Below are positions 1 through 64,000 of a DNA stretch of 64,000 nucleotides, one piece after another. Position numbers and translations under genes: made by a program. Origin of the DNA: Cytophagales bacterium (GTDB taxonomy: Bacteria; Bacteroidota; Bacteroidia; Cytophagales; Cyclobacteriaceae); contig JAKSDQ010000089.1 of NCBI GenBank assembly GCA_022360015.1, forward strand, positions 1-64,000. The letters run 5' to 3'. Below the pieces are notes generated by a model, which saw only the letters and a list, made by a program, of their open reading frames with translations, ran no database searches and was not told where the DNA came from. How positions within the stretch are numbered: the stretch's first letter is position 1; every line of letters begins with the position of its first letter.

Positions 1-81
1 AAATTCATCCCTTCTCTGACCACTTTCCTCCCAAGCTTTAATATGGGCGAACATTTCTTTGTGCTTTTCTTTTGTCTTCAT
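1..81 (-). CDS. IS66-type accessory protein (TnpA-like), 5' end only
   Basis: An ATG at 81 reading leftward gives 27 codons that run off the window edge. The peptide begins MKTKEKHKEMFAHIKAWEES, followed by a GQRRDEF segment. This matches the usual opening of small IS66-family accessory proteins, where a helix with a W(E/Q)xSG motif precedes a helix-turn-helix of the 'FCxQ' type. These proteins are encoded first in the element and are needed for transposition with TnpB/TnpC. The stretch 82-221 between this gene and the next would hold the left end of the element, but I could not identify a terminal inverted repeat. Family assignment comes from the short N-terminus only and is tentative. Confidence 0.45.
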   Translation of the reverse strand, partial: MKTKEKHKEMFAHIKAWEESGQRRDEF

Positions 82-221
82 AACACAAAGAAAATAACTA
101 ACCTAATCCCGTAAAATATGCACTGCACCGAAGGGATACAAATCTCCAACCTGGCATAAGTCGCCCTCCCTCTCCCCTAGTACCAGTCGATCATTATTTG
201 TTTCACTTAAATCTTACAATT

Positions 222-764
222 ATGGATAATGAAAATTTCATTCAATTAGATTTTGGTTTCGATACTCCAAAACAAGAAATCAAGAAAGAAAAGGCTTCCA
301 AGCCAGTAAAGAAGGATTTCGTTTTTGAAATACTCGATCCCATCTCAAGCCCAATCATTGTTTACAATTCAGCCTGGAAAGACTCACTACCTAAAGACCT
401 GCTTTCTAATATTAGAATGGACAGATTAATGTCTTCAATGAAAGGTGAGGATTTAGCTTCTTTTTCCGAAGTAGTCGCCTACATGATGCCACGAACTTTT
501 GAACATCCAATGTCTCATAATTGGACTAATATCTACACCTGGTGCGGACTCCAATATGCCAAAACTTTCAAACCTAATCAGGTAGAATATATGTCGGAAA
601 TAGCACCAACGAATCTTGATCAATACGAGCAAGGTTTACTCAATGATCTGCGAAGATGGATTTACAGAAAGCGAAGGGAAGCCCTAAAGGTTCAATTCAA
701 AGCCATCAAGGACATAGCGCCTGAAGAACCTGGAACCGCAGCGCAAACAGATCTATTCAACTAA
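222..764 (+). CDS. Conserved hypothetical protein of Bacteroidota mobile elements
   Basis: Predicted 180-residue soluble protein without signal peptide or membrane segment. I prefer the ATG at 222 over a TTG at 198 because the peptide from 222 (MDNENFIQLDFGF) opens in the way seen in related small proteins. The N-terminus is Lys-rich (residues 10-32). The middle part has a 'SPIIVYNSAWKDSLPKDL' segment followed by a 'HNWTNIYTWCGLQY' segment. The C-terminus is basic (RRWIYRKRREALK) and ends in a DLFN tail. I recall proteins with the P-I-V/W-x-W-x-D-x-(I/L)-P and H-x-W-T-x-I-Y pattern as common cargo of Bacteroidota integrative elements, but no function is established. The neighbouring gene lies 30 bp downstream on the same strand. 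Confidence 0.55.
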   Translation: MDNENFIQLDFGFDTPKQEIKKEKASKPVKKDFVFEILDPISSPIIVYNSAWKDSLPKDLLSNIRMDRLMSSMKGEDLASFSEVVAYMMPRTFEHPMSHNWTNIYTWCGLQYAKTFKPNQVEYMSEIAPTNLDQYEQGLLNDLRRWIYRKRREALKVQFKAIKDIAPEEPGTAAQTDLFN

Positions 765-794
765 TTAATTTTTATTCTTCACCATTTAGCAATT

Positions 795-1088
795 ATGAAA
801 AATCTAATAGAACGAACCTTAATCAATATGCATGCTACAACAACAACAGACTCTTATGGCCAAATATCTAAAATTAGTTTCTCTCTTTACGAACTATTTG
901 GGTCTGATGCAGAAAAAGTTTTAGATTTTATAAAACATGACAAATCATTGATTACGGCAAGTTTAGTTTCAAATCAATACTTTAGTTATCAAGCTGTAAC
1001 TATAGTATCAGATAGTTTACGTAAAAAATGTTCTGAGGCTCTTCAAAGCAATCAACATTACATCCATAATGTAAATAGAAGATGGTAA
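795..1088 (+). CDS. Small hypothetical protein
   Basis: 97 residues from an ATG at 795, 30 bp after the preceding gene and probably co-transcribed with it. The product is soluble, with no signal sequence. It has an LYELFG segment and a 'DAEKVLDFIKHDKSL' amphipathic helix. I do not recognise a family. The sequence is AT-rich like its upstream neighbour, which fits mobile-element cargo. It could be a regulator or a host-takeover protein of the element, but nothing in the sequence decides this. Confidence 0.4.
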   Translation: MKNLIERTLINMHATTTTDSYGQISKISFSLYELFGSDAEKVLDFIKHDKSLITASLVSNQYFSYQAVTIVSDSLRKKCSEALQSNQHYIHNVNRRW

Positions 1089-1266
1089 TAATAAGGGGGC
1101 TTCTCCGCTTTTTATGCTCGTACAACGGAGGTTACAAGGGACGATTGCTAGAACTTTAACTCATAAACTCCCGTTACGTTTAGTATGTATAAACTAGAAA
1201 GTTATGGAGGCAATAGCTATCCTAGTATTGTTCTATTTGATCATACTGGAAGCTAAGAAGAGATAA

Positions 1267-1566
1267 TCTTCTTTTGCCTTTTACAGATCCTCTCCACTAC
1301 TTGATGAAGATGAGAATCAAATAAAGGCTTATGCATGGCAATACTATGGTGAAAAGTTTCAGATAATGAAATTCATTCATGAAGTCTATCCAAAACATTC
1401 TTATCATGAACTTAAAGAAGAAATATCAAAAGATCTTCTCATTAACAGAATGACTCGAACCCATAAATCTCTCACCTATCAAATTCTTATATATAAACAT
1501 GCTTACGCACCTGAATTATATGAGAAAGACTTATTCTTCACTTACACTATTAAAAGAAAGGGATAA
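1267..1566 (+). pseudogene. Open frame lacking a proper start; probable gene remnant
   Basis: A frame is open from the TAA at 1264-1266 through the TAA at 1564-1566 (99 sense codons). The first ATG comes only at 1366, leaving 66 codons. Residues before that ATG (LLDEDENQIKAYAWQYYGEK) look as protein-like as those after it, so the original start seems to have been lost and the gene truncated at its 5' end. The C-terminal part is rich in Tyr, Lys and His. No family is recognised. It is followed directly by a terminator-like hairpin. If the 1366 ATG is used, a 66-residue protein could still be made. Confidence 0.35.
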
Positions 1567-1578
1567 TACCCTTTTTTT
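1557..1578 (+). terminator. Short intrinsic terminator after the 1366-1566 frame
   Basis: AAAGGG, a 6-nt loop, CCCTTT, then further T residues. The stem overlaps the TAA stop codon at 1564-1566. The 3' flank TTTTTATGCTCGTA also occurs after the 795-1088 gene (about 1113-1126), so this 3' end was duplicated or both genes came from the same element. Confidence 0.45.
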
Positions 1579-1752
1579 ATGCTCGTAAATGAACGTTAAA
1601 AGGATCTTTTAAATGAACTTTTGCCTCAAAATCGACTGGTTTTTACACATTTTAAATGGGACTTGATTTTTGCTGAAATTCAATAAAAAAGTGGTCTTAA
1701 AGCCTGAGAAGATGTATTTTGAGCTAAAATCCAGAAATTGACAATTCACCTT

Positions 1753-1839
1753 TTAAAATAACCGTGACAATATCTCAGAACCACTTAAAGGTTTCTGACT
1801 CTCTTTGAGTACTTTCTTTGCAAGGTCTAAAAATTTCAT
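1753..1839 (-). pseudogene. HARE-HTH-type N-terminal fragment
   Basis: An ATG at 1839 reading leftward gives 28 codons, MKFLDLAKKVLKESQKPLSG then SEILSRLF, before a TAA. The pattern MxFLxxAxxVLxxxxKPLxxxEI is the first helix-turn-helix of HARE-HTH domains, which are fused to restriction endonucleases and other DNA-modifying proteins in bacteria. Only the first third of the domain remains, so this is a truncated relic. It faces away from the Cro/CI remnant that starts 15 bp further on. Confidence 0.4.
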
Positions 1840-1853
1840 ACTGATTCATTTAA

Positions 1854-2045
1854 CTCAATAGAGTCAAAGAATTACTTGTCATTCAAGGAAAATCACAGAA
1901 ATGGTTGGCAGAGCAGATGGGTATTAGCACCACGGCCATGACAGCTATTTGCAATAACAAGTCTCAACCTCACTTGAAGGATTTGAAAAGAATGGCGGAG
2001 ATTTTGAAGGTGGATATCAGGGAGTTATTGGTGAGTACAATGTAA
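1854..2045 (+). pseudogene. Cro/CI (XRE) helix-turn-helix regulator without a start codon
   Basis: The frame reads LNRVKELL, then a helix-turn-helix core 'QKWLAEQMGISTTAMTAICN', and ends DIRELLVSTM before TAA at 2043. Close relatives begin MNRIKE..., so the codon at 1854 (CTC), directly after an in-frame TAA at 1851-1853, stands where ATG would be expected. No ATG, GTG or TTG occurs at the proper place. The first in-frame ATG (1917) lies inside the DNA-binding helix. The gene therefore appears inactivated at its start, unless a nonstandard start is used. The same C-terminal motif (DxRELLVST) occurs as a fragment near 52626-52697. Confidence 0.55.
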
Positions 2046-2105
2046 AGTGAATTATGGTTATATTTGGCCCCTGATTCCAACACTATTTACCAACAAAACA
2101 AACCA

Positions 2106-3359
2106 ATGTCATTGAACCCATTTGTAGAATTTATCAAGGCATTTCAATTTCCCTATAAAAACAGGGAGCTTATAAGCCGGTATCAGTTGAGAAAACTACA
2201 GGAAATTGTGCACCATGCCTATGAAAATGTACCCTTCTACCGGCAAAAATATCACGGCATCGATCTAACCATGTCTTCATTGGAAGACATTCAAAAACTA
2301 CCGGTGGTTACCTCCAGGGAACTAAGAAAATGCCGTATCGAGGAGTTAACATCGGAGAAAGCAAATCCGCAACAACTATTGGAGATGGCCTCAGCAGGTA
2401 CCAGTGGAAGTCCGCTAAGGGTTAAAATATCCAAGAAAGAAAATACCCTGCGCCAGTTAAACCTGTTACGTTTTATGTTGGGCTACGGCTGGGTACCATG
2501 GTGGAAGGTTGTCTATTTAACGCGGGAGATACCACACGAGAAATATTCATTCTTTCAAAAGCTGATCAACAAAAAAAAATTCGATGTGGACATCCACCAG
2601 CCCATTGAAAAGCAGGTAAGACAAATAAAAAAAATTAAACCACAACTCTTAAATGGGATGCCCACCGGTATTGAGCAGATAGCCGATTGGCTTATCGACC
2701 ATGAGGAGCATTTGCCAGGACTGCGTTTGTTAAACACTGGCGGGGAGGTTAAAAAGGAACATCATGTTGAAAAATTCAATAAAGCATTTGGAATGCCCGG
2801 ACTTCAAAGGTATGGCGCGTGGGAATTGGGGATAATGGGTTATTCCTGTACACATTGCCATGAATTATGTATCAATGAAAGAGCGTTTTTAGCAGAAGTC
2901 GTTGATGACTCCTACATCTCTGTAAAAAACGGGGAGCAGGGTAAAGTGCTTTTTACAGCTTTAAATCAGTACACGACACCGCTAATTCGGTATGAAACAG
3001 GTGATTTGATCACACTCTCCGGGTCACAGGATCATTGCAAAACCACCTATCTACATTTTAAGTCTATCGACGGCCGCGATGTCGATGTTTTGCCACTAAA
3101 AGATGGGAGAAAACTTCATGCACAAAATTTACTCCACGCGGCCTTAAATATCAACGGATTAAAAAAAATTCAGTTGCTGCTGAAAAAAGATGGCTCCCTG
3201 TTGGTAAAATATATCGTTGATAATGCCATCTCAGATGAAACTGTCCGCCAGGAAGTGATCGAAGTGATGCATTTGGAGGAACTGGATGTAAATTTTGAAA
3301 GGTGTAGCGAGATTCCGAATGAACCGAGTGGGAAATACAAATTTTTGAAAATGGAGTAG
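2106..3359 (+). CDS. CapK/PaaK-like adenylate-forming enzyme (phenylacetate-CoA ligase family)
   Basis: 417 residues from the ATG at 2106 (MSLNPFVEF); an upstream TTG at 2064 is a poorer start. The protein is a cytosolic member of the AMP-binding superfamily in the phenylacetate-CoA ligase / CapK branch, which activates carboxylates as acyl-adenylates. Visible motifs are the P-loop-like ASAGTSGSP (about residue 97), the A5-type motif RYGAWELG, the A7-type motif RYETGDLI, and a C-terminal PSGKYK carrying the likely catalytic lysine. The length matches the family. CapK-like members are often found in surface-polysaccharide clusters, but no such cluster is visible here. The substrate is unknown. 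It is convergent with the PUL. Confidence 0.8.
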   Translation: MSLNPFVEFIKAFQFPYKNRELISRYQLRKLQEIVHHAYENVPFYRQKYHGIDLTMSSLEDIQKLPVVTSRELRKCRIEELTSEKANPQQLLEMASAGTSGSPLRVKISKKENTLRQLNLLRFMLGYGWVPWWKVVYLTREIPHEKYSFFQKLINKKKFDVDIHQPIEKQVRQIKKIKPQLLNGMPTGIEQIADWLIDHEEHLPGLRLLNTGGEVKKEHHVEKFNKAFGMPGLQRYGAWELGIMGYSCTHCHELCINERAFLAEVVDDSYISVKNGEQGKVLFTALNQYTTPLIRYETGDLITLSGSQDHCKTTYLHFKSIDGRDVDVLPLKDGRKLHAQNLLHAALNINGLKKIQLLLKKDGSLLVKYIVDNAISDETVRQEVIEVMHLEELDVNFERCSEIPNEPSGKYKFLKME

Positions 3360-3486
3360 TTTTAATTACTCACGCTAAGTTCAGAAGCAAACCATTCAAG
3401 CTTTGGAATGCCTTCTTTTTCGATGATAAGGATGGTATCGATTAAACGGTGTCTTTTGTATTGTATCGGTTTTAAAAAATGATTTT

Positions 3487-4986
3487 TTATTTAGCATTAG
3501 TGATTTTGAATACAAAGGCATTATAGTCTTCGAGTTCATAATCATTAGGATCGAAATCGGGCAAGGCAATAGTAAGGTCTTTGCCGGAAGTGGTGTATTC
3601 CAATGATTCCCCCGTAGCCAGCAATTCTACTTTGCTACCTTTCTTTACTTTTATGTTTTTGATTGTCAGTTTTTTACCCGGCCACTTCGGACTAATGGCA
3701 TAGACATTATTTCCTTTGGAGGTGAAGAATAGTTCTTTCACCGCTTTACCCGGCTGTTGGTCTATGGTCTGCTTGAGGATGTAATCTCCCTCTACATACG
3801 ACTGGCCTTCTTCTAATAATTCAAATTCCCGGTCGCCGGCGGACCACTGGAAGGGGCGTTTCCACTTACGGGTTCCGTATATAGCCTCTCCGTTGGTTTC
3901 CAGCCACTTACCGATTTGCAGTAGCCGCTCCTGCATGATGACGGGGATTTTTCCAGCCGCGGTAGGTCCTACGTTTATGCACAGGTTTCCTCCCTGGCTT
4001 ACAATATCGGCCAGCATGAGAATCAGCATCTGTGCAGAGTTGTAGTCTTCTATGTCCTCGTTTCGATTGTAGCCGAAGGATAGCCCCATGCCCCTGATTT
4101 CCTCCCAGGGCTTATCGAAGTTCACTTCTTCCCTGAGGTATTCTGTGGTGAAGTAACCTCCATGTTTGTGACGCTGGCCTTTAACCCACCGGTCGTTGAT
4201 AACCACATGTTCTTTTACCGGGGACTCGTTAAACAGCCAGGCTAGGAGTTCGGTGCTCTTCCAGTAGGTATCGTCTTTTTCCCATTCGCCATCGGCATAA
4301 ATGAGGTCTGGTTTATAGTTCGTCACCAAGTCCTTGAATTGGGGATGGTAATAATCGCTCACAAATTTGTCCAGGCCGGCGCGGTACCATGGGTGATACC
4401 ATTCGTAGAGGGAGTAATAAAGCCCGGCTTTCAAGCCGGCATCTTTCATGGCTTTTACATAGTCTCCCACTAAATCTTTTTTGGGCCCGGTCTCGGTGCT
4501 ACTCCACAGGTAGCCTCGCGATTCAGTGGAATGCTTGTCAGGCCATAGCGTAAAGCCGTCGTGGTGTTTGGAAGTCATGATAACGTATTTGGCACCCGAT
4601 CTTTTGAATAATTCCGCCCACTTCACCGGGTTATATAGCTCTGCTTTCCACAGCTTGGCGAAGTCAATGTAATTGAAGTCTTCTCCATAGGTCTTTTTGT
4701 GGAATTCAGGGATTTCCTGTCCGGTAAATTTTCCATTGCCGAAAATGGATTGGCTGGTAAACCACTGAAGGTACCACTCTTCGTAGGTGCCCTTTGGCGA
4801 CCAGGAGGGTACAGAGTATGGCCCCCAATGGATAAAGATGCCAAATTTGGCATCTTCAAACCATCCTGCCACCGGCCGGCTGTCCAACGATTCCCAATCG
4901 GCTGTGTATTGCTGAGCATTTACCGCGCTATTAAAAGCAGCGACAATCAGAGATAGAAAAATGATTTTACCGACTATACGCTTCAT
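3487..4986 (-). CDS. GH29 alpha-L-fucosidase, secreted
   Basis: 499 residues from the ATG at 4986, chosen because it gives a clean signal peptide (MKRIVGKIIFLSLIVAAFNS, cleavage after VNA); an earlier ATG at 5028 adds 14 non-signal residues. The body shows GH29 hallmarks: 'FGIFIHWGPYSVPSW', 'KYVIMTSKHHDGFTLWP' with the substrate-binding His pair, and 'PDLIYADGEW', whose Asp232 is the probable nucleophile by family analogy. A C-terminal beta-sandwich follows. It should hydrolyse terminal alpha-L-fucose in the periplasm or at the cell surface. It is the last gene of the PUL, 75 bp behind a GH172 gene. I cannot assign the acid/base residue or linkage specificity by eye. Confidence 0.93.
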   Translation of the reverse strand: MKRIVGKIIFLSLIVAAFNSAVNAQQYTADWESLDSRPVAGWFEDAKFGIFIHWGPYSVPSWSPKGTYEEWYLQWFTSQSIFGNGKFTGQEIPEFHKKTYGEDFNYIDFAKLWKAELYNPVKWAELFKRSGAKYVIMTSKHHDGFTLWPDKHSTESRGYLWSSTETGPKKDLVGDYVKAMKDAGLKAGLYYSLYEWYHPWYRAGLDKFVSDYYHPQFKDLVTNYKPDLIYADGEWEKDDTYWKSTELLAWLFNESPVKEHVVINDRWVKGQRHKHGGYFTTEYLREEVNFDKPWEEIRGMGLSFGYNRNEDIEDYNSAQMLILMLADIVSQGGNLCINVGPTAAGKIPVIMQERLLQIGKWLETNGEAIYGTRKWKRPFQWSAGDREFELLEEGQSYVEGDYILKQTIDQQPGKAVKELFFTSKGNNVYAISPKWPGKKLTIKNIKVKKGSKVELLATGESLEYTTSGKDLTIALPDFDPNDYELEDYNAFVFKITNAK

Positions 4987-5061
4987 ATTTAAAATGTGTT
5001 TATTTGGGCGCAAAATTTTTAAATACACCCGGACCGGGGACCGGGCTTTCCAAAATTATTT

Positions 5062-6351
5062 TTACATTTCTCCAAGCCTTGTGTATACCTTCTCTACAAT
5101 GTCTTTCATTCTGATACCCACAGCGGGTAGTACCGGAAGATTAGAAGAGGGTTTATCCAAATAGAAGTAGGCGGTGGCAGAGACGTCGTCGTCACGATAG
5201 AAGTTGGTAGAAACACCACCCGGAAATTCTTCGTCAGTCACTTTGGGTGGGTTTTCCATGTCAAGGTAGCGCTTGGCAGCATCGTATCCGTCATTTTCTA
5301 CATACGACCATACAGGGGTTATGTCAGCACCTTCTTTATTCATTCTGATAATATTTCCTTTCTGTGAATTGCCTATTTGCTGGATAGTGACTTGGCAATC
5401 CCGGTGAAAATAAACGGGATCGTAGGTGTGGAAACGATAGAACGTGTAGAGGTCATGTTCTTTGTTCGACACGGTACTTCCCTGAATTTTATTAATAAAT
5501 TCTCCTTGTCCCCAGCCCGTCCCGATATAATCTTCCGTACCGGTGCCTACCAGGGTAGGAAATGTGTGGTCTCCATCGAGGTAGATCTTTACTTCCCCCT
5601 CACCAAACCACGTACCACGGTATTTTTCATTTCCGATCACGCCAATGTTGGTTCCCAGATAGCGTCCCCTTCCTTGCACTTTTGGCAGAATAGTATAATC
5701 TATCCCTTTTGTAGTAGCCGTATCCCGGTTCCAAAAAGTGTGGAAATACATGATATCATCTTCCAGTTGGGGTACTTTTACAAGGTTGATCTTGTAGTAG
5801 AACATCAAAAATTTTTCGGATTCATTGACAATCTCAACTTTTCCGGATTTGCGGAAAGGCATAGGCACAGAGCAATTGAAAGAGCGACCTTCGGGCATGG
5901 AAAAAAATACGTTTTCAAAAGGGCGCATCAATCCCAGACCAATACCGAAAAAGTCTGTAAACGGTGCGGATACAGCGGGTTTGGCTTCACCATCCCAGTA
6001 CATATGGATACTAACTTTTCTGCGGTTTTCCTGTGTCCACCCAAAAGAATTGGCTATCCAGATTTTAGTAATGACGCCTGGCCCTTGCTGATCGAAGATC
6101 ACCAGGGTGTCCCCGGGGCCAATCATACTGAAGGCATCTCCTTTAGCTCCTTTGTTTGTCATTCCGCCTCGGCCCTTTTCTCCTTTCTTATTTTCTGAGC
6201 TTATCCAGCGGGTCTCAACGCCCGGAGGAGCGGCTTTATAGTATTTGTTGATATCATAAAGGGAAAAATTCTTATCTTCGGAAACGGGCGCGGTGCAACT
6301 TGTGGTGGTCATTAATCCCACCATGCTTAAAATGGTTATAAAATTCTTCAT
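5062..6351 (-). CDS. GH172 (DUF2961) glycoside hydrolase, lipoprotein
   Basis: 429 residues from the ATG at 6351, which gives a lipoprotein signal ending in TTTSC; a further ATG at 6411 would add 20 residues. The sequence has the DUF2961/GH172 jelly-roll pattern: 'GPGVITKIWIA' near the N-terminus, 'VPMPFRKSGKVEI', then WFGEGEVKIYLDGD followed closely by GTGTEDY. In characterised GH172 enzymes the two catalytic glutamates lie in these last two motifs, and both are present. Known GH172 activities act on alpha-D-fructofuranosides and alpha-D-arabinofuranosides, often through trimeric assemblies. It is probably anchored to the outer or inner membrane facing the periplasm. It lies between the larger GH172 and GH29 genes in the PUL. 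Confidence 0.88.
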   Translation of the reverse strand: MKNFITILSMVGLMTTTSCTAPVSEDKNFSLYDINKYYKAAPPGVETRWISSENKKGEKGRGGMTNKGAKGDAFSMIGPGDTLVIFDQQGPGVITKIWIANSFGWTQENRRKVSIHMYWDGEAKPAVSAPFTDFFGIGLGLMRPFENVFFSMPEGRSFNCSVPMPFRKSGKVEIVNESEKFLMFYYKINLVKVPQLEDDIMYFHTFWNRDTATTKGIDYTILPKVQGRGRYLGTNIGVIGNEKYRGTWFGEGEVKIYLDGDHTFPTLVGTGTEDYIGTGWGQGEFINKIQGSTVSNKEHDLYTFYRFHTYDPVYFHRDCQVTIQQIGNSQKGNIIRMNKEGADITPVWSYVENDGYDAAKRYLDMENPPKVTDEEFPGGVSTNFYRDDDVSATAYFYLDKPSSNLPVLPAVGIRMKDIVEKVYTRLGEM

Positions 6352-6432
6352 TTTTGTTGGGTCCAATAGGGGTTTAGTGAATAGATTGAAATATATTTTC
6401 GATAATCTCATATAGCTTGGTTTTCGTATGGA

Positions 6433-8457
6433 TTATTCACTTATTTTCAAATAGTCAAATCCTAACTGATCGGCCTTTGGGTTTTGCTTATTGGCGCCTT
6501 TGGCGATCATTAAGACTGTGTTATTTCCTTTTTTGATAAAACCATTATCGACAGTGTATTTTTTCAGATTTAGCGAATCACTATACAAGTCCATGTTTTC
6601 AAAAATGCGTTGGCCGTTTAAGTACATATCTACCGTGATATACTCCGGAGCATGAGTGAAAACGGCATCCAGTTTTCCTTTTCTATCTTTTTCAGAATAA
6701 AAAACAGTCTTCAGTGTATCTTCTTTTTTAATCCCTTTCCAATACAGGTGGTTCCGGGCACTCCACTCATACGAAAGGAAGGCCTGGGTAAGCGTTTCTC
6801 CTCCGGTTACTTCTTTTACTTCAAGGCTCTCTCCTTCAAACTTATCCGAGTGTTTTACCGAAAGCTGCACTGCTTCCATGTCACCCATTACTTCGGCTTT
6901 GGCTTCTTTTGTGCCATACCAAAAGGTAGTAGGTGCATAATCCATCCGGGTATTTCCCCAATGCCATAGTTCTATGTCGAATTTGAGCGACCTTTCGAAA
7001 GGAATTACGTCCAATATCCTCCAGCGGCTATTGACACTTATACCCGGACTTCTATTACCATCTCCAATAGGCTGGGCAATGAAAGGAGAATAAAAGTCAA
7101 CCACACTGCACCATGCATACCCGTAGTAGTCTTCGGTACCGGTACCAAAGTGAGAAGGGAATTTTTCTTCGTCGACGTAAATTTTCTCATCACCTTCACC
7201 CCACCATTCGTAACTGTTGTTGAAAAGCGTAAGGACATCGCCTACATACTTCCCTTTTCCGGAAATAGAAACGTAATTGACATCTTTCTTTTCTGCTGTT
7301 TCAATATCGGCATATAGCCGCCAATTGGCATGAAAGTACAGACTTTGTTCATCCCACTGCCATGGGGTACTGTGCACGTCAAATTTTATCAGATCCACCG
7401 CCTCTTTTCCGTAATTATGCAAGGTCAATTTTGCCGATCTCCGGAAAGGCATAGGGAAATAGGTGGTCATTTCGCCATCGGTGTTCACAGTACTGTACCT
7501 GGATTGGTAGGGGGATATTTTATAGCCGGTACCAAAAAAGTCACCGAGGGGAGCCCAAACGGTAGGCTTTCCGTCAAATTCTATGGATATAACTGCCGAG
7601 CGTAAGGCCTGGCTAAGGTCTTCTGCCCCAATCTTTACCGAGAGCTTTTTAATGGCTTTACTGCCTTCCATACGAATAGTGGCAGCTTCTCCGGGTTTTA
7701 CTTTTTGATTGAGGCGGGGCATTTCGTCTGGCCAGTCATCGGATGGATACTGTCTTAATTGCGTGTTTGCCCGGGCAATGAGTGTCTTGTATTCTTTACT
7801 TTGCCAATCGTCCTTTTGGTAGGTTTTTACCCGTGTGCCCGCTTCGTATTTTCGATAGTTGATCTGGTAGTAAAGCACATCCTCTACTTCTTCTGTTGCT
7901 TGCTGGTAGGTTACTTTGCAATGTTTGGCAAAGGGTAAGGGAAAGTAGAGATTGTTTCCTGCGAAAATACCGCCATCTTCAAGAAATGCGGATACTCTTT
8001 TGGAAAGAGGTTCGCCTACATGTTCGTTGTATGCAATCAAGTCATCGATGCGGCCCTCGATCTGCGGGGTTTCGGAATGATCGAAATAAAACCGCAATGT
8101 GCCTTGGGAGAAATAATGTGCATGCCATGTACTCCAAAAACGTACGATGACGCCAGGCCCTTCCACATCCATAAGCACCCGTTCTTTTCGACCATCGATG
8201 GTTTCTACGCCTATATATTGTTTGGCATCAGCATTGTCAAACCATCCGGGCCGGTCAGGGGAAACGGCCTTCCTGGAATAACTACTAGCCTGCAGGGTTT
8301 TAAAGGGATGTTTGTCTGCTTTTGCCAAGGCATCCCTATCCAGCATTTCCTGTAGCAAGGTTTCGGTGGTTATGTCATATTGCGCCGGGATACATGATAC
8401 ATTCAACGTTAGTATGAATAACGCTATACGTTTAAAACCAGTTTTTTTCAAGCTCAT
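6433..8457 (-). CDS. Large GH172 (DUF2961) glycoside hydrolase
   Basis: 674 residues from the ATG at 8457; a GTG four codons upstream is less likely. The N-terminus (MSLKKTGFKRIALFILTLNV, then SCIPA) is a signal peptide, possibly lipoprotein. Two jelly-roll segments are visible: 'GPGVIVRFWSTW' with 'YFPLPFAKHCKV' in the first half, and 'APLGDFFGTGY' with 'YFPMPFRRSAKL' in the second. The catalytic region carries WWGEGDEKIYVD and GTGTEDYYG, with the key glutamates 21 residues apart as in characterised GH172 enzymes. About 100 extra residues at the C-terminus probably form an added beta-sandwich. The same PUL carries a shorter GH172, so the two probably cleave different linkages or positions of one glycan. 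Confidence 0.87.
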   Translation of the reverse strand: MSLKKTGFKRIALFILTLNVSCIPAQYDITTETLLQEMLDRDALAKADKHPFKTLQASSYSRKAVSPDRPGWFDNADAKQYIGVETIDGRKERVLMDVEGPGVIVRFWSTWHAHYFSQGTLRFYFDHSETPQIEGRIDDLIAYNEHVGEPLSKRVSAFLEDGGIFAGNNLYFPLPFAKHCKVTYQQATEEVEDVLYYQINYRKYEAGTRVKTYQKDDWQSKEYKTLIARANTQLRQYPSDDWPDEMPRLNQKVKPGEAATIRMEGSKAIKKLSVKIGAEDLSQALRSAVISIEFDGKPTVWAPLGDFFGTGYKISPYQSRYSTVNTDGEMTTYFPMPFRRSAKLTLHNYGKEAVDLIKFDVHSTPWQWDEQSLYFHANWRLYADIETAEKKDVNYVSISGKGKYVGDVLTLFNNSYEWWGEGDEKIYVDEEKFPSHFGTGTEDYYGYAWCSVVDFYSPFIAQPIGDGNRSPGISVNSRWRILDVIPFERSLKFDIELWHWGNTRMDYAPTTFWYGTKEAKAEVMGDMEAVQLSVKHSDKFEGESLEVKEVTGGETLTQAFLSYEWSARNHLYWKGIKKEDTLKTVFYSEKDRKGKLDAVFTHAPEYITVDMYLNGQRIFENMDLYSDSLNLKKYTVDNGFIKKGNNTVLMIAKGANKQNPKADQLGFDYLKISE

Positions 8458-8771
8458 TGTATTTTTCACGTTTATTCAGTTAATAAGTAACCGATAATTA
8501 GCCCAACGCATAGAAAGGCTTTAGTAGTTCGGCCTCTGGTTTATGGGTACCATCATTGTATGAACAATCCAAAATTATTGACAGTAATAAAACTCACCAT
8601 TTAATAAGCATAATTATCGTTGTAAAGCTCAACACATACACATTTTTGTTCAATGTTCAATTTGGCTGATTTTGTGTATATTTTATCTTCACATTCAATC
8701 AATCTGTCCTTGATATCCCTAGATGAGTTAAAAATTAGTCGAAAAATCATCAATTAAAAGAAACAAAAAAA
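8458..8771. other. Intergenic region between the sensor gene and the GH172 genes
   Basis: No coding potential. On the minus strand a TAATTTTG octamer (8577-8570) matches the Bacteroidota -7 consensus TAnnTTTG and would serve the two GH172 genes and the fucosidase. No TTG-type -33 box stands at the right spacing, so this promoter is only a weak candidate. The region is AT-rich. Confidence 0.25.
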
Positions 8772-11700
8772 TCAAATGGATCTCATTGAAATAAGCACAT
8801 CTCTTTTTTCATTGCTGTTTTCTTTTTGAAATACACTTGGCGTTACTCCATATTGTTTTTTAAAACAAACACCAAAATAACTGAGGTCATTAAAACCTGC
8901 TTGATACGCTACTTCTGATATGTGAATACTTTTGTCTTCCAGGAGCTGTGCTGCTTTTCTTAAACGGATGTTTCTGATAAATTCATTGGGAGTCAGATTC
9001 AACAGGCCCTTGATTTTTCTATACAACATGGAATTGCTCATTCCCAATTCATCACAGAGCACTTTTACAGTAAGTTCCGGGTCACTCAAATGATTTTCCA
9101 CAATGGCTTTAGCTTTTGACAATACCTTTTCATCAAAGGAGGTAGTAACGATTTTATTTGGCTCGAGAAAAGCCCCGGTATTAAATTTCTTATGAATTTC
9201 GTTTCTTTTTTTCAATAAAGACTCTATACGAGAGAATAATACCTGCATATCCATAGGTTTGGTTAAGTAGGAATCTACCCCAGCTTCATATCCAATGGCC
9301 CGGCTATCATCACTGGCGTTGACTGTGACGATGATGAAAGGAATATGACTGGTATTCAAATCGTTTTTAACAGCCTTGCAGAGCTGATAGCCATCCATTC
9401 CGGGAATCATTAAATCGGAAACAATTAAATCCACCTCATTTTCATTGGCTAAATCAAAAGCTTCTTTCCCATTTACCGCAGTAATGATATGGTAATACTT
9501 TTCCAATTGAAGGGCCACAAGCGTCAGAAAATCTTCATTATCGTCAACAATGAGAATGATTTTCTTTTGACCCCGCGTGATCTTTGAGGTATTTTTTATT
9601 GGCATGTGGTCTTCTGAACCTCGGTAAGATAGGGTATCACCCGGAATCATTGGATTCGTTTCAGACAGGGTATTGCCACGGTGAGAAGATAGTGAGATGG
9701 GTAATTGTAAGGTAAAAACAGAGCCTCTGTCTGGCTCACTCTCTACCTTGATCGAACCTCCTTGTAAATTTACCATGTTTTTAGTCAGCGCCAATCCTAT
9801 TCCAATACCCGTATCATTCCCACCCGATGTTCTATAGAACCGGTGGAATATATGCTTAAGATGCTCTTTGGGAATACCGCGGCCATTATCTTTGACTTTG
9901 ATCATCATCCATCTTTCATCCGCTATCCATAGACTTTCAACTTCTAATGCAATAACTCCCCCTTTTTTGGTATATTTAAATGCATTTGATAAAAGGTTAT
10001 TCAGGCAAATGTCAAGTTTTTCTTTGTCCACAAATCCATCCCCGATTCCCGAAGTTTTCAATTGGAAAGCGATGTTTTTTTCCTCGGAAATCACCAGGTA
10101 GTTTTCATAACTTTCCCGGATAATATCATCCAGGTTATGCCTGCTCAGCAACAACTTCAAATTTCCTGCTTCAGCTTTTCTAAATTGCAGCATCTGTTTG
10201 ATCTGATGATGGAGCTTATCTACATTCCGCCGGAACATACCGGGAAGTGTTTCACATTCCGGTATATCATATTTGGATAATTTTTCGGATAATATCAACA
10301 GTATGGAAAGGGGGGTTAGCAATTCATGCGACAGGTTGGTGAAAAACTGTAATTTAAACTGGTTTAGTTTTTCTGATTTGGTTCTTTCCAAATGCTCTAT
10401 CTTAAGCTTTTGCCTGGCTTTCATTTGATTCCTGTACAGGATAAAAACCATTAAGATAACCCCGAGTATGGTCGTGATATACAAGGTATAAGCCCACCAG
10501 GTAAAATAAGGCGCAGTGGTCACCGTGATGGGTAACACGGCCATTTCACTATTCCATCTCCCCGTGGCGTTGGTACCCATCACCTTGAAGGTATATTGAC
10601 CCGGTTCCAGATTCATATAGGTTGCGGTCCTTAAATCTGCGGAGACAATCTGCCAGCTATCCTCCAGACCTTCTAATTGATAAGCATAACGGGTTTCAGA
10701 GGAAGCCCTCATATCGAGCGCGGAAAAAGATATGGAGAACAGGTTGTCATCATATTTGATCACAAACGGATTATTTTGGTGAAAAGATTGTGCATTAAAT
10801 ATCTTTTTGCCGGTTTTTAAATGGGTAAAAGCAATTTTTGGAATAAATACGTCTTCTTTTTCCAAAGATGCGGGGTTAAAAAGGTTGAACCCATTATGAC
10901 CACCGACATATATATGGCCATTTTTATCGCGCACCATGGCTCCTTTGATAAATACATTGCCCTGCAAGCCATTGGCGGATGTGTATACGTCTATATTGTA
11001 ATCTTCCTCCCCGGCACTCAGGCGTAATAATCCCTGATTGGAAGTTGCCCAAATATGGCCGCCATGGTCTTCGGTGATAGCATATATGACTTGGTCATCC
11101 ATTCTGTCGATGGCTAAGGGAGCATGATATTTACCTGTAGATTCATGCCATATTTTCAGGCCTTTATTCAGGGAACCAATCCATAACCGGTCCTTACTAT
11201 CAAAGAATAAACAGTTAATAGAAATGGGGGGCTGTCCCGTATTTTTTATAAGATACTCAAATCTTACGGAATCTTTTCCCTTCCTTACCGGGATAGCTGA
11301 TTTTATCAGTTGTCCTTCAAATGTAGATACATATAGGTAACCCTGCCTGTCAAAAGCAATGGCGGAAATGGTTTGGCCTTCCAGTGAAACCGATGACCGG
11401 ATCTCAGGATTATAGTATTTAACAGTATGGTTATTAAATCCACCGTGTTTGTGCAAAGTAACCCTGAATAAACCATTTTCCGTGACTGCCCATAGATAAT
11501 TCGCGTCTTTTTTCACGGAAGTTATCTTCCTGGCATTTAGTTTTTTATTCCCTTTTCCCCGCAACAACCGGATGTATTTACCTTTTTCCGGATCAAACTT
11601 AATCAAACCTTTGTATCTTGTACCCATCCATAAGTTGGAATCCTGGTCCCAGGTAAAGTTATTTACTGTATTAATGTCCAGTTTTTCTAATGTCCTGTAT

Positions 11701-12920
11701 GCGGGGATATCGGAATAGTGCACAAATTGCGCTTTATCGAAATCGTACCTGCCAAATCCCAGGCTTTTTACGCCTATTAACAGCCTGTTTTGACGATCAA
11801 ACGAAAAGGAATAAACAGTTTGCGTCTTCTTTTGTCTATCGACCTCGGTAATAGCGTATGCATAAAACTTTTTTTTATGAATATCTGCTTTATTTACTCC
11901 GCCACCGGTGGTACCCAACCATATGAGCCCTGTCCGGTCTCTCATCACAGATCGCACGACGCTATTCGTTAAAGATCCTTTGTTTTTTTCATAATTATGG
12001 ATATGAATTTTCTCTGACAATGGGTTTTGTATGATACTCAAACCATGAGGAGACCCTACCCAAAGGCTGCCATAGTCATCATGTACCATGTTAAAAATAA
12101 TATCGCCCAATATAGTATTATCCGTGTGGTTTTTCCTTTCCAGCCATTGTATAATCCTGGGTCGGTGCGGTATGGAAACGTCGACGGCATAGAGGCCATT
12201 ATCCCAGGTACCCACCCACAAAATGTTATCAGTGTATTCATACAAGGAATTAATTACATTGTGCTTCCCGGTTTTATGGCTGAAGTTAAAAATCTTGAAC
12301 CGGCTGAAAGAGGAATCCTGTTCATTGAATTTGGCTAATCCGGATCCCCAGGTGGCTACCCAAACGATATCCTGTTGTGATACCAGCACATCACGAATAT
12401 TGGAATTCCCACCACCACTGTTAACAGAGCGAAAGTGAATGAGCGAATCAATCCTGGTATCATACAAAAACAGTCCTGTAAATCCCCCAAACCATATTCT
12501 TCCTTTTTTGTCCAGGTCTATAGCAAGTACCTGATCACTTACGGATTTTGCCTTGATTAATTCGGTAGGTTTGATGACATCTGTACTACCCGCTTTTTTG
12601 TCATATATAAGAACTCCGTTAGAAGTCGCAAACCACAATTTTCCGGCCTCATCTTCAGTGGCCTCATGAAACTTAACATTTTTAGAGGAAATCTTAACCA
12701 GTTTATCGAAATCTCTCACCTCATAACCATCATAACGGTAGAGCCCCTCATTGGTACCGAACCATAGAAAATTATCACTATCCTGGAAAACCATATTGCA
12801 TTCATCGGAGGGTAAATTTTCATTGGAGGTAATGGAAGAAAACTGAAGTGACTGATAATCTTGAGAAACTACTTCTGGAAATGAAAAGAAGAGCATACTT
12901 ACTAGTAAAAAATATCTCAT
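8772..12920 (-). CDS. Hybrid two-component system sensor/regulator (HTCS) of the PUL
   Basis: 1382 residues. A signal peptide (1-19) precedes a periplasmic sensor of repeated two-component propeller blades (WxGTxxGLxxxD-type repeats, about 30-690), then a Y_Y_Y domain (about 730-795) and one membrane span near 808-830. The cytoplasmic part holds a HisKA domain with NLSHELLTPL (His865), an HATPase domain with NLLSNAFKYT and GIGIGLALT motifs, a receiver domain with SDLMIPGMDG (Asp1169), and a C-terminal AraC-type DNA-binding domain (about 1260-1365). Such HTCS proteins sense an oligosaccharide in the periplasm and activate their own PUL. The gene lies inside the PUL, between the GH-A-like gene and the GH172 genes. 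All catalytic landmarks look intact. Confidence 0.95.
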   Translation of the reverse strand: MRYFLLVSMLFFSFPEVVSQDYQSLQFSSITSNENLPSDECNMVFQDSDNFLWFGTNEGLYRYDGYEVRDFDKLVKISSKNVKFHEATEDEAGKLWFATSNGVLIYDKKAGSTDVIKPTELIKAKSVSDQVLAIDLDKKGRIWFGGFTGLFLYDTRIDSLIHFRSVNSGGGNSNIRDVLVSQQDIVWVATWGSGLAKFNEQDSSFSRFKIFNFSHKTGKHNVINSLYEYTDNILWVGTWDNGLYAVDVSIPHRPRIIQWLERKNHTDNTILGDIIFNMVHDDYGSLWVGSPHGLSIIQNPLSEKIHIHNYEKNKGSLTNSVVRSVMRDRTGLIWLGTTGGGVNKADIHKKKFYAYAITEVDRQKKTQTVYSFSFDRQNRLLIGVKSLGFGRYDFDKAQFVHYSDIPAYRTLEKLDINTVNNFTWDQDSNLWMGTRYKGLIKFDPEKGKYIRLLRGKGNKKLNARKITSVKKDANYLWAVTENGLFRVTLHKHGGFNNHTVKYYNPEIRSSVSLEGQTISAIAFDRQGYLYVSTFEGQLIKSAIPVRKGKDSVRFEYLIKNTGQPPISINCLFFDSKDRLWIGSLNKGLKIWHESTGKYHAPLAIDRMDDQVIYAITEDHGGHIWATSNQGLLRLSAGEEDYNIDVYTSANGLQGNVFIKGAMVRDKNGHIYVGGHNGFNLFNPASLEKEDVFIPKIAFTHLKTGKKIFNAQSFHQNNPFVIKYDDNLFSISFSALDMRASSETRYAYQLEGLEDSWQIVSADLRTATYMNLEPGQYTFKVMGTNATGRWNSEMAVLPITVTTAPYFTWWAYTLYITTILGVILMVFILYRNQMKARQKLKIEHLERTKSEKLNQFKLQFFTNLSHELLTPLSILLILSEKLSKYDIPECETLPGMFRRNVDKLHHQIKQMLQFRKAEAGNLKLLLSRHNLDDIIRESYENYLVISEEKNIAFQLKTSGIGDGFVDKEKLDICLNNLLSNAFKYTKKGGVIALEVESLWIADERWMMIKVKDNGRGIPKEHLKHIFHRFYRTSGGNDTGIGIGLALTKNMVNLQGGSIKVESEPDRGSVFTLQLPISLSSHRGNTLSETNPMIPGDTLSYRGSEDHMPIKNTSKITRGQKKIILIVDDNEDFLTLVALQLEKYYHIITAVNGKEAFDLANENEVDLIVSDLMIPGMDGYQLCKAVKNDLNTSHIPFIIVTVNASDDSRAIGYEAGVDSYLTKPMDMQVLFSRIESLLKKRNEIHKKFNTGAFLEPNKIVTTSFDEKVLSKAKAIVENHLSDPELTVKVLCDELGMSNSMLYRKIKGLLNLTPNEFIRNIRLRKAAQLLEDKSIHISEVAYQAGFNDLSYFGVCFKKQYGVTPSVFQKENSNEKRDVLISMRSI

Positions 12921-13088
12921 AGTCCGGTTTTCATTGGTTTTTATGTTACCTGAAAGATACTAAGATTAATGATTTTTAGCTAATGCTGTAATTGCCAAAT
13001 ATGAGGCAAAAAATATCATGGTCTATGCCAGAACCCTACGCCCTTTTTAATTTCAACCGCGTGTTTCCAGGGAGACTATCAAATAAAA

Positions 13089-13186
13089 CGAGGTTGTCTC
13101 AAAAGGGTAAACATATTCGGGTACCTTGAGAAAAATCCCCAATACAAAAAACCGAGGCCGTTCAAATTACTTTTGAGACGGCCTCG
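13089..13186. repeat. 98-bp inverted-repeat element (MITE-like)
   Basis: The 17-bp ends read CGAGGTTGTCTCAAAAG on the left and, inverted, CGAGGCCGTCTCAAAAG on the right (2 mismatches). A 190-bp element with nearly the same ends lies at 45408-45601. The core between the arms is unrelated. The ends resemble terminal repeats seen on insertion sequences whose tips read GAGGCTGTCTCAAAAG. It sits in the intergenic space between the GH-A-like gene and the sensor gene, where its hairpin could also end or weaken transcription. Confidence 0.6.
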
Positions 13187-13233
13187 TCTTATCCGGCCAG
13201 GGTCAAAGAAAAAAATCCCCTGAACCATCAGCC

Positions 13234-15831
13234 TTATCTTTTTATTTTAATATAAGGGGGCAGGGAATAGACCATCTTATTTTTCATTTCCACAAAAGCC
13301 TTTAACGCGTAGCTCCGGTTTTCCTTAAGCATGACATAGGGTATCTCAACTTTAAACCTATTGGCTCCTACCATTTCGGCCGTCACCTTACTTTCTTCCA
13401 CGTTCAAATAAGAAATGTCTGCATAAGTTACCCCGGCCTTTAAATTTTTATGGTGCTTCACATTTTCCGCAACAACGTATATTAAAAATTTGTCTTCTTT
13501 TTTTTCCACTTTTTCAACGGATACAAACGCAGCTTCATCCCGGTGAATAACTGTAGCGATGTTGGGATAAAAATCTGCTTCCCCTGCATCGGAGTAGGCT
13601 ATAACCGTATAGAAGTTCTTCCCGTCCCGGGAAGTAGTGTCGATGTAGCTATTTCCGGTAATCCCGGTGGCCAACACTTCAAAATCATGGGGTGCATTGC
13701 CCCTGAGTATCTTAAAGTAAACGGGCAGTGGTATGGTATCCTGCCTGGTCCACTGAAGCACGATATCTCCTGCGGCATTTTCTCTGGCAGAGATATTTCT
13801 TGCCGGTAAGGGAATGTGCTTATAACAGGTAACTGTTTTGGCCTCCGAAGGTTTCCCCTTTCCGAGACCATTGTATGCGATTACGCTTACCTCGTAGGGC
13901 TGGTCAAAGGTAAGTCCGGTGAGCCTGTAGCCAAATACACTTTTTGCGTCTTCAACTTTGTTCACGCTTCCATCTAAGGATCTTAAATGCACCTCATAAC
14001 CGGAAGCGTTTTCCACACTTTGCCAAAAGACGGTCACCGTAGTATCTCTCCTGCTTACCTTGAAAATTTGTGGTCTCTCCGGAAGGTCAGTGGTCAGCTT
14101 TACCTGGTTGGAAGGAGCACTCTCGCCGAATTGGTTACAGGCCATAATTTGAAAGTAATAAGTTCGTTTCCCGGCCAGGCCTGTTAGCTCATGGGCGGTA
14201 GCTGTAGCTGGTAAAACAACGGATTTTTCAGGCTTATCCGGGCTTTTACCGTATATCAGCCGGTATCCCGTGAGATGTTCACCCGGCCACCACTTCAGGC
14301 TTACTCCCCTGGCCGTGACTTTACTGTCGTAGATTCTGGTGGCCACGGGAGTAACCGGGCGTTGATTTTTCCAGTCGATCAGGGTGACACTATGAGGAAA
14401 AATTTTCAACGGTTCTCTTTTTTTAATCATTTCATTTGTCCTTTTCACATCCCTATTTTTAGCTTCTTTTGACCAGATGTAAGACTTCCGGTATGCGGCA
14501 TTCAGGGGCTTTCCATCAATAAACAGCTCATAATCATGATATTCTCCCGAACGATTGGTAATGGCCAGGTAATCCCTGCCATTGGTTCCCCGGAAGGCTC
14601 TGGCATATACGGCGGGTTCCCTGTTGTCTTTCAATCCAGGCACTTCGGCGGTGTTGGTTACCAAGGTCTCGTAGGTGAAATCGGTGTAATTAAGCGCTTC
14701 ATGAAGGAGTTGAAGTGCTTTTCCTTCATCGGATGGCTTCACACCTGTACGAATATTATTTGTATTGATCTTTTTTCCCTGTTTAAAAGCATCGAGGATC
14801 ACCTGATTTTTATTCTCTTTTGGGTAAAACTTGTTGCTAATCTCATGAGCGCCGATGAGAAAAGTATTTTTATGTTGTAGTTGGCGTAATATATACTCGG
14901 CATTATAAATCGTAGCAATAATACCAGTGACAGGCCGGTTCCACACACCGAATTCAGTAATCAACATAGGGATATCCTGCCTGGTATAGTCCTCTATGTC
15001 TTGCATAGCTTTGGGAGAGGTAGCCTCAATTACCTTGGTATTCACCCGTCTGCAGGCCTGGTCAAAGGATTCAACGCCGCCCACATGAGGCGCATAAGAG
15101 TGTTTGGAAAATACGTTCCAATAGGCTCCCTTTTCTTCCTGATAGCGATGGATCTCCTTCATAAACCCCCAGATACCGTCCCAGGTAAAGTTTAAAGCCA
15201 GCTTTGCCCCGGGGAAGACTTTCCGGATCTCATCTGCATGGGGTTTCATTTTTACGGCATAGTCATACCCGTCGTTCCACCAGTAGCGATTCCGCCCCGG
15301 CACATAAAAATAAGGCTCATTACAAAACTGCCAAACTTCCACTTCCATTTGGTTATGCTTAACAAAACGGGCCAGCGCAGCAGTCATTTCCGGGGTTTCT
15401 GTAAAACCATTCACGGTGATCACCAACTTTCCACGTACCTCCCCGAGGACCTGGTAAAGGTCCGAAATTCTGTGAGGGCCTTTCACCTGAGTAAACCGGT
15501 GCCCTGTGAAGTACTGTTTTTGATGATCCATCATATAGATATAGTCGATATTATACAAACCGGTAGCCGCAGAAAAAGCATCACCCATGGTACCGGAAAA
15601 ATACCGGAGCCATCCGGGGCGTAGCTGGCGAACGGCTTCCTGAAAATCCGGATGTGTATAGTTCCATACCTTGTCGGCGATACGAACATTAAAGCCACTG
15701 ACACCCGTTACCAGGGCATGCCCTTTGTCAGAAATAATCCTGATTTCCCCTTTCAAAGCTTTGTTTCCCTGTGCACAGCAAGCCTGGCATAGTATTGCCC
15801 ACAGTATGCTCAAAAAATATATTCTCTTCAT
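13234..15831 (-). CDS. Secreted clan GH-A-like glycoside hydrolase with fibronectin III domains
   Basis: 865 residues with a signal peptide (cleavage near CCAQ). The first ~400 residues look like a TIM-barrel hydrolase of clan GH-A: 'EVWQFCNEPYF' supplies the Asn-Glu pair typical of the acid/base (Asn171-Glu172), and 'MLITEFGVWNRP' supplies a candidate nucleophile (Glu293). A small beta-domain follows. Three FN3-like domains (about 495-590, 590-680, 680-775) carry typical 'GYRLIYGKS', 'GYEVHLRSLDG' and 'YFKILRGNAP' strands, then a final beta-domain. I cannot place it in a GH family; GH39, GH51 and GH79 are the nearest in style. It lies directly behind the SusD2/surface-lipoprotein genes and probably makes endo- or exo-cuts in the PUL substrate. 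Confidence 0.65.
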   Translation of the reverse strand: MKRIYFLSILWAILCQACCAQGNKALKGEIRIISDKGHALVTGVSGFNVRIADKVWNYTHPDFQEAVRQLRPGWLRYFSGTMGDAFSAATGLYNIDYIYMMDHQKQYFTGHRFTQVKGPHRISDLYQVLGEVRGKLVITVNGFTETPEMTAALARFVKHNQMEVEVWQFCNEPYFYVPGRNRYWWNDGYDYAVKMKPHADEIRKVFPGAKLALNFTWDGIWGFMKEIHRYQEEKGAYWNVFSKHSYAPHVGGVESFDQACRRVNTKVIEATSPKAMQDIEDYTRQDIPMLITEFGVWNRPVTGIIATIYNAEYILRQLQHKNTFLIGAHEISNKFYPKENKNQVILDAFKQGKKINTNNIRTGVKPSDEGKALQLLHEALNYTDFTYETLVTNTAEVPGLKDNREPAVYARAFRGTNGRDYLAITNRSGEYHDYELFIDGKPLNAAYRKSYIWSKEAKNRDVKRTNEMIKKREPLKIFPHSVTLIDWKNQRPVTPVATRIYDSKVTARGVSLKWWPGEHLTGYRLIYGKSPDKPEKSVVLPATATAHELTGLAGKRTYYFQIMACNQFGESAPSNQVKLTTDLPERPQIFKVSRRDTTVTVFWQSVENASGYEVHLRSLDGSVNKVEDAKSVFGYRLTGLTFDQPYEVSVIAYNGLGKGKPSEAKTVTCYKHIPLPARNISARENAAGDIVLQWTRQDTIPLPVYFKILRGNAPHDFEVLATGITGNSYIDTTSRDGKNFYTVIAYSDAGEADFYPNIATVIHRDEAAFVSVEKVEKKEDKFLIYVVAENVKHHKNLKAGVTYADISYLNVEESKVTAEMVGANRFKVEIPYVMLKENRSYALKAFVEMKNKMVYSLPPYIKIKR

Positions 15832-15977
15832 ATACTATTTCTCATGATTTTCATCCGATACAAACATTTAATCGATGAATACACAAAATGGAGTGACATT
15901 TGATGATCGATAAGCGTCCCCTGTTTAAATAAGGTCTCACAATTATGATGTGGGATGTTTTCTGTTCATATCCCGCT

Positions 15978-16943
15978 TTATTTAGACCATTCTTCGAATC
16001 TCAGATCCAGTTCCGGTGACTGGCGTTGAATTAAGGTGTCTGTTACTTTGTACCTGGTGCCTCCGTTTACATATTCATAATTTAAATAAAAAGTGTTTTC
16101 CCCGGCGTTAAATACGCCGCTTCCTTCAATTTCAGCCACATCATTTCCGGGTACACTTTCCACAGAAACCGTATTGTCACCATTTACCCATAGTTTCAGG
16201 TGGTAAGTGGCATTGTTTGAAGAGGTTAATGTTCCTATACCTGAAGTTGTGACGGAATCGACACCCAATGTGGTAAATGTCCAGGTTTGATTCTTTACCA
16301 GATCCCTGTTGGTATATGCTTCTTCAGCTACTACCTGATCATTGATATCAAGTTCCTGTTCCACTCCTTTGTGGTAGTAAATACCATGCAGGGGGCTGAT
16401 GTATTTTACGACCAAAACAGTATAATTTTTAGCAGCTATCTGCTCATTACCACCTTGATCGAAACGTCCGGATAGAATGGAATCGGCCGAGGTTTCTTTA
16501 ATCACCAAGGGTAGCGCATAGGTATTGGCTGTAGCCAGTGCATCGCTGGTAAAGGCATCTTTATCCAGTGTGACGGTGATATCTCCGATGAACTTCCCCG
16601 GAGGTATCACCATAGTGGAAGTATTACTCAGCGAATAATAGTCGGCTGGTAAGGGTGTAAAAGTCTGCCCCCCTACAACACTTTCCTCCTGCAATAAAAG
16701 CGGATCGATTTCAAAGGTGGCAAATTCTTCGGCTTTATTACTGCGCTTACCCGCTAAAGCCACCCCTACTTTGAAAGACATCTCATCATCTGCTACGATG
16801 GTTCTCAGGGGTCTTTGAGTAGCAAAGTAGACCGCTGTAAATTCGTGATCATTCACAAATTCGTCGTACCCTTCGCAGGCTGCGAAAGCCACTGAAAGCA
16901 GGCAGATTAAGGTATATATTTTCATGGTTTTCATTTCATTCAT
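15978..16943 (-). CDS. Surface glycan-binding lipoprotein (DUF1735-type, SusE-position)
   Basis: 321 residues. ATGs occur at 16943, 16934 and 16925, all leading into the lipoprotein signal LLSVAFAAC (lipid-modified Cys23 counting from the first). The 'TAVYFATQRPLRTIVADDE' segment followed by 'FKVGVALAGKR' and 'DITVTLDKDAF' is typical of DUF1735 (BT_3987-like) N-terminal Ig-like domains. The C-terminal half resembles a DUF4361-type or lipocalin-like beta domain. Genes of this type sit after susD and encode outer-leaflet lipoproteins that hold the polysaccharide at the cell surface. It starts 11 bp behind susD2 and is surely co-transcribed. No catalytic motif is present. Confidence 0.8.
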   Translation of the reverse strand: MNEMKTMKIYTLICLLSVAFAACEGYDEFVNDHEFTAVYFATQRPLRTIVADDEMSFKVGVALAGKRSNKAEEFATFEIDPLLLQEESVVGGQTFTPLPADYYSLSNTSTMVIPPGKFIGDITVTLDKDAFTSDALATANTYALPLVIKETSADSILSGRFDQGGNEQIAAKNYTVLVVKYISPLHGIYYHKGVEQELDINDQVVAEEAYTNRDLVKNQTWTFTTLGVDSVTTSGIGTLTSSNNATYHLKLWVNGDNTVSVESVPGNDVAEIEGSGVFNAGENTFYLNYEYVNGGTRYKVTDTLIQRQSPELDLRFEEWSK

Positions 16944-16954
16944 CTTTTTAAATG

Positions 16955-18718
16955 TTACCAGCCCAGATTATTTTCCATATTGGGGCTTTTCATCAATTCA
17001 TCATAGGGAAGGGGCAGGTAATAATCACGGATGTTATCAAAATTCCGTTCCTCGACATCCATGGAAGAATACTGAAAATTATCATCGATGTCTTTCGCTA
17101 TTTCCACTCCTCTTACGGTTTCATTGAGCGGAAGGACCCATCTCCTCATGTCGAAAAACCGGTGATTTTCAAAAGCGAGTTCAAGCCGTCTTTCATTTTG
17201 TATCAATATCCTGAAAGCATCTTTACCCTGTGCTGCTACTTCATCCACATAGGTATTGTCATTGATGCCGGCGGCATTTCGGATAGATTTGATAATATCG
17301 GCCGCCGACTGGCCGATGTCCGGGCCCACACCCTCGGGTCCGTACGCCTCATTGGCAGCTTCTGCCAGGTTTAGATAGCTTTCCGTTTTCCTGAAAAGCA
17401 CGTGATAGTGATGGTCATTACCAGGGTTTTCAGGATTGAGGAGCCCACTACGCACTGAAAGCCACTTTCTCAGGTAATAGCCGGTACGGGTGGCCTCCTG
17501 GTGACCTGTTCGGGAGTCTTTACCTCCGGTAAATGTTTCGATAGCTTTCCCATTCAGGGTGCTCCCATTGTAAAAAACCGTGAGATCCAGCCTGCTATCA
17601 CGCCCCTGGTAAGGGTTTTCAGGATCATAACCTGACCTGACATCGGAAATAGGAAATCCATTCTGCATGGGAAAGGCATCCACAAGGTTTTGCGAGGGCC
17701 CTGTAAAAGCATCACCATATTCAAGAGGAGGATAATGCCGCAGTTCCATGCCGCGGCTATTAAAGTACTTCCTCCAGATAAATTCATCAGGGGTATTGTT
17801 ACTGTTAAAATGGTTGGTGCTCAGGCTTTGAAAGGCTCCGATATTATCTACAGCTTCCTGGGCCAATGTTGCTGCCCTTTCCCATTTTTCCCGGTACTTT
17901 ACAGCATCATTGACGAAAAACTGCCCCATACCGGTAATCTGGGTAACCTCGTCGGGTTGGTAAGCCGGACTGGCGGCGTATAATGACACACGGGATTTTA
18001 AGGCGTAAGCCGCCTGCTGACTTGCCCTGCCTATCTGGACATTGCCCACCACAAGGTCGGCTCCTTTATATGTCAGCGGGAGGTAGTTGATCGCAGTATC
18101 GCAATCTGCCAGAATCTGCAGCGCACATGTTTCATAGGTATCTCTCCAGACTGCTTCCAGATCCCTGGCTTCTTCTTCACCGGGTGTTTTGGTGATGATG
18201 GGGTATCCCAGTGCAGAACCCGAATTGGTTTTGCCACCAAATTCATGCAGTAATTTAAAGCCCCACCAGGCGCGTAAAAAATAAGCTTCCCCTTTGAGCC
18301 TGACCTTGGTTAAAGAATCTGTTTCAGGCTTTTCCAGGTTGTAATTTACATGGTCGCCCAGGCCATGGTCCAAAAACAGATGAATATTTCTGAATTGGCT
18401 ATAAGCCACATCCCAATTTCCTATGGGATTTGACCAGGGACTGATGCCACCGGTAGCCGCATCATAGATGGAAGTATTAAAAGCATTCGTAACCGCGTTG
18501 TCTGTAGCTACATCAAGAAAATTGTTGTTGTAGCTATCGAACTGACCGGGAATGGCAGCATAAGCATTCATCAAGATGCCCTCGATTCTCTCCGGAAGGG
18601 TGTAAGCGAATTCTTCAGTGTAAGTAACATCGATCCGGGGGTCTAACTGATCCTCACATGACCAAAGTGAAATCCCCAGCAATAAAGTAAAGTATTTCAA
18701 ACATGTCTTTTTCATCAT
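16955..18718 (-). CDS. SusD-like glycan-binding lipoprotein (pair 2)
   Basis: 587 residues. The N-terminus (MMKKTCLKYFTLLLGISLWS then CEDQ) is a lipoprotein signal with lipid-modified Cys21. The fold is recognised from the SusD pattern: 'RGMELRHYPP', 'GDAFTGPSQNLVDAFPMQNG', 'NPYQGRDSRLDLTVFYNG', 'ESYLNLAEAANEAYGP' and 'FRILIQNERRLELAFENHRF' followed by FDMRRW near the C-terminus. SusD proteins cap the SusC barrel on the outer face and bind the incoming oligosaccharide. The gene is 10 bp downstream of its susC partner. Binding residues cannot be read off by eye. Confidence 0.95.
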   Translation of the reverse strand: MMKKTCLKYFTLLLGISLWSCEDQLDPRIDVTYTEEFAYTLPERIEGILMNAYAAIPGQFDSYNNNFLDVATDNAVTNAFNTSIYDAATGGISPWSNPIGNWDVAYSQFRNIHLFLDHGLGDHVNYNLEKPETDSLTKVRLKGEAYFLRAWWGFKLLHEFGGKTNSGSALGYPIITKTPGEEEARDLEAVWRDTYETCALQILADCDTAINYLPLTYKGADLVVGNVQIGRASQQAAYALKSRVSLYAASPAYQPDEVTQITGMGQFFVNDAVKYREKWERAATLAQEAVDNIGAFQSLSTNHFNSNNTPDEFIWRKYFNSRGMELRHYPPLEYGDAFTGPSQNLVDAFPMQNGFPISDVRSGYDPENPYQGRDSRLDLTVFYNGSTLNGKAIETFTGGKDSRTGHQEATRTGYYLRKWLSVRSGLLNPENPGNDHHYHVLFRKTESYLNLAEAANEAYGPEGVGPDIGQSAADIIKSIRNAAGINDNTYVDEVAAQGKDAFRILIQNERRLELAFENHRFFDMRRWVLPLNETVRGVEIAKDIDDNFQYSSMDVEERNFDNIRDYYLPLPYDELMKSPNMENNLGW

Positions 18719-18728
18719 CTTTAAAAGG

Positions 18729-21700
18729 TTAAAAGCCTACCGAAACACCACCGGTAATGGTTCTGAAAACCGGGTAGTTCAACACCCCTGCATTGGGCAC
18801 TTCGGGATCCAGATCATCGAATTTCGACCATACGAAAAGGTTTGTTCCGCGGACAAAAATTCTGATGGATTTAGCGATCCACGCGCCATGGGTAAGTGTA
18901 TAACTCAACGCTACATTTTTCAATCTGAAAAATGAAGCATCCTCCAGCCAAAAGGTGGAATTTCTGAAATTATTGCGTCCGTCTGTCGTAGTTAATGCAG
19001 GGTATTTACCTTCCGGGTTGTTTACCGGGTGGTAACGGTTGTTGGCCAGCACTGAATATTTACCCTCGCCGGTATTCCAGTAATAATTGTTGTTTTGATA
19101 CCTGTCGACCCCCAGTTCTGAAGTTCCTAATACAAAAAGACCAAATCGTTTATAGCTCAGATTTAACTGTACCCCTAATGTAGTTCTGGGAAAGCTGTTA
19201 CCAATGCTCTTTTGGTCCCGCGGGTCTACGAGGCCATCATCATTCAGATCTTCGTAGGCAATGTAACCCGGGCCATACTTTCCGAAGAGTTGTCTCGGAG
19301 CATTTAAAACCTGGTCTGCACTTCTAAACAATCCTGCATCGACCAAACCAAACATTTCGTCGGAGGACTTGCCGGTTCGTCGTAAGGCTTCGTCCTCATG
19401 GGGGATCTCGTCTGTTACTTCTACTTTGTTTTTTGAATAGATAAAGTTAACACCTAACTGGTAGTGAAAATCGCCGGAAGTATTCGACCAGGTAATAGTA
19501 CCTTCAAGTCCCTGGTTGGATGTTTTCCCGAGGTTTTCAGGCCTGATCAGTCCGCCGGCAAGTGTGGAATAAGTATTACCGGGAAAGACGATGATATCTG
19601 ACCGGTATTCATTGAAGTAGTTTAGCTCAAATTGCAACTGATTCCCAAATACCAACCCTTCCAATCCTACATTCACCTCTCTCGATTGCTCCCAACCCAG
19701 GTCGGGGTTACCAAAAATGACAAATGCTGTCCTGGGCTGTCCTGTTTGATTTCGTACCCCGAACCGGACAGTACCCTGATTGACAAAACGATTTTCATAA
19801 AGATAATAGCCGATGTCTCCTTCATGCCCCAGGATACCATAGCTGGCTTTCAATTTGAGAAATGTCAGATTTTTACTACCGGCCAAAAAACCTTCTTCCG
19901 AAAGCACCCAGGCCGCTCCCACCGCCGGAAAAAATTGATACCGGTTATCTTTTTCAAACCGGTTACTACCCATGTAGGCCATGGTTCCCTCCAAATAGAT
20001 CTTATCACGCAGACCATACGTCAGGCGAAGTACAGTATTGGTATTTTCAATATCCTGCAAGCGTGTATCATTTTCATTCCTGAAATAAAAATGGGAAAGA
20101 TCGGCTGTCAGCACATGGTCACCGAATGCTTTTGAGTAGGATAGATTGGATATCCATCCCGTATTCCGGCTGATATTATCCTGTTGGCGAAATTGCTGAT
20201 TCTGAATTACACGCTTTCGCAAATTAAAATATACAGTGGTGTCCGCTCCCGTATTTGTGGTTGTATGAAAAGGGGCGTAGGTAATGGGGGTCAGCAACTG
20301 CCCGTTCTGGAGATATTGGTAGTTGTCGAAAGTGAAGGTACTGCGCACTGACAATCCTTGCACAAACGCTCCTAAATCCAAATCCAAACCCAGGGCTGTC
20401 TGACCGAAAAAGTAGTTGTGTTCCCTAAATCCTCCATAACGCAAATCTCCGTACAGATTATTGGTATGACGGAAGCTGCCGCCCAATGGAGGCACTACCT
20501 CCTCACCGACTTCCGTAGCGATTCCCTCAAAATCCGGATCGTTAATGAGCAATGGGTATTCATTGGGACGGTGGGTTCTTATTGCTGTGAAAACCTGGTC
20601 CTGGTTCAGTTTTCCCCATTGCCGGGTTTCAATGATGGCATTCCCTTGTACAATCGCTTTCAATGAGGGGCTAATTCCGATATTCAGGTTTCCGCGTATG
20701 TTCACCCGGTCTTCCACGGGTGTGCTTATATTTTCCACGCCTTCTATTCCTGTGTAGCCTAACATAAGCGCATATTGTGTTTCACTTGTACCCCCTGAGT
20801 ATTCGAGTGTAGCCTTTCTAAAAGGCGTAGAAGGTCGCAGAAAATAATCATTGTAATCCACATCGGGATAACGCAGGTCATTTACACCGGAACTTTGCCT
20901 GTAACCGGCCAGGTCCTGCTCGGAATAAAAGCGTGCCAAACCATCATTTTCCCTGGCTTCATTATACAAGGCAGCATAATCGGCACTGTTCAGATAATCT
21001 GGCATTCTTGTCGACATACTGGTTCCGTACTGAGCTGTTGCCCTGATGATTTTCGTATTGGGTTTTCCTCTTTTGGTAGTGATCATTAAGACGCCATTGG
21101 CCGCACGGGGTCCATAAAGGATCTTGGCCGTGGCATCTTTTAACACCGCTACCGTTTCCACTTCTTCCGGGTTGATAAAACCGATGGGGCGTTCGATTCC
21201 ATCCACTACAGTAATGATTTGATCATTATCACCTCTTGACAATCCCCTGAGAAACAATGAAGCGACATTGTTTCCCAATCCACTGGTATTGTTGCGTACG
21301 ATAAGTCCCATGATTCTGCCCTGCAGTGTATTTTGAAATACTGCCTCAGGATAAGTAGCCAGTTCTTCACCGGTAACCGAAGTTATGGCGCCCACCAAAC
21401 TTCGTTGCCGGGTCGACAATCCAGCGGGCAGTTGCACCTCATCCTCGTGCGTGGCAAAGATTAATGCTTTGCTCAGGGATAAGGTTTCCGGAATGCGCTC
21501 TTTTTTTAAATCGATGACTAGTTTTTTATAACCTTTTGCTTCAATAATCAAAGTCGAATTGGCTTTTGCTTCAATTGAGAATTCCCCCTCACTGTTGGTA
21601 AGTGTCTGTATAACACCTTCCCAGGAAGTGATCGACACATTGCGGATGGGGTTACCGGCTTCGTCGACAACCTTTGCTTTTACATGGATCACTTCCACCT

Positions 21701-21806
21701 TTGCATTCTTTTTCTGACCATAGGTGGTTCCGGTCCGGAACATAGAGATTGTGGCTACCGCCAACAAACCAAAAATTATCTTTTTTATATAGGATATAGC
21801 CTTCAT
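18729..21806 (-). CDS. SusC-like TonB-dependent outer-membrane transporter (pair 2)
   Basis: 1025 residues from the ATG at 21806, which overlaps the TAA of susD1 by one base (TAATG), so translation is coupled; a TTG at 21812 is not needed. A signal peptide is followed by a CarboxypepD-type domain (AKVVDEAGNPIRNVSITSWE), a plug domain with 'PIGFINPEEVETVAVLKDAT' and 'NGVLMITTKRGK', and a long beta-barrel ending in VSVGF. Unusually, the region before the plug reads 'LPAGLSTRQRSLVGAIT', without the EVVVVGYG segment normally found in SusC proteins and present in pair 1. It should import oligosaccharides together with SusD2. Confidence 0.94.
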   Translation of the reverse strand: MKAISYIKKIIFGLLAVATISMFRTGTTYGQKKNAKVEVIHVKAKVVDEAGNPIRNVSITSWEGVIQTLTNSEGEFSIEAKANSTLIIEAKGYKKLVIDLKKERIPETLSLSKALIFATHEDEVQLPAGLSTRQRSLVGAITSVTGEELATYPEAVFQNTLQGRIMGLIVRNNTSGLGNNVASLFLRGLSRGDNDQIITVVDGIERPIGFINPEEVETVAVLKDATAKILYGPRAANGVLMITTKRGKPNTKIIRATAQYGTSMSTRMPDYLNSADYAALYNEARENDGLARFYSEQDLAGYRQSSGVNDLRYPDVDYNDYFLRPSTPFRKATLEYSGGTSETQYALMLGYTGIEGVENISTPVEDRVNIRGNLNIGISPSLKAIVQGNAIIETRQWGKLNQDQVFTAIRTHRPNEYPLLINDPDFEGIATEVGEEVVPPLGGSFRHTNNLYGDLRYGGFREHNYFFGQTALGLDLDLGAFVQGLSVRSTFTFDNYQYLQNGQLLTPITYAPFHTTTNTGADTTVYFNLRKRVIQNQQFRQQDNISRNTGWISNLSYSKAFGDHVLTADLSHFYFRNENDTRLQDIENTNTVLRLTYGLRDKIYLEGTMAYMGSNRFEKDNRYQFFPAVGAAWVLSEEGFLAGSKNLTFLKLKASYGILGHEGDIGYYLYENRFVNQGTVRFGVRNQTGQPRTAFVIFGNPDLGWEQSREVNVGLEGLVFGNQLQFELNYFNEYRSDIIVFPGNTYSTLAGGLIRPENLGKTSNQGLEGTITWSNTSGDFHYQLGVNFIYSKNKVEVTDEIPHEDEALRRTGKSSDEMFGLVDAGLFRSADQVLNAPRQLFGKYGPGYIAYEDLNDDGLVDPRDQKSIGNSFPRTTLGVQLNLSYKRFGLFVLGTSELGVDRYQNNNYYWNTGEGKYSVLANNRYHPVNNPEGKYPALTTTDGRNNFRNSTFWLEDASFFRLKNVALSYTLTHGAWIAKSIRIFVRGTNLFVWSKFDDLDPEVPNAGVLNYPVFRTITGGVSVGF

Positions 21807-23644
21807 TACCAACCGGGATTTTGTGCGAAATTAAGTAAGTTCTGTACATCATCTGCGGGTACAGGGTACCAATGGTGCCTGCGATCAAATACCCTGATTT
21901 CCGTTGACAGCGTGACCACCTCGTAAGTAAAATTCAGGGAACTCTTATCAGCCACTCCCCTGTGACCTGCCGGGGGAATCGCCCGGATTCCCCGGATGGG
22001 TTGGTTCAACACTTCTTCGGCGATCATCCATCTCCTGAGATCATGCCACCGGTGATTTTCGAACATCAGTTCAACAGCGCGCTCATTTCTAATGTGTTCA
22101 CGAAACGCTTCCTTGCTTGCAGTAAACTCAGAAAGCACATCCGGCATACCGACCCTGTTCCTGATAACATTAATGGCTTCCACCGCAGTCATTGATAATC
22201 CGTCTCCGGTACCATACGGACCATATGCTTCATTCATAGCTTCTGCATAATCCAGGTATATCTGGGCAACTCTTATGTAAATAGTATTAAGCCTGAAAGC
22301 ACCATACAATCGCCGGCCGGCGTCGGCTCCTTCCCACCAGAATTTTTTACATACATAACCGGTTGCTTCCCGGTTTCTGGTGTTATTATTGTTCACGACG
22401 TTGTTCCAATCCCTGCCTCCTACATACATTTCCATATAGATAACCGCACCGCCCTGGCCGGTGCTCCATGGTTGCCCCGGTACAATCACATTGTTATAAA
22501 ACCTCGGATCCCTGTTCTCATAAGGATTCTGTGGATCATACCCTGATTGCGGGTGGTCAATGGGATATGCCAGCCCGTTATTGATCACTTCAAATTTATC
22601 TACCATGTTTTGTGTAGGACCGGTAAATGATGCCGCATCGTTACCGGTGCCTGCGGCATATCGCTGCGGAATATAATTTACCCGGAGGCCACGTGTCTGA
22701 TCCCTGGAACCTGCATCCATATTATACCATAATGATTCATCACTGGCAAACACAAATTCGTGATAAAAGATGTTTTGGTATTCCGAGCCATCCATTAACC
22801 TGAAGGGTGCACCACCTGCATTACCCGCAATATAATCGAGCACCTCCTGTGCATATCGGGCCGCTACTTTGCATCTTTCGATATCATAATCCCTGACCTC
22901 TACCGAACTTAGGCCATTCTGCATCAGGGGACTGGCATCATATAAAGCCGCCATTGACTTCACTGCCAGGGCCGCACCTTTGGTAGCCCTGCCGTATTCC
23001 AGATCGTTCCATACGTGAGGCAGGTATTTAAAGGCGGAGTCCATATTAGCCACTACAAATTCATGAGACACGTGATAAGGTAATCTTTCAAAGTCCAGAT
23101 TTTCATCAGAGCTGTAGGTCCGATCAAATATCGGCATTCCTCCCATCCGCATAATGATTTGAAAGTAGTACCACCCCCGGAAAAAATAAGCTTGTCCCAA
23201 CAATTGTTCCTGTTGCTCTTTGGATAAAAATTCGGTTTCAGCCACCCTTTCCAGGATATTGTTGGTAATTCTTAAAGCATAAAATGCGTTATCCGGAACC
23301 GATCCGTTAAAACCTCCGGTTCTGTTGCTATCCCATCCGATTTCGCCAATGCCGGGTCTGTCGAACCATGCACCTGTGTTAATAATGGTATTGAGTGGTC
23401 CGATAAAGAGTGTTCCTGCTTCGTCGGATAACGCATTCACATTGGTACGTGACAAATTTTGTGAGTTCCATGAATGTATGTCCAATAAGGCCCTGTAGCA
23501 ATTATCGAGATAACCACGGATCGATTCAAAATTTGAAAAAACTTCTTCTTCTGTGATTCCCTGCTCCGGAGTTTTATCCAGGTAATCCTCACAACTGGTC
23601 ATCACCAGCCAAAGCATGATGAGTAATACTTGATTGATTTTCAT
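21806..23644 (-). CDS. SusD-like glycan-binding lipoprotein (pair 1)
   Basis: 612 residues with a lipoprotein signal (MKINQVLLIMLWLVMTSCED, Cys18). SusD features include 'YLDNCYRALLDIHSWN', 'GQAYFFRGWYYFQII', 'DAASFTGPTQNMVDKFEVIN', 'NPYENRDPRFYNNVIVPG', 'YLDYAEAMNEAYGP' and 'HIRNERAVELMFENHRWHDL' followed by RRWM. It starts 12 bp after susC1 and its stop overlaps the start of susC2. The four genes susC1-susD1-susC2-susD2 thus form one tightly packed transcription unit. The two SusD proteins differ clearly in sequence, which suggests binding of different oligosaccharides or different ends of the same glycan. Confidence 0.95.
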   Translation of the reverse strand: MKINQVLLIMLWLVMTSCEDYLDKTPEQGITEEEVFSNFESIRGYLDNCYRALLDIHSWNSQNLSRTNVNALSDEAGTLFIGPLNTIINTGAWFDRPGIGEIGWDSNRTGGFNGSVPDNAFYALRITNNILERVAETEFLSKEQQEQLLGQAYFFRGWYYFQIIMRMGGMPIFDRTYSSDENLDFERLPYHVSHEFVVANMDSAFKYLPHVWNDLEYGRATKGAALAVKSMAALYDASPLMQNGLSSVEVRDYDIERCKVAARYAQEVLDYIAGNAGGAPFRLMDGSEYQNIFYHEFVFASDESLWYNMDAGSRDQTRGLRVNYIPQRYAAGTGNDAASFTGPTQNMVDKFEVINNGLAYPIDHPQSGYDPQNPYENRDPRFYNNVIVPGQPWSTGQGGAVIYMEMYVGGRDWNNVVNNNNTRNREATGYVCKKFWWEGADAGRRLYGAFRLNTIYIRVAQIYLDYAEAMNEAYGPYGTGDGLSMTAVEAINVIRNRVGMPDVLSEFTASKEAFREHIRNERAVELMFENHRWHDLRRWMIAEEVLNQPIRGIRAIPPAGHRGVADKSSLNFTYEVVTLSTEIRVFDRRHHWYPVPADDVQNLLNFAQNPGW

Positions 23645-23656
23645 AATGGATACTGC

Positions 23657-26600
23657 TTAAAATGACATCCTGAATCCTGCATTATATCTTCTGACCACCG
23701 GATAAACGCTGGTGCCGTTGGTCTCAGGATCAATTCTGGGGTCTAGTTTGGTGAAGGTCAGCAGATTGTTCCCGTTCACATATAGCTGGAGTTTCTTGAT
23801 ACCCAGGTTCTCGAGCCTGGCCAGTTTGATCCGGTAACTCAATTCTGCATTCTTGAGCCTTATATAAGTGCCGTCTACATAAGAATAGGTACTATTCGTA
23901 AAGTTGTGGGCCGTATTGGCGATATGCAATGACGGCTTCTTTGCTCCTTCCGGATTATTGACGGTCCATCTACTGGTAACATCCGTCTGGGCCATGATAA
24001 AATTGTTTGGAAAGTCCCAAAGGATCAGGTCGGGAATTTCAAAGGATACATCCGTAACACCATAAAGCAGGGCATTAAAATCAAGATTTTTCCAACTAAA
24101 GCCCACATTCAGTCCGCAGGTAGTTTGTGGACGAAGCGCATGTTCCATGGGCACCGCATCAAGGTTGTCCGTAATTCCGTCTGCATTGTAATCCACATAA
24201 AGAAAATCTCCGGGCACCAAAGCAGCAGGTGCTATGCCCTGGTTAGGCGTGGTATAATTATAGATGTCATCCAGGGAGTTATAATATCCCCCGTTGATGT
24301 GTCTTCTTTGGTAACGCAGCGGTTTACTTTCATCCTTGAGGTAGTCCGCCTGTCGTGCAGGATCATCCGCAAAAACAATTCTGGTATCGAACCAGGAAAA
24401 ATTTCCCCTGATATAATACCGGAAGTTCGCCCCAATGCGGTCATTCCACCCCAACTCTATTTCGAAGCCTTTGTATTTTTCTTCCCTGATATTGGCTTCG
24501 GGTGAGGTGTTGCCAAACCATCGGGGTACCGATTTTCTGGTGATCAGAATACCATCTTCTTCTGTTCTAAAGAAATCTATCGATCCGGAAATTTTATCGA
24601 TTAAATCAAAGTCAATGCCCAGGTTTTGTGTGGTGCTCGTCGACCAGGTAGCATTAATATTAGCGGCTTTACCTTCATTAAACAAAGGTCCGATATTGGT
24701 TGCGCTGTTCAATCCCAATCGGATATTTCCTCCCCTGGTAAATTGCTGAAGGTAAATAAACCGCTGGTTGCCATCATCACCGGACTGGCCGTATGAATAA
24801 CGAACTTTCAAAAGATTGAGGAAACTACCGGTAAACTGTCTAACCCACTTTTCTTCCGATATCACCCAACCGGCAGATACCGAAGGAAAGTACCCATACC
24901 TTTCACCCGGGGCAAACCGCTCTGAACCGGAGGCAGCCCCATTGAATTCAAACAAATACCTGTTATCATAGGCATAGGTGACCCTGGCTACATATTCTTC
25001 CCTTAAAAAGGGGAAACTGATGTTATTTGAATTGGACCTTCTTGCGTACCTTAGCCTGTTTAACCGGTTCCAAAGTATTAATCCGGTGAATGCATGTTTG
25101 CCGAAAGTACGCTTGTACCGTGCAGATAATTCATAATACAGTCTCCGGTTGTAAGCAAAAATATTGTCATAATTAGCGATCAAAGGTCCCTCCTGGGTAA
25201 CCTCGTCTGGCCAGCGTATAGCAGATAGCAGGGGATAACCTCCTGTTTCCAAGGGGCGGGTAACGTCATAATCTCTAAAGTTCCGGATGACATTAATGTT
25301 TGCAAAGCCTCCCCCGATACCAGTCCTCAAAATAAAGGATTCATAATTGGAACCGGAAGAAAAAGAGACCAGTGCCTTTACTGACAAGCCTTTCGTGATA
25401 AAATCAAGTTTCTGTTTGAGAATGGCATCATACAGGCCTTCATAGTATTTGTATATTCTCTGACCTCCTTCGTTAAGATTCATGAACATGTTATGCTCAC
25501 CTGACTGGGAATCTCCATACGTGCCATCTTCATAACGCAGCGGAAACAGGTTCTTCGGGGCCTGAAACATCCGGTTAAAAAACTGGGGTTCACCAAAAGA
25601 GGGTCTTCCAAGGTTATCGAGTCCTTCTCCTCCCCCATCGATGCGATACCCGGGCTGGTTGCGATACCTGAAATTACCGGCAAGGTTGAGCGAAAACTCG
25701 GTGGTACCGGTGATTTTAAAATCAAGGTTAGACCGCCAGTTATACCGTTCCAGGCGAAAAGAAGGATCGAACTGATCATTTTCCTCCGTATTGTATATGT
25801 CTCCATCATTTACATATCCGAGGGAAACAAAATATTTTACAAATTTGGTTCCTCCTCTCATATTCAGGTTATATCGCTGCTGATAGCCCACCTCTGCAAT
25901 TAATTCATCCCACCATTCAACCTGGGGAAAATATTGATTATAAGGGCCTGCCCGGTCTATGTTTTCTCTCCAGGCCTGTATTTCTGCCTCCGGAATTACC
26001 TGGTCCCACAGGTTATCATTGGCAGCGGCTTCATTAAACATTTCCATGGCTGTGATGTAATCGGCATTCTCTTGGGTAATAGTAGGCCGCTTAAATCCAA
26101 AATTTACGGAAAAATTGATTGTAGGCTTCCCAATCTCACCTCTTTTCGTAGTAACCAATATAACCCCGTTGCCACCTCTCACACCATACACCGCTGTAGC
26201 AGACGCATCTTTCAAAACCGACACGGTTTGAATTTCATTAGGATCTATGTCGTTAAAATCACGCACTACGCCATCTACCAAAACCAAAGGAGCATCTTCA
26301 GCACCCCGGATAAAAATATCAGCAGCGTCAGAGCCTGGCTTCCCATTCGTATTAATGGCTGTAACACCGGGTAAAAGCCCCTGAAGAGACTCGGATATTG
26401 TATTCACAGCACCTACCCTGAGTAGATCCTCGCCTTTTGTTTGTACAATGGCCCCCACCACACTCGCCTTTTTTTGTTCGCCATATCCTACTACTACCAC
26501 CTCTCCCAGGCTGATAATGTCAGGTAATAAATTAATATCGATCACGGTGCGGCTTCCATCTACTTCGACCTCTATCGTTTCATAACCGACAAAACTGAAG

Positions 26601-26899
26601 GAGAGCGTGTCGCCCACCTGAACGCTCAGGTTATATTGTCCCCCGATATCTGTTATTGTACCGATGGTAGTGCCCTTTACCAGTATGCTTACCCCTGGAA
26701 GGGTTTCACCAAACTCATCCGTTACAACCCCATTAATCGTCACTGTTTTTAGTGTATCACCATCGTTTGAAAAACCGGACATTTCATCCGCCGGGCCATT
26801 GCTTCCGTACGCCCATCCAGGGATGACAATGAAAAACAGTAAGTTAAACAGTAAGAATTGTAGTAACTCCCACTTTCTTAATAGTAGTTTTATTTTCAT
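23657..26899 (-). CDS. SusC-like TonB-dependent outer-membrane transporter (pair 1), first gene of the PUL
   Basis: 1080 residues. A long signal peptide (ends near GWAYG) is followed by a CarboxypepD-type domain ('VVTDEFGETLPGVSILVKGT'), the canonical EVVVVGYGEQKKASVVGAI segment, a plug domain ('VLVDGVVRDFNDIDPNEIQT', 'VYGVRGGNGVILVTTKRG') and a beta-barrel with the usual terminal strand ending RMSF. It imports oligosaccharides across the outer membrane using TonB energy. As the first gene behind a 404-bp intergenic space, it is the place where the HTCS would act. No truncation is seen. Confidence 0.96.
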   Translation of the reverse strand: MKIKLLLRKWELLQFLLFNLLFFIVIPGWAYGSNGPADEMSGFSNDGDTLKTVTINGVVTDEFGETLPGVSILVKGTTIGTITDIGGQYNLSVQVGDTLSFSFVGYETIEVEVDGSRTVIDINLLPDIISLGEVVVVGYGEQKKASVVGAIVQTKGEDLLRVGAVNTISESLQGLLPGVTAINTNGKPGSDAADIFIRGAEDAPLVLVDGVVRDFNDIDPNEIQTVSVLKDASATAVYGVRGGNGVILVTTKRGEIGKPTINFSVNFGFKRPTITQENADYITAMEMFNEAAANDNLWDQVIPEAEIQAWRENIDRAGPYNQYFPQVEWWDELIAEVGYQQRYNLNMRGGTKFVKYFVSLGYVNDGDIYNTEENDQFDPSFRLERYNWRSNLDFKITGTTEFSLNLAGNFRYRNQPGYRIDGGGEGLDNLGRPSFGEPQFFNRMFQAPKNLFPLRYEDGTYGDSQSGEHNMFMNLNEGGQRIYKYYEGLYDAILKQKLDFITKGLSVKALVSFSSGSNYESFILRTGIGGGFANINVIRNFRDYDVTRPLETGGYPLLSAIRWPDEVTQEGPLIANYDNIFAYNRRLYYELSARYKRTFGKHAFTGLILWNRLNRLRYARRSNSNNISFPFLREEYVARVTYAYDNRYLFEFNGAASGSERFAPGERYGYFPSVSAGWVISEEKWVRQFTGSFLNLLKVRYSYGQSGDDGNQRFIYLQQFTRGGNIRLGLNSATNIGPLFNEGKAANINATWSTSTTQNLGIDFDLIDKISGSIDFFRTEEDGILITRKSVPRWFGNTSPEANIREEKYKGFEIELGWNDRIGANFRYYIRGNFSWFDTRIVFADDPARQADYLKDESKPLRYQRRHINGGYYNSLDDIYNYTTPNQGIAPAALVPGDFLYVDYNADGITDNLDAVPMEHALRPQTTCGLNVGFSWKNLDFNALLYGVTDVSFEIPDLILWDFPNNFIMAQTDVTSRWTVNNPEGAKKPSLHIANTAHNFTNSTYSYVDGTYIRLKNAELSYRIKLARLENLGIKKLQLYVNGNNLLTFTKLDPRIDPETNGTSVYPVVRRYNAGFRMSF

Positions 26900-27303
26900 A
26901 CAATTGTCATAGATTTGCTGAATTTAAAATAGTAAAGCAGTGTGCTGATTTGATATGCTTTAGTATGGCTTATTTATTTGTTTTTATTCATAGTTGCCTA
27001 TTTATGTCGATGATTTATACAGGCTAAACTTAAGAATAGCCTGTGCAAATCATTATGACATTTCATTCGAAGATTCTGATTTATTATGCAATGGGTATTG
27101 ATAGCCTTTATTCCATAACTTTGACCGGGGTATGTTTATAGTGTATAAAAGCACAGACTTTACAGTCCGCTGAAAGATTTCTTTATACTATTTGCCTACA
27201 AATTGTAATAAATTGTACAAATACTGTGATCAAAGTGAGATTAAATCTTTGGATTTGTTGGATAGATTCCCCTGTTTGCATCCTCTAACAAATAAATGAT
27301 CCT
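26900..27303. promoter_or_regulatory. Divergent intergenic region controlling the PUL, with a long inverted repeat
   Basis: This gene-free stretch separates susC1 (leftward) from the ACP-like gene (rightward). Its main feature is a dyad at 27012-27051: GATTT, AT, ACAGGCTA, a 10-nt centre, TAGCCTGT, GC, AAATC. The inner arms of 8 bp and the outer arms of 5 bp are perfect, with a 2-nt mismatch between them. It lies about 115-150 bp upstream of the susC1 start. It could be an HTCS/AraC-type operator or a hairpin. I found no convincing TAnnTTTG promoter on either strand. Confidence 0.45.
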
Positions 27304-27558
27304 ATGGAACTTGAAACAATTATTCAAATATTAGAAGAGATTATTGCTCATGCCAAAGGATGGCGAGAACCTGAAATCTTGGACCCGAACACTGCGTTAG
27401 GAGACGATGGGCTTGGGTTTACAACGCCAGGCCTCATATTGTTAGCTAACAAAATCAATGATAGATTTGAACGGATGGTAATAACGGACGAAAAAATCAT
27501 TGAAATGGGAAATTTTGAAGAACTCTGTCTCCACATCAATGCTGAAATCAATGATTAA
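27304..27558 (+). CDS. Acyl-carrier-protein-like protein lacking the phosphopantetheine serine
   Basis: 84 residues. The layout fits the ACP fold: helix 1 (3-18), a loop, the motif LGDDGLGF at 32-39, helix 2 (41-52), an 'ITDEKIIEMGNFEELCLHI' segment equal to helix 3 and helix 4. In ACPs the motif is LGxDSL, with the prosthetic group on Ser36. Here the same place reads Asp35-Gly36-Leu37, so a phosphopantetheine arm cannot be attached. Its stop codon overlaps the start of the next gene by 8 bp (ATGATTAA), which implies coupled translation with an outer-membrane-type protein. A structural or regulatory role is likelier than acyl transfer. It could also be an unrelated four-helix protein. Confidence 0.5.
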   Translation: MELETIIQILEEIIAHAKGWREPEILDPNTALGDDGLGFTTPGLILLANKINDRFERMVITDEKIIEMGNFEELCLHINAEIND

Positions 27559-28699
27559 AAAATTAATATTTGTTCTCACGGGTTTAATATTTGGCATATG
27601 CTCTCATGTCGATGGCCAAATAGATATTAACAAGTATGACTATTCTAAAAATCAAAAAATCGAATTACAGGAATTGCGTGTGCTTATTCTGCATATCCGG
27701 GGAATACCCATTTCCTCTATTGATAAGATTACTGTTGATGGCCGCATTGATTCAACCGAGTTGGCGATGGCGCAAGCGCTGACCGTGCAATATGAGCGAT
27801 GTATTGAATCAAAATTAAATAAAGGGGCACCCTATGAGTTTTCGGAAATAGAGGACATTGTCAACCAACAAAACTTTTGCCGGGGTCATGACAATAAATC
27901 GAAAGAACTTAGCCTGCCTTTTGGTCTCCTGCTTCGGGAGACGCATGAAGAATATACGATCGTTAATAAGGTTGGGTCGTTTAAAAAGGCCAAAGCCGCT
28001 AGTTTTTCCTACGCACGCAATTTTGACACTGATGTGAATGTATGGGCAGCTAAAGGGGCGCTTATCAAACCATTTGTCCTGGGTAAAAATTTTGGTTTTA
28101 TACCTAGTGTCGTATTTAACAGACTATCTTCCAAAAGGGACACTACAGATGAGGAAGCCAATTCTTTAGTGTTTAGGGGTGGGTTGAATCGTACACTAAA
28201 TCTAAAATCAGCAGTCTTAAACCTAAGAGGATTTGTGTCACTGGCCACTGATTTTGACCTCGACTCTGATGTTAGAGCGTTAGAATTTCAAGTGGAGCCG
28301 ATATTTTTGAAATACATGGGGGTATACACTCGATTGTTTAAGGGGTTGGAAGCCAGAGGGAGGATATTTATCCATTACGAGTTGGGAAAGGTGGAAAGCG
28401 TCGGAGACAAGGAATTAGATGAAGACGATGAATTTTATCGGATAGGTCCTAAAATCGATCTGTCTCTCAGGACGGAATCATCATTGGGTTCTGCGGGGCC
28501 GGTCTTAGTAAATATTAAGTGGGAACGTCTTTACGGTATAAATGATACAAATGATTTAGAATTGTTTACCGGTAAGATCGCGGTTGATCTGGATGCAGAA
28601 GATCACTTAAAGTTTCAGGTTGAATATTCCAAGGGAAGAATCCTGCTGACACAGGAAAAAATTAACAATTTGACCATTGGTCTAGGTATAAAGTTTTAA
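27551..28699 (+). CDS. Secreted EF-hand plus beta-barrel protein of unknown function
   Basis: 382 residues from the ATG at 27551, which overlaps the upstream gene; an earlier in-frame ATG at 27500 lacks a signal. The signal peptide spans 1-22 (cleavage before QIDI). Residues 30-41 (DYSKNQKIELQE) follow the EF-hand loop pattern with ligands at 1, 3, 5 and 12. A second, imperfect loop spans 59-70 (KITVDGRIDSTE). A helical linker follows, and from about 130 the sequence alternates hydrophobic and polar residues in strands ending ...LTIGLGIKF, with a terminal aromatic residue as in outer-membrane barrels. It probably is a calcium-binding outer-membrane protein. I do not recognise a family. Confidence 0.6.
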   Translation: MIKKLIFVLTGLIFGICSHVDGQIDINKYDYSKNQKIELQELRVLILHIRGIPISSIDKITVDGRIDSTELAMAQALTVQYERCIESKLNKGAPYEFSEIEDIVNQQNFCRGHDNKSKELSLPFGLLLRETHEEYTIVNKVGSFKKAKAASFSYARNFDTDVNVWAAKGALIKPFVLGKNFGFIPSVVFNRLSSKRDTTDEEANSLVFRGGLNRTLNLKSAVLNLRGFVSLATDFDLDSDVRALEFQVEPIFLKYMGVYTRLFKGLEARGRIFIHYELGKVESVGDKELDEDDEFYRIGPKIDLSLRTESSLGSAGPVLVNIKWERLYGINDTNDLELFTGKIAVDLDAEDHLKFQVEYSKGRILLTQEKINNLTIGLGIKF

Positions 28700-28719
28700 G
28701 GAAATGCCAAAAATCATCA

Positions 28720-31104
28720 TCACATTCTCCTTCTGTTTCCGGAATAGGTCATGGCTTCGCCTTTGCCAAAACCATAGCTGAATCCCAAAGTGACAAATCG
28801 TCCTCTTTGACTGAAATTGTACAGGAAAAAGTTTTCTTGATGGGTCTCACTTTCCTGGATTCTTGAGGCGAAAACATCCCGGATCCCAAGATTCACCACG
28901 GCTTTTTTCTTTAAAAAGCCCTTGCGAACACCGATGTCCATAAATGTGGTGGCCACAACATCACTTTGTACGGTGGGGAAGCCTGAAAGATGATTGCCTG
29001 TCAGCTCGATGTCCAGATCTTTCGGTAGCTTAAATCGAGAAGTAAACCTGGCTGTCGAGCGGTCTCCTTCAAAATCAAATACCTGGCTTTCGAGGCTGCC
29101 TTCTCTGCTGAAATAGTTGTAATTAAAATCGCCATTGACAGATAACCACTTTTTGATGTCGTATTCTGCATTTAATTCTAATCCGGTAGTACGATTACTA
29201 CCTATGTTCAAGGGGGTAGTGGTGGTAACATTATCTTCAAACAGGGAGACCCGCTCGATAACATCTGTTGTATTTCTGTAATAAACACCAGTGTTCAGTG
29301 CCAGTTTTCCAACGACAAAAATACCGGTCAACTCATACGAATCGGTAAACTCAGGTTGAAGATTCGGGTTACCTGTTCGAATGTTGAAGTTATTTCTGAT
29401 ATTAAAAAATGGATTCAAATCCCAGAGCCTGGGGCGGTAGATTCTTCTGGAATAACCTGCCTGTAACGAAAACGCCTCAGAAAATTTATAAGAAGTATGG
29501 GCACTGGGAAAAAGGTTGGTGTAATTAATGTCATTGGCTTCATTGGTGGTAGCAAGTAAGGTGTTTAAGTTGGTATTTTCAACCCTCAACCCCAGCTTCA
29601 GGCCCCATTTTTCAAACTTATATGCCCCGGTACCATAAACCCCCAGAACCCGCTGATCAAATTCAAAATCATTGGTAAGGCTTTCATCAACGACCAACTC
29701 ATTGTCAATGATGTCAAATACCGCATAATCATTTCCTACGTCATTGATCACATATTGGGCGCCGGCCTCTAATGTGAATTTTTCCGAAATGGGATCAGTA
29801 TAGTCAAGCTTGAATGTATAGTCAGCTTGTTGAAACTTGGTTCTTGTCTCCTGGTCAGGAAGGCTTTCTTCCCCCTCGATAAAGACATTATCAAACCCGG
29901 AGTTTTGATCTTTCCCAAAGAACCTGCCTAAAGCGCTGAAGATCAAATCATGATCTTTGTGATCCTCAAAATCCTTTTTGTATTGTAATTCATATTGCCA
30001 TTTCGGGTTGGTAGCCTCGGTTACCTCCGTTCGGTTCCATCGTGAAGTCAAATCACCGGACGCATCAAACAACCGGAAGTTAGTTTCAGAAGGCTGATCT
30101 TCTATTTCATAAGCAAAGTTTCCTGAAAGGGTCAACACATTGTGCTTATTGATGTGATAATCTGTGCCCAGGATAATGTTGTAAAATGTTTCGTTTCGAT
30201 AGGCGGTACCATCGTTTTCAAGAATGGTATTGTTGGTCAGGTCCTGGTTAATATTTTCTGACTCCTGGGGTAATGATCGATAGCCGGCCCCAAGCTGGGT
30301 GAACAGGTTGAACTTTTCTGTTCTTCTGTTTAAACTAACGCCCACGCTATGATTATCAGGCGTTCCGGTGTTGACCGATACCGATCCGTTGATACCTTTC
30401 TTCTCTTCTTTTTTGAGCACAATGTTCAGAATTCCAGAAGTGCCCTCGGCATCATACTTGGCCGACGGGTTGGTAATGACTTCTATCTTTTCAATCATAT
30501 CGGCAGTAATCGACCCCAGGGCGTTACTTTGATCATCGGCAAGAATGGAAGGTTTACCGTCAACTAAAATTTGCACGCCTGTACTTCCTCTCAGGCTTAC
30601 CTCCCCTTCAATACTGACAGTGACTGAAGGTACTCTGTTCAGTACTTCCAGCGCTCCCATGCCTGTTGAACTGATATCATTTCCCACATTAAAAACACGC
30701 TTATCGATTTGAAACTCCGTCCGTGATTTTTCACCAGTCACTACCACCTCATCCAGCACTTTACTATCTTCTTCCAGTAAAATTGTCCCTAAGTCAACGC
30801 TCCCGTTGACGACCGTAAAATCATCGATTCGCTGTGTGACAAATCCAACCAGGCTAACCTCGATGTAGAAGTCAGAAGCCGTAGTGGATATGTTGAATGT
30901 CCCATCCATAGAGGTTGTCATGCCTGCTACAGGCGTATCTGTGGTTTTATTCCGCAGGGCCACGGTGGCAAAGGGAACAGGTTCATTGCCCGGGGCTTCC
31001 CTGACTGTACCGAAAATTTGTAGCTTGTTTTGTGCTGTAAGTTGGTAAGAACTAAAAAAACAAAGAAGTATACTTGAGAAGTAAATTGATTTCAGAGCGT
31101 TCAT
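28720..31104 (-). CDS. Outer-membrane beta-barrel receptor (TonB-receptor-like, OMP_b-brl_3 type)
   Basis: 794 residues from the ATG at 31104 (another ATG at 31113). The signal peptide ends near LTAQ. A CarboxypepD-type domain ('VREAPGNEPVPFATVALRNK') is followed by a plug-like region ('VLDEVVVTGEKSRTEFQIDK', 'GMGALEVLNRVPSVTV', 'MIEKIEVITNPSAKYDAEGT', 'GILNIVLKK') and a barrel. These plug motifs, with 'TNPSAKYDAEGT', are typical of the Bacteroidota OMP_b-brl_3 family, whose substrates are mostly unknown. It is convergent with the EF-hand gene and is not part of the PUL operon. C-terminal strands are complete. Confidence 0.85.
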   Translation of the reverse strand: MNALKSIYFSSILLCFFSSYQLTAQNKLQIFGTVREAPGNEPVPFATVALRNKTTDTPVAGMTTSMDGTFNISTTASDFYIEVSLVGFVTQRIDDFTVVNGSVDLGTILLEEDSKVLDEVVVTGEKSRTEFQIDKRVFNVGNDISSTGMGALEVLNRVPSVTVSIEGEVSLRGSTGVQILVDGKPSILADDQSNALGSITADMIEKIEVITNPSAKYDAEGTSGILNIVLKKEEKKGINGSVSVNTGTPDNHSVGVSLNRRTEKFNLFTQLGAGYRSLPQESENINQDLTNNTILENDGTAYRNETFYNIILGTDYHINKHNVLTLSGNFAYEIEDQPSETNFRLFDASGDLTSRWNRTEVTEATNPKWQYELQYKKDFEDHKDHDLIFSALGRFFGKDQNSGFDNVFIEGEESLPDQETRTKFQQADYTFKLDYTDPISEKFTLEAGAQYVINDVGNDYAVFDIIDNELVVDESLTNDFEFDQRVLGVYGTGAYKFEKWGLKLGLRVENTNLNTLLATTNEANDINYTNLFPSAHTSYKFSEAFSLQAGYSRRIYRPRLWDLNPFFNIRNNFNIRTGNPNLQPEFTDSYELTGIFVVGKLALNTGVYYRNTTDVIERVSLFEDNVTTTTPLNIGSNRTTGLELNAEYDIKKWLSVNGDFNYNYFSREGSLESQVFDFEGDRSTARFTSRFKLPKDLDIELTGNHLSGFPTVQSDVVATTFMDIGVRKGFLKKKAVVNLGIRDVFASRIQESETHQENFFLYNFSQRGRFVTLGFSYGFGKGEAMTYSGNRRRM

Positions 31105-31198
31105 TCTACTCATAACGCACTATTAACGGGTTGGTTCGGTTAAATCGGGTGAATAGTCAAAATATTCCGTTTCACTTTTAAAAACGATCGCATAATTT

Positions 31199-31360
31199 TT
31201 ACCATGCTGTGGCCTTCTTATCGTAGAAGAATTTGCCACCAGGCCCATCTTCGGACAGACAAGCAAGCCACACGATACCTTCAGCGGCCTGCTGAGGTGT
31301 ACGAGGTGCCAAACTGCCTCCCATATCTGTCTTCACCCAGCCCGGGTCAATGGCAGGGTT
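31199..31360 (-). pseudogene. C-terminal fragment of a short-chain dehydrogenase
   Basis: A frame of 53 codons reads NPAIDPGWVKTDMGGSLAPR, then TPQQAAEGIVWLACLS and GGKFFYDKKATAW before TAA. This matches the end of classical SDR oxidoreductases (N-x-V/I-x-PGWVxTDM... GxFFxDxxxxPW). A TGA directly precedes it, and no Rossmann or YxxxK region exists upstream. It is a leftover of a deleted gene between two intact minus-strand genes. Confidence 0.7.
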
Positions 31361-31470
31361 TCAAGTTATCAATTATTTTTGCCGGGCATTAAATATACTG
31401 CTCTGACCCAATAAATAATTCCATCAGGCTATTCACAAGGGATTTTATTGTTTAATTACTGATTTTTTGG

Positions 31471-32976
31471 TCAATACGAAAAATATAAAATATCTATTTG
31501 GGCATTCCGGGCATCAAATTTCATCAATATTTCTCCCACAGAAGAATAAAAATTGCTGTAAGTGGTGAATTTGTCTTTTTTCCCGACCGGGTTGGCTTTG
31601 ACATATGCTTCGGACTTTAGCTTCCGGGAGGAGTTTTGCACCATATTGTTCGCAGGCATTCTTTCCTTTTCCTTGATGACGAGATCATCTTCTACACGTC
31701 CGTCGGGGGTTATTTCAAAAGAAAACAGTTTGGCGGGCACATGGGCGGAAAAATTCAGCGTTTCATCGGCCAGTACCTTCAGGTTGATCTGGCGCTCATA
31801 GGGTTTCCGGTGTACCTTAAATTGCTTTTCATCGAGTAATTCCAGCACATCTGTATGAGCCACCTTCCAGATCAGGTTGCCCTTAAGATCATACTTCCGA
31901 ATATAAAAACCATCGTACACAGGCCCCACGGATTTGAATGGTTTTGGGCCTAAAAGGCCATAGTTATAAAGGTAGTTATGTTCACTATCCAAATGCCAAT
32001 ACCCAAAGGCCCCCGGTAGTAGAGGTGTAGCACTTGTGGTAACCATATTGGCACCGTCCGGATTGGCTGGTAAAGCTGGCGAAAAACTACCATTGGCAAT
32101 ATTTCTTGACCACATGACCGTTCGTCCGAATGCCATATCTATCATATTTGTCCACCTCTGACGAGGTATGGAAAGCGCCGATGCGGGCCTGTTATATTTA
32201 CCTTCGAGGGAAAAGTCGATAGAAAATTTTTCAGTGATCTCTGCCTGGTTGTTAAATTTCAAAATGTCAGCAAAGTTCTCGCCAGTCTCTCTGCCATACC
32301 TGGTGGCGATCAGGTAGTTTTGATTCCCGGCCTGTCCCAGGAAATGCCAAAATGTGGCGTCTTCTAATGCTTTAAGAGGAGGCAGCTTGAAATAAAATTG
32401 CTCCCATTTCAGCGTATTACGATCAAACCGGTTAAGGATCAGTCTTTCCTCCGCTTTTTTCTTTTTGTTTATCTCCCAACCATTCTCAGAGGCCAGGTAG
32501 TAAAGGTAAGCATCATCACAAAAAATGGCTTGCAGGCTTTTGCCGAATTCTTTCTTCCCCTTCATATCCATCGTTTTTACCTGCCCTTCCCGGGTTATCC
32601 GGGTAATGTAATGGGTTTTACCATTGAATTCCAAGGTGTTGGAGGCCTCCTCCCCTTTCATTTCAATGGCATAGGTAACTTGTCCCGAAGGAGAAGTGAT
32701 CAGTATGACTGTTCCGGATGTCCCATAATGATTTTCGATGGGCTTTTCCCACTGTTGATTGCCTTTGGCATCGTAGTAGATAAGTCCCAGATCTTTGTTT
32801 TTTCCTCTCAGTAAAAAATCTGTCAGTACCAAAAAGCCTTTCTCCTGAAGGTAAATTGTTTCTACAGGAAATTCCATCTTGCCTAGTTTTAATTGGCTTC
32901 TGTTATCTTGGGCCTTTACGAATAGGGTACTTGATAAAAGCACCATGGAAAGCGCTAAACAGCCTTTTTTCTTCAT
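31471..32976 (-). CDS. Secreted protein of unknown function, possibly beta-propeller
   Basis: 501 residues from the ATG at 32976, which gives a clean signal peptide (MKKKGCLALSMVLLSSTLFV, cleavage after KA). The mature protein has repeated short beta segments such as 'GLIYYDAKGNQQWEKPI', 'ILNRFDRNTLKWEQFYF' and 'YIRKYDLKGNLIWKVAH', which have the PQQ/propeller-blade flavour of [Y/F]-D-x-x-G-x-x-x-W. No catalytic motif is seen. It is encoded behind the SDR remnant and has no close partner. A periplasmic or surface-bound role is likely. I do not recognise a named family. Confidence 0.55.
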   Translation of the reverse strand: MKKKGCLALSMVLLSSTLFVKAQDNRSQLKLGKMEFPVETIYLQEKGFLVLTDFLLRGKNKDLGLIYYDAKGNQQWEKPIENHYGTSGTVILITSPSGQVTYAIEMKGEEASNTLEFNGKTHYITRITREGQVKTMDMKGKKEFGKSLQAIFCDDAYLYYLASENGWEINKKKKAEERLILNRFDRNTLKWEQFYFKLPPLKALEDATFWHFLGQAGNQNYLIATRYGRETGENFADILKFNNQAEITEKFSIDFSLEGKYNRPASALSIPRQRWTNMIDMAFGRTVMWSRNIANGSFSPALPANPDGANMVTTSATPLLPGAFGYWHLDSEHNYLYNYGLLGPKPFKSVGPVYDGFYIRKYDLKGNLIWKVAHTDVLELLDEKQFKVHRKPYERQINLKVLADETLNFSAHVPAKLFSFEITPDGRVEDDLVIKEKERMPANNMVQNSSRKLKSEAYVKANPVGKKDKFTTYSNFYSSVGEILMKFDARNAQIDILYFSY

Positions 32977-33425
32977 AAAAAATAGATGCATAGTTGAAAA
33001 AATTTGATGGGTGGATTAGGTGTATCTTTTGCTTGGAAATTTAAACTTTGTCTTAGGAAAAAATGTTAACTTTTTAATATTCATCTGGCAAAAGTATTCC
33101 AAATATATGTTGTGTTTTGTATTAAACACCGGATGAACATTACCTCTGCAAGATGGGCTTCAATATTTTCAATGAATTGTTCTGCCCTACCATGACTAAT
33201 GTCTGGATTGGCAGGCGGTAGTTGAGAGAATTAACAGGATCATGTACCAAGTACTGTTCATATTTCGTATGGCTACCAAGACTACCTGTATTTTTTGATT
33301 TATCTCAGCAGTTATATTTATCATGTAATCCTGCTCCATTGAGAATTTTACCGCCCCGAAACCCACCGATTGTTTATCCTGTCTTGCGCTTCTTCCCTAT
33401 TGGCAATGGTCTATAGAGTCTTTAT
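32977..33425. other. Intergenic region with a decayed coding trace
   Basis: No intact gene. On the minus strand (about 33420 to 33140) one frame reads protein-like text with several stops, including 'TIGGFRGGKILNGAGLHDKY' and 'LVHDPVNSLNYRLPIQTLV'. This may be an old remnant, but I cannot name the family. The right end leads into the palindromic operators of the BlaI-type gene. Confidence 0.25.
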
Positions 33426-33443
33426 AAACTAAAAAATTAGTTT
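33426..33443. promoter_or_regulatory. Palindromic operator 1 upstream of the BlaI-type regulator
   Basis: AAACTAAAAAATTAGTTT: 7-bp arms AAACTAA/TTAGTTT around a 4-nt centre. It shares the TTAGTT/AACTAA half-site with two more palindromes at 33471 and 33490. BlaI/MecI repressors bind such dyads as dimers. Confidence 0.55.
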
Positions 33444-33470
33444 ATTATTTGGAAAAGTTAAATGAAGTTC

Positions 33471-33485
33471 TTAGTTTTGAACTAA
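33471..33485. promoter_or_regulatory. Palindromic operator 2 upstream of the BlaI-type regulator
   Basis: TTAGTTTTGAACTAA: 6-bp arms TTAGTT/AACTAA around a 3-nt centre. It is 28 bp downstream of operator 1. Confidence 0.55.
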
Positions 33486-33489
33486 TGAT

Positions 33490-33503
33490 TTAGTTTAAAC
33501 TAA
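33490..33503. promoter_or_regulatory. Palindromic operator 3 upstream of the BlaI-type regulator
   Basis: TTAGTTTAAACTAA is a perfect 14-bp palindrome with the same half-site as operators 1 and 2. A partly overlapping, weaker dyad AACTGTATAGTT follows at 33502-33513. The site ends 38 bp before the repressor ATG, well placed for autorepression. Confidence 0.6.
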
Positions 33504-33541
33504 CTGTATAGTTTGTAAATCTGGGCAAAACAAATCAATCC

Positions 33542-33904
33542 ATGAAAGAATTAACGAAAGCCGAAGAAGAAATCATGCAGGTGCTATGGGAACTGGACGC
33601 AGCATTTGTGAAAGACATCATCACTCAATTACCCGAGCCCAAACCTGCATACAACACAGTTTCCACCATTGTTCGAATCTTGCAGCAAAAGGGATTTGTG
33701 GGTCATGAAATACATGGTAAGTCTCATAAATATCATCCTTTGATTACCAAGGAATCCTATACCCGATCCTTTATGAAAGGATTTGTAAAAAGGTACTTCA
33801 GTGGATCCTATCAGCAGATGATTTCATTTTTCACCAAAGAAGATGACCTTAGCCTCAAGGAACTGGAGCAACTTCTTCATAAACTTAAAAACAAGGACTC
33901 ATGA
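33542..33904 (+). CDS. BlaI/MecI/CopY-family transcriptional repressor
   Basis: 120 residues. The winged-helix N-terminal half has the family pattern 'LTKAEEEIMQVLWELDAAFV', followed by KDIITQL, then 'PAYNTVSTIVRILQQKGFVG', where the YNTVxTxxxRLxxKG recognition helix is clear. The C-terminal half (about 75-120) is the dimerisation helix region. In relatives, repression is lifted when the partner M56 protease is activated. The stop overlaps the start of that partner gene by 4 bp (ATGA). Three palindromes lie directly upstream, so it is probably autoregulated. In Bacteroidota these pairs often control genes other than beta-lactamases. Confidence 0.92.
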   Translation: MKELTKAEEEIMQVLWELDAAFVKDIITQLPEPKPAYNTVSTIVRILQQKGFVGHEIHGKSHKYHPLITKESYTRSFMKGFVKRYFSGSYQQMISFFTKEDDLSLKELEQLLHKLKNKDS

Positions 33905-35418
33905 GCAATTATTTGATAGAACTTTCGGTGAGCCATATGGCATTGATTTCAGGCTATTGGTTCTTTCTGAGAAAAGAGCGGCAGTATGTGAAAATGAGGT
34001 TTTATCTTATAGGTTCTACACTCCTGGCACTTATCATTCCATTGCTCAAACTACCAAAGCTACCATTTAACAATACGAGTGAGGAACCCGTTGATGCCGT
34101 ATCTATGGAAGCCATCCCACCGGATGCTATCACCATTAGTCCCATGGCTGATCAATCCATCTGGAACTATGATCTCTTGATCTGGATATATATAGTCATT
34201 AGTGTATTCTTTCTGTTCAAATTCTTTAGCGGTGTATTCTACCCTATCTACTTAGAGCGCCGGAGTAACTATGAGAAGTTTAATGACTTGTATATTCGCA
34301 AAGTCGGGAATATTAAGGGAAGTTTTACCTTTTTCAACTGGATTTTCCTGAGTGATGCAATCGATACAAACCAGCGGGATTATGACGCTATTCTGAAGCA
34401 CGAACAAGCACATGCTTCTTTGGGTCACACCTACGATCTCATATTCTTTGAGCTGTTTAAGGTATGTTTTTGGTGGCTCCCTACGACATGGTTTATCATT
34501 AAAGAAATTAAAAAAATACACGAATATCAGGCTGATGCTTATGTACTTAAGTCGCATGATGTTGACCAATATTCGTCTATACTGATCAGTTCTACTTTGA
34601 AATCAAATGGACTGAGCCTGGCCAGCTCATTTCATGATGGTTTAATTCTAAAACGATTAATAGCAATGAAACAACAAGCAAAAAAAGTAAGCCCATGGAA
34701 ACTTTGGGTTTTATCGGCACTGAGCGCTTTACTTTTCATAGTATTTGCGTGCAGCGAAGAAAAACAAAATACCCCCGACCCTGACTTCCATACTGATGCG
34801 TCCAAAATGGGAGAAGAACTCTTTACTATAGTGGAAGAGCTCCCTGAATTTGAAGGAGGAATGGACGCTTTCTACGACTATGTAGGAAAAGAAGTGAAAT
34901 ATCCCTCACAAGCACTACAGATGGGTGTTGAGGGGCACGTATTTGTCAACTTCGTTGTTGAGAAAGATGGTTCCTTATCAGATGTGAGGGTTATCAGAGG
35001 GATTGGTGCGGGCTGTGACAGGGAAGTTGTAAGGGGCGTGCGAAATGCTGCTTCGTTCAAGCCTGGAAAACAAAGAGGTAAGCCGGTAAGGGTGCGAATG
35101 GTAATGCCGGTAACCTTCAAGCTTAGCGAAGGTGAGACGAATGCAGACAATGGCAAAGGAGGAATGATCATCGTAGAGTATGCTCAAATTATAGGGAATG
35201 AGCTAAAAGTAGACGCCAGCTACGCCAATGGTGAATGGTCCGGTACGGTCTATGACGAGGGAGGCAAGGGACTTCCCGGGGCGAACATCGTGGTAGCCGG
35301 AACCACGGCCGGGACCGTATCTGATTTAGATGGCACTTTTACGGTGAAGGCCAATGAATCCAAGGATCTTCATATAAGTTTTATGGGTTATGAAAGTGTG
35401 AAATTAGAAGGAAAATAA
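33901..35418 (+). CDS. M56-family (BlaR1-like) membrane protease fused to TonB and CarboxypepD-type domains
   Basis: 505 residues. Membrane spans lie near 8-22, 36-52, 90-112 and 270-288. The M56 zinc site is HEQAH (His167, Glu168, His171), with 'KKIHEYQADAYVLK' downstream as the third-ligand region. After the last span, about residues 315-400 form a TonB C-terminal domain ('FVNFVVEKDGSLSDVRVIRG', 'FKPGKQRGKPVRVRMVMPV'), and 440-505 form a CarboxypepD-type beta-sandwich ('GKGLPGANIVVAGTTAGTVS'). A sensor-protease that may also pass TonB-type signals is implied. Its first codon overlaps the repressor stop. Degraded copies of its 3' end occur at 41282-41412 and 51002-51139. Confidence 0.88.
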   Translation: MSNYLIELSVSHMALISGYWFFLRKERQYVKMRFYLIGSTLLALIIPLLKLPKLPFNNTSEEPVDAVSMEAIPPDAITISPMADQSIWNYDLLIWIYIVISVFFLFKFFSGVFYPIYLERRSNYEKFNDLYIRKVGNIKGSFTFFNWIFLSDAIDTNQRDYDAILKHEQAHASLGHTYDLIFFELFKVCFWWLPTTWFIIKEIKKIHEYQADAYVLKSHDVDQYSSILISSTLKSNGLSLASSFHDGLILKRLIAMKQQAKKVSPWKLWVLSALSALLFIVFACSEEKQNTPDPDFHTDASKMGEELFTIVEELPEFEGGMDAFYDYVGKEVKYPSQALQMGVEGHVFVNFVVEKDGSLSDVRVIRGIGAGCDREVVRGVRNAASFKPGKQRGKPVRVRMVMPVTFKLSEGETNADNGKGGMIIVEYAQIIGNELKVDASYANGEWSGTVYDEGGKGLPGANIVVAGTTAGTVSDLDGTFTVKANESKDLHISFMGYESVKLEGK

Positions 35419-35449
35419 GGGGGTAACTGATGAATACAAACATATCGCG

Positions 35450-35480
35450 AGGTTAAGTGGACACATTCACCACTTAACCT
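35450..35480 (+). terminator. Hairpin downstream of the M56-TonB gene
   Basis: AGGTTAAGTGG, a 9-nt loop, then CCACTTAACCT: a perfect 11-bp stem starting 31 bp after the stop codon. No T-run follows, so it is either a weak terminator or an mRNA 3'-stabilising hairpin. Confidence 0.5.
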
Positions 35481-35690
35481 GGCGGTATTCATTAAAACTA
35501 ATCAAAAACAAAAGAACTACGAAAAGTAACTCAAAAAAATAAAATCACCCCAAAACCTACCTACAACAAGGTATTTTTCACCTGACTATTTAAACCGGCT
35601 CGAAATAAGCTTTCATCATATTTGATTTGTTTGTAGTATTGCGGCAATTTAGATTAATTCCAAATAAAGATATGGCAAGCTAAAATAAAT

Positions 35691-36029
35691 GTGGCTAACA
35701 AAGTTTATCTGCGGGTGTTGGATGAAGAAAAAATGGCTTGGCCGGGAGATAATTTAGCAAATGATTATTTTGATAATGTATGGCAAGTGGCACTTTTAGA
35801 TGTCGGCACAGGTGAAATGGAAACGGTAGAAGCATTGCCTTACCTGATATGGTTTAATACCTTCCAAATGGATGACCGGTTATTTGTAGAAACCCAGGAA
35901 GAACAAGGAGATGCATACAATAACCGTATTGTGAAAATTAATGAAGTAACGCCCGATGGTAAAAACTTTGAACAGGTATATGCGTGTAGTGCCTGCCGTT
36001 TTATCCAGGAGATTGCGCGTTTGCGATGA
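35691..36029 (+). CDS. Hypothetical protein, possibly a C-terminal gene remnant
   Basis: 112 residues from a GTG at 35691. The frame is open back to a stop at 35655-35657 but offers no ATG. The sequence (ANKVYLRVLDEEKMAWPG..., '...YLIWFNTFQMDDRLFVETQE', '...FEQVYACSACRFIQEIARLR') is beta-rich with two Cys in a CSAC pattern near the end. There is no signal peptide. The missing ATG and the lack of a visible ribosome site make an N-terminally truncated gene plausible. No family is recognised. Confidence 0.35.
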   Translation: MANKVYLRVLDEEKMAWPGDNLANDYFDNVWQVALLDVGTGEMETVEALPYLIWFNTFQMDDRLFVETQEEQGDAYNNRIVKINEVTPDGKNFEQVYACSACRFIQEIARLR

Positions 36030-36134
36030 CCATCACCATTTGAAAGGTATTTTCGAAAATCAAACGTGATTAGTTGTAGCCCATGTGATGCATACTCATT
36101 TTAGCCAGACGTTGTGAGCAAGACCGGAAAACGC

Positions 36135-36142
36135 TAACTTTG
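36135..36142 (+). promoter_or_regulatory. Candidate -7 element for the DUF262 gene
   Basis: TAACTTTG matches the Bacteroidota TAnnTTTG -7 consensus, with a TTG about 19 bp upstream (36114-36116) as -33. Transcription would then start at about the ATG (36148), implying a leaderless or very short-leader mRNA, so this remains a candidate only. Confidence 0.35.
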
Positions 36143-36147
36143 TAAAT

Positions 36148-37825
36148 ATGGCAGTAAATAATCTATTAGATACTAGTACCGTAAGTCTAAGTGACATCAT
36201 TGGTAATGGAAAAACCTATACTGTTCCACCTTATCAACGTGATTACAGTTGGAAAAAGGACCAATGGGAAGACCTATGGAATGATATTTTAAATGTTAAA
36301 GAGACTGAAAGCGTTCATTATATGGGTTCGATTGTTCTTCAAAATATGGGCGATAAGAAGTATCACGTAATTGATGGACAACAAAGATTTTCCACTCTCA
36401 CGATTATTGTATTAGCAATAATAAACAAACTAAATTTACTTATTTCAGAAGGAATTGAAATCGATAATAATAAAGAAAGAGTTTCACTCTTATCAAAAAA
36501 GTTCATTGGTGATAAAGATCCTGCTTCTTTAACCTATTCATCAAAATTGCAATTAAATGAAAATAATGATAGTTTTTTTCAATCTAATTTGCTCGTATTC
36601 AGACAACCAACCAATGTAAATACTTTACAGGATTCGGACAAGCAACTTTGGAGTGCTTACAATTTCTTTACAGAGAAGGTAAATCAACTATTTGAAAGTG
36701 AAAGTGATGGTGAAAAAATAACCAACTTCTTAAACAAAGAAATTGCGGAAAAGCTCATGTTTATTCAAATAGTTGTAGAAGATGAATTAAGTGCTTATAC
36801 AGTATTTGAAACATTAAATTCTCGCGGAGTTGGACTAACAGTTACAGATTTGTTGAAAAATTATTTATTCTCAATAGCATCAACTGTTGATCTACCTCAT
36901 ATCAAAACAAAATGGAAGAAAATAGTTGACATAATCGGACTTGACAACTTCCCTGCATTTCTCCGGCATTATTGGATTTCAAAAAATAAATTAGTCAGAC
37001 AGGAGTATTTATTTAGAGCAATAAAAGACTCAATCACTGATTCTCCTGCTGTTATATCTTTATTAGATTCTCTTGAAGAAAATGCAAGATTATACGGACA
37101 GTTTTTGGGGTGGTCATCGCGAAATAAAAAAACGGATAAAAGAGTTAACGCTTTTTAATGAAAAGCAAGCATATCCCATATTAATAGCAGCCTATAATAG
37201 CTTAAGCCAAGAGGATTTTGCTAAAGTTTTAAAATTAGTAGCAACCATAACATTTCGATATACTGTAATAGGTAAACTGCATACCAACTTAAAAGAAGAT
37301 ATTTACAATAAGGCGGCAATTAGGATAAGCAATAAAGAAATAACGACAATAGCTCAAATCGCAGCATCTATCAGACCTCTTTATCCAAATGATAAAGATT
37401 TTAAAAATGACTTTGCCTCTAAATCAATTAGTACCAAAAGAGGTAAAAAATTAGTTCGATATATTCTTTTTTCTCTTGAAAATCATCTGAGTCATTCAGA
37501 TTATGACTTTGAAGAAAACCCTGGGACTATTGAGCACATACTCCCTGAAAACGGTCATGAAAATTACTTAGCGGAATTTCCACAAGCTATTCAAGAATCT
37601 GTAGTTTATAGATTAGGAAACTATACGCTTTTGGAAGAAGATAAAAACAGAGCTTGTAAGGCATTATCATTTGAAGCCAAAAGGGAAATTTTTGCAACAA
37701 GTCAATATCTTTTATCTCAAAGAATAAACTCTAACACCTGGAGTCCCAATTCAATAGATCTTCGACAAGAACGGCTGGCGAATTGTGCATCTTCTATTTG
37801 GAGGATTTCTCAATATGACTCATAA
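36148..37825 (+). pseudogene. DUF262/DUF1524 (GmrSD-like) type IV restriction protein, split by a frameshift in an A7 tract
   Basis: Two overlapping frames together encode one protein of about 559 residues. The first (from ATG 36148) carries the DUF262 domain with YTVPPYQRDYSW and the nucleotide-binding HVIDGQQRFSTL (DGQQR at 76-80), and breaks off at 37158. The second carries the C-terminal region with 'GTIEHILPENGHENY', the His-x-x-Pro motif of the DUF1524 nuclease. The frames meet at the A7 tract 37126-37132; removing one A restores one frame (..FLGWSSRNKKRIKELTLFNE..). GmrSD proteins cut glucosylated or otherwise modified phage DNA. The gene is therefore broken, phase-variable, or affected by a sequencing error. 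No methylase is nearby, as expected for type IV. Confidence 0.85.
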
Positions 37826-37907
37826 AGCCTAGCTTATAAATAAACCAATTTTGAATGGGTATAAAAGTTATGGTATTTAAGGAATTGTTAATTTCTTATG
37901 CTCGAAA

Positions 37908-38176
37908 TCTGTAGTTGTTAATAATAAATTAAGTGACTATATTTTTTGCAGAAAACTTTTTGTTGTGTGGCTCATGTAATTTTTAAAAACAAAAATACCA
38001 TGCATTGAAATCACCTGCTTTTACTCTTTCAATTTAGTTTCGCCAATAATTACCCCGAAATTACCCTCAAATTGCCTCCAACCCTTGGAGGGCAAATAAG
38101 TCCTCGATACAAATCCATCCAGATACAATGCGTTTTTACAGCCCTTTTGCCTGAAATAGGAAGCAAAATCGTAAAA
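37908..38176. repeat. Direct repeat, copy A (3' end of the phosphodiester glycosidase gene and its downstream flank)
   Basis: This stretch is nearly identical to 43479-43760, in the same orientation. The match covers the last ~50 codons of the minus-strand glycosidase gene plus about 110 bp of downstream DNA. Differences are scattered single bases and small gaps. It ends abruptly at GGAAGCAAAATCGTAAAA. Confidence 0.85.
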
Positions 38177-38761
38177 GTTGACTTTTTCTTTAGACATGGC
38201 AAAAAGTATATTTCCATCTGGGAGAATGCCCACTCCATTTCTAATATGTACATTTGCCGAGCCTTTGTTGAATCTTGGATGCATTTTCCCTTCAATTAAC
38301 AGCATGGGACCTGATTGGGTGGCATATTTAATATTTCCATCATTCTCAAAATTAGTGGTGGTGCAAATGACAGGTTCGTTCGACCCTGTTAAATAAAATA
38401 CGCCATTAGGCTGGAGGTAGAAGTTACCATATCCGTCCTCGACCGTATCGATACTTGTTTGCATGATGCCATTTTCAATGAAAAGTCCTTGTGGAGACAA
38501 GTCTTTTTTATACATTCCTCCGTTCACCGCAAATATCAATTCTTCATTGTTTTTCTCAACAGCTAGTTTTAAATTTTCAAAATTTAAATAATTTTTACCA
38601 TCCTTATCTTTCCAATAGAATTTAAGTTCCTGCTTGGCCGGGTTGATTATATAGCTTAAGAATCGGGACTCATTAATACGACTATTTGCTTGTTGAAGCA
38701 AATAAAAGCCTGTTAAACTAAAAAGCAGTCCGGCACCGATGATCCGTTTTATCTTTTTCAT
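38021..38761 (-). CDS. Phosphodiester glycosidase family protein (NAGPA domain)
   Basis: 246 residues with an N-terminal signal anchor (about 5-25). The body shows the NAGPA/DUF2233 pattern: 'FAVNGGMYKKDLSPQGLFIE', 'TQSGPMLLIEGKMHPRFNKG', 'VGILPDGNILFAMSKE' and 'CKNALYLDGFVSRTYLP'. The family is named after the enzyme that removes GlcNAc from phosphodiesters, and bacterial members act on envelope or phosphoglycan substrates that are mostly unknown. It is encoded alone on the minus strand, with a remnant of a membrane-protein gene directly upstream (38796-38876). At the second locus (43479-45357) that membrane gene is intact while this gene is reduced to its tail, so the two were once neighbours. 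Confidence 0.85.
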   Translation of the reverse strand: MKKIKRIIGAGLLFSLTGFYLLQQANSRINESRFLSYIINPAKQELKFYWKDKDGKNYLNFENLKLAVEKNNEELIFAVNGGMYKKDLSPQGLFIENGIMQTSIDTVEDGYGNFYLQPNGVFYLTGSNEPVICTTTNFENDGNIKYATQSGPMLLIEGKMHPRFNKGSANVHIRNGVGILPDGNILFAMSKEKVNFYDFASYFRQKGCKNALYLDGFVSRTYLPSKGWRQFEGNFGVIIGETKLKE

Positions 38762-38795
38762 AATTGGAATATTAACAAATATTTCACACGAGTTT

Positions 38796-38983
38796 CAATT
38801 AATCCCAGCGTCACAAACCAGGCCACTTTGATGAACTTTGATTTAAATCTTCTCATTTCCCCCAACAACAGGTAACTCTGACTCCAACCGGTAAAGCACT
38901 CCTCCCCCCGCAGAAATAACAACAGCGTGTTCCCACCCTATTCATCCAAGCTTTCCATAATTTGCCAACCGTAAGTCAATCAC
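38796..38983. repeat. Chimeric remnant joining two segments of the 44-45 kb locus
   Basis: 38796-38876 matches 44014-44095, part of the 369-residue membrane-protein gene. 38877-38983 matches 45250-45357, which lies upstream of that gene. The junction (AACAGGTAAC|TCTGACTCC) joins sequences more than 1.1 kb apart in the other copy, so an internal deletion removed most of the membrane-protein gene here. The matches show scattered substitutions. Confidence 0.85.
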
Positions 38984-39019
38984 CGAAATGTGTTGTATGG
39001 TTGTCATTCAAAAATCCGG

Positions 39020-39682
39020 TCATTTATTTGCCGGTTTTAGATCAAAATTCTTGAACATCGGTACTCTTCCTATTTTAGAACAAATGGGACACGCATAAGG
39101 ATTATGCCCTCTGGCCGGACAATAGCCTCGACCAAAAAAAATAATTTGAAGGTGTAACTTGTTCCATAAGTCTTTGTCAAAAAGTCTTTTACAGTCTTTT
39201 TCTGTCTGTTGTACATTTTTACCGTTTGATAATCCCCATCTGTAGATAAGCCGGTGAATATGGGTATCCACCGGAAATGAGGGAACACCAAAAGCCTGAG
39301 CCATCACAACAGAAGCTGTTTTATGGCCAACCGCCGGTAACTTTTCTAACGCTTCCATGTTGTCAGGAACTTCTCCGTTATATTCATCTACCAGGATCTT
39401 AGATAGTGCTGAAATACCTTTGGATTTCATAGGGCCCAGGCCACAAGGTCTGATAATCTTTTTTATTTCTTCTACCGGAACCTGTGCCATATCAAAAGCA
39501 TTATCTGCCACAGCAAATAAATCAGGGGTAATTTTATTTACGCGTTCGTCTGTGCATTGTGCAGACAACAATACCGCAATCAATAAAGTATACGGACTGT
39601 AATGGTCTAAAGGGACAGGCACTTCAGGATAAATCTCTTCCAGCTTTTGTACGACAAAGTCTACTTTCTCTGATTTGTTCAT
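39020..39682 (-). CDS. nth: Endonuclease III-family DNA glycosylase/AP lyase
   Basis: 220 residues. The helix-hairpin-helix is LPAVGHKTASVV with the catalytic Lys121, and VDTHIHR supplies the catalytic Asp139; both align with Lys120 and Asp138 of E. coli Nth. It removes oxidised pyrimidines in base-excision repair. The usual [4Fe-4S] pattern C-x6-C-x2-C-x5-C is altered: only three cysteines remain (YCPARGHNPYACPIC, spacing C-x9-C-x2-C), and the fourth position is not Cys. Some Bacteroidota Nth proteins of this subgroup lack the cluster altogether. The length is otherwise normal. This housekeeping gene lies between decayed accessory segments. Confidence 0.93.
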   Translation of the reverse strand: MNKSEKVDFVVQKLEEIYPEVPVPLDHYSPYTLLIAVLLSAQCTDERVNKITPDLFAVADNAFDMAQVPVEEIKKIIRPCGLGPMKSKGISALSKILVDEYNGEVPDNMEALEKLPAVGHKTASVVMAQAFGVPSFPVDTHIHRLIYRWGLSNGKNVQQTEKDCKRLFDKDLWNKLHLQIIFFGRGYCPARGHNPYACPICSKIGRVPMFKNFDLKPANK

Positions 39683-39745
39683 ATCTTTACTTTCGTTTGA
39701 GCAATAAAACCGCTATTATCTTTTATCAGGTGTTGGCAAACGGTT

Positions 39746-41107
39746 TTATTTGGACATTTGCTCAATCTCACTTTTTGATAAGCGAAACGGGCCTTCTATC
39801 CCATTGTTTATAGTCCCATTTTTACCTATAAATGCATAGGTGGCACCACCATCACAAAATGCTGATATTTTTTTGTTGCTAAAATTGCTTAATATAGAAT
39901 CATTGCCTTCGATCGGCAAAAAGTAATGTTTAGCTTTCCACGAATTATCAATAATCCTTGCAGCCCATAGTTTTTTATGCTCTTTCTTATCTATACATAT
40001 ATTTACTATATTGATTTTTTCTTTATTGGTTTTTTCAAAATCCTTTATCGAAGGTAGTTGGCTTACTATGGATGCACCAGCATATTGTGCTGACCAAAAA
40101 ATAATAAATAATGGCTTGCCTTTATAACTTTCTAACAAGTAATCAAACTTTGACTTATCTAGCGTCAATGCATTTTCCTTAAGTCTGTAATCCATATTGC
40201 TTAGACCGTCGTTCAACAAATTTTCATAGTTCCTAAGTCTTTTTACATATTTATTGTTTTTTTCATCATAATTGAGCTTTTCCAGGTTTTTTTTATAATC
40301 CATACCCATTGTCATTAACCAGGCTGATATATCGGCATAGTATTTATTGTATATGTCATTGTTGAAGTTATTTTTTAAATAAGCTGAAACCCAGTTTTCA
40401 TAATCAGAGTTATTGAAAAAAGATTGCCAATTTCCGTAAGTTATTTTAATATTTTCTTCCTTTGTTTGTCTTTTCAAATATTCGATTTGTAAAATACTCT
40501 CCAGGCTATTGGCCAAATGCCAATCGTTTATATTATCCATCTTTTTGTACGTTTGTTTATTAAAATATCTAAAAGCTTCATCCTTAAAATTGATTTGAAT
40601 GGAATCTGAATTTTTTTTTGCGGACATTCCGGATAAAAAGCTGGTTAACAGATAGTATTTTTGGAACCTTATACGATTTAAGAGAAATTCATATTCAACT
40701 TGGGGCAGCGGGGAATAAGTTATGATTTTTTGAATTTTACTTTTGTTGTCGGCATCTGATACTTTTGGGTCATTTTGTTTTTTGAAGTAAATTGAGTTTA
40801 AAAGACTTGTTTGTTTTGAAATAACATGATCGACATAAGTTGTAAATTCATTGATGTTTCTATGCTTCTCCAAATCAAAGTTGTCATATTGGAATTGCTT
40901 TAGGTTTAAGACATTTATTTTTCCGGCTCCCTTTCCGGTGGCAAATAATGAGTTGTCAGGGTTATGAAATCGTGGCACATAGGTTAAATTGACATATTCT
41001 TGTCCTGAATTTTTAACGGAACCACTTATTTTAACTCCTTTATCCAAAGAAAAATCACAACCGAGAAATAAAAAACTAAAATTTAGTAGTAAAAGGACAT
41101 TTTTCAT
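39746..41107 (-). CDS. Lipoprotein with a thioredoxin-like domain lacking the CXXC motif
   Basis: 453 residues from the ATG at 41107, which gives a lipoprotein signal (MKNVLLLLNFSFLFLGC); two ATGs further upstream are less suitable. The central part (100-300) is charged, helical and rich in Asn, Lys and Tyr. The last ~130 residues look like a TlpA/thioredoxin-type domain: 'LESYKGKPLFIIFWSAQYAG', 'INIVNICIDKKEHKKLW', 'GATYAFIGKNGTI'. Where redox-active members have WCxxC, this protein reads SAQYAGAS, so it cannot carry out thiol exchange by that motif. It is encoded upstream of nth with a 63-bp gap. Function is unknown; a periplasmic binding or scaffold role is possible. Confidence 0.7.
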   Translation of the reverse strand: MKNVLLLLNFSFLFLGCDFSLDKGVKISGSVKNSGQEYVNLTYVPRFHNPDNSLFATGKGAGKINVLNLKQFQYDNFDLEKHRNINEFTTYVDHVISKQTSLLNSIYFKKQNDPKVSDADNKSKIQKIITYSPLPQVEYEFLLNRIRFQKYYLLTSFLSGMSAKKNSDSIQINFKDEAFRYFNKQTYKKMDNINDWHLANSLESILQIEYLKRQTKEENIKITYGNWQSFFNNSDYENWVSAYLKNNFNNDIYNKYYADISAWLMTMGMDYKKNLEKLNYDEKNNKYVKRLRNYENLLNDGLSNMDYRLKENALTLDKSKFDYLLESYKGKPLFIIFWSAQYAGASIVSQLPSIKDFEKTNKEKINIVNICIDKKEHKKLWAARIIDNSWKAKHYFLPIEGNDSILSNFSNKKISAFCDGGATYAFIGKNGTINNGIEGPFRLSKSEIEQMSK

Positions 41108-41281
41108 AAATAGCATCATTGAATTGGGCGACTGTTTCTAATGGAGGGAGCTATCATTTTTCTTTAATTCCCGATGACGATTTACCTTTCAAATATACCC
41201 CTAAAAATCAAGACTATCCAAAGTACTTTGAAAAGCAGGTAAATTGTCTTTGCTAACCACTCTCCCTATTTAAATTACAAA

Positions 41282-41412
41282 AATGCCTGGTTGATGATCA
41301 AGCCCGGAAAACAAAGGGGTACGCCTGTGAGCGTGCGAATGGTGATGCCCATAATCTTCAAGCTTGAGCAAAGTAAGACTAATGAAGACAAGGGCACTGT
41401 GGGAATAATTGT
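41282..41412 (+). pseudogene. Remnant of an M56-TonB-type gene (end of the TonB domain)
   Basis: The frame reads NAWLMIKPGKQRGTPVSVRM, VMPIIFKLEQSKTNEDKG, closely parallel to residues 377-420 of the intact M56-TonB protein (33901-35418). It lacks everything upstream and the CarboxypepD-like tail. It is followed at 41415-41440 by a 26-bp sequence that is identical to the one after the other remnant (51158-51183). The flank then runs straight into the start of the broken DUF4276 gene read from the opposite strand. Confidence 0.75.
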
Positions 41413-41452
41413 CGCCCTTTTCAATTATCAAATTATTTTGTACTAAAATGAT

Positions 41453-41491
41453 TTCAGTGTCCCCCTCTACAATAAAAACTAATCGCTTCAT
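41453..41491 (-). pseudogene. First codons of a DUF4276-type gene, truncated
   Basis: From the ATG at 41491 the peptide reads MKRLVFIVEGDTE, the standard opening of DUF4276 proteins, whose first strand carries a TOPRIM-like (V/I)EGxTE motif. Its ATG overlaps the TAA of the upstream ATPase gene by one base (TAATG), as usual for this pair. After about 13 codons the frame runs into the flank of the M56-TonB remnant, so the rest of the gene is lost. An open frame continues to 41270 but it is antisense to that remnant and not DUF4276-like. Confidence 0.65.
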
Positions 41492-42580
41492 TAGACACTA
41501 TATGGCTGTGCTCCAAACTTATTCTGGCCCCATAAATCCCCTAAAGTATAGTCTTCAAGCCATTCCTGGAGTTCTACACTTCTAAGTCTCCTAAATATTG
41601 AGCTTTCATCTGATCGATCTGTCACAATGACATCTTCTGGCTCAAAATTGTCGATAAGGTTAATCGACTGGGTAGATAGAATTACCTGAGTGTGTTCAGA
41701 GGCTTTTCGGATTAAGGAAGCAAGTTTATTGATAGCCACTGGGTGAAGGCCTAGCTCTGGTTCATCAATTATAATCGTAGCTGGTGGTTTTGGTTGCATC
41801 AGCAGAGTAGCGAGACAAATAAATCGTAAGGTCCCATCAGATAAATGATAGGCATTGAAATAGGTATCAGGAAAGCCCTTTTCTCTCCATTCTAACTGTA
41901 TTTTTTGTTCATTCAGGCGATTTGGCTGTAAAACGAAATGCTCAAAGAATGGTGCAATGGATTTGATTGTCATTTCAATTCGTTTGAAATGTTTAGGCTC
42001 TTTTTCCTTTAGATAGTAAAGAAAAGCAGCCAGGTTGGAGCCATCCCTCCGAAGCCTCAAGTTGTCATGAATATCCGACATTGCCTTCATAGGAGATGTA
42101 TCTCCTGTGTCATGAAAGTGGTAGACATCAAATTCGTTAAGCCTTCTATTAACATAAAAAGCTTGTTTTTGATTTACATGTGCAAACTGAGATTCTGATA
42201 CGTTTTGTTCATATTCCAACTTACGCCATTTTCCATAGTGTTTATAAGCAGTTCGTGTTGACTTAATGAATAAACTTTCCTGTCCTGCTTCTAGTATCAG
42301 GGTAAACTGATTCTCATGACCTTTAACACTTTTAAAGCATATTGTTATCTCAATTTCTGAAGTATGTTTTCTCCCAAAGTGCAGTAGGCTATCTGACCCT
42401 CCCTTTTTCTGTATATAATTTTGAAAGTTTTTAATGATGGATGTTTCGAATAAGTGAGAAGAGTGAGATAAAGTTACTTTTTCCTACACCATTGCCTCCC
42501 AATAATATATTGATTGGCTGAAGATCTAGTCGCAATGACTTGATACTTTTATAACCGGTTATATCAATACGTGTGATCAT
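41491..42580 (-). pseudogene. COG4637-type AAA ATPase, frameshifted after the Walker A motif
   Basis: From the ATG at 42580 the first frame reads MITRIDITGYKSIKSLRLDL, with Walker A GGNGVGKSN, and stops soon after. The downstream frame, open from at least 42445 to the TAA at 41491, contains 'YHFHDTGDTSPMKAM', 'RRDGSNLAAFLYYLKEK', the signature LSDGTLRFICLA, Walker B TIIIDEPELGLHP and 'QVILSTQSINLIDNFEPEDV'. These are the hallmarks of COG4637-type predicted ATPases (ABC/SMC-like fold). The frames switch between about 42445 and 42475. The family usually pairs with DUF4276, present here only as its first codons. Both halves of the pair are therefore inactive. Confidence 0.85.
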
Positions 42581-42699
42581 AGTATTAAATATGCTTTAGG
42601 CAATTGACATCATCTTTGATTTGAATTCCTTAACATTTAGTGGATGAATCTGAGATTCGTTAATATAGTTAACTGCCATAAAGATATTCCTTGCTAACA

Positions 42700-42921
42700 T
42701 CAGTTCTCTTTTACTAAAGAAAGGTTTTTACAAATATATCGCATTACTTCACAGGGATCAACATCAATAGCCAGTGCAATTAAATATAGTTCATCTACCC
42801 TCAATTTTGTATTCTCGTTATTAGATAGTTCGCTTAATCTAGTTTTACTAATACCTGTCTTTCGTGCAACATCCGAACGATTAACAGATTTTCTAGAGAG
42901 ATAAAGTCCTAATTCTGTCAT
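42700..42921 (-). CDS. XRE-family helix-turn-helix regulator
   Basis: 73 residues from the ATG at 42921 (MTELGLYLSRKSVNRSDVAR); an upstream in-frame ATG at 42945 adds eight residues. The HTH is 'RSDVARKTGISKTRLSELSN', followed by 'LRVDELYLIALAIDVDPCEV', typical of a small Cro/CI protein. It lies upstream of the ATPase remnant on the same strand and may have regulated that system or a lost neighbour. It appears intact. Confidence 0.8.
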   Translation of the reverse strand: MTELGLYLSRKSVNRSDVARKTGISKTRLSELSNNENTKLRVDELYLIALAIDVDPCEVMRYICKNLSLVKEN

Positions 42922-43101
42922 TTTTATCCGACTTTTTGAAAACAAAGATACTTTACCAGATAAAATATTCCGATTTTCTAAACATATATTTGAATAATTT
43001 TAGAAAATCAATATATTTGATCTTAATTAAAGAACATATTAACCGGAAAAAAGATCAAGATCAATACTTTACCAAAGTACACATCTTAAAAGCAAAAACT
43101 C

Positions 43102-43284
43102 ATGTCCACCAGCAAAAAAACTAAACAATCCAAAAGCCCCCAAACCCACAATCTCAAAATCCAACCCAAATACCGTAGCAACCGCTGGAGTACCAGCATG
43201 GTACCGGAAATAAAATTCTGTGGCAATTGGTTGGAAAAGTTACCTCAAAAACAAGTGAAATACCCAACCAAGTGTGGGAGTTAA
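43102..43284 (+). CDS. SymE-like toxin-family protein with a damaged C-terminus
   Basis: 60 residues. The core 'LKIQPKYRSNRW' followed by 'MVPEIKFCGNWLEK' matches the SymE family (AbrB-like swapped-hairpin fold), where P-x-(I/L)-x-(L/F)-x-G-x-W-L is the conserved strand-loop. In intact relatives WLEKAGF is followed by a strand such as (V/I)x(V/I)xxxxGxLxI. Here the frame instead runs on as LPQKQVKYPTKCGS and stops, so the second half of the domain is lost through a frameshift or rearrangement. SymE proteins are endoribonuclease-like toxins or DNA-binding nucleoid proteins. The product is probably inactive. Confidence 0.55.
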   Translation: MSTSKKTKQSKSPQTHNLKIQPKYRSNRWSTSMVPEIKFCGNWLEKLPQKQVKYPTKCGS

Positions 43285-43478
43285 ATATGGGAGTGGTGGG
43301 AATCAAACCCGCAATTACCTATCAAACATACTTTTGCACCTTCTGGACTCCATACGATCGTTATGCCCCTGGAAGTTCCTATATTCCCCGTCATGATGTC
43401 CGAACAAAAAAGGAAAAATAAACTCCAGAATCTTCCGGAATGTTGATTTCCTGGGCGTTTTACCAAATTCTCTCATGA

Positions 43479-43760
43479 GTCTGTAGGTTATATATAACTG
43501 TAATAATAAATTAAATGTCAGTATTTTTTTGCAGAGAAACTTTTTGTTGTGTGGCTCATGTAATTTTTAAAAGTAAAAATATCATGCATTGAAATCACCT
43601 GCTTTTACTCTTTCAATCTAGTTTCGCCAATAATTACACCAAAGTTACCCTTCAATTGCTTCCAACCCTTAGAAGGTAAATAAGTCCTAGACACAAATCC
43701 ATCCAGATACAATGCATTTTTACAACCCTTTTGCCTGAAATAGGAAGCAAAATCGTAAAA
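43479..43760. repeat. Direct repeat, copy B (tail of a phosphodiester glycosidase gene and its downstream flank)
   Basis: The counterpart of 37908-38176, in the same orientation, with scattered substitutions. It ends at the same TAGGAAGCAAAATCGTAAAA point, after which the two copies diverge completely. Confidence 0.85.
43605..43760 (-). pseudogene. C-terminal fragment of a phosphodiester glycosidase (NAGPA) gene
   Basis: About 52 codons, ending GETRLKE before TAA at 43607-43605, match the last part of the intact gene at 38021-38761, including the 'CKNALYLDGFVSRTYLPSKG'-type region. The reading frame and stop are preserved but nothing upstream is. It lies just downstream (37 bp in transcription sense) of the intact 369-residue membrane gene. 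This shows the original order: membrane gene, then glycosidase. Confidence 0.85.
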
Positions 43761-43801
43761 ATGATATTTATCATTTTGTTGATAAGTCCACTTTTACGGT
43801 T

Positions 43802-44911
43802 TTACGATGCTTTTGATATATTACTTCTTTTGTACTTCCGGATTATGGTATTAATCAAATTTAAAACCAGCAGCGATATAAGCACAAAGACTAATATTAC
43901 CGGAGTGCCCAGGACCATATAGACTCTGTCACCGGGAAATTTGACTTCGTCGGTAATAAAACGCCTAAAAAAGATGTCTTCATTTAAATAAGCCACCAAA
44001 TAACAAATGGTCACAATTATTCCCAGCGCAACAAACCAGGCCACTCTGATGAACTTTGCTTTAAACCTTCTCATTTTCCCCAACAACAGGTAACTTATCA
44101 AAACAAGCAAGGCAATGACTATTATTTCATAAGCTGTTAGATAGAAACCTGCCCTGACTTCCGGATACCTGATGTGAAGATGTAGAAAATCATCGGGAAT
44201 ATTCCTGAAGTTGCCGATAAGCCTGTGGTCCTCATTGAACAGGTCTATGTTGCTTCTTATTTCCCAGCCCAATGGGTATTTAACCTCCAGAACCAGCGCC
44301 CCGAAAGATCTCCAATTCTTTGCCGGATATAATGCATAAGAGAGGGTGTGTATTTTGGTTTTTGATTGCGTGTGATACAAGAATGTTTTGGTGGCCCGGC
44401 TTTTGTACCGGATCACCAGTTTATGTTTGCCTTGCGGTATACTCATTTTACAAAACACGTAATCTTCTTTAAAGTATTCTGGCTTTCCTGACCAGCCGGG
44501 GCCTCTGTCAGGCTCACCCCAGGGCGTTGTAACAACAGGGATTTTTAAATCCGGTAAGTTTTGATTGCTGTCAACTTTTGTTATTGCAACTGGCAAGCCG
44601 TTGAGTTCGATGACGACACGGTCGGAGACCTTTGAAGCGGCGACAAATACAAATAACAGTGAGTCTGCTGCCCGGTCCAGGAAAATATCGTATTGAGCGG
44701 TAACCAATGCATAAGAACCCCATTGGATGGGCCGTAGGTCGATGGAAAGGTTTTCATGGAGGATTTGACAATGCCTTTTTACAAATGGTTCGGTGATCAG
44801 TTCTCCGCTCTCGGAATAAGAATAAAAAGCGCCATTAGCATATAAACTGGGGGAAATGAAAGTTAAAATGAAAATAAAAGTTAAAATGGAGATGGCTTTT
44901 TGGCTGTTCAT
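43802..44911 (-). CDS. Secreted/membrane protein of unknown function, former partner of the phosphodiester glycosidase
   Basis: 369 residues with a signal peptide (MNSQKAISILTFIFILTFIS, cleavage near LYANG). A periplasmic beta-rich region follows (about 25-255; 'SVDLRPIQWGSYALVTAQYD'-like segments, 'PWGEPDRGPGWSGKPEYF'). Three membrane spans lie near 258-278, 292-312 and 333-355, ending in a basic tail (RKYKRSNISKAS). I recognise no family. At this locus the glycosidase tail follows it, and at 38796-38876 a piece of this gene precedes the intact glycosidase. The two proteins may therefore work together at the envelope, with the two loci now supplying one each. Confidence 0.6.
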   Translation of the reverse strand: MNSQKAISILTFIFILTFISPSLYANGAFYSYSESGELITEPFVKRHCQILHENLSIDLRPIQWGSYALVTAQYDIFLDRAADSLLFVFVAASKVSDRVVIELNGLPVAITKVDSNQNLPDLKIPVVTTPWGEPDRGPGWSGKPEYFKEDYVFCKMSIPQGKHKLVIRYKSRATKTFLYHTQSKTKIHTLSYALYPAKNWRSFGALVLEVKYPLGWEIRSNIDLFNEDHRLIGNFRNIPDDFLHLHIRYPEVRAGFYLTAYEIIVIALLVLISYLLLGKMRRFKAKFIRVAWFVALGIIVTICYLVAYLNEDIFFRRFITDEVKFPGDRVYMVLGTPVILVFVLISLLVLNLINTIIRKYKRSNISKAS

Positions 44912-45407
44912 GTTGGTGGGTGCGCTGGCATTGGACTTGAAAAATTATATTGTTAATGATAAGTCAATTGTTTATTGGTTTTGTTGGAAAATTTACTGTG
45001 GTATGCCTTGTGTAACTTTTGTGGCCATTAGATTGGTTTTGAATGCGTTTCCTTTTGAACGCAACCTTACATGAATCCAAGGTGTGATAGGAAGTGACAG
45101 CTTGATCGATCCGTTTTACAAAAATTCTGCTGAATCTGTACCTGTTCATTTCGTACCTGTAGTAAGGGGGCCTGCAAATCCCAGTCTTTTTGTTAATAAA
45201 GTAGCTGGGGCCTTAGGAATTTTAATACCGTGCTTTAATGGGTTACAATCTGACTCCAACCGGTAAAGCATTCCTCCCCCCGCGGAAATAACAACAGCGT
45301 GTTCCCACCCTATTCATCCAAGCTTTCCGTAATTTGCCAATCGCAAGCCAATCACCGCTTTTATTTATTCCTCTTCCGAAATAAGGACATTCCGCGGCTT
45401 AAAATAG
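44912..45407. other. Intergenic region with the second half of the locus duplication
   Basis: No gene is supported. 45250-45357 is the counterpart of 38877-38983 (same orientation, few differences). Short open frames in 45084-45266 read as protein-like text on the plus strand but match nothing I know and overlap other frames. Confidence 0.5.
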
Positions 45408-45601
45408 AAGAGGCTGTCTCAAAAGTGAGATGGCCTTTTTTAACGCCAAATATCCTTTTGTCGGATACAGTTTGAATGGGTATTTATCTCAAGATATGAG
45501 TAAAACACCCCTTGTTTTCTATCGATTCTCAGTGAGATTTTAACCAAGTAAAATAATATTTAGCAAAAAAATCAGAGGCTACCCTTTTGAGACAGCCTCT
45601 T
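45408..45601. repeat. 194-bp inverted-repeat element (MITE-like)
   Basis: Perfect 18-bp terminal inverted repeats: AAGAGGCTGTCTCAAAAG at 45408-45425 and its complement at 45584-45601. The core has no coding capacity. The tips match those of the 98-bp element at 13089-13186, and both resemble tips of known insertion sequences. I cannot define a target-site duplication with certainty. It lies at the 3' side of the DUF4374-type gene and could act as its terminator. Confidence 0.7.
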
Positions 45602-45646
45602 TTCTTTTGGATAAAGCGTGCTCTTTTACCGAAAGTGGCAGTTACA

Positions 45647-46924
45647 CTACCAAAGTTTATAAAACTGTTGCAGCTCCCCTCCGGTCATTTTTGATATTTC
45701 CGTATAGCTGTCAATTGCGTCTTGCCGCAAGATAAAGTTGTAACCCTCTACGGCATTGTCTGCCCATAGATATGGAGTGCCGTCGATAATCGTTCTCAAA
45801 CCAAATCCTGTATAGTCGTCTGAAAGGTAAGGAAAAGGAGTGGTTTCCAAGGTGGTTAAATTAAGCACTACTGCGGTATCTCCACCTACCAGGTTCCTGT
45901 CGGCAAAGTTATCGGGAAATTCATAGCTAGGTGCTTTGAAGGTGACCACAGCCTGGTTGTTAAAAACGAAGGGTATCCCCCCTCCTGAAAAGGCCTTGGT
46001 ATTCAGCACTTCGGAAAAGTCAATGAAAAAATTCGGATCATGGGTACCGTCGCTATTTACTTTTAGCAAGCCTACCAGCGCATTGAGGCCGGATGGTTCA
46101 TGATCTCCATAATGTGCGGCAAAAGCGGCTTCCCAGGCGCTCTTTTGATATAAATTGCCGTTTTCATCTTCCTCCAATGTCGAGCTGGCAGATGCCATAC
46201 GAGTATCCTGATGGTAGGTTATCGTTTTGGCAGCCGGATCAAAAACCGCCGTAGTCGCTTTATTAGGGATAGTAAATTCCTGTCTGTCACTATAACCTAC
46301 CGACATGATGATCTTGCCGCTCCGCACCCATTTTTCCCATACATCATAATTCGCAGTGGGCGGAGAGGTGGGTACGCCTTCATAGATCAGGGGTTCTACA
46401 TCTATTGTTTCGGTAATTTCCATGATAGTGGGATTGAACTCCACTACCTTTCCTTCCGGCAAGTCAAAAAAGTAAGCCTGCTCATCCGAGAAAAATGCCG
46501 GAGGGCCCAGGTCGCCACTGATACCCAAACCCGCAAGGCTCATGACCTCCGCTTCGGAAACGTTCAGATTTGTTCGGTCTACATTCCATTTGGTGAGGTT
46601 GGAGGCATTGCCGTCCCAGGTATAAGGGTTTTCCCCAAAAGCATACACCCTGAACCCCGGACCCAGTTCCACCATAGTGGATAAATCCGGTTCATTTGGA
46701 ATTTCTTCGTAGACAGCCATGTAATAGATACGTCCATCGGCGCCTTCGGTACGCAAGCTAAGCAATGTAGCCGTTTCCACTTCCTCAAGATTTTGTTCCG
46801 GCTGATCATCATCATTACAGGCGAAAAACGTGAATGTTAACGCTATGGTCAAAAGGGTTAAGCGACTCGAAAAGAGCAGCTTTTCGATATTGTTTTTGTT
46901 CATGGTCATTTTGTTTTTATACAT
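45647..46924 (-). CDS. DUF4374-like lipoprotein of a TonB-receptor uptake unit
   Basis: 425 residues with a lipoprotein signal (LTIALTFTFFAC, Cys36) and an Asp-rich spacer behind it. The mature part has propeller-like blades: 'GFRVYAFGENPYTWDGNASN', 'EFNPTIMEITETIDVEP', 'SGKIIMSVGYSDRQEF', 'LYLWADNAVEGYNFILRQ'-type segments, as in DUF4374 proteins. These are often encoded beside siderophore- or heme-type TonB receptors and are thought to bind ligand or iron at the cell surface. It is the last gene of the sigma/anti-sigma/receptor unit, 10 bp behind the receptor gene. Confidence 0.7.
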   Translation of the reverse strand: MYKNKMTMNKNNIEKLLFSSRLTLLTIALTFTFFACNDDDQPEQNLEEVETATLLSLRTEGADGRIYYMAVYEEIPNEPDLSTMVELGPGFRVYAFGENPYTWDGNASNLTKWNVDRTNLNVSEAEVMSLAGLGISGDLGPPAFFSDEQAYFFDLPEGKVVEFNPTIMEITETIDVEPLIYEGVPTSPPTANYDVWEKWVRSGKIIMSVGYSDRQEFTIPNKATTAVFDPAAKTITYHQDTRMASASSTLEEDENGNLYQKSAWEAAFAAHYGDHEPSGLNALVGLLKVNSDGTHDPNFFIDFSEVLNTKAFSGGGIPFVFNNQAVVTFKAPSYEFPDNFADRNLVGGDTAVVLNLTTLETTPFPYLSDDYTGFGLRTIIDGTPYLWADNAVEGYNFILRQDAIDSYTEISKMTGGELQQFYKLW

Positions 46925-46934
46925 GGTTAATTAA

Positions 46935-49301
46935 TTAGAATTGTGTGCTTAGTTTTACAAAAAAGGCCCTTCCCGGCCGTTGGACGCCAAAGAAGTCGAA
47001 GACCCTGGCATCGGTTAAATTTTGCATTTCTACCGTGAGCGCCCACTTCAATTTGTGCAGGGGTAATTGATAGGTAATACCTACGTTTTGCAAAAACTGG
47101 CTGGTTATCAAGGCTTTGAAGTCCCGGATTCCGGCACTTTCCCAGGAAAGAAAATACTCATGGACATACCGCATGTTCCAGAATAGGTTCAGGCGATCAT
47201 TGGGGAGTAACAACGTGTTTTTAAAATTGTAATTGAGGCCGCCATTAACAAAGAAGTAAGGCCGGTTAGGTATACGGTCGCCATAAAAATTAGAGAATTG
47301 CCCATCCCGGGAACTGTTATAAAAGTTTTGATAGGTAGTATTGACATTAATGGCCACTCGCTCTCCCGGTAATTTCACATTGGTGGCTGTTTCCAACCCC
47401 AAGGATACTGATTCGAAAACATTTAAATGGATCAAATAAAAGACTTCCTCATCCCCGGTGGACAGGGGAATGATCAGGTCGTCTATCTGTCGAAAAAAGA
47501 AGGTATTTTGGAGCTGCCAATGCGTTTTGGCTTTTTCACTGCTTTTTAAATCCAGCTCGAGGTTGAGGTTATGGCTTCGTTCTGCTTCCAGCTCCGGGTT
47601 TCGTATCACCATTAGACCATCCCCAAATATTTCATCTGGCCGGGGCTGGCGAGTAGTCCATTCATAGGAGAGTTTGGCGATTAACCGCTTGGAAACCCGG
47701 TAACGCAGCCCATTGCCTAAACCATGATAATTCAACGTTTTTTTTGTGGTGACAGGGCCAAAACCTGCCAGTTGGGTTGTGATATCTGTAAATTGATGGT
47801 AATTTTTGACGAAAAAGATGTTTTCCAGTTTTCCTTCAAGGGCATTGAGCTGGTATTCGACCCCGTTGACCCAGGAAAAAAGTCTCCCATCTGCGGCATG
47901 GGGGTCGTACCGCCCGGCGAACAATTCATCGCCGGTTCTCAGGGATAATGTTGGAGCAGATGAAAAACGGATTTTGTGGTGCTTGTTGAGGTGGTAACCG
48001 ATATCGAGCCTGGAATAATAATTGTCATCCCAGGTGTATTGTAAATCCGGACCCTCTCCTGCTTCTCCCGGTCTCAGGTTTACATTGATACATTCTCCAA
48101 ACCAATTGTATACACAATGCGCCGTGTCCTCAAAGATCCTTTCGGTATAGTTATAACCGGCCACAAGACTCACACTGGTTTTAGCACCCACCTCTTTTCG
48201 GTATGTCAGGTTGGCGCCAGCCGATACCTGGTAGTTCATGACATCTCCAAAGGGATTGCCCGACATGAAATTGTTGTGCTGAATTTCTTTGTCATAATCG
48301 GCATAGTAACCTCCAATACTCAATTCTTCGGCCCAGGATTTGTCTTTCAATCCGGTTGTAAAATTCAACCCCAGCGCACTATAGGTATCATGAAATCTTG
48401 GAACAGTGATTTCTGATAGCCGGCCTCTTTCGTCCGGTACTTCTACATCTACCTCATAATTGTTTTCAGCATAGTCATAAAAACCACCAACACTCACAAA
48501 AAGACCAGTAGAATCGTCCAAATACGTGGTGTTCAATGTCATACGGTGTGTGCCGAAAGAGCCCACCTGATAAGAGGCCGAACCGCTTACGCCCTCATAT
48601 ACATCTGGAGAAACAATATTGACCGCACCTCCCAGGGCATCGGAGCCAAATCGAATGGGCACGACCCCTTTGTATATTTCTATATGATCGACGAGGTTGA
48701 CAGGCACATTAGCAATGCCAAAAGCGTAGGGGCTGAAGTCCAGGGGCATCCCATCCAGAAAAAAACGGATCTGATCGTCGGTGAGACCATTCAATGAAAA
48801 CCGGGTATCCGAGCCAAGCCCCCCGTTACGCCGAACGTTAACACCCTGAGTATGGGCCATGATCTCGCCTAGGTCTATTGTTTGCAGTTTTAGCTCCCTG
48901 GTTTCGATAACGTCAACCGCTTGAGCGGATCGTTCCAGTCGTTGTTTTTGCGATTCGATGGAGAAAATGACTTCATCCAGTATTTCGGCATTTTTCTTCA
49001 ATGAAAAATTTAGAGTAATGATTTTTTCTCCATGTACACTAATGATTTTACTTTGCGTCTCAAAACCCAAAGAACGTGCGATTATTTTGTGTGTGCCTCG
49101 CGGTATATTCCTGAGTTCATAGTAACCGTCAGTATTACTTGTTGTACCCTTCGACAGACTATCTATCAGAATATGGCAAAAGGGAAGTGGTTTTCCGGCA
49201 TGGTCCCGAACCATACCACTGACGGTGCAGGTGCTCCTGTCCTGAGCCAACGCTCCTGCAAAATGGATTATCAACATAAAACCGGTGATAGGGAATTTCA
49301 T
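46935..49301 (-). CDS. TonB-dependent outer-membrane receptor (iron/cofactor type)
   Basis: 788 residues from the ATG at 49301, which starts a signal peptide (MKFPITGFMLIIHFAGALA); an ATG at 49349 adds a non-signal leader. A CarboxypepD-type domain ('VRDHAGKPLPFCHILIDSLS') precedes the plug ('SLNGLTDDQIRFFLDGMPLD', 'VDHIEIYKGVVPIRFGSDAL', 'GGAVNIVSP') and a complete 22-strand-type barrel ending VKLSTQF. It has no SusD partner, so it belongs to the non-Sus class that takes up metal complexes, cofactors or similar. The sigma/anti-sigma genes upstream and the DUF4374 lipoprotein downstream support iron or heme uptake. No STN signalling domain is present. Confidence 0.9.
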   Translation of the reverse strand: MKFPITGFMLIIHFAGALAQDRSTCTVSGMVRDHAGKPLPFCHILIDSLSKGTTSNTDGYYELRNIPRGTHKIIARSLGFETQSKIISVHGEKIITLNFSLKKNAEILDEVIFSIESQKQRLERSAQAVDVIETRELKLQTIDLGEIMAHTQGVNVRRNGGLGSDTRFSLNGLTDDQIRFFLDGMPLDFSPYAFGIANVPVNLVDHIEIYKGVVPIRFGSDALGGAVNIVSPDVYEGVSGSASYQVGSFGTHRMTLNTTYLDDSTGLFVSVGGFYDYAENNYEVDVEVPDERGRLSEITVPRFHDTYSALGLNFTTGLKDKSWAEELSIGGYYADYDKEIQHNNFMSGNPFGDVMNYQVSAGANLTYRKEVGAKTSVSLVAGYNYTERIFEDTAHCVYNWFGECINVNLRPGEAGEGPDLQYTWDDNYYSRLDIGYHLNKHHKIRFSSAPTLSLRTGDELFAGRYDPHAADGRLFSWVNGVEYQLNALEGKLENIFFVKNYHQFTDITTQLAGFGPVTTKKTLNYHGLGNGLRYRVSKRLIAKLSYEWTTRQPRPDEIFGDGLMVIRNPELEAERSHNLNLELDLKSSEKAKTHWQLQNTFFFRQIDDLIIPLSTGDEEVFYLIHLNVFESVSLGLETATNVKLPGERVAINVNTTYQNFYNSSRDGQFSNFYGDRIPNRPYFFVNGGLNYNFKNTLLLPNDRLNLFWNMRYVHEYFLSWESAGIRDFKALITSQFLQNVGITYQLPLHKLKWALTVEMQNLTDARVFDFFGVQRPGRAFFVKLSTQF

Positions 49302-49393
49302 GTGTTTTTTACGCACTTTGTCCGTTAGATGCCCTCGGGCAAAATACAAATGGTTAGGATAACCGGGGCTACAAGACTGGGTTAATGTTAATG

Positions 49394-50011
49394 CTAAGCA
49401 GCTACCAAATGAATCGTAAAATATCCCTTGAGATAGCGTGAGTAATCGCCGTCAATGGATACATCTTCATCTTTGGACAGATAGGGTTTTTCATTCGTGC
49501 CTTCGAGATAATACAATTGACGAGGCTCCAGAAGAAACACCTTTGATGCATTTTTACCGTAGCAGATCACGGTCTTGGTAATGGAAGAGGAATTAAAAAG
49601 TTCCAAAGTGCCATTGAAACTTATTTCAAAGATATCTTTATCTACTTTAACCATATTTCCTGGGCCACTGGTGATGTACACCTGTCCTTTAGATGTATCT
49701 TTTGCAGCTTGTTCAGACTGCTGATTTTTAATGTCCGGTAGTGAGATACCGATAAGCATCCCGATGAGAAGACAAGCTACGGCAGCATACCGAGCCATGT
49801 ATTTGTACAAACCGACTACTTTTGTTCCGGGGCGGCCCATTCTTTCAGAAAGGGACTTCCAAGTATCTTCTTCCAGTTTTTTCAAAGTGGATTCCGAAAG
49901 CTCACTATTTTCATTATTCGAGTTCAAAAGCCATCGAAGAATAGCCTCTTTTTCCTTTGCAGTACAACTGTCCAGGTGATATTTTTCTATAAGTTCCGGC
50001 GTAATTTTCAT
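49394..50011 (-). CDS. FecR-like anti-sigma factor
   Basis: 205 residues. The N-terminal cytoplasmic part ('ELIEKYHLDSCTAKEKEAIL' then RWLLNSN) is the sigma-binding type found in Bacteroidota FecR proteins. One membrane span lies near 71-90 (YAAVACLLIGMLIGISL), and a periplasmic domain follows with 'GQVYITSGPGNMVKVDKDIF' in place of the usual FecR core. It is shorter than typical FecR (about 300-400 residues), lacking the C-terminal STN-interaction region. It is encoded directly after the sigma gene and before the receptor, so it probably controls that sigma factor. Confidence 0.7.
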   Translation of the reverse strand: MKITPELIEKYHLDSCTAKEKEAILRWLLNSNNENSELSESTLKKLEEDTWKSLSERMGRPGTKVVGLYKYMARYAAVACLLIGMLIGISLPDIKNQQSEQAAKDTSKGQVYITSGPGNMVKVDKDIFEISFNGTLELFNSSSITKTVICYGKNASKVFLLEPRQLYYLEGTNEKPYLSKDEDVSIDGDYSRYLKGYFTIHLVAA

Positions 50012-50111
50012 CTTAATAAGGAAATATTGTTGGTGTCTCTACTTATAAGTAGTATAAAAAGACAATTACCCTTAGTACAGATAAAAAAAATTTAAGTAAT
50101 GCCAGGTGGGC

Positions 50112-50639
50112 CTAATGCCGGTAATCAGCGAGGTTTACCCTCAGAAATTTCAAGGCTTTGGAAAGATGTGCCTCCACAGTTTTTTCCGCCAGGGAGAGGA
50201 TGGAGGCAATTTCCCTGTTTGACATGCCTTTTTCCCGACTCAAACGGTACACTTGGCGGCATTGCCTGGGTAGCCTGTCCACCAAAGTATTGATCTTCTC
50301 TGAAAGCTCGTTAAACCTAACCTGTTCCTCGGTACAATGTTTGGAACCGTTGTAACCTGATAATGCGGATTCCAAGTTTTTTTCACGGTTCAACTTCGTG
50401 CGAATATAGTCAAAGGCAGCCAGTTTTACAGCACGTACTAAATAGTGTTCCACTGGGCCTTCTAAATGCAAGTTATGCCTTGATTCCCAAAGGGAGCAAA
50501 ACACATTATGGACAATGTTTTGTACCACAGTTTCGTCCTTTACCTGGTTAAAAGCGATACGGCAAAGTTTCTTTATGTACTTTCTGTATATCCTTTCAAA
50601 GCCTTCGTGGGTCACCAGGCTTTTATTCTCATCGAGCAT
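50112..50639 (-). CDS. ECF RNA polymerase sigma factor
   Basis: 175 residues from the ATG at 50639; an alternative at 50663 adds eight. Region 2 includes 'VVQNIVHNVFCSLWESRHNL' and 'EHYLVRAVKLAAFDYIRTKL'. Region 4 includes 'LPRQCRQVYRLSREKGMSNR' and 'EIASILSLAEKTVEAHLSKA', a clear helix-turn-helix. It is the Bacteroidota FecI-like type that pairs with FecR anti-sigma factors, and the genes for the anti-sigma and receptor follow. It should drive the receptor unit when the anti-sigma factor releases it. Confidence 0.92.
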   Translation of the reverse strand: MLDENKSLVTHEGFERIYRKYIKKLCRIAFNQVKDETVVQNIVHNVFCSLWESRHNLHLEGPVEHYLVRAVKLAAFDYIRTKLNREKNLESALSGYNGSKHCTEEQVRFNELSEKINTLVDRLPRQCRQVYRLSREKGMSNREIASILSLAEKTVEAHLSKALKFLRVNLADYRH

Positions 50640-50663
50640 CTTATGTGATTTCCTGCTAAACAC

Positions 50664-50896
50664 CGGAGCTTATTAAAAATGTTGAATAATTGTTTAGAAT
50701 GATTACAAACAATGTAAAAGTAGGTCGCAGCGAGTTTTCATTCAATCGCTATGCTTGGTTAAATTTGGATAGCTACCAGTAGTGACGCTTTGCCAATCCA
50801 TATAATTAAGCCTGCGGTTAAGAGTGAGCGTCCCCTACACTACCAACCTTTCTCAAAACCTGAAAATGCTACTCAATACGCAATAAGAGCTTACTA
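50664..50896. other. Intergenic region upstream of the ECF sigma gene
   Basis: No gene or clear promoter motif found. It separates the minus-strand sigma operon from a run of plus-strand gene remnants beginning at 50897. Confidence 0.3.
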
Positions 50897-50968
50897 ATGG
50901 ATCACACATCTCCATGGCAGATAAAGAAAAACGAATTTTCAGTAACCATACCTTTGCCAGAACCATGA
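50897..50968 (+). pseudogene. C-terminal end of a sensor histidine kinase
   Basis: The frame ends KKNEFSVTIPLPEP before TGA (50966-50968). The F-x-V-x-(I/L)-P-L ending is the last strand of histidine-kinase ATPase domains. Its stop overlaps an ATG in the ATGA pattern that opens a response-regulator start. No ATP-binding motifs precede it. Confidence 0.5.
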
Positions 50969-51006
50969 AAATTCTATTCATAGAAGATCAAAAACATACG
51001 GACTAA
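50965..51006 (+). pseudogene. N-terminal start of an OmpR-type response regulator
   Basis: MKILFIEDQKHTD then stop. The opening MKIL(F/L)IED(E/D) is the first strand and acidic pocket of receiver domains. It overlaps the kinase stop (ATGA), as in a two-component operon. Beyond 13 codons the DNA switches to the CarboxypepD-tail remnant, so the rest is deleted. Confidence 0.55.
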
Positions 51007-51139
51007 CACCGTGGTAGCCGGTACCACTTCTTGAACCGTACCCGATTTAGATGGCTCTTTCAAGGTGAAGGCGGATGAATACAAAGACCTTTATGTAAGT
51101 TTCTTGGGGTATGAAAGTGTGAGATCAGAAGGGAGATAA
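51002..51139 (+). pseudogene. Remnant of the CarboxypepD-like tail of an M56-TonB-type gene
   Basis: The frame reads TNTVVAGTTS, stop (TGA), TVPDLDGSFKVKADEYKDLY, then VSFLGYESVRSEGR and TAA. It parallels the last 45 residues of the intact M56-TonB protein (ending at 35418), including GTTAGTVSDLDGTF and GYESVKLEGK, with one internal stop. Its 26-bp downstream flank (51158-51183) is identical to that after the remnant at 41282-41412. Confidence 0.8.
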
Positions 51140-51247
51140 CCTTGTCTTCTGCCCACCCCCTTTTCAATTATCAAATTATTTTGAACTAATCTAAATTCAA
51201 ATAGCTGACTTGCAGCTATTTAAATTGATTCTAATCCTTTCAAAACG

Positions 51248-51255
51248 TAATTTTG
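51248..51255 (+). promoter_or_regulatory. Candidate -7 promoter element for the Cys-rich gene
   Basis: TAATTTTG matches the Bacteroidota TAnnTTTG consensus, with TTG at 51225-51227 about 20 bp upstream as -33. Start would fall near 51262, leaving a leader of about 17 nt before the ATG at 51279. Confidence 0.5.
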
Positions 51256-51278
51256 CATAGAACTTAAAAATTACTGAT

Positions 51279-51527
51279 ATGGCAATTATAAGATTAGCAA
51301 ACAGTTGCAATAATTGTGAAAACATCTTAGAGACAGGTAGATGCACAGTGCATGGGGTAAAAGTCAGCCACAGCTATACGTGCGATGCCTTTGACATGAA
51401 AGCTTCCCTACAGGATGATCGCAATTGTCTTACCTGTATCAGATACGAGACCGACAATTGCGCAAACCCACAAAAAGCGGCACCCGGAATGCTCTGTTCG
51501 CATTGGGCACCTAAAAATGTCGCGTGA
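51279..51527 (+). CDS. Small Cys-rich protein with two tandem CxxC modules
   Basis: 82 residues, no signal peptide. Eight cysteines form two similar sets: Cys10, 13, 22 and 35 (C-x2-C-x8-C-x12-C) and Cys50, 53, 61 and 73 (C-x2-C-x7-C-x11-C). Residues around them also correspond: a CNNC/CLTC knuckle and a GRC/DNC third ligand. This points to an internal duplication of a zinc- or iron-sulfur-binding module. A well-placed promoter lies directly upstream and the gene appears intact among remnants. No name can be given; a role in metal handling or redox sensing is possible but not shown. Confidence 0.65.
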   Translation: MAIIRLANSCNNCENILETGRCTVHGVKVSHSYTCDAFDMKASLQDDRNCLTCIRYETDNCANPQKAAPGMLCSHWAPKNVA

Positions 51528-51901
51528 GTTATTGGTGAGTTTAAAAAGAGATACAGGGTCAGCTTTTCCGGCTGACCTTACTGTTATTTTCCCGTTTACA
51601 AAGCAAATTCTAAGCTACTGATTTTCAATAATTACGGTAATAATTTTTTTGCTACTAGTCTAAAACTGTTAATGAATTTTTCATATCTTCCTTGAATCAG
51701 CTATTACTATCATCCTTGATTTACCCATGGCAAATCAATAAATAAAATGCGTTGTTTCACCAGTTTTGCTAGCTAAATAGGATGTGCAATAACCGGTAAT
51801 TTTTTCAGAAACAGTCCAATAGTCTTGAAATTCTCAATTAAAGCTGATTAATTACTTTTAACAGGAGCTAATCAAATGATTAAAATGAAAAAGATAATAA
51901 A
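51528..51901. other. Intergenic region, no feature recognised
   Basis: AT-rich and without a coding frame I would support. No hairpin or promoter consensus was found at a useful position before the phosphoesterase gene. Confidence 0.3.
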
Positions 51902-52465
51902 ATGAGTAAAATATATTTTACTTCAGACCATCACTTTGGACATAAAAATATCATCGAATTTTCGCGTCGTCCTTTTAAAGATGTTGATGAAATGGACGAA
52001 ATTTTAATCCGGAAATGGAACGAAAAAGTTAAACCGGAAGATGAAGTTTATCATTTAGGAGATGTTGGCCTTTCTTCTTCAGGAAAATTGAGAAAAATTC
52101 TTGAAAGGCTAAATGGGAAAATTTATCTGATTAATGGTAATCACGAGAAATCTGCCCAGGCGTGTCATACAAGATTTGAATGGATAAAAGACTACTATGA
52201 ATTAGTCGTTAAAGATGATGAATTTGAACGTGGCGAACAGTTGATCGTATTGTTCCATTATGCAATGAGAGAATGGAATGCTTCTCATTGGGGAACATAT
52301 CATCTCTATGGACATGCTCACGGAACTTTACCTGACGACCCAAATTCTTTATCATTTGATATTGGTGTTGATTGTCATAATTTTTATCCATTATCATATG
52401 AAGAAGTGAAAGCTATTATGAAAACTAAGCGTTGGACACCTCCTTTTGCAAAGGGAAATAGATAA
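51902..52465 (+). CDS. Calcineurin-like metallophosphoesterase
   Basis: 187 residues with the complete metal-binding set: SDHHFGH (motif 1), LGDVG (motif 2), NGNHE (motif 3), FHYAMREW (motif 4) and GHAHG (motif 5). These coordinate two metal ions for phosphoester cleavage. The small size and the DHHFGHxNII opening match the YfcE-unrelated 'hydrolase' subgroup common in phage and bacterial genomes, with a cytosolic role and unknown substrate. It stands alone on the plus strand. Confidence 0.92.
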   Translation: MSKIYFTSDHHFGHKNIIEFSRRPFKDVDEMDEILIRKWNEKVKPEDEVYHLGDVGLSSSGKLRKILERLNGKIYLINGNHEKSAQACHTRFEWIKDYYELVVKDDEFERGEQLIVLFHYAMREWNASHWGTYHLYGHAHGTLPDDPNSLSFDIGVDCHNFYPLSYEEVKAIMKTKRWTPPFAKGNR

Positions 52466-52625
52466 AATGTGTTACAGTGCTGTCTAATAAGTATTATATT
52501 TCAGGATTTAGCCAAATTTTATTTGCCTTTGGCGATAGGCACAGTCCCGAGCTTTCGTTTTGATTATCCAAGCAGTTTTGTCACATACATAATTCAGTTG
52601 TCCCTCGGTATACATTTTTATTCCT

Positions 52626-52697
52626 TCAATCTTTTGTTGAAACCAGCAATTCCCTCACATCAATATCCGGAACCTTAGCGATTTTGTTTAAAACCGG
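52626..52697 (-). pseudogene. C-terminal fragment of a Cro/CI (XRE) regulator
   Basis: Reads PVLNKIAKVPDIDVRELLVS then TKD and TGA at 52628-52626. It matches the C-terminus of the Cro/CI remnant at 1854-2045 (RMAEILKVDIRELLVST). The helix-turn-helix is missing upstream. The surrounding 52466-52790 holds no intact gene. Confidence 0.6.
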
Positions 52698-52790
52698 CAA
52701 TAAGATCATGTCCAAAGGTGATAAATGTCATTGGCGGAACTATGCATTTTCATTAATTTAAATTTATTCTAAATAGATAAAATCAATAAA

Positions 52791-53276
52791 ATGAAAATCA
52801 ATAATTTACGTGACCTGCTTCTGGAGCAGTTGAGAGACCGCTATAGCGCTGCTAGCCAGCAAGCTTCGATGTATCCTAAATTGGCCGAGGCTGCAAGCCA
52901 TCCTGAGTTGAAAGACATTATTAGCAAAGACATTGATGCCAATAAAAATCATCAAAAAAAATTAGCCGAAGTGTTTGCACAACTTGGCGAAGAACCTGAT
53001 GGAGAGCAATGTGAGGGTACGCTGGGCCTAGTGAACGAGGCCAATGAATTGCTGCATTATACAGATACCTCCATGATCAAAGATATTGGGATAGCGGTAT
53101 CAATTCAGCATATCAACCATCATGATATTGCGGGTTATAAAAGTTGTGCAGTTTACGCCGAGGCTATTGAAGAAAAAACGTTAGCGGTGACTTTAGGTGA
53201 AATGCTGGAAGATGAGAAATCAACTGATGAATCCCTGAATACCTGGGTAGTACAAACCTTGAAAAGCAAACCCTAA
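52791..53276 (+). CDS. DUF892 ferritin-like protein (YciE/YciF family)
   Basis: 161 residues, mostly helical. The opening 'NLRDLLLEQLRDRYSAASQQ' and 'PELKDIISKDIDANKNHQKK' followed by 'LAEVFAQLGEEP' match the DUF892 four-helix pattern. The middle 'ISIQHINHHDIAGYKSCAVY'-type helix supplies His and Glu residues in positions used for a diiron site in the family (a YciE-like protein). Members are induced by stress and are often encoded near small stress genes; their function is not settled. It appears complete, with no partner gene adjacent. Confidence 0.85.
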   Translation: MKINNLRDLLLEQLRDRYSAASQQASMYPKLAEAASHPELKDIISKDIDANKNHQKKLAEVFAQLGEEPDGEQCEGTLGLVNEANELLHYTDTSMIKDIGIAVSIQHINHHDIAGYKSCAVYAEAIEEKTLAVTLGEMLEDEKSTDESLNTWVVQTLKSKP

Positions 53277-53497
53277 CTTGCCTTATAACGTAAAATCTTT
53301 CTATGGGCAACGTGCCGGTCAAGTGGTTAGCGCACGTTTGCCTATAGTGTCTTTTGGCGCCGGGATAACCTTCCCCCGATAACCAGGTCTGCACTTTCAG
53401 CAATGCGCTAATCTTATCCTACGCCCTTACCCTATCACTATCATTAGCGACTAAAATTAACTAGTTCTAGGCGTTGACACCATGTTGATTTGGTCAT

Positions 53498-53505
53498 TAA
53501 ATTTG
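53498..53505 (+). promoter_or_regulatory. Candidate -7 promoter element for the siderophore receptor/PepSY unit
   Basis: TAAATTTG fits TAnnTTTG, with a TTG at 53474-53476 about 21 bp upstream. It lies 55 bp before the receptor ATG and would also serve the intact PepSY gene downstream. Confidence 0.4.
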
Positions 53506-53559
53506 AGCTTTTAAAGTAATTCCAAATAAAAGCTAACTTTTTATTCCACGCATTCCAAC

Positions 53560-54538
53560 ATGAAAAATATTGTACTATTTACATGCCTGATCTTGTTATG
53601 TTATGAAAGCCAGGCACAGCATGGCTCGGCTACCATACAAGGCAAAATAATTGATGAAAAAGGAGAACCATTAACCGGAATCAATGTAGGTCTCGAAGGT
53701 ACCGGTTACGGATCGCCGACCGATATCAACGGTTTTTATCTTATAAAAGAGGTTCGTTCCGGCACTTATACACTGGTTGTTTCAGGCGTTGGCTTTGAAG
53801 CACAGCGGAAGAAGTTGGTTATTGAAGATGCAAAAACACTTACTTACGACTTTTCTTTTCGTGAGAACACCCAGGTATTGCAAACCGTGGAGGTGACTGG
53901 AAGAAGGGAAACAGACTATAAAAGCGATTGTTCCTTTTCAGCAACCAAGATAGAGTCAAAAACGATCGACATTCCTCAAACTATTTCAACGGTAACCAAG
54001 GAGCTAATACAGGATCAGCAGGCCTACCGGTTGAAAGATGTAGTCAAAAATGTCGCGGGTACCAATAAGTTTTCCGTGTATGATGATATTACTATCCGCG
54101 GATTCAGCACCAGTTCTAGCAATAGTCGCCTGGTTAACGGACTGCGAAGCTATTCAAATTTCTGGACCAGCCCTTTACTCGTCAATATTGAACGGGTTGA
54201 AGTCATTAAAGGTACTGCTTCAGCGATGTTTGCCAATACCAATCCTGGGGGTACAATCAACATGGTGACTAAAAAACCGCTCGATGAGCATCGTAAATCG
54301 CTCAGCTTTACTACCGGTACCTGGAACACCTATCGGGCCCAGGCTGATTTTACCGGGCCGATCAATGAGGAAGAAACCCTCTTGTACCGGTTAAACCTAT
54401 ACTGTAGACAAATTTCGTATTTCAGCCAATCTTGAAAACGTTTTTGACAAATTATATTACGCAGGAGGCTATAATTATCAGCGGAATTTTCCCGGAAATC
54501 CCAGGAATTTTTTACTCAATATCAGTTACACCTTTTAG
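53560..54538 (+). pseudogene. TonB-dependent siderophore receptor with a large internal deletion
   Basis: The first 280 or so codons are intact: a signal peptide (ends ESQAQ), a CarboxypepD-type domain ('IIDEKGEPLTGINVGLEGTG') and a FepA/FhuA-type plug ('DIPQTISTVTKELIQDQQAY', 'LLVNIERVEVIKGTASAMFA', 'NPGGTINMVTKKP'). At about 54395-54410 the text jumps, one frame off, to the last strands of a receptor ('FRISANLENVFDKLYYAGGY', 'FLLNISYTF' then TAG at 54536). Some 400-500 barrel residues are missing. The gene cannot make a barrel. Its natural partner, a PepSY protein, follows 18 bp later and is intact. Confidence 0.9.
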
Positions 54539-54556
54539 GAATTCAAATACAATGAT

Positions 54557-55774
54557 ATGACCTTCAAAAAACTGACCGGAAAAATTCACCTGTGGCTTGG
54601 CTTTACGGCTGGACTGGTAGTGGTAATAAGTATGACAGCGGCGGCAATTTTTGTGTGGGATGAGGAGCTGACTGACTGGTATTATGCAGATTATGTGTTT
54701 GTAGAGGCGCAAAAGGAGGTGCAGCCTGTGTCAGAACTTTTTTCGGCGGCCAGGCAAGCTTTGCCCGGAAAGGAGATCTATAGCTCTGAAATCTATAATG
54801 ACCCTAACCGTGCTTATGTTTTTACCGCCTACCAGCGCAGCAAAGCGACTGGCGGCTGGACCCATTGGGATGATCACGATTATTGGTACCGCGTTTATGT
54901 CAATCCCTATACAGGGCAAGTCACCGGCGTGGTAAATATGCTCACCAACTGGATCGACCTTACACGCAGACTTCACCAAAATTTGCTGCTGCGTTACAGT
55001 ATCGGTACCTGGATTGTGGGTATTGCCACGCTTATCATCTTTGTGATGGTATTCACCGGCCTTGTGTTGTGGTTTCCTAAAAATCTGAAGGTACTCAAGC
55101 AACGTTTGAAGATCAAGTGGAAGGCCCGCTGGCGGCGTGTCAATTACGACATTCATAATGTGGGAGGATTTTATACGTATCTTGTTATCCTGCTGCTTGC
55201 CACCACCGGCTTGGTATGGACATTTGACTGGTGGACCGACGGCATCTACCGGCTATTGGGTAACGACCCTAAAGAAGTATTTGCCAGCCGCCCCAGCCCA
55301 CTGGAATGGGCAGATAAGCCTACAGGCCAGGCAGTAGATCTCGCTTTATATGATGCCATGCAGCGCAGGTCTCATTGGCTTGGTATCTACCTTAGCCTTC
55401 CCAAAAACGAAGGAAAAGGTGAAATCAATGCTTACGTGTTGTTTGATGGTACTTCGGGTTGGGAAGAGTCTGACCAGTATGCTTACCACCCAACAACAGG
55501 ACAGTTACATTGGCAAAAAAAACAGGAGGAAAAACTGCTGGGAGAAAAGTGGAGAAACTCCAACTATGCGATACATGTAGGAAGTATCTATGGCTTACCC
55601 ACAAAGCTATTGGCTTGTTTTACAGCCTTATTTTGTGCTTCATTGCCCGTTACAGGCTTTTTGATTTGGCTGGGAAGACGTAAAAAAAAGAAAAAGCAAA
55701 AAAATATCCACCAAGAAAAACCCAAAGATCAAACCTGGCAACAGACTGCAAGAAAAGTATCGGTGCCCCGGTAA
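54557..55774 (+). CDS. PepSY-domain membrane protein (iron-uptake associated)
   Basis: 405 residues with four membrane spans near 10-32, 150-175, 205-228 and 345-366. PepSY-type segments are seen at 'GKEIYSSEIYNDPNRAYVFT', 'RVYVNPYTGQVTGV' and 'DQYAYHPTTGQLHW'. 'LTRRLHQNLLL', 'VNYDIHNVGGFYTYLVILLL' and 'NYAIHVGSIYGLPTKL' supply the conserved membrane-embedded His residues of PiuB/FegB-like proteins, thought to reduce ferric siderophores in the inner membrane. The C-terminus is Lys-rich. It follows the deleted siderophore receptor and would originally have worked with it. Confidence 0.88.
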   Translation: MTFKKLTGKIHLWLGFTAGLVVVISMTAAAIFVWDEELTDWYYADYVFVEAQKEVQPVSELFSAARQALPGKEIYSSEIYNDPNRAYVFTAYQRSKATGGWTHWDDHDYWYRVYVNPYTGQVTGVVNMLTNWIDLTRRLHQNLLLRYSIGTWIVGIATLIIFVMVFTGLVLWFPKNLKVLKQRLKIKWKARWRRVNYDIHNVGGFYTYLVILLLATTGLVWTFDWWTDGIYRLLGNDPKEVFASRPSPLEWADKPTGQAVDLALYDAMQRRSHWLGIYLSLPKNEGKGEINAYVLFDGTSGWEESDQYAYHPTTGQLHWQKKQEEKLLGEKWRNSNYAIHVGSIYGLPTKLLACFTALFCASLPVTGFLIWLGRRKKKKKQKNIHQEKPKDQTWQQTARKVSVPR

Positions 55775-55928
55775 TTGATTGTCAATCAAAATGCATAGCC
55801 CTAACCTGCCAAACCGTTACTACGCATTTCCCACAAACCGTTAGCGAACATTTCTCACTAAAAAATTTTATCTGTCTGCGACAATTCCGGAAATTTTGCT
55901 GCTAATACAATAAAAGTAGTAGCTTAAA

Positions 55929-56259
55929 ATGAAATCGGAAAAGCGTCACTTTATTCAAATCATAAACAATAATAAAGGCACTATCAGAAGCCTCTGTAAA
56001 GTTTATTATGCGAATAGCGAAGACCCAAAAGATGCTTTTCAATACATCCATTCTTCAACTTTGGAAATCATTCGCCACATTTCGCGGAGAATCTGAAATC
56101 AGCACCTGGATTTATCGGGTAAGTCTTAATACGATTCTTACTAAAAAAGGAGATAAGAAATCGATTTCCATTGAGCCACTTGATACACCTCATCAGGATT
56201 TTTGCATTGCAAATGAGTTGGTATGGAGTCTGTTGGGTTTTAGGAACCCTTGGTTATAA
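55929..56259 (+). pseudogene. Frameshifted ECF sigma factor
   Basis: From the ATG at 55929 the frame reads MKSEKRHFIQIINNNKGTIR, then 'SLCKVYYANSEDPKDAFQ', the typical start of Cytophagales ECF sigma factors. It then goes out of frame near 56040-56055. The neighbouring frame continues with 'ILQLWKSFATFRGESEISTW' followed by IYRVSLNTIL, the core of region 2. Region 4 is missing; the text ends ...LLGFRNPWL and stops at 56259. The gene carries both a small indel and a 3' truncation. It follows the PepSY gene, though the original target is unknown. Confidence 0.8.
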
Positions 56260-56368
56260 AATCACTTAATGTTTACAAATCAGAAGACACTCCAACTATT
56301 GAACTTGATAAATTCATAACTTATATAATGTTGGGAGCAACCCTGTCAAATGGGTATCCAAGCTGGGG

Positions 56369-57229
56369 TTACTGCTCATCTACCTGTATCAATTCGTCAT
56401 CCTTCCAGGTTCCTTTGGCTACTATTTCACCTTCTTCTCCGTAAAAAGTGCCTTCACCATTACGCTGGTCATCTTCCCAATGGCCTATGAATTTTTCGCC
56501 GTTCGTCCAATGGTACGTTCCTAATCCGTGGCGTCTGTCATCTTTGTAATGGCCTTTATAATATTGACCATCCGGCCAGTAAAACGTACCTTGTCCATGA
56601 CGCAGGTTATTTTTCCATTCACCTTCGTAGCGGCTTCCTGTACTAAGGAGGGCCACCCCTTGCCCCCGGGCCATATCGTTTTTTACCTGGCCTACGTAGT
56701 GGGCTTGAATTCCCTTGCTGGTTTTGAACGTGAGGTAGGCATAGTCCGCATTTTCTTCGAGTTGACTTTCGAGGTATTTTATTCGCATATAGGCTTTGTC
56801 AAGGGCAAAACTGAGGGAGTCAAACTGCCGTATTTCTTCCGGGGTGACATCTTGTTGAGGGATGGTAGCGATGGTAGCTGAAGAAGTGTCTTTCCCATCT
56901 GCAATTTTCTTGTCCTTATCCATCAACTCGCGGGCCAGTTTTATTCGTATTTGAAGTGCCCGGGAAAATTGCGCATTTTCCACTTGTTCGGCTTGCTTTT
57001 GGTAGGCGCTTATGGCTTCAGCGTACTGACCGGTATGCAGTAAAGAATCAATGGCTTCTAATGCTAAGGGTTGATGGAAGAAATTGGGATTTTCCATGGT
57101 CCGGATTTTCTCTTCTGCCTGCATGAGCTGCTCATTCGAATGTTGGATTTTAAAGATAAAGTAAATAGCCAATACGATCGTTACGGCCAGTAAGGAATAG
57201 GAGATTATTGTAGCTTTTGTCCTGGGCAT
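56369..57229 (-). CDS. MORN-repeat protein with N-terminal membrane anchor
   Basis: 286 residues. One membrane span near 8-27 is followed by a helical, coiled-coil-like region (28-175, including 'IKYLESQLEENADYAYLTFK'). The C-terminal part holds four to five MORN repeats: 'AHYVGQVKNDMARGQGVALL', 'RYEGEWKNNLRHGQGTFYWP', 'YYKGHYKDDRRHGLGTYHWT', 'KFIGHWEDDQRNGEGTFYGE' and a last 'AKGTWKDDELIQV'. MORN repeats form extended beta-sheets that bind lipids, proteins or glycans. It is the third gene of a minus-strand operon with DUF2490 and MORN_2-type proteins (25-bp gap), probably all at the cell envelope. Confidence 0.88.
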   Translation of the reverse strand: MPRTKATIISYSLLAVTIVLAIYFIFKIQHSNEQLMQAEEKIRTMENPNFFHQPLALEAIDSLLHTGQYAEAISAYQKQAEQVENAQFSRALQIRIKLARELMDKDKKIADGKDTSSATIATIPQQDVTPEEIRQFDSLSFALDKAYMRIKYLESQLEENADYAYLTFKTSKGIQAHYVGQVKNDMARGQGVALLSTGSRYEGEWKNNLRHGQGTFYWPDGQYYKGHYKDDRRHGLGTYHWTNGEKFIGHWEDDQRNGEGTFYGEEGEIVAKGTWKDDELIQVDEQ

Positions 57230-57254
57230 CTATAGTATAAGTTTATGGTAATCT

Positions 57255-58073
57255 CTAATCACTTTGGTGAATAGATGGGAGTTTACTTTTTATTTTTCTT
57301 AAATCCGGAGAGAAATACAAATGGAATCGCAAGGTCCAATTTTGCCGGTAGATGCTGCCCTCTGCGAGGTCCTGGCCTTGGGAATACATAATGCCGGAGG
57401 CCAGGGTGATCCTGGGGTTTACAATGTAACCAAAGGAGGTATGTAAACGCAAATCTTCAAAAGGACTATCCACCACAGGTTTTCCACTTTGCATGATCAG
57501 CTCAGCTTCTGGCGAAACATAAAATGTCTTAGAAGCCAATTTTGGTTTGTTCAAGGGTATTTTAAACTTCAACATGTATCGCCATCGATTTCTGAAAATG
57601 TACTCGCTATCTTCATGGAATCCCTGAGACCAACGATGCTCGATACGAATGCGGTGATACACCATCATCCTGGTCAGCGGCATCGCAAACAAATATTGAT
57701 GCCAGATGCGCCATTCAGGAACGGTATTTCTTTGCGTTGGGGTCTTGTTCGTATTGTAATTGACACGTAAAACCCCACCCAGACTAGCGTTGAACTTTTT
57801 GGAAAATAAATAGCTAATAGCATGCCGGTTATAGATTTGTGCTACTTGCCCGGCAAAAGGGGTGTTACCTTTTTCCGCCATCCTGAAGTGTGTTTGGGCA
57901 ATCCAAAACAACCGGTCAGAAATTCGAATATTCCCATAGGTATTTACCCACATAATCGTCACAGGCTCTTTGTATTCAGAGTCTCTGGGTTGTTGTTGTG
58001 CCATAGCGTAGCATTGAAATAGCACCGATAGCAAGAGTAGCCCTAAGGTTTTTTTCTTGTTACGCAGCTTCAT
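57255..58073 (-). CDS. DUF2490 outer-membrane-type protein
   Basis: 272 residues with a signal peptide (ending YAMAQ). The mature part shows the DUF2490 pattern: 'IMWVNTYGNIRISDRLFWIA', 'IYNRHAISYLFSKKFNASLG', 'PEWRIWHQYLFAMPLTRMMV', 'HRIRIEHRWSQGFHEDSEYI' and 'FRNRWRYMLKFKIPL', then 'NPRITLASGIMYSQGQDLAE'. The strands alternate as in outer-membrane barrels. The start overlaps the stop of the upstream gene (ATGA). The function of DUF2490 is not known. Confidence 0.85.
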   Translation of the reverse strand: MKLRNKKKTLGLLLLSVLFQCYAMAQQQPRDSEYKEPVTIMWVNTYGNIRISDRLFWIAQTHFRMAEKGNTPFAGQVAQIYNRHAISYLFSKKFNASLGGVLRVNYNTNKTPTQRNTVPEWRIWHQYLFAMPLTRMMVYHRIRIEHRWSQGFHEDSEYIFRNRWRYMLKFKIPLNKPKLASKTFYVSPEAELIMQSGKPVVDSPFEDLRLHTSFGYIVNPRITLASGIMYSQGQDLAEGSIYRQNWTLRFHLYFSPDLRKIKSKLPSIHQSD

Positions 58074-60037
58074 GGTTTAACCACTTTGTTGTCAGTTTGA
58101 ATGTTAAATAATTGCATGATCGCCAACGGGTCAACCTCCCTTTTTAGTTTGCGTTCAAGCTTGCCGGTATCCTCTTCTCGCAGCGCCAACATCCTTTTGT
58201 GGGTATTCTCCAGGAGTGATATCAACTGGGGTGTATTATTGCATGAAAGAGCGTTGTTTAACTCATTGAACAGGTATGGGACAAGTATTTCCCGGTAAGC
58301 ACCGGTAATGTGTCTCTTCACTTGTTCGTTCATCACAGTTGCGGTGAACGGATTCCAAACCTGATCGGTGTACAACACTTTGATTGCATCCATTTGCACC
58401 TGAAGCATCGAAATTTTTTCTGATAAATCCTGCATTTGATCGAAACAGCTCGTAAGCCATCGTGCCCGGTCAGGCTTTTTCGCCAGGTCATTCATAGAGG
58501 AATATTCACTGAGTTCGTTTGTAGCGGCTCGCTTTACGGCAACTAAAGTGCTTTGAGGTTCACCTGTTATTTTTTCTCGCAGTGAGTCCACCAGGTCATT
58601 CAAAGCAGTCATTTCTGCGATCAGTCCTTCCTCTAGCATCATCAATTGCGTCTGCCGCTGCTCATTGGTCAATTTCTCATTTAACTGGGTTTGAATAGAC
58701 TCCATGCTGCCAGCTACATATTTGGCAAGCTCGTAAATACCTTCTATGTCATCTTTTTCAAACTGGTAGGCTTCGGCGTTCGGCCCTTTATATGATCTTG
58801 TTATTACGCTATCTACAAATTCATAGGTCACACCGATTTCAGTTGAAATCGCATCATGCTGCCATAATATCGATGAGATATGCTCTCGTGGCACGAAAGA
58901 CAGGATATTCCGATCATACAATCGAGTTACTTCTTCGAGTAGTGATAAATGCTTTCCGGAAAGCTCATCTACTACCGAGAGCAGAAAAAAGGCTTCATTA
59001 TCCGACATTTTGAGGATGTTGAGCTGGGTACTTTTCAGCAAGGCTTCACTGATTTTTTTACTTTCAGTATAATAAGCCTTTATTGAATCAAGTTGATTTA
59101 ACTCATTATTATTCAATGAATTATAATTTACTTTTACTTTGAATTCCGGCATAAACCGGGACTTTCCCAACTTAGACAGAAGATCATCAATTTTTCGATA
59201 ATGCTTCGCATTTTCAACAAGCAAACTATTCAACTTACCTTTGATTTCAACACGGTTATCTCCCGTTAGCCGTTGATTAAGTTTGATGATTTCAAGGTAT
59301 CTCTCATCCAGGTTAATTATTTGGGGATTCTCAATTCCGTCGTTATAGACTTCCAAAGTAACTGTAAAGTCGTTTTTCTTTACTAAGATCTTGTCGAGAC
59401 TCCCTTCCGAAAAATGCCAGCTTTCGATAACACCCGGCTCATCAGCGGAATACAATTCCCACACATCATGGGCCAGACCGTCTCTCAGAAACCTGCCCAT
59501 AAGCGTCATGCGCTCATTTTGAATGCTAAAACTTTTTTGGGGAACACCCCTGTCAAAATCAATTGTACTCTTGAAAAGCGTCTCTTGAACTTGGGATTCC
59601 CTGATATGCTGTGTGGTTTGGGTCCATCTCCCGTGAGGTGTACCTTCTAAGATATTACCCGAGGTCTCATGGTAAATACCATTGGTTTTTACCTTATAAT
59701 AATAATCAATAACCTCAAGTACTTCCGCATCGTCAATGGTAAATTCTCCAAATTGAAAACGCCAGGGACCATCGGGTACATTGTTCTGAAAAGCGCCTTC
59801 AAAATAAAAGTAGAGATCCTGCTTGGATAGCAGGTCTTTCAAATTAGCATGCTGCATTTGAAATGGGCCATCAAAAATAGTATCGCCATCCAATAGCTTA
59901 TAACCAAACTCCGCCATCCCCTCATATTTACCTGCCTTGTAGGGGCCGCTATAATTCAATGCCATTTGGCCATAAAGCGAATAATGGACGACTATTGACA
60001 GCCATAAGAATAGGGTTATTTCTTTAAACAATAGCAT
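58070..60037 (-). CDS. Secreted MORN_2/YwqK-like repeat and coiled-coil protein
   Basis: 655 residues with a signal peptide (cleavage near LYGQ). The N-terminal ~250 residues contain antitoxin-component/MORN_2-like beta repeats: 'NYSGPYKAGKYEGMAEFGYK', 'FYFEGAFQNNVPDGPWRFQF', 'GNILEGTPHGRWTQTT', 'MGRFLRDGLAHDVWELYSAD'. The remaining ~400 residues are helical and charged, with probable coiled coils ('LNEKLTNEQRQTQLMMLEEG', 'DRARWLTSCFDQMQDLSEKI'). The whole protein is probably periplasmic. It is the first gene of the operon with DUF2490 and the MORN protein, with overlapping translation into the second gene. I do not recognise a named family. Confidence 0.65.
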   Translation of the reverse strand: MLLFKEITLFLWLSIVVHYSLYGQMALNYSGPYKAGKYEGMAEFGYKLLDGDTIFDGPFQMQHANLKDLLSKQDLYFYFEGAFQNNVPDGPWRFQFGEFTIDDAEVLEVIDYYYKVKTNGIYHETSGNILEGTPHGRWTQTTQHIRESQVQETLFKSTIDFDRGVPQKSFSIQNERMTLMGRFLRDGLAHDVWELYSADEPGVIESWHFSEGSLDKILVKKNDFTVTLEVYNDGIENPQIINLDERYLEIIKLNQRLTGDNRVEIKGKLNSLLVENAKHYRKIDDLLSKLGKSRFMPEFKVKVNYNSLNNNELNQLDSIKAYYTESKKISEALLKSTQLNILKMSDNEAFFLLSVVDELSGKHLSLLEEVTRLYDRNILSFVPREHISSILWQHDAISTEIGVTYEFVDSVITRSYKGPNAEAYQFEKDDIEGIYELAKYVAGSMESIQTQLNEKLTNEQRQTQLMMLEEGLIAEMTALNDLVDSLREKITGEPQSTLVAVKRAATNELSEYSSMNDLAKKPDRARWLTSCFDQMQDLSEKISMLQVQMDAIKVLYTDQVWNPFTATVMNEQVKRHITGAYREILVPYLFNELNNALSCNNTPQLISLLENTHKRMLALREEDTGKLERKLKREVDPLAIMQLFNIQTDNKVVKP

Positions 60038-60130
60038 TGCGCAAAGAAATAAAAATTAAATTGAAATGAGATAATAACCAGCCTGATAAATTAGCCATTA
60101 AGTCCTTGAACCACCTTGCGTTGCCAGGCT

Positions 60131-60313
60131 TTACCGGGGTTGACCGGTAGCATATTTTTTACTATTCTTCAACGTAGCGCTTATGTTTAAATTAAATCCT
60201 TGCTTTCCATCCTTGACATGTGGATTGTGTTGGATATACACTTCCCCGGCATATTTTTCTATGGCTTCTTCAGGCTTATTTTGATTGAACATCAGATCAT
60301 AAAAAGCCACTGC
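60131..60313 (-). pseudogene. Fragment of a SnoaL-like/NTF2-fold protein
   Basis: A 60-codon frame reads 'GFYDLMFNQNKPEEAIEKYA' and 'GEVYIQHNPHVKDGKQGF', the N-terminal third of SnoaL-like proteins in which Y-x-Q-H-N-P-x-V-x-D-G is a strong motif. It then drifts into unrelated text and stops at 60133-60131. There is no start codon in place. The surrounding stretch 60038-60431 contains no intact gene. Confidence 0.7.
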
Positions 60314-60431
60314 ATTTTACCTGTTGTCTTCTTACATGGGTAAAACTATTCAAATCATAAACGGTCCACAACCATGGCTGTTATAACCAAAAACCCTCCG
60401 GAATACAACCATGTTAAATTCCTGGCCGGCC

Positions 60432-60779
60432 TTAGCTAATCAATTTCAAATACCGTGTAAGTAAAAACCACCCCATACCCATCACTATGGCGACGGCATC
60501 CAACCAGTCAGCTATGAAGCGATCTGAAAAATAAGGAAAAAGTACCTCGGACACAAAAATGATATAGCCTGTGGTCACCACTATGTCTGCTACTGTCAAC
60601 CGTTGCTGTCCGAAAAACAATTGTCGCTCAAAGGAAACGGCTGTCAGTGCAAGCGCTCCGGCACAAAAGGGATCCAGATAGGCATCTGCCAGTTCCAGCC
60701 GTAAACCCAGCCAGTGCTGCAGGTATTGATGCACAAGGAAAAGTACAAGTGGGACAACCCAACTATAATGCCAGCTAAT
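60432..60779 (-). CDS. Small multi-span membrane protein
   Basis: About 116-119 residues with three to four membrane segments: 'SWVVPLVLFLVHQYLQHWLG', 'PFCAGALALTAVSFERQLFF', 'VADIVVTTGYIIFVSEVLFP' and 'DAVAIVMGMGWFLLTRYL'. 'LADAYLDPF' and 'FIADWLDAVAIV' resemble a Cytophagales family that databases often call a magnesium citrate secondary transporter, though I know of no experimental proof. The start is uncertain: the homologous part begins directly after the stop of the upstream gene (60785), yet no ATG, GTG or TTG is available there, and the ATG at 60935 would overlap the upstream gene by 150 bp. An ATT at 60779 is a possible rare start. Confidence 0.5.
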   Translation of the reverse strand: MSWHYSWVVPLVLFLVHQYLQHWLGLRLELADAYLDPFCAGALALTAVSFERQLFFGQQRLTVADIVVTTGYIIFVSEVLFPYFSDRFIADWLDAVAIVMGMGWFLLTRYLKLIS

Positions 60780-60784
60780 CTGCT

Positions 60785-61024
60785 TTACAAGGCCGCTAAT
60801 AAAGCGAATAAAAGCCCCACCAGTATCAATGGACTCAGCGCCACTAATATGAGGAGTATGATGATCCGGATGCTGATTTTTGCGGTTTTGACCCAAAATG
60901 TATCGCCTGATTTGATGGCGAAAAGTTTGTTCCATTTGTTATATGTATCTTTGGCACGATCTGAGAGGTTACCCTCCGCATGGGAAGGCTTGCCCTCTGG
61001 TTCAGCGGCTGATTGGTGCTTCAT
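60785..61024 (-). CDS. Small protein with C-terminal membrane span
   Basis: 79 residues. The N-terminal half is hydrophilic ('GNLSDRAKDTYNKWNKLFAI' then 'KSGDTFWVKTAKISIRI') and the C-terminal half is one strong membrane segment (IILLILVALSPLILVGLLFA). The stop lies at the very start of the following membrane-protein gene, so the two are probably translated together. I recall similar short proteins in Cytophagales but no function. Confidence 0.6.
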   Translation of the reverse strand: MKHQSAAEPEGKPSHAEGNLSDRAKDTYNKWNKLFAIKSGDTFWVKTAKISIRIIILLILVALSPLILVGLLFALLAAL

Positions 61025-61397
61025 AAGTTTATACCGGTATATCCTGTTTCCCCTTCTTAAAAGAATAAGGAGATGGTTCCACTAAATCCATTTTACGGAT
61101 TTTTCATTAGCATAATCATCTCCTTCACTATCTGAAACAACAGTTTTCACTCCTTTTAGTTGCTGTTAGGTGCTGTTTTGTTAGCCATAACGATTTTCCC
61201 GATCCGAAACGCTCTTTGATACGGACTATTCCTTTCTCTTACCAGGTGACCGTAGATCATCATAAAATGTTGTAATGACATTTATCTGAATTCTGATTGA
61301 CCGATATCATAGCGAAGTTTTGGTTTTGCCCATAGGTTTGTACCGGGCATGATAGGATACCAGCCCTTCATTTGATCATTAAATAACGATTAACCCT
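61025..61397. other. Intergenic region between divergent small-protein and alcohol dehydrogenase genes
   Basis: No gene, tRNA or clear promoter motif was recognised. The ADH gene has no TAnnTTTG box at a convincing position. Confidence 0.3.
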
Positions 61398-62435
61398 ATG
61401 AAAGCACTAGTTTATCATGGTCCCGGTAAAAAAAACTGGGAAGAGAAACCAAAACCAACTATTCAGGAACCAACGGATGCCGTTGTAAAAATTTTGAAAA
61501 CGACAATTTGCGGTACAGATCTTCACATATTGAAAGGCGATGTACCGGAGGTGGAAGATGGAAGGATTATAGGTCATGAAGGCGTCGGTGTTATTGAGGA
61601 AGTGGGGGGTGCAGTTAGCCATTTTAAAAAAGGGGATCACGTATTGATCTCCTGCATTACCTCTTGTGGCAAGTGTGAATATTGTAAAAAGGCCATGTAT
61701 TCACACTGTGAAAACGGTGGTTGGATACTGGGGCATTTAATTGACGGCACTCAGGCCGAATATGTAAGAATACCTTATGCCGATACCAGCCTGTATCTTG
61801 TTCCGGCCGGTGCAGATGAAGAGGCGCTGGTGATGTTAAGTGATATTTTACCCACCGGTTTTGAGTGTGGTGTTTTAAAAGGAAAGGTAAAGCCCGGAGA
61901 TACGATTGCCATTGTCGGTGCAGGCCCCATTGGAATGGCTACCTTATTGACGGCCCAGTTTTTTGCTCCCGCAGAAATCATCATGATAGACGTCGATGAC
62001 AACCGGCTCGAGGTAGCCAAAACTTTTGGTGCCACCCATACCATTAATAACTCGGATGGGAAGGCCCTGGAAAAGGTGATGGAATTCACCGACAACAGAG
62101 GGGTTGACACTGCGATTGAAGCGGTAGGTATTCCCGGAACTTTCGAACTATGTGCGGCCATGGCTACTGCGGGAGGTTACATAGCTAACATTGGTGTTCA
62201 CGGAAAAAGTGCCACCCTTCACCTGGAAACATTATGGGCCCATAACGTGACCATCACCACACGCCTCGTGGATACGGAGACCACACCCATGTTGTTCAAA
62301 AATGTTCAGTCTGGTAAACTGGATGCCAGGCAACTCATTACCCATCATTTTAAACTGGACCAGATTATGGAAGCGTATGAAACTTTTCAAAATGCGGAAA
62401 AGGAAAAGGCATTGAAGGTGATCATATCCGGTTAG
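61398..62435 (+). CDS. Zinc-dependent medium-chain alcohol dehydrogenase
   Basis: 345 residues. The N-terminal GroES-like domain includes 'TTICGTDLHILKGDVPEV', the catalytic-zinc region 'GRIIGHEGVGVIEEVG' and the structural-zinc cysteines 'SCITSCGKCEYCKKAMYSHC'. The Rossmann domain has 'IAIVGAGPIGMATLLTAQFF' and an acidic residue after the second strand ('IIMIDVDDNRLEVA'), which favours NAD+ over NADP+. It is a normal-length member of the family, with oxidation of a small secondary or primary alcohol likely but the substrate unknown. It stands alone. Confidence 0.93.
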   Translation: MKALVYHGPGKKNWEEKPKPTIQEPTDAVVKILKTTICGTDLHILKGDVPEVEDGRIIGHEGVGVIEEVGGAVSHFKKGDHVLISCITSCGKCEYCKKAMYSHCENGGWILGHLIDGTQAEYVRIPYADTSLYLVPAGADEEALVMLSDILPTGFECGVLKGKVKPGDTIAIVGAGPIGMATLLTAQFFAPAEIIMIDVDDNRLEVAKTFGATHTINNSDGKALEKVMEFTDNRGVDTAIEAVGIPGTFELCAAMATAGGYIANIGVHGKSATLHLETLWAHNVTITTRLVDTETTPMLFKNVQSGKLDARQLITHHFKLDQIMEAYETFQNAEKEKALKVIISG

Positions 62436-62544
62436 AGGACTGGTTTTAACTAAGGAACTGGCAAGAACCCGTGCAAACCTCTAAAAATAGATAATTTCCC
62501 ATAGCGCGCGTTCGTGGCTGTTGCACAACGTTTTCGCCAAAATT

Positions 62545-62606
62545 CTTTGTGTCTTGGTGCCTTTGTGGTTAACCATTTTTCACCACAAAGGCACCAAGAC
62601 ACAAAG
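62545..62606. repeat. Long perfect hairpin (25-bp arms) between convergent genes
   Basis: The arm at 62545-62569 begins CTTTGTGTCTTGGTGCCTTT and is perfectly complementary to 62582-62606 across a 12-nt loop. The motif CCACAAAGGCACCAAGACAC resembles a dispersed repeat that I recall from many Bacteroidota and other genomes. It lies in the 243-bp space between the convergent ADH and TPR genes, where it would act as a two-way terminator or is a repeat of MITE type. Confidence 0.7.
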
Positions 62607-62678
62607 AGACACGGAGGTTTTCGCCTATAAAAAAATACAAGCACATTCTTAAGTTGTGTAACGGACACGCGCGCCAAT

Positions 62679-64000
62679 TCAAAGCAGCCCCTCCGCTTCA
62701 AGCATCGCCCTGGTTTGTTTGTGCTGCGCCCAGAATGTCTCATCGATCCTGGCCATCACGGTGTCAAATTCAGGGTGGCCTTTGAGTCTTTCCAATAAAG
62801 GTTCGTCCCGCAAAAAGAGTAGGACCCAGAATTGGTAGTTTTTCTGCCGGGAAAAGGTCTTTAAATGCTTCATCGCCAGATTGAGTTCACCATGATGGGC
62901 ATAGTAGGTTGAGAGGCTTAGGCCCTGATACACGGAGTGATCTTTGTCTGCATACGCCTTGAAGGCGGCAAAGTATTTTTTTGACGCCTCTACCCGGCCA
63001 ACCTTCTCCAAAACATAGGCGATTTTGGCATTTTCACTCGGGTATACATCCAGATCTTCGGCTTTCTTGATCCTGATAAAATCGTCATAGTACTTCATTG
63101 CCTCATTAAAGTCACGGAGGTAATAGCACACCTTAGCAACTTCCTGGATGATATCAAAACGGGTGGTGTCTTTTTCCAAAGCCCTGAGCAGTAGCTGTTT
63201 GGTTTTCTTCAGGTCCTTATCCTGCGCAAGCTGGACATAGGCATATACGTATTCCGAAAAAAGATTCGCAGGATTGTAGGCCAACGACTTTTTGATGTTT
63301 TCCCCGGCCTCTTTTAAAAAACCTGTTTGTACCAGCGCATTGCTCAAATGGAGGTAACTGTAGCTGGCGGTTACCGAGTCCTGGCCCCCCCTATTCAACC
63401 TGCTTGCCCGAAGCGCATGCTCCAGGTACTTTTCAGTATCAGGCAGATAAGTGGTATAGATATCTGCCAGAAAATTACTTACCCAGCCCGAATTGGGCCG
63501 ATAGGCAAGCACTTTCTCAAGAAATTTAACAGCGAGTTCATACTGTTCGTCCTCCATGTAAAATAAGGCTTTTGCCAACATGCTTTCAGGCAGATCCGCA
63601 TCTAACAGCAACGCCTTATCGGCATAGGTGTTGATTTGCCCGGCATATTGCTTGTGGGCCTGAAAAATATCGAGGTAGTAGTAACAAATCGCCATGTAAG
63701 CATAGGCATGCGCAAAGCCGGGATCCTGCGCAATGGCTTTCTCAAAATTTTCTATGGCCTGATAGAGCCCTTCCCGGGTTTCTTCACGTGTGTATTCCAG
63801 TCCTTTCAGATAATGATCATAGGCTACCAAATCTTCCGTGGGTATTTTGTCAATGCGCTTTTCTTCTTCCGGGGTAATGATTACCGCTATCTGGCCGGCA
63901 ATATTCTTTGCTACTTCGGTTTGCAATGGAAAGATATCCTCGACCCGCCGGTTATAACGCTGTGACCAAATATGTTTGTCCCGTGGTGCTTCCACCAACT
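62679..64000 (-). CDS. TPR protein of the adenylate-cyclase-like/signalling type, C-terminal part
   Basis: The frame is open to the right edge of the window, so the N-terminus is missing (about 440 residues seen). The first residues (WSQRYNRRVEDIFPLQTEVA then KNIAGQIAVIITPEE) match the region that follows the FlgO/TolB-like helical domain in proteins with an N-terminal cyclase or DNA-binding domain. About nine tetratricopeptide-like repeats follow ('AIENFEKAIAQDPGFAHAYA', 'AVKFLEKVLAYRPNSGWVSN', 'AGENIKKSLAYNPANLFSEY'). In Cytophagales such proteins often end in a similar TPR block. It probably is a cytoplasmic signalling or regulatory protein whose output domain lies outside this window. Confidence 0.75.
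   Translation of the reverse strand, partial: LVEAPRDKHIWSQRYNRRVEDIFPLQTEVAKNIAGQIAVIITPEEEKRIDKIPTEDLVAYDHYLKGLEYTREETREGLYQAIENFEKAIAQDPGFAHAYAYMAICYYYLDIFQAHKQYAGQINTYADKALLLDADLPESMLAKALFYMEDEQYELAVKFLEKVLAYRPNSGWVSNFLADIYTTYLPDTEKYLEHALRASRLNRGGQDSVTASYSYLHLSNALVQTGFLKEAGENIKKSLAYNPANLFSEYVYAYVQLAQDKDLKKTKQLLLRALEKDTTRFDIIQEVAKVCYYLRDFNEAMKYYDDFIRIKKAEDLDVYPSENAKIAYVLEKVGRVEASKKYFAAFKAYADKDHSVYQGLSLSTYYAHHGELNLAMKHLKTFSRQKNYQFWVLLFLRDEPLLERLKGHPEFDTVMARIDETFWAQHKQTRAMLEAEGLL

Follow-up and report, generated by a model that had tools for sequence, protein, structure and literature searches.

We found an intact PUL of ten genes in a Cytophagales bacterium, at positions 3487-26899 of the window, by which we mean the whole 64,000-nucleotide stretch that was analysed. 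This stretch makes up the first 64 kb of a contig of 149,559 bases, from a 7.3-Mb genome that is 99.9% complete. Our confidence stands somewhat above even that this PUL, under HTCS control, serves a fucosylated heteroglycan with alpha-D-arabinofuranose-like side groups, the substrate and all linkages being predicted from sequence. The gene content and intactness of the locus are near certain. The first-pass annotation had described it as intact and complete, with two SusCD pairs, a surface lipoprotein, an HTCS and four enzymes, and ten open frames with strong Pfam and NCBIfam matches bear this out.

All ten genes lie on the minus strand. In order of transcription, they encode SusC1, a TonB-dependent importer (23657..26899; TIGR04056, 1.6e-235); SusD1 (21806..23644; Pfam SusD_RagB, 7.6e-49); SusC2, a second TonB-dependent importer (18729..21812; TIGR04056, 2.1e-185); SusD2 (16955..18718; Pfam SusD_RagB, 2.6e-44); a predicted surface glycan-binding lipoprotein with a BT_3987-like N-terminal domain (15978..16943; PF08522, 8.2e-16); an 865-aa orphan hydrolase of predicted GH-A type with C-terminal fn3 domains (13234..15831; P0001); an HTCS, a hybrid two-component regulator with a propeller sensor (8772..12920; Reg_prop, Y_Y_Y, HisKA, HATPase_c, Response_reg, and HTH_18); GH172b, with one full and one partial N-terminal DUF2961 (6433..8469; P0004, 678 aa; Pfam DUF2961, 1.1e-72 in two stretches); GH172a, a probable lipoprotein with a single DUF2961 (5062..6411; P0003; 1.9e-66); and a secreted enzyme of the GH29 alpha-L-fucosidase family (3487..5028; P0002; Alpha_L_fucos, 2.2e-112; Fucosidase_C, 1.1e-09). 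Adjacent susC-susD pairs, a surface lipoprotein, a regulator, and CAZymes on one strand make this a SusCD-type PUL. Pfam and NCBIfam profiles found no sulfatase, GH116, GH183, or GH32 among its ten proteins.

Operon-like gaps of -7 to 12 bp lie within the susCD-lipoprotein block and of 21 and 33 bp within the GH172b-GH172a-GH29 block; spacers of about 150 to 310 bp stand between the lipoprotein, the 865-aa enzyme, the HTCS, and the enzyme block. The window starts at a contig end, yet a plus-strand CoA-ligase-like gene (2064-3359) sets the left boundary of the PUL. On the right it is flanked by a plus-strand frame without a family match (27500-28699). In some PUL frames, translation probably begins a few codons downstream of the listed first start codon; for GH29, the true start is probably an ATG 15 codons inside the frame. 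Elsewhere in the window, on the plus strand, a BlaI-type repressor precedes a BlaR1-like, TonB-tailed antirepressor in which an M56 peptidase is joined to TonB_C and CarboxypepD_reg domains (33542-35418). A 336-aa protein consists of a GmrSD N-terminal domain alone (36148-37158), and a truncated-looking TonB-dependent receptor of 291 aa, with a PepSY_TM gene next to it, ends after the plug domain (53560-54435).

The two GH172 proteins have DUF2961 scores of 224 and 245 bits against a Pfam cut-off of 27. Both conserve, in the alignment used for the tree, the catalytic glutamate pair targeted by mutation in DgGH172c (PMC10115798; E233/E254, which are E232/E253 in the chain numbering of 4kq7); E271/E293 of GH172a align with it. 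The best solved relative of GH172a is the exo-alpha-D-arabinofuranosidase ExoMA1 (8.8e-36), and in the tree it clusters with ExoMA1, apart from alphaFFase1 and DgGH172c, with moderate support (89/91). GH172b falls into a separate clade with four uncharacterised proteins (from genomes G008, G254, and G166 and from contig C82; 100/100), and among solved structures alphaFFase1 is marginally its top-scoring match. It is also rare: a search of 395 genomes of the phylum at E 1e-60 found it in only two further genomes. Its build of 1.5 DUF2961 domains is the one reported for D. gadei DgGH172b, a dimer weakly active on D-arabinan substrates (PMC10115798). The GH172 pair would remove terminal alpha-D-Araf-like units. 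The GH29 enzyme scores 376 bits for Alpha_L_fucos against a cut-off of 25.2, and its nearest solved structure is human tissue alpha-L-fucosidase (2.6e-95); members of GH29 differ in specificity.

The orphan enzyme has no GH match in Pfam or NCBIfam at 0.001, where only fn3 is found, and a phmmer search of PDB sequences likewise matched mainly the fn3 part. Its AlphaFold2 model (mean pLDDT, 87.1; low stretches at 173-186 and 217-219) has a GH-A-type barrel and a beta-sandwich at about residues 24-490. We set aside Foldseek matches to the fn3 repeats and used the catalytic part. With VIA-align 2, residues 26-490 match GH51 arabinofuranosidases at Z of about 30 (2vrq, Z 29.9, rmsd 3.2 over 411 residues), with 11-14% identity, and GH79 at Z of about 28. 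Since GH79 is within 2 Z units of GH51, the fold match does not single out GH51; the model has the barrel and the beta-sandwich typical of GH51, two conserved glutamates are candidates for the catalytic pair, and a family match at the sequence level is absent. The modelled fold can thus be assigned to the GH-A type with high confidence, and the earlier guess that this enzyme is GH-A-like was right at the level of the fold. Across an alignment of 14 relatives, N171-E172-P173 and T292-E293 are invariant, and from the two conserved glutamates, E172 and E293, we propose that the enzyme is a retaining hydrolase. Relatives occur at 16 genome loci, most of them 45-53% identical; at E 1e-60, the 395 genomes of the phylum added only one further genome, so the enzyme is rare. 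In Neolewinella/Lewinella, frames of about 1320-1330 aa have a sulfatase fused to the N terminus of an orphan-type enzyme (L009, 8546-12514, where the sulfatase was checked with Pfam; L011, 7823-11818; L013, 8534-12508; L018, 8510-12508). This suggests that desulfation and the cut made by the orphan enzyme go together in these bacteria.

Related loci in other genomes bear on the substrate. The core of SusC1, SusD1, SusC2, SusD2, lipoprotein, orphan enzyme, and HTCS is kept in identical order in Echinicola pacifica (L052/L008/L053) and E. shivajiensis at 44-61% identity, with a sulfatase inserted before the orphan enzyme (SusC1, 53-55%; SusD1, 58-61%; SusC2, 54-56%; SusD2, 61%; lipoprotein, 48-51%; HTCS, 44% and at the equivalent place). 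In E. pacifica, the core is followed on the same strand by sulfatases, a GH2 LacZ-type enzyme, and two GH116 enzymes, whereas the window PUL has GH172a, GH172b, and GH29. The two GH116 enzymes match the exo-beta-D-arabinofuranosidase ExoMA2 at 6.4e-129 and 3.2e-135, versus 4e-26 and 2.6e-17 for beta-glucosidases, and they retain the His and Arg equivalent to His446 and Arg483, the D-Araf-recognising residues of GH116 (PMC10509167; PDB chain numbering is offset by 4 from that of the paper, by hand count). The synteny of the importers implies similar substrates for the two PULs, that of the window and that of Echinicola. It also suggests, together with the sizes and numbers of related families, that the source bacterium belongs to Cytophagales, probably to Cyclobacteriaceae as GTDB defines it. 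Echinicola would then remove beta-D-Araf-like groups and sulfate with GH116 and sulfatases, and the window PUL alpha-D-Araf-like groups and fucose with GH172 and GH29.

The genome G008, which belongs to the same bacterial family as the window, has the enzymes of both versions. One long locus there holds an orphan enzyme (48%), a GH172b-type protein (38%), two ExoMA2-like GH116, GH29, GH95, GH97, GH2, a GH36-like protein, two GH43/GH32-like enzymes, a GDSL esterase, many sulfatases, a SusC, and an HTCS. By gene content, then, the pairing of fucose-directed with D-arabinofuranose-like enzymes recurs in the family, and the simplest common substrate of the window, Echinicola, and G008 loci would be a fucose-bearing heteroglycan with D-Araf-like furanose groups. 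A glycan containing both fucose and a furanose had been suggested in the first-pass annotation, and the G008 locus and the D-Araf-type GH116 of the syntenic E. pacifica PUL support it. Two observations on related loci count against this reading. The core shared with Echinicola lacks GH172 and GH29 there, so the substrates need not be identical. Moreover, the GH172b relatives in G254 and G166 lie in a galactose-type PUL, beside GH2, GH43, and galactokinase- and GalT-like genes (names that rest on reading N-terminal sequences), with no fucosidase labelled. Because of these neighbours and the GH2 enzymes, the backbone is perhaps galactose-based.

On the fucosylated-heteroglycan reading, the lipoprotein and the two SusD proteins would bind the glycan on the cell surface, the GH-A-type enzyme would cut a main or inner linkage, and the oligosaccharides would be imported through SusC1 and SusC2. 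GH29 would then take off alpha-L-fucose, or its L-galactose or D-arabinopyranose analogue, and GH172a and GH172b the terminal alpha-D-Araf-like units; both steps are placed in the periplasm by prediction, as are the surface steps at the surface. The HTCS would detect a product and switch the locus on. Freed L-fucose and D-arabinose could both enter metabolism via one L-fucose isomerase, since this class of enzyme works on both sugars (PMC6894278); a search of the genome found a single such gene, on contig C155, outside the PUL.

Profile matches count 12 GH29, 6 GH116, and 31 sulfatases in the genome as a whole, numbers that make the source bacterium a generalist well equipped for such glycans. 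GH29 lies within about 20 kb of GH172 or GH116 at three of seven loci. The chance expectation is about 0.3 under uniform placement and about 1.4 among PULs only, the latter estimated roughly by hand for about 40 PULs, an assumed and not a counted number. Both families being PUL residents, this proximity could be partly chance and by itself is not decisive. A second GH172/GH29 locus lies between SusCD genes on C82, a short contig (L028 = G000:C82:5001-24000; 2762-12401). A stop splits its GH116, its GH172b-type gene contains an extra stop when read in the longer form, and a GH43-GH29 fusion is also present; the locus may be a decaying or misassembled PUL. On C275 (L027 = G000:C275:1-20000; 3166-7905), a GH172a paralogue (53%) adjoins a 1119-aa FG-GAP/ASPIC-UnbV protein and SusCD, with a second GH172 about 11 kb further on. 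C257 (L048/L049/L056 = G000:C257:8001-64000) carries three GH29, one ExoMA2-like GH116 with the same His and Arg, GH95, and several SusCD pairs. A homologue of the FG-GAP/ASPIC protein lies there between GH29 genes, so a role for this protein in a glycan system of the same kind is possible.

The enzyme set must also be weighed against other substrates. It is possible, though rather unlikely, that this is a reduced algal-type FCSP PUL acting on the same glycan family as its marine relatives, with sulfatases supplied from elsewhere in the genome and the furanose as a minor branch. Relatives of the orphan enzyme do accompany sulfatases, GH29, GH95, GH97, and GH2, as in the predicted FCSP PULs of North Sea Flavobacteriia, where GH29 occurs with susCD as it does here (PMC6298971); in Polaribacter sp. 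Hel1_85, the orphan enzyme stands amid sulfatases, GH97, GH95, and GH29/GH43-like genes, which fits the description in that paper. The 31 sulfatases and 12 GH29 of the genome point the same way. However, the window PUL has no sulfatase, GH95, or GH117, and its ten genes compare with an average of about 38 in the FCSP PULs, whose description leaves DUF2961 unmentioned (PMC6298971). Our best reading is that it is related to PULs for fucose-containing sulfated polysaccharides, yet without sulfatases. A marine heteroglycan, as first proposed, is plausible for the marine, sulfatase-rich relatives, but the window PUL has no sulfatase. A D-arabinan PUL of the D. gadei or mycobacterial type, for arabinogalactan or lipoarabinomannan and with an incidental GH29, is improbable. 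Like D. gadei PUL42, the locus is a Bacteroidota PUL with more than one GH172, one of 1.5 domains, but it lacks the DUF4185/GH183 endo-D-arabinanases, fucose isomerase, and putative GH116 of PUL42, and it differs in having the orphan GH-A-type enzyme and GH29, with no fucosidase mentioned in the text of that paper (PMC10115798). Similarly, the D-arabinan cluster of Microbacterium arabinogalactanolyticum holds ExoMA1, the nearest characterised relative of GH172a, but it is actinobacterial, with an ABC transporter, GH183, GH116, and no SusCD (PMC10509167). DUF4185/GH183 was not found in a piecewise search of the 99.9% complete genome with a profile that detects this family in 9 of 395 genomes from the Bacteroidota phylum, and the DUF4185 loci inspected from other genomes of the phylum have no adjoining GH172. 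The absence of this endo-D-arabinanase family from the PUL, and the negative search of the genome, rule against a strict D. gadei-type PUL, and the suggestion of a D-arabinan polymer in the strict sense is not supported.

The furanose itself could be another sugar. L-Fucofuranose and L-galactofuranose share their C2-C4 ring stereochemistry with D-arabinofuranose, and the whole enzyme set might serve one glycan rich in L-fucose or L-galactose, which would suit the company of GH29 and GH95 and the shared use of fucose isomerase. We give this little credence, because the characterised GH172 and GH116 relatives act on D-Araf (or D-Fruf), and we know of no L-Fucf-active member of either family. GH172 also includes alpha-D-fructofuranosidases; its founding enzyme, alphaFFase1, is of this type and has marginally the best solved-structure score for GH172b. 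Use of alpha-fructofuranosides, with the GH172 proteins as difructose dianhydride-type enzymes, nevertheless seems very improbable: the PUL has no GH32 or other fructan gene, GH29 would be a misfit, GH172a clusters with ExoMA1, and related PULs carry D-Araf-type GH116. Gene content thus rules against a fructan PUL. A fucosylated heteroglycan with D-Araf-like side groups remains the reading that we prefer.

The main known sources of D-arabinofuranose are the cell walls of mycobacteria and a few pili. Reading at the level of titles in the open-access literature revealed no polysaccharide in which fucose and D-arabinofuranose clearly occur together. The overall design of the PUL is well known, and as far as we found, its enzyme set with the orphan enzyme is not described in the open-access literature (GH172/DUF2961 with PULs or a fucosidase), in line with the first-pass annotation, which knew of no characterised PUL with this combination. 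Across environmental and marine Bacteroidota, D-Araf-type exo-enzymes recur with fucosidases and the orphan enzyme in alternative versions, with GH172 in the window, GH116 in Echinicola, and both in G008. More tentatively, and with confidence short of even, we suggest that the orphan enzyme may found an unrecognised clan GH-A-type family, widespread in marine Bacteroidota, that cuts the backbone of a glycan bearing fucose and D-arabinofuranose, and that GH172 and GH116 D-arabinofuranosidases may serve environmental heteroglycans, beyond mycobacterial walls. For the discovery of a new activity, the orphan enzyme offers a well-defined target. If true, the recurrence would indicate that there is a common glycan, carrying D-Araf-like groups, so far unlinked to its degraders.
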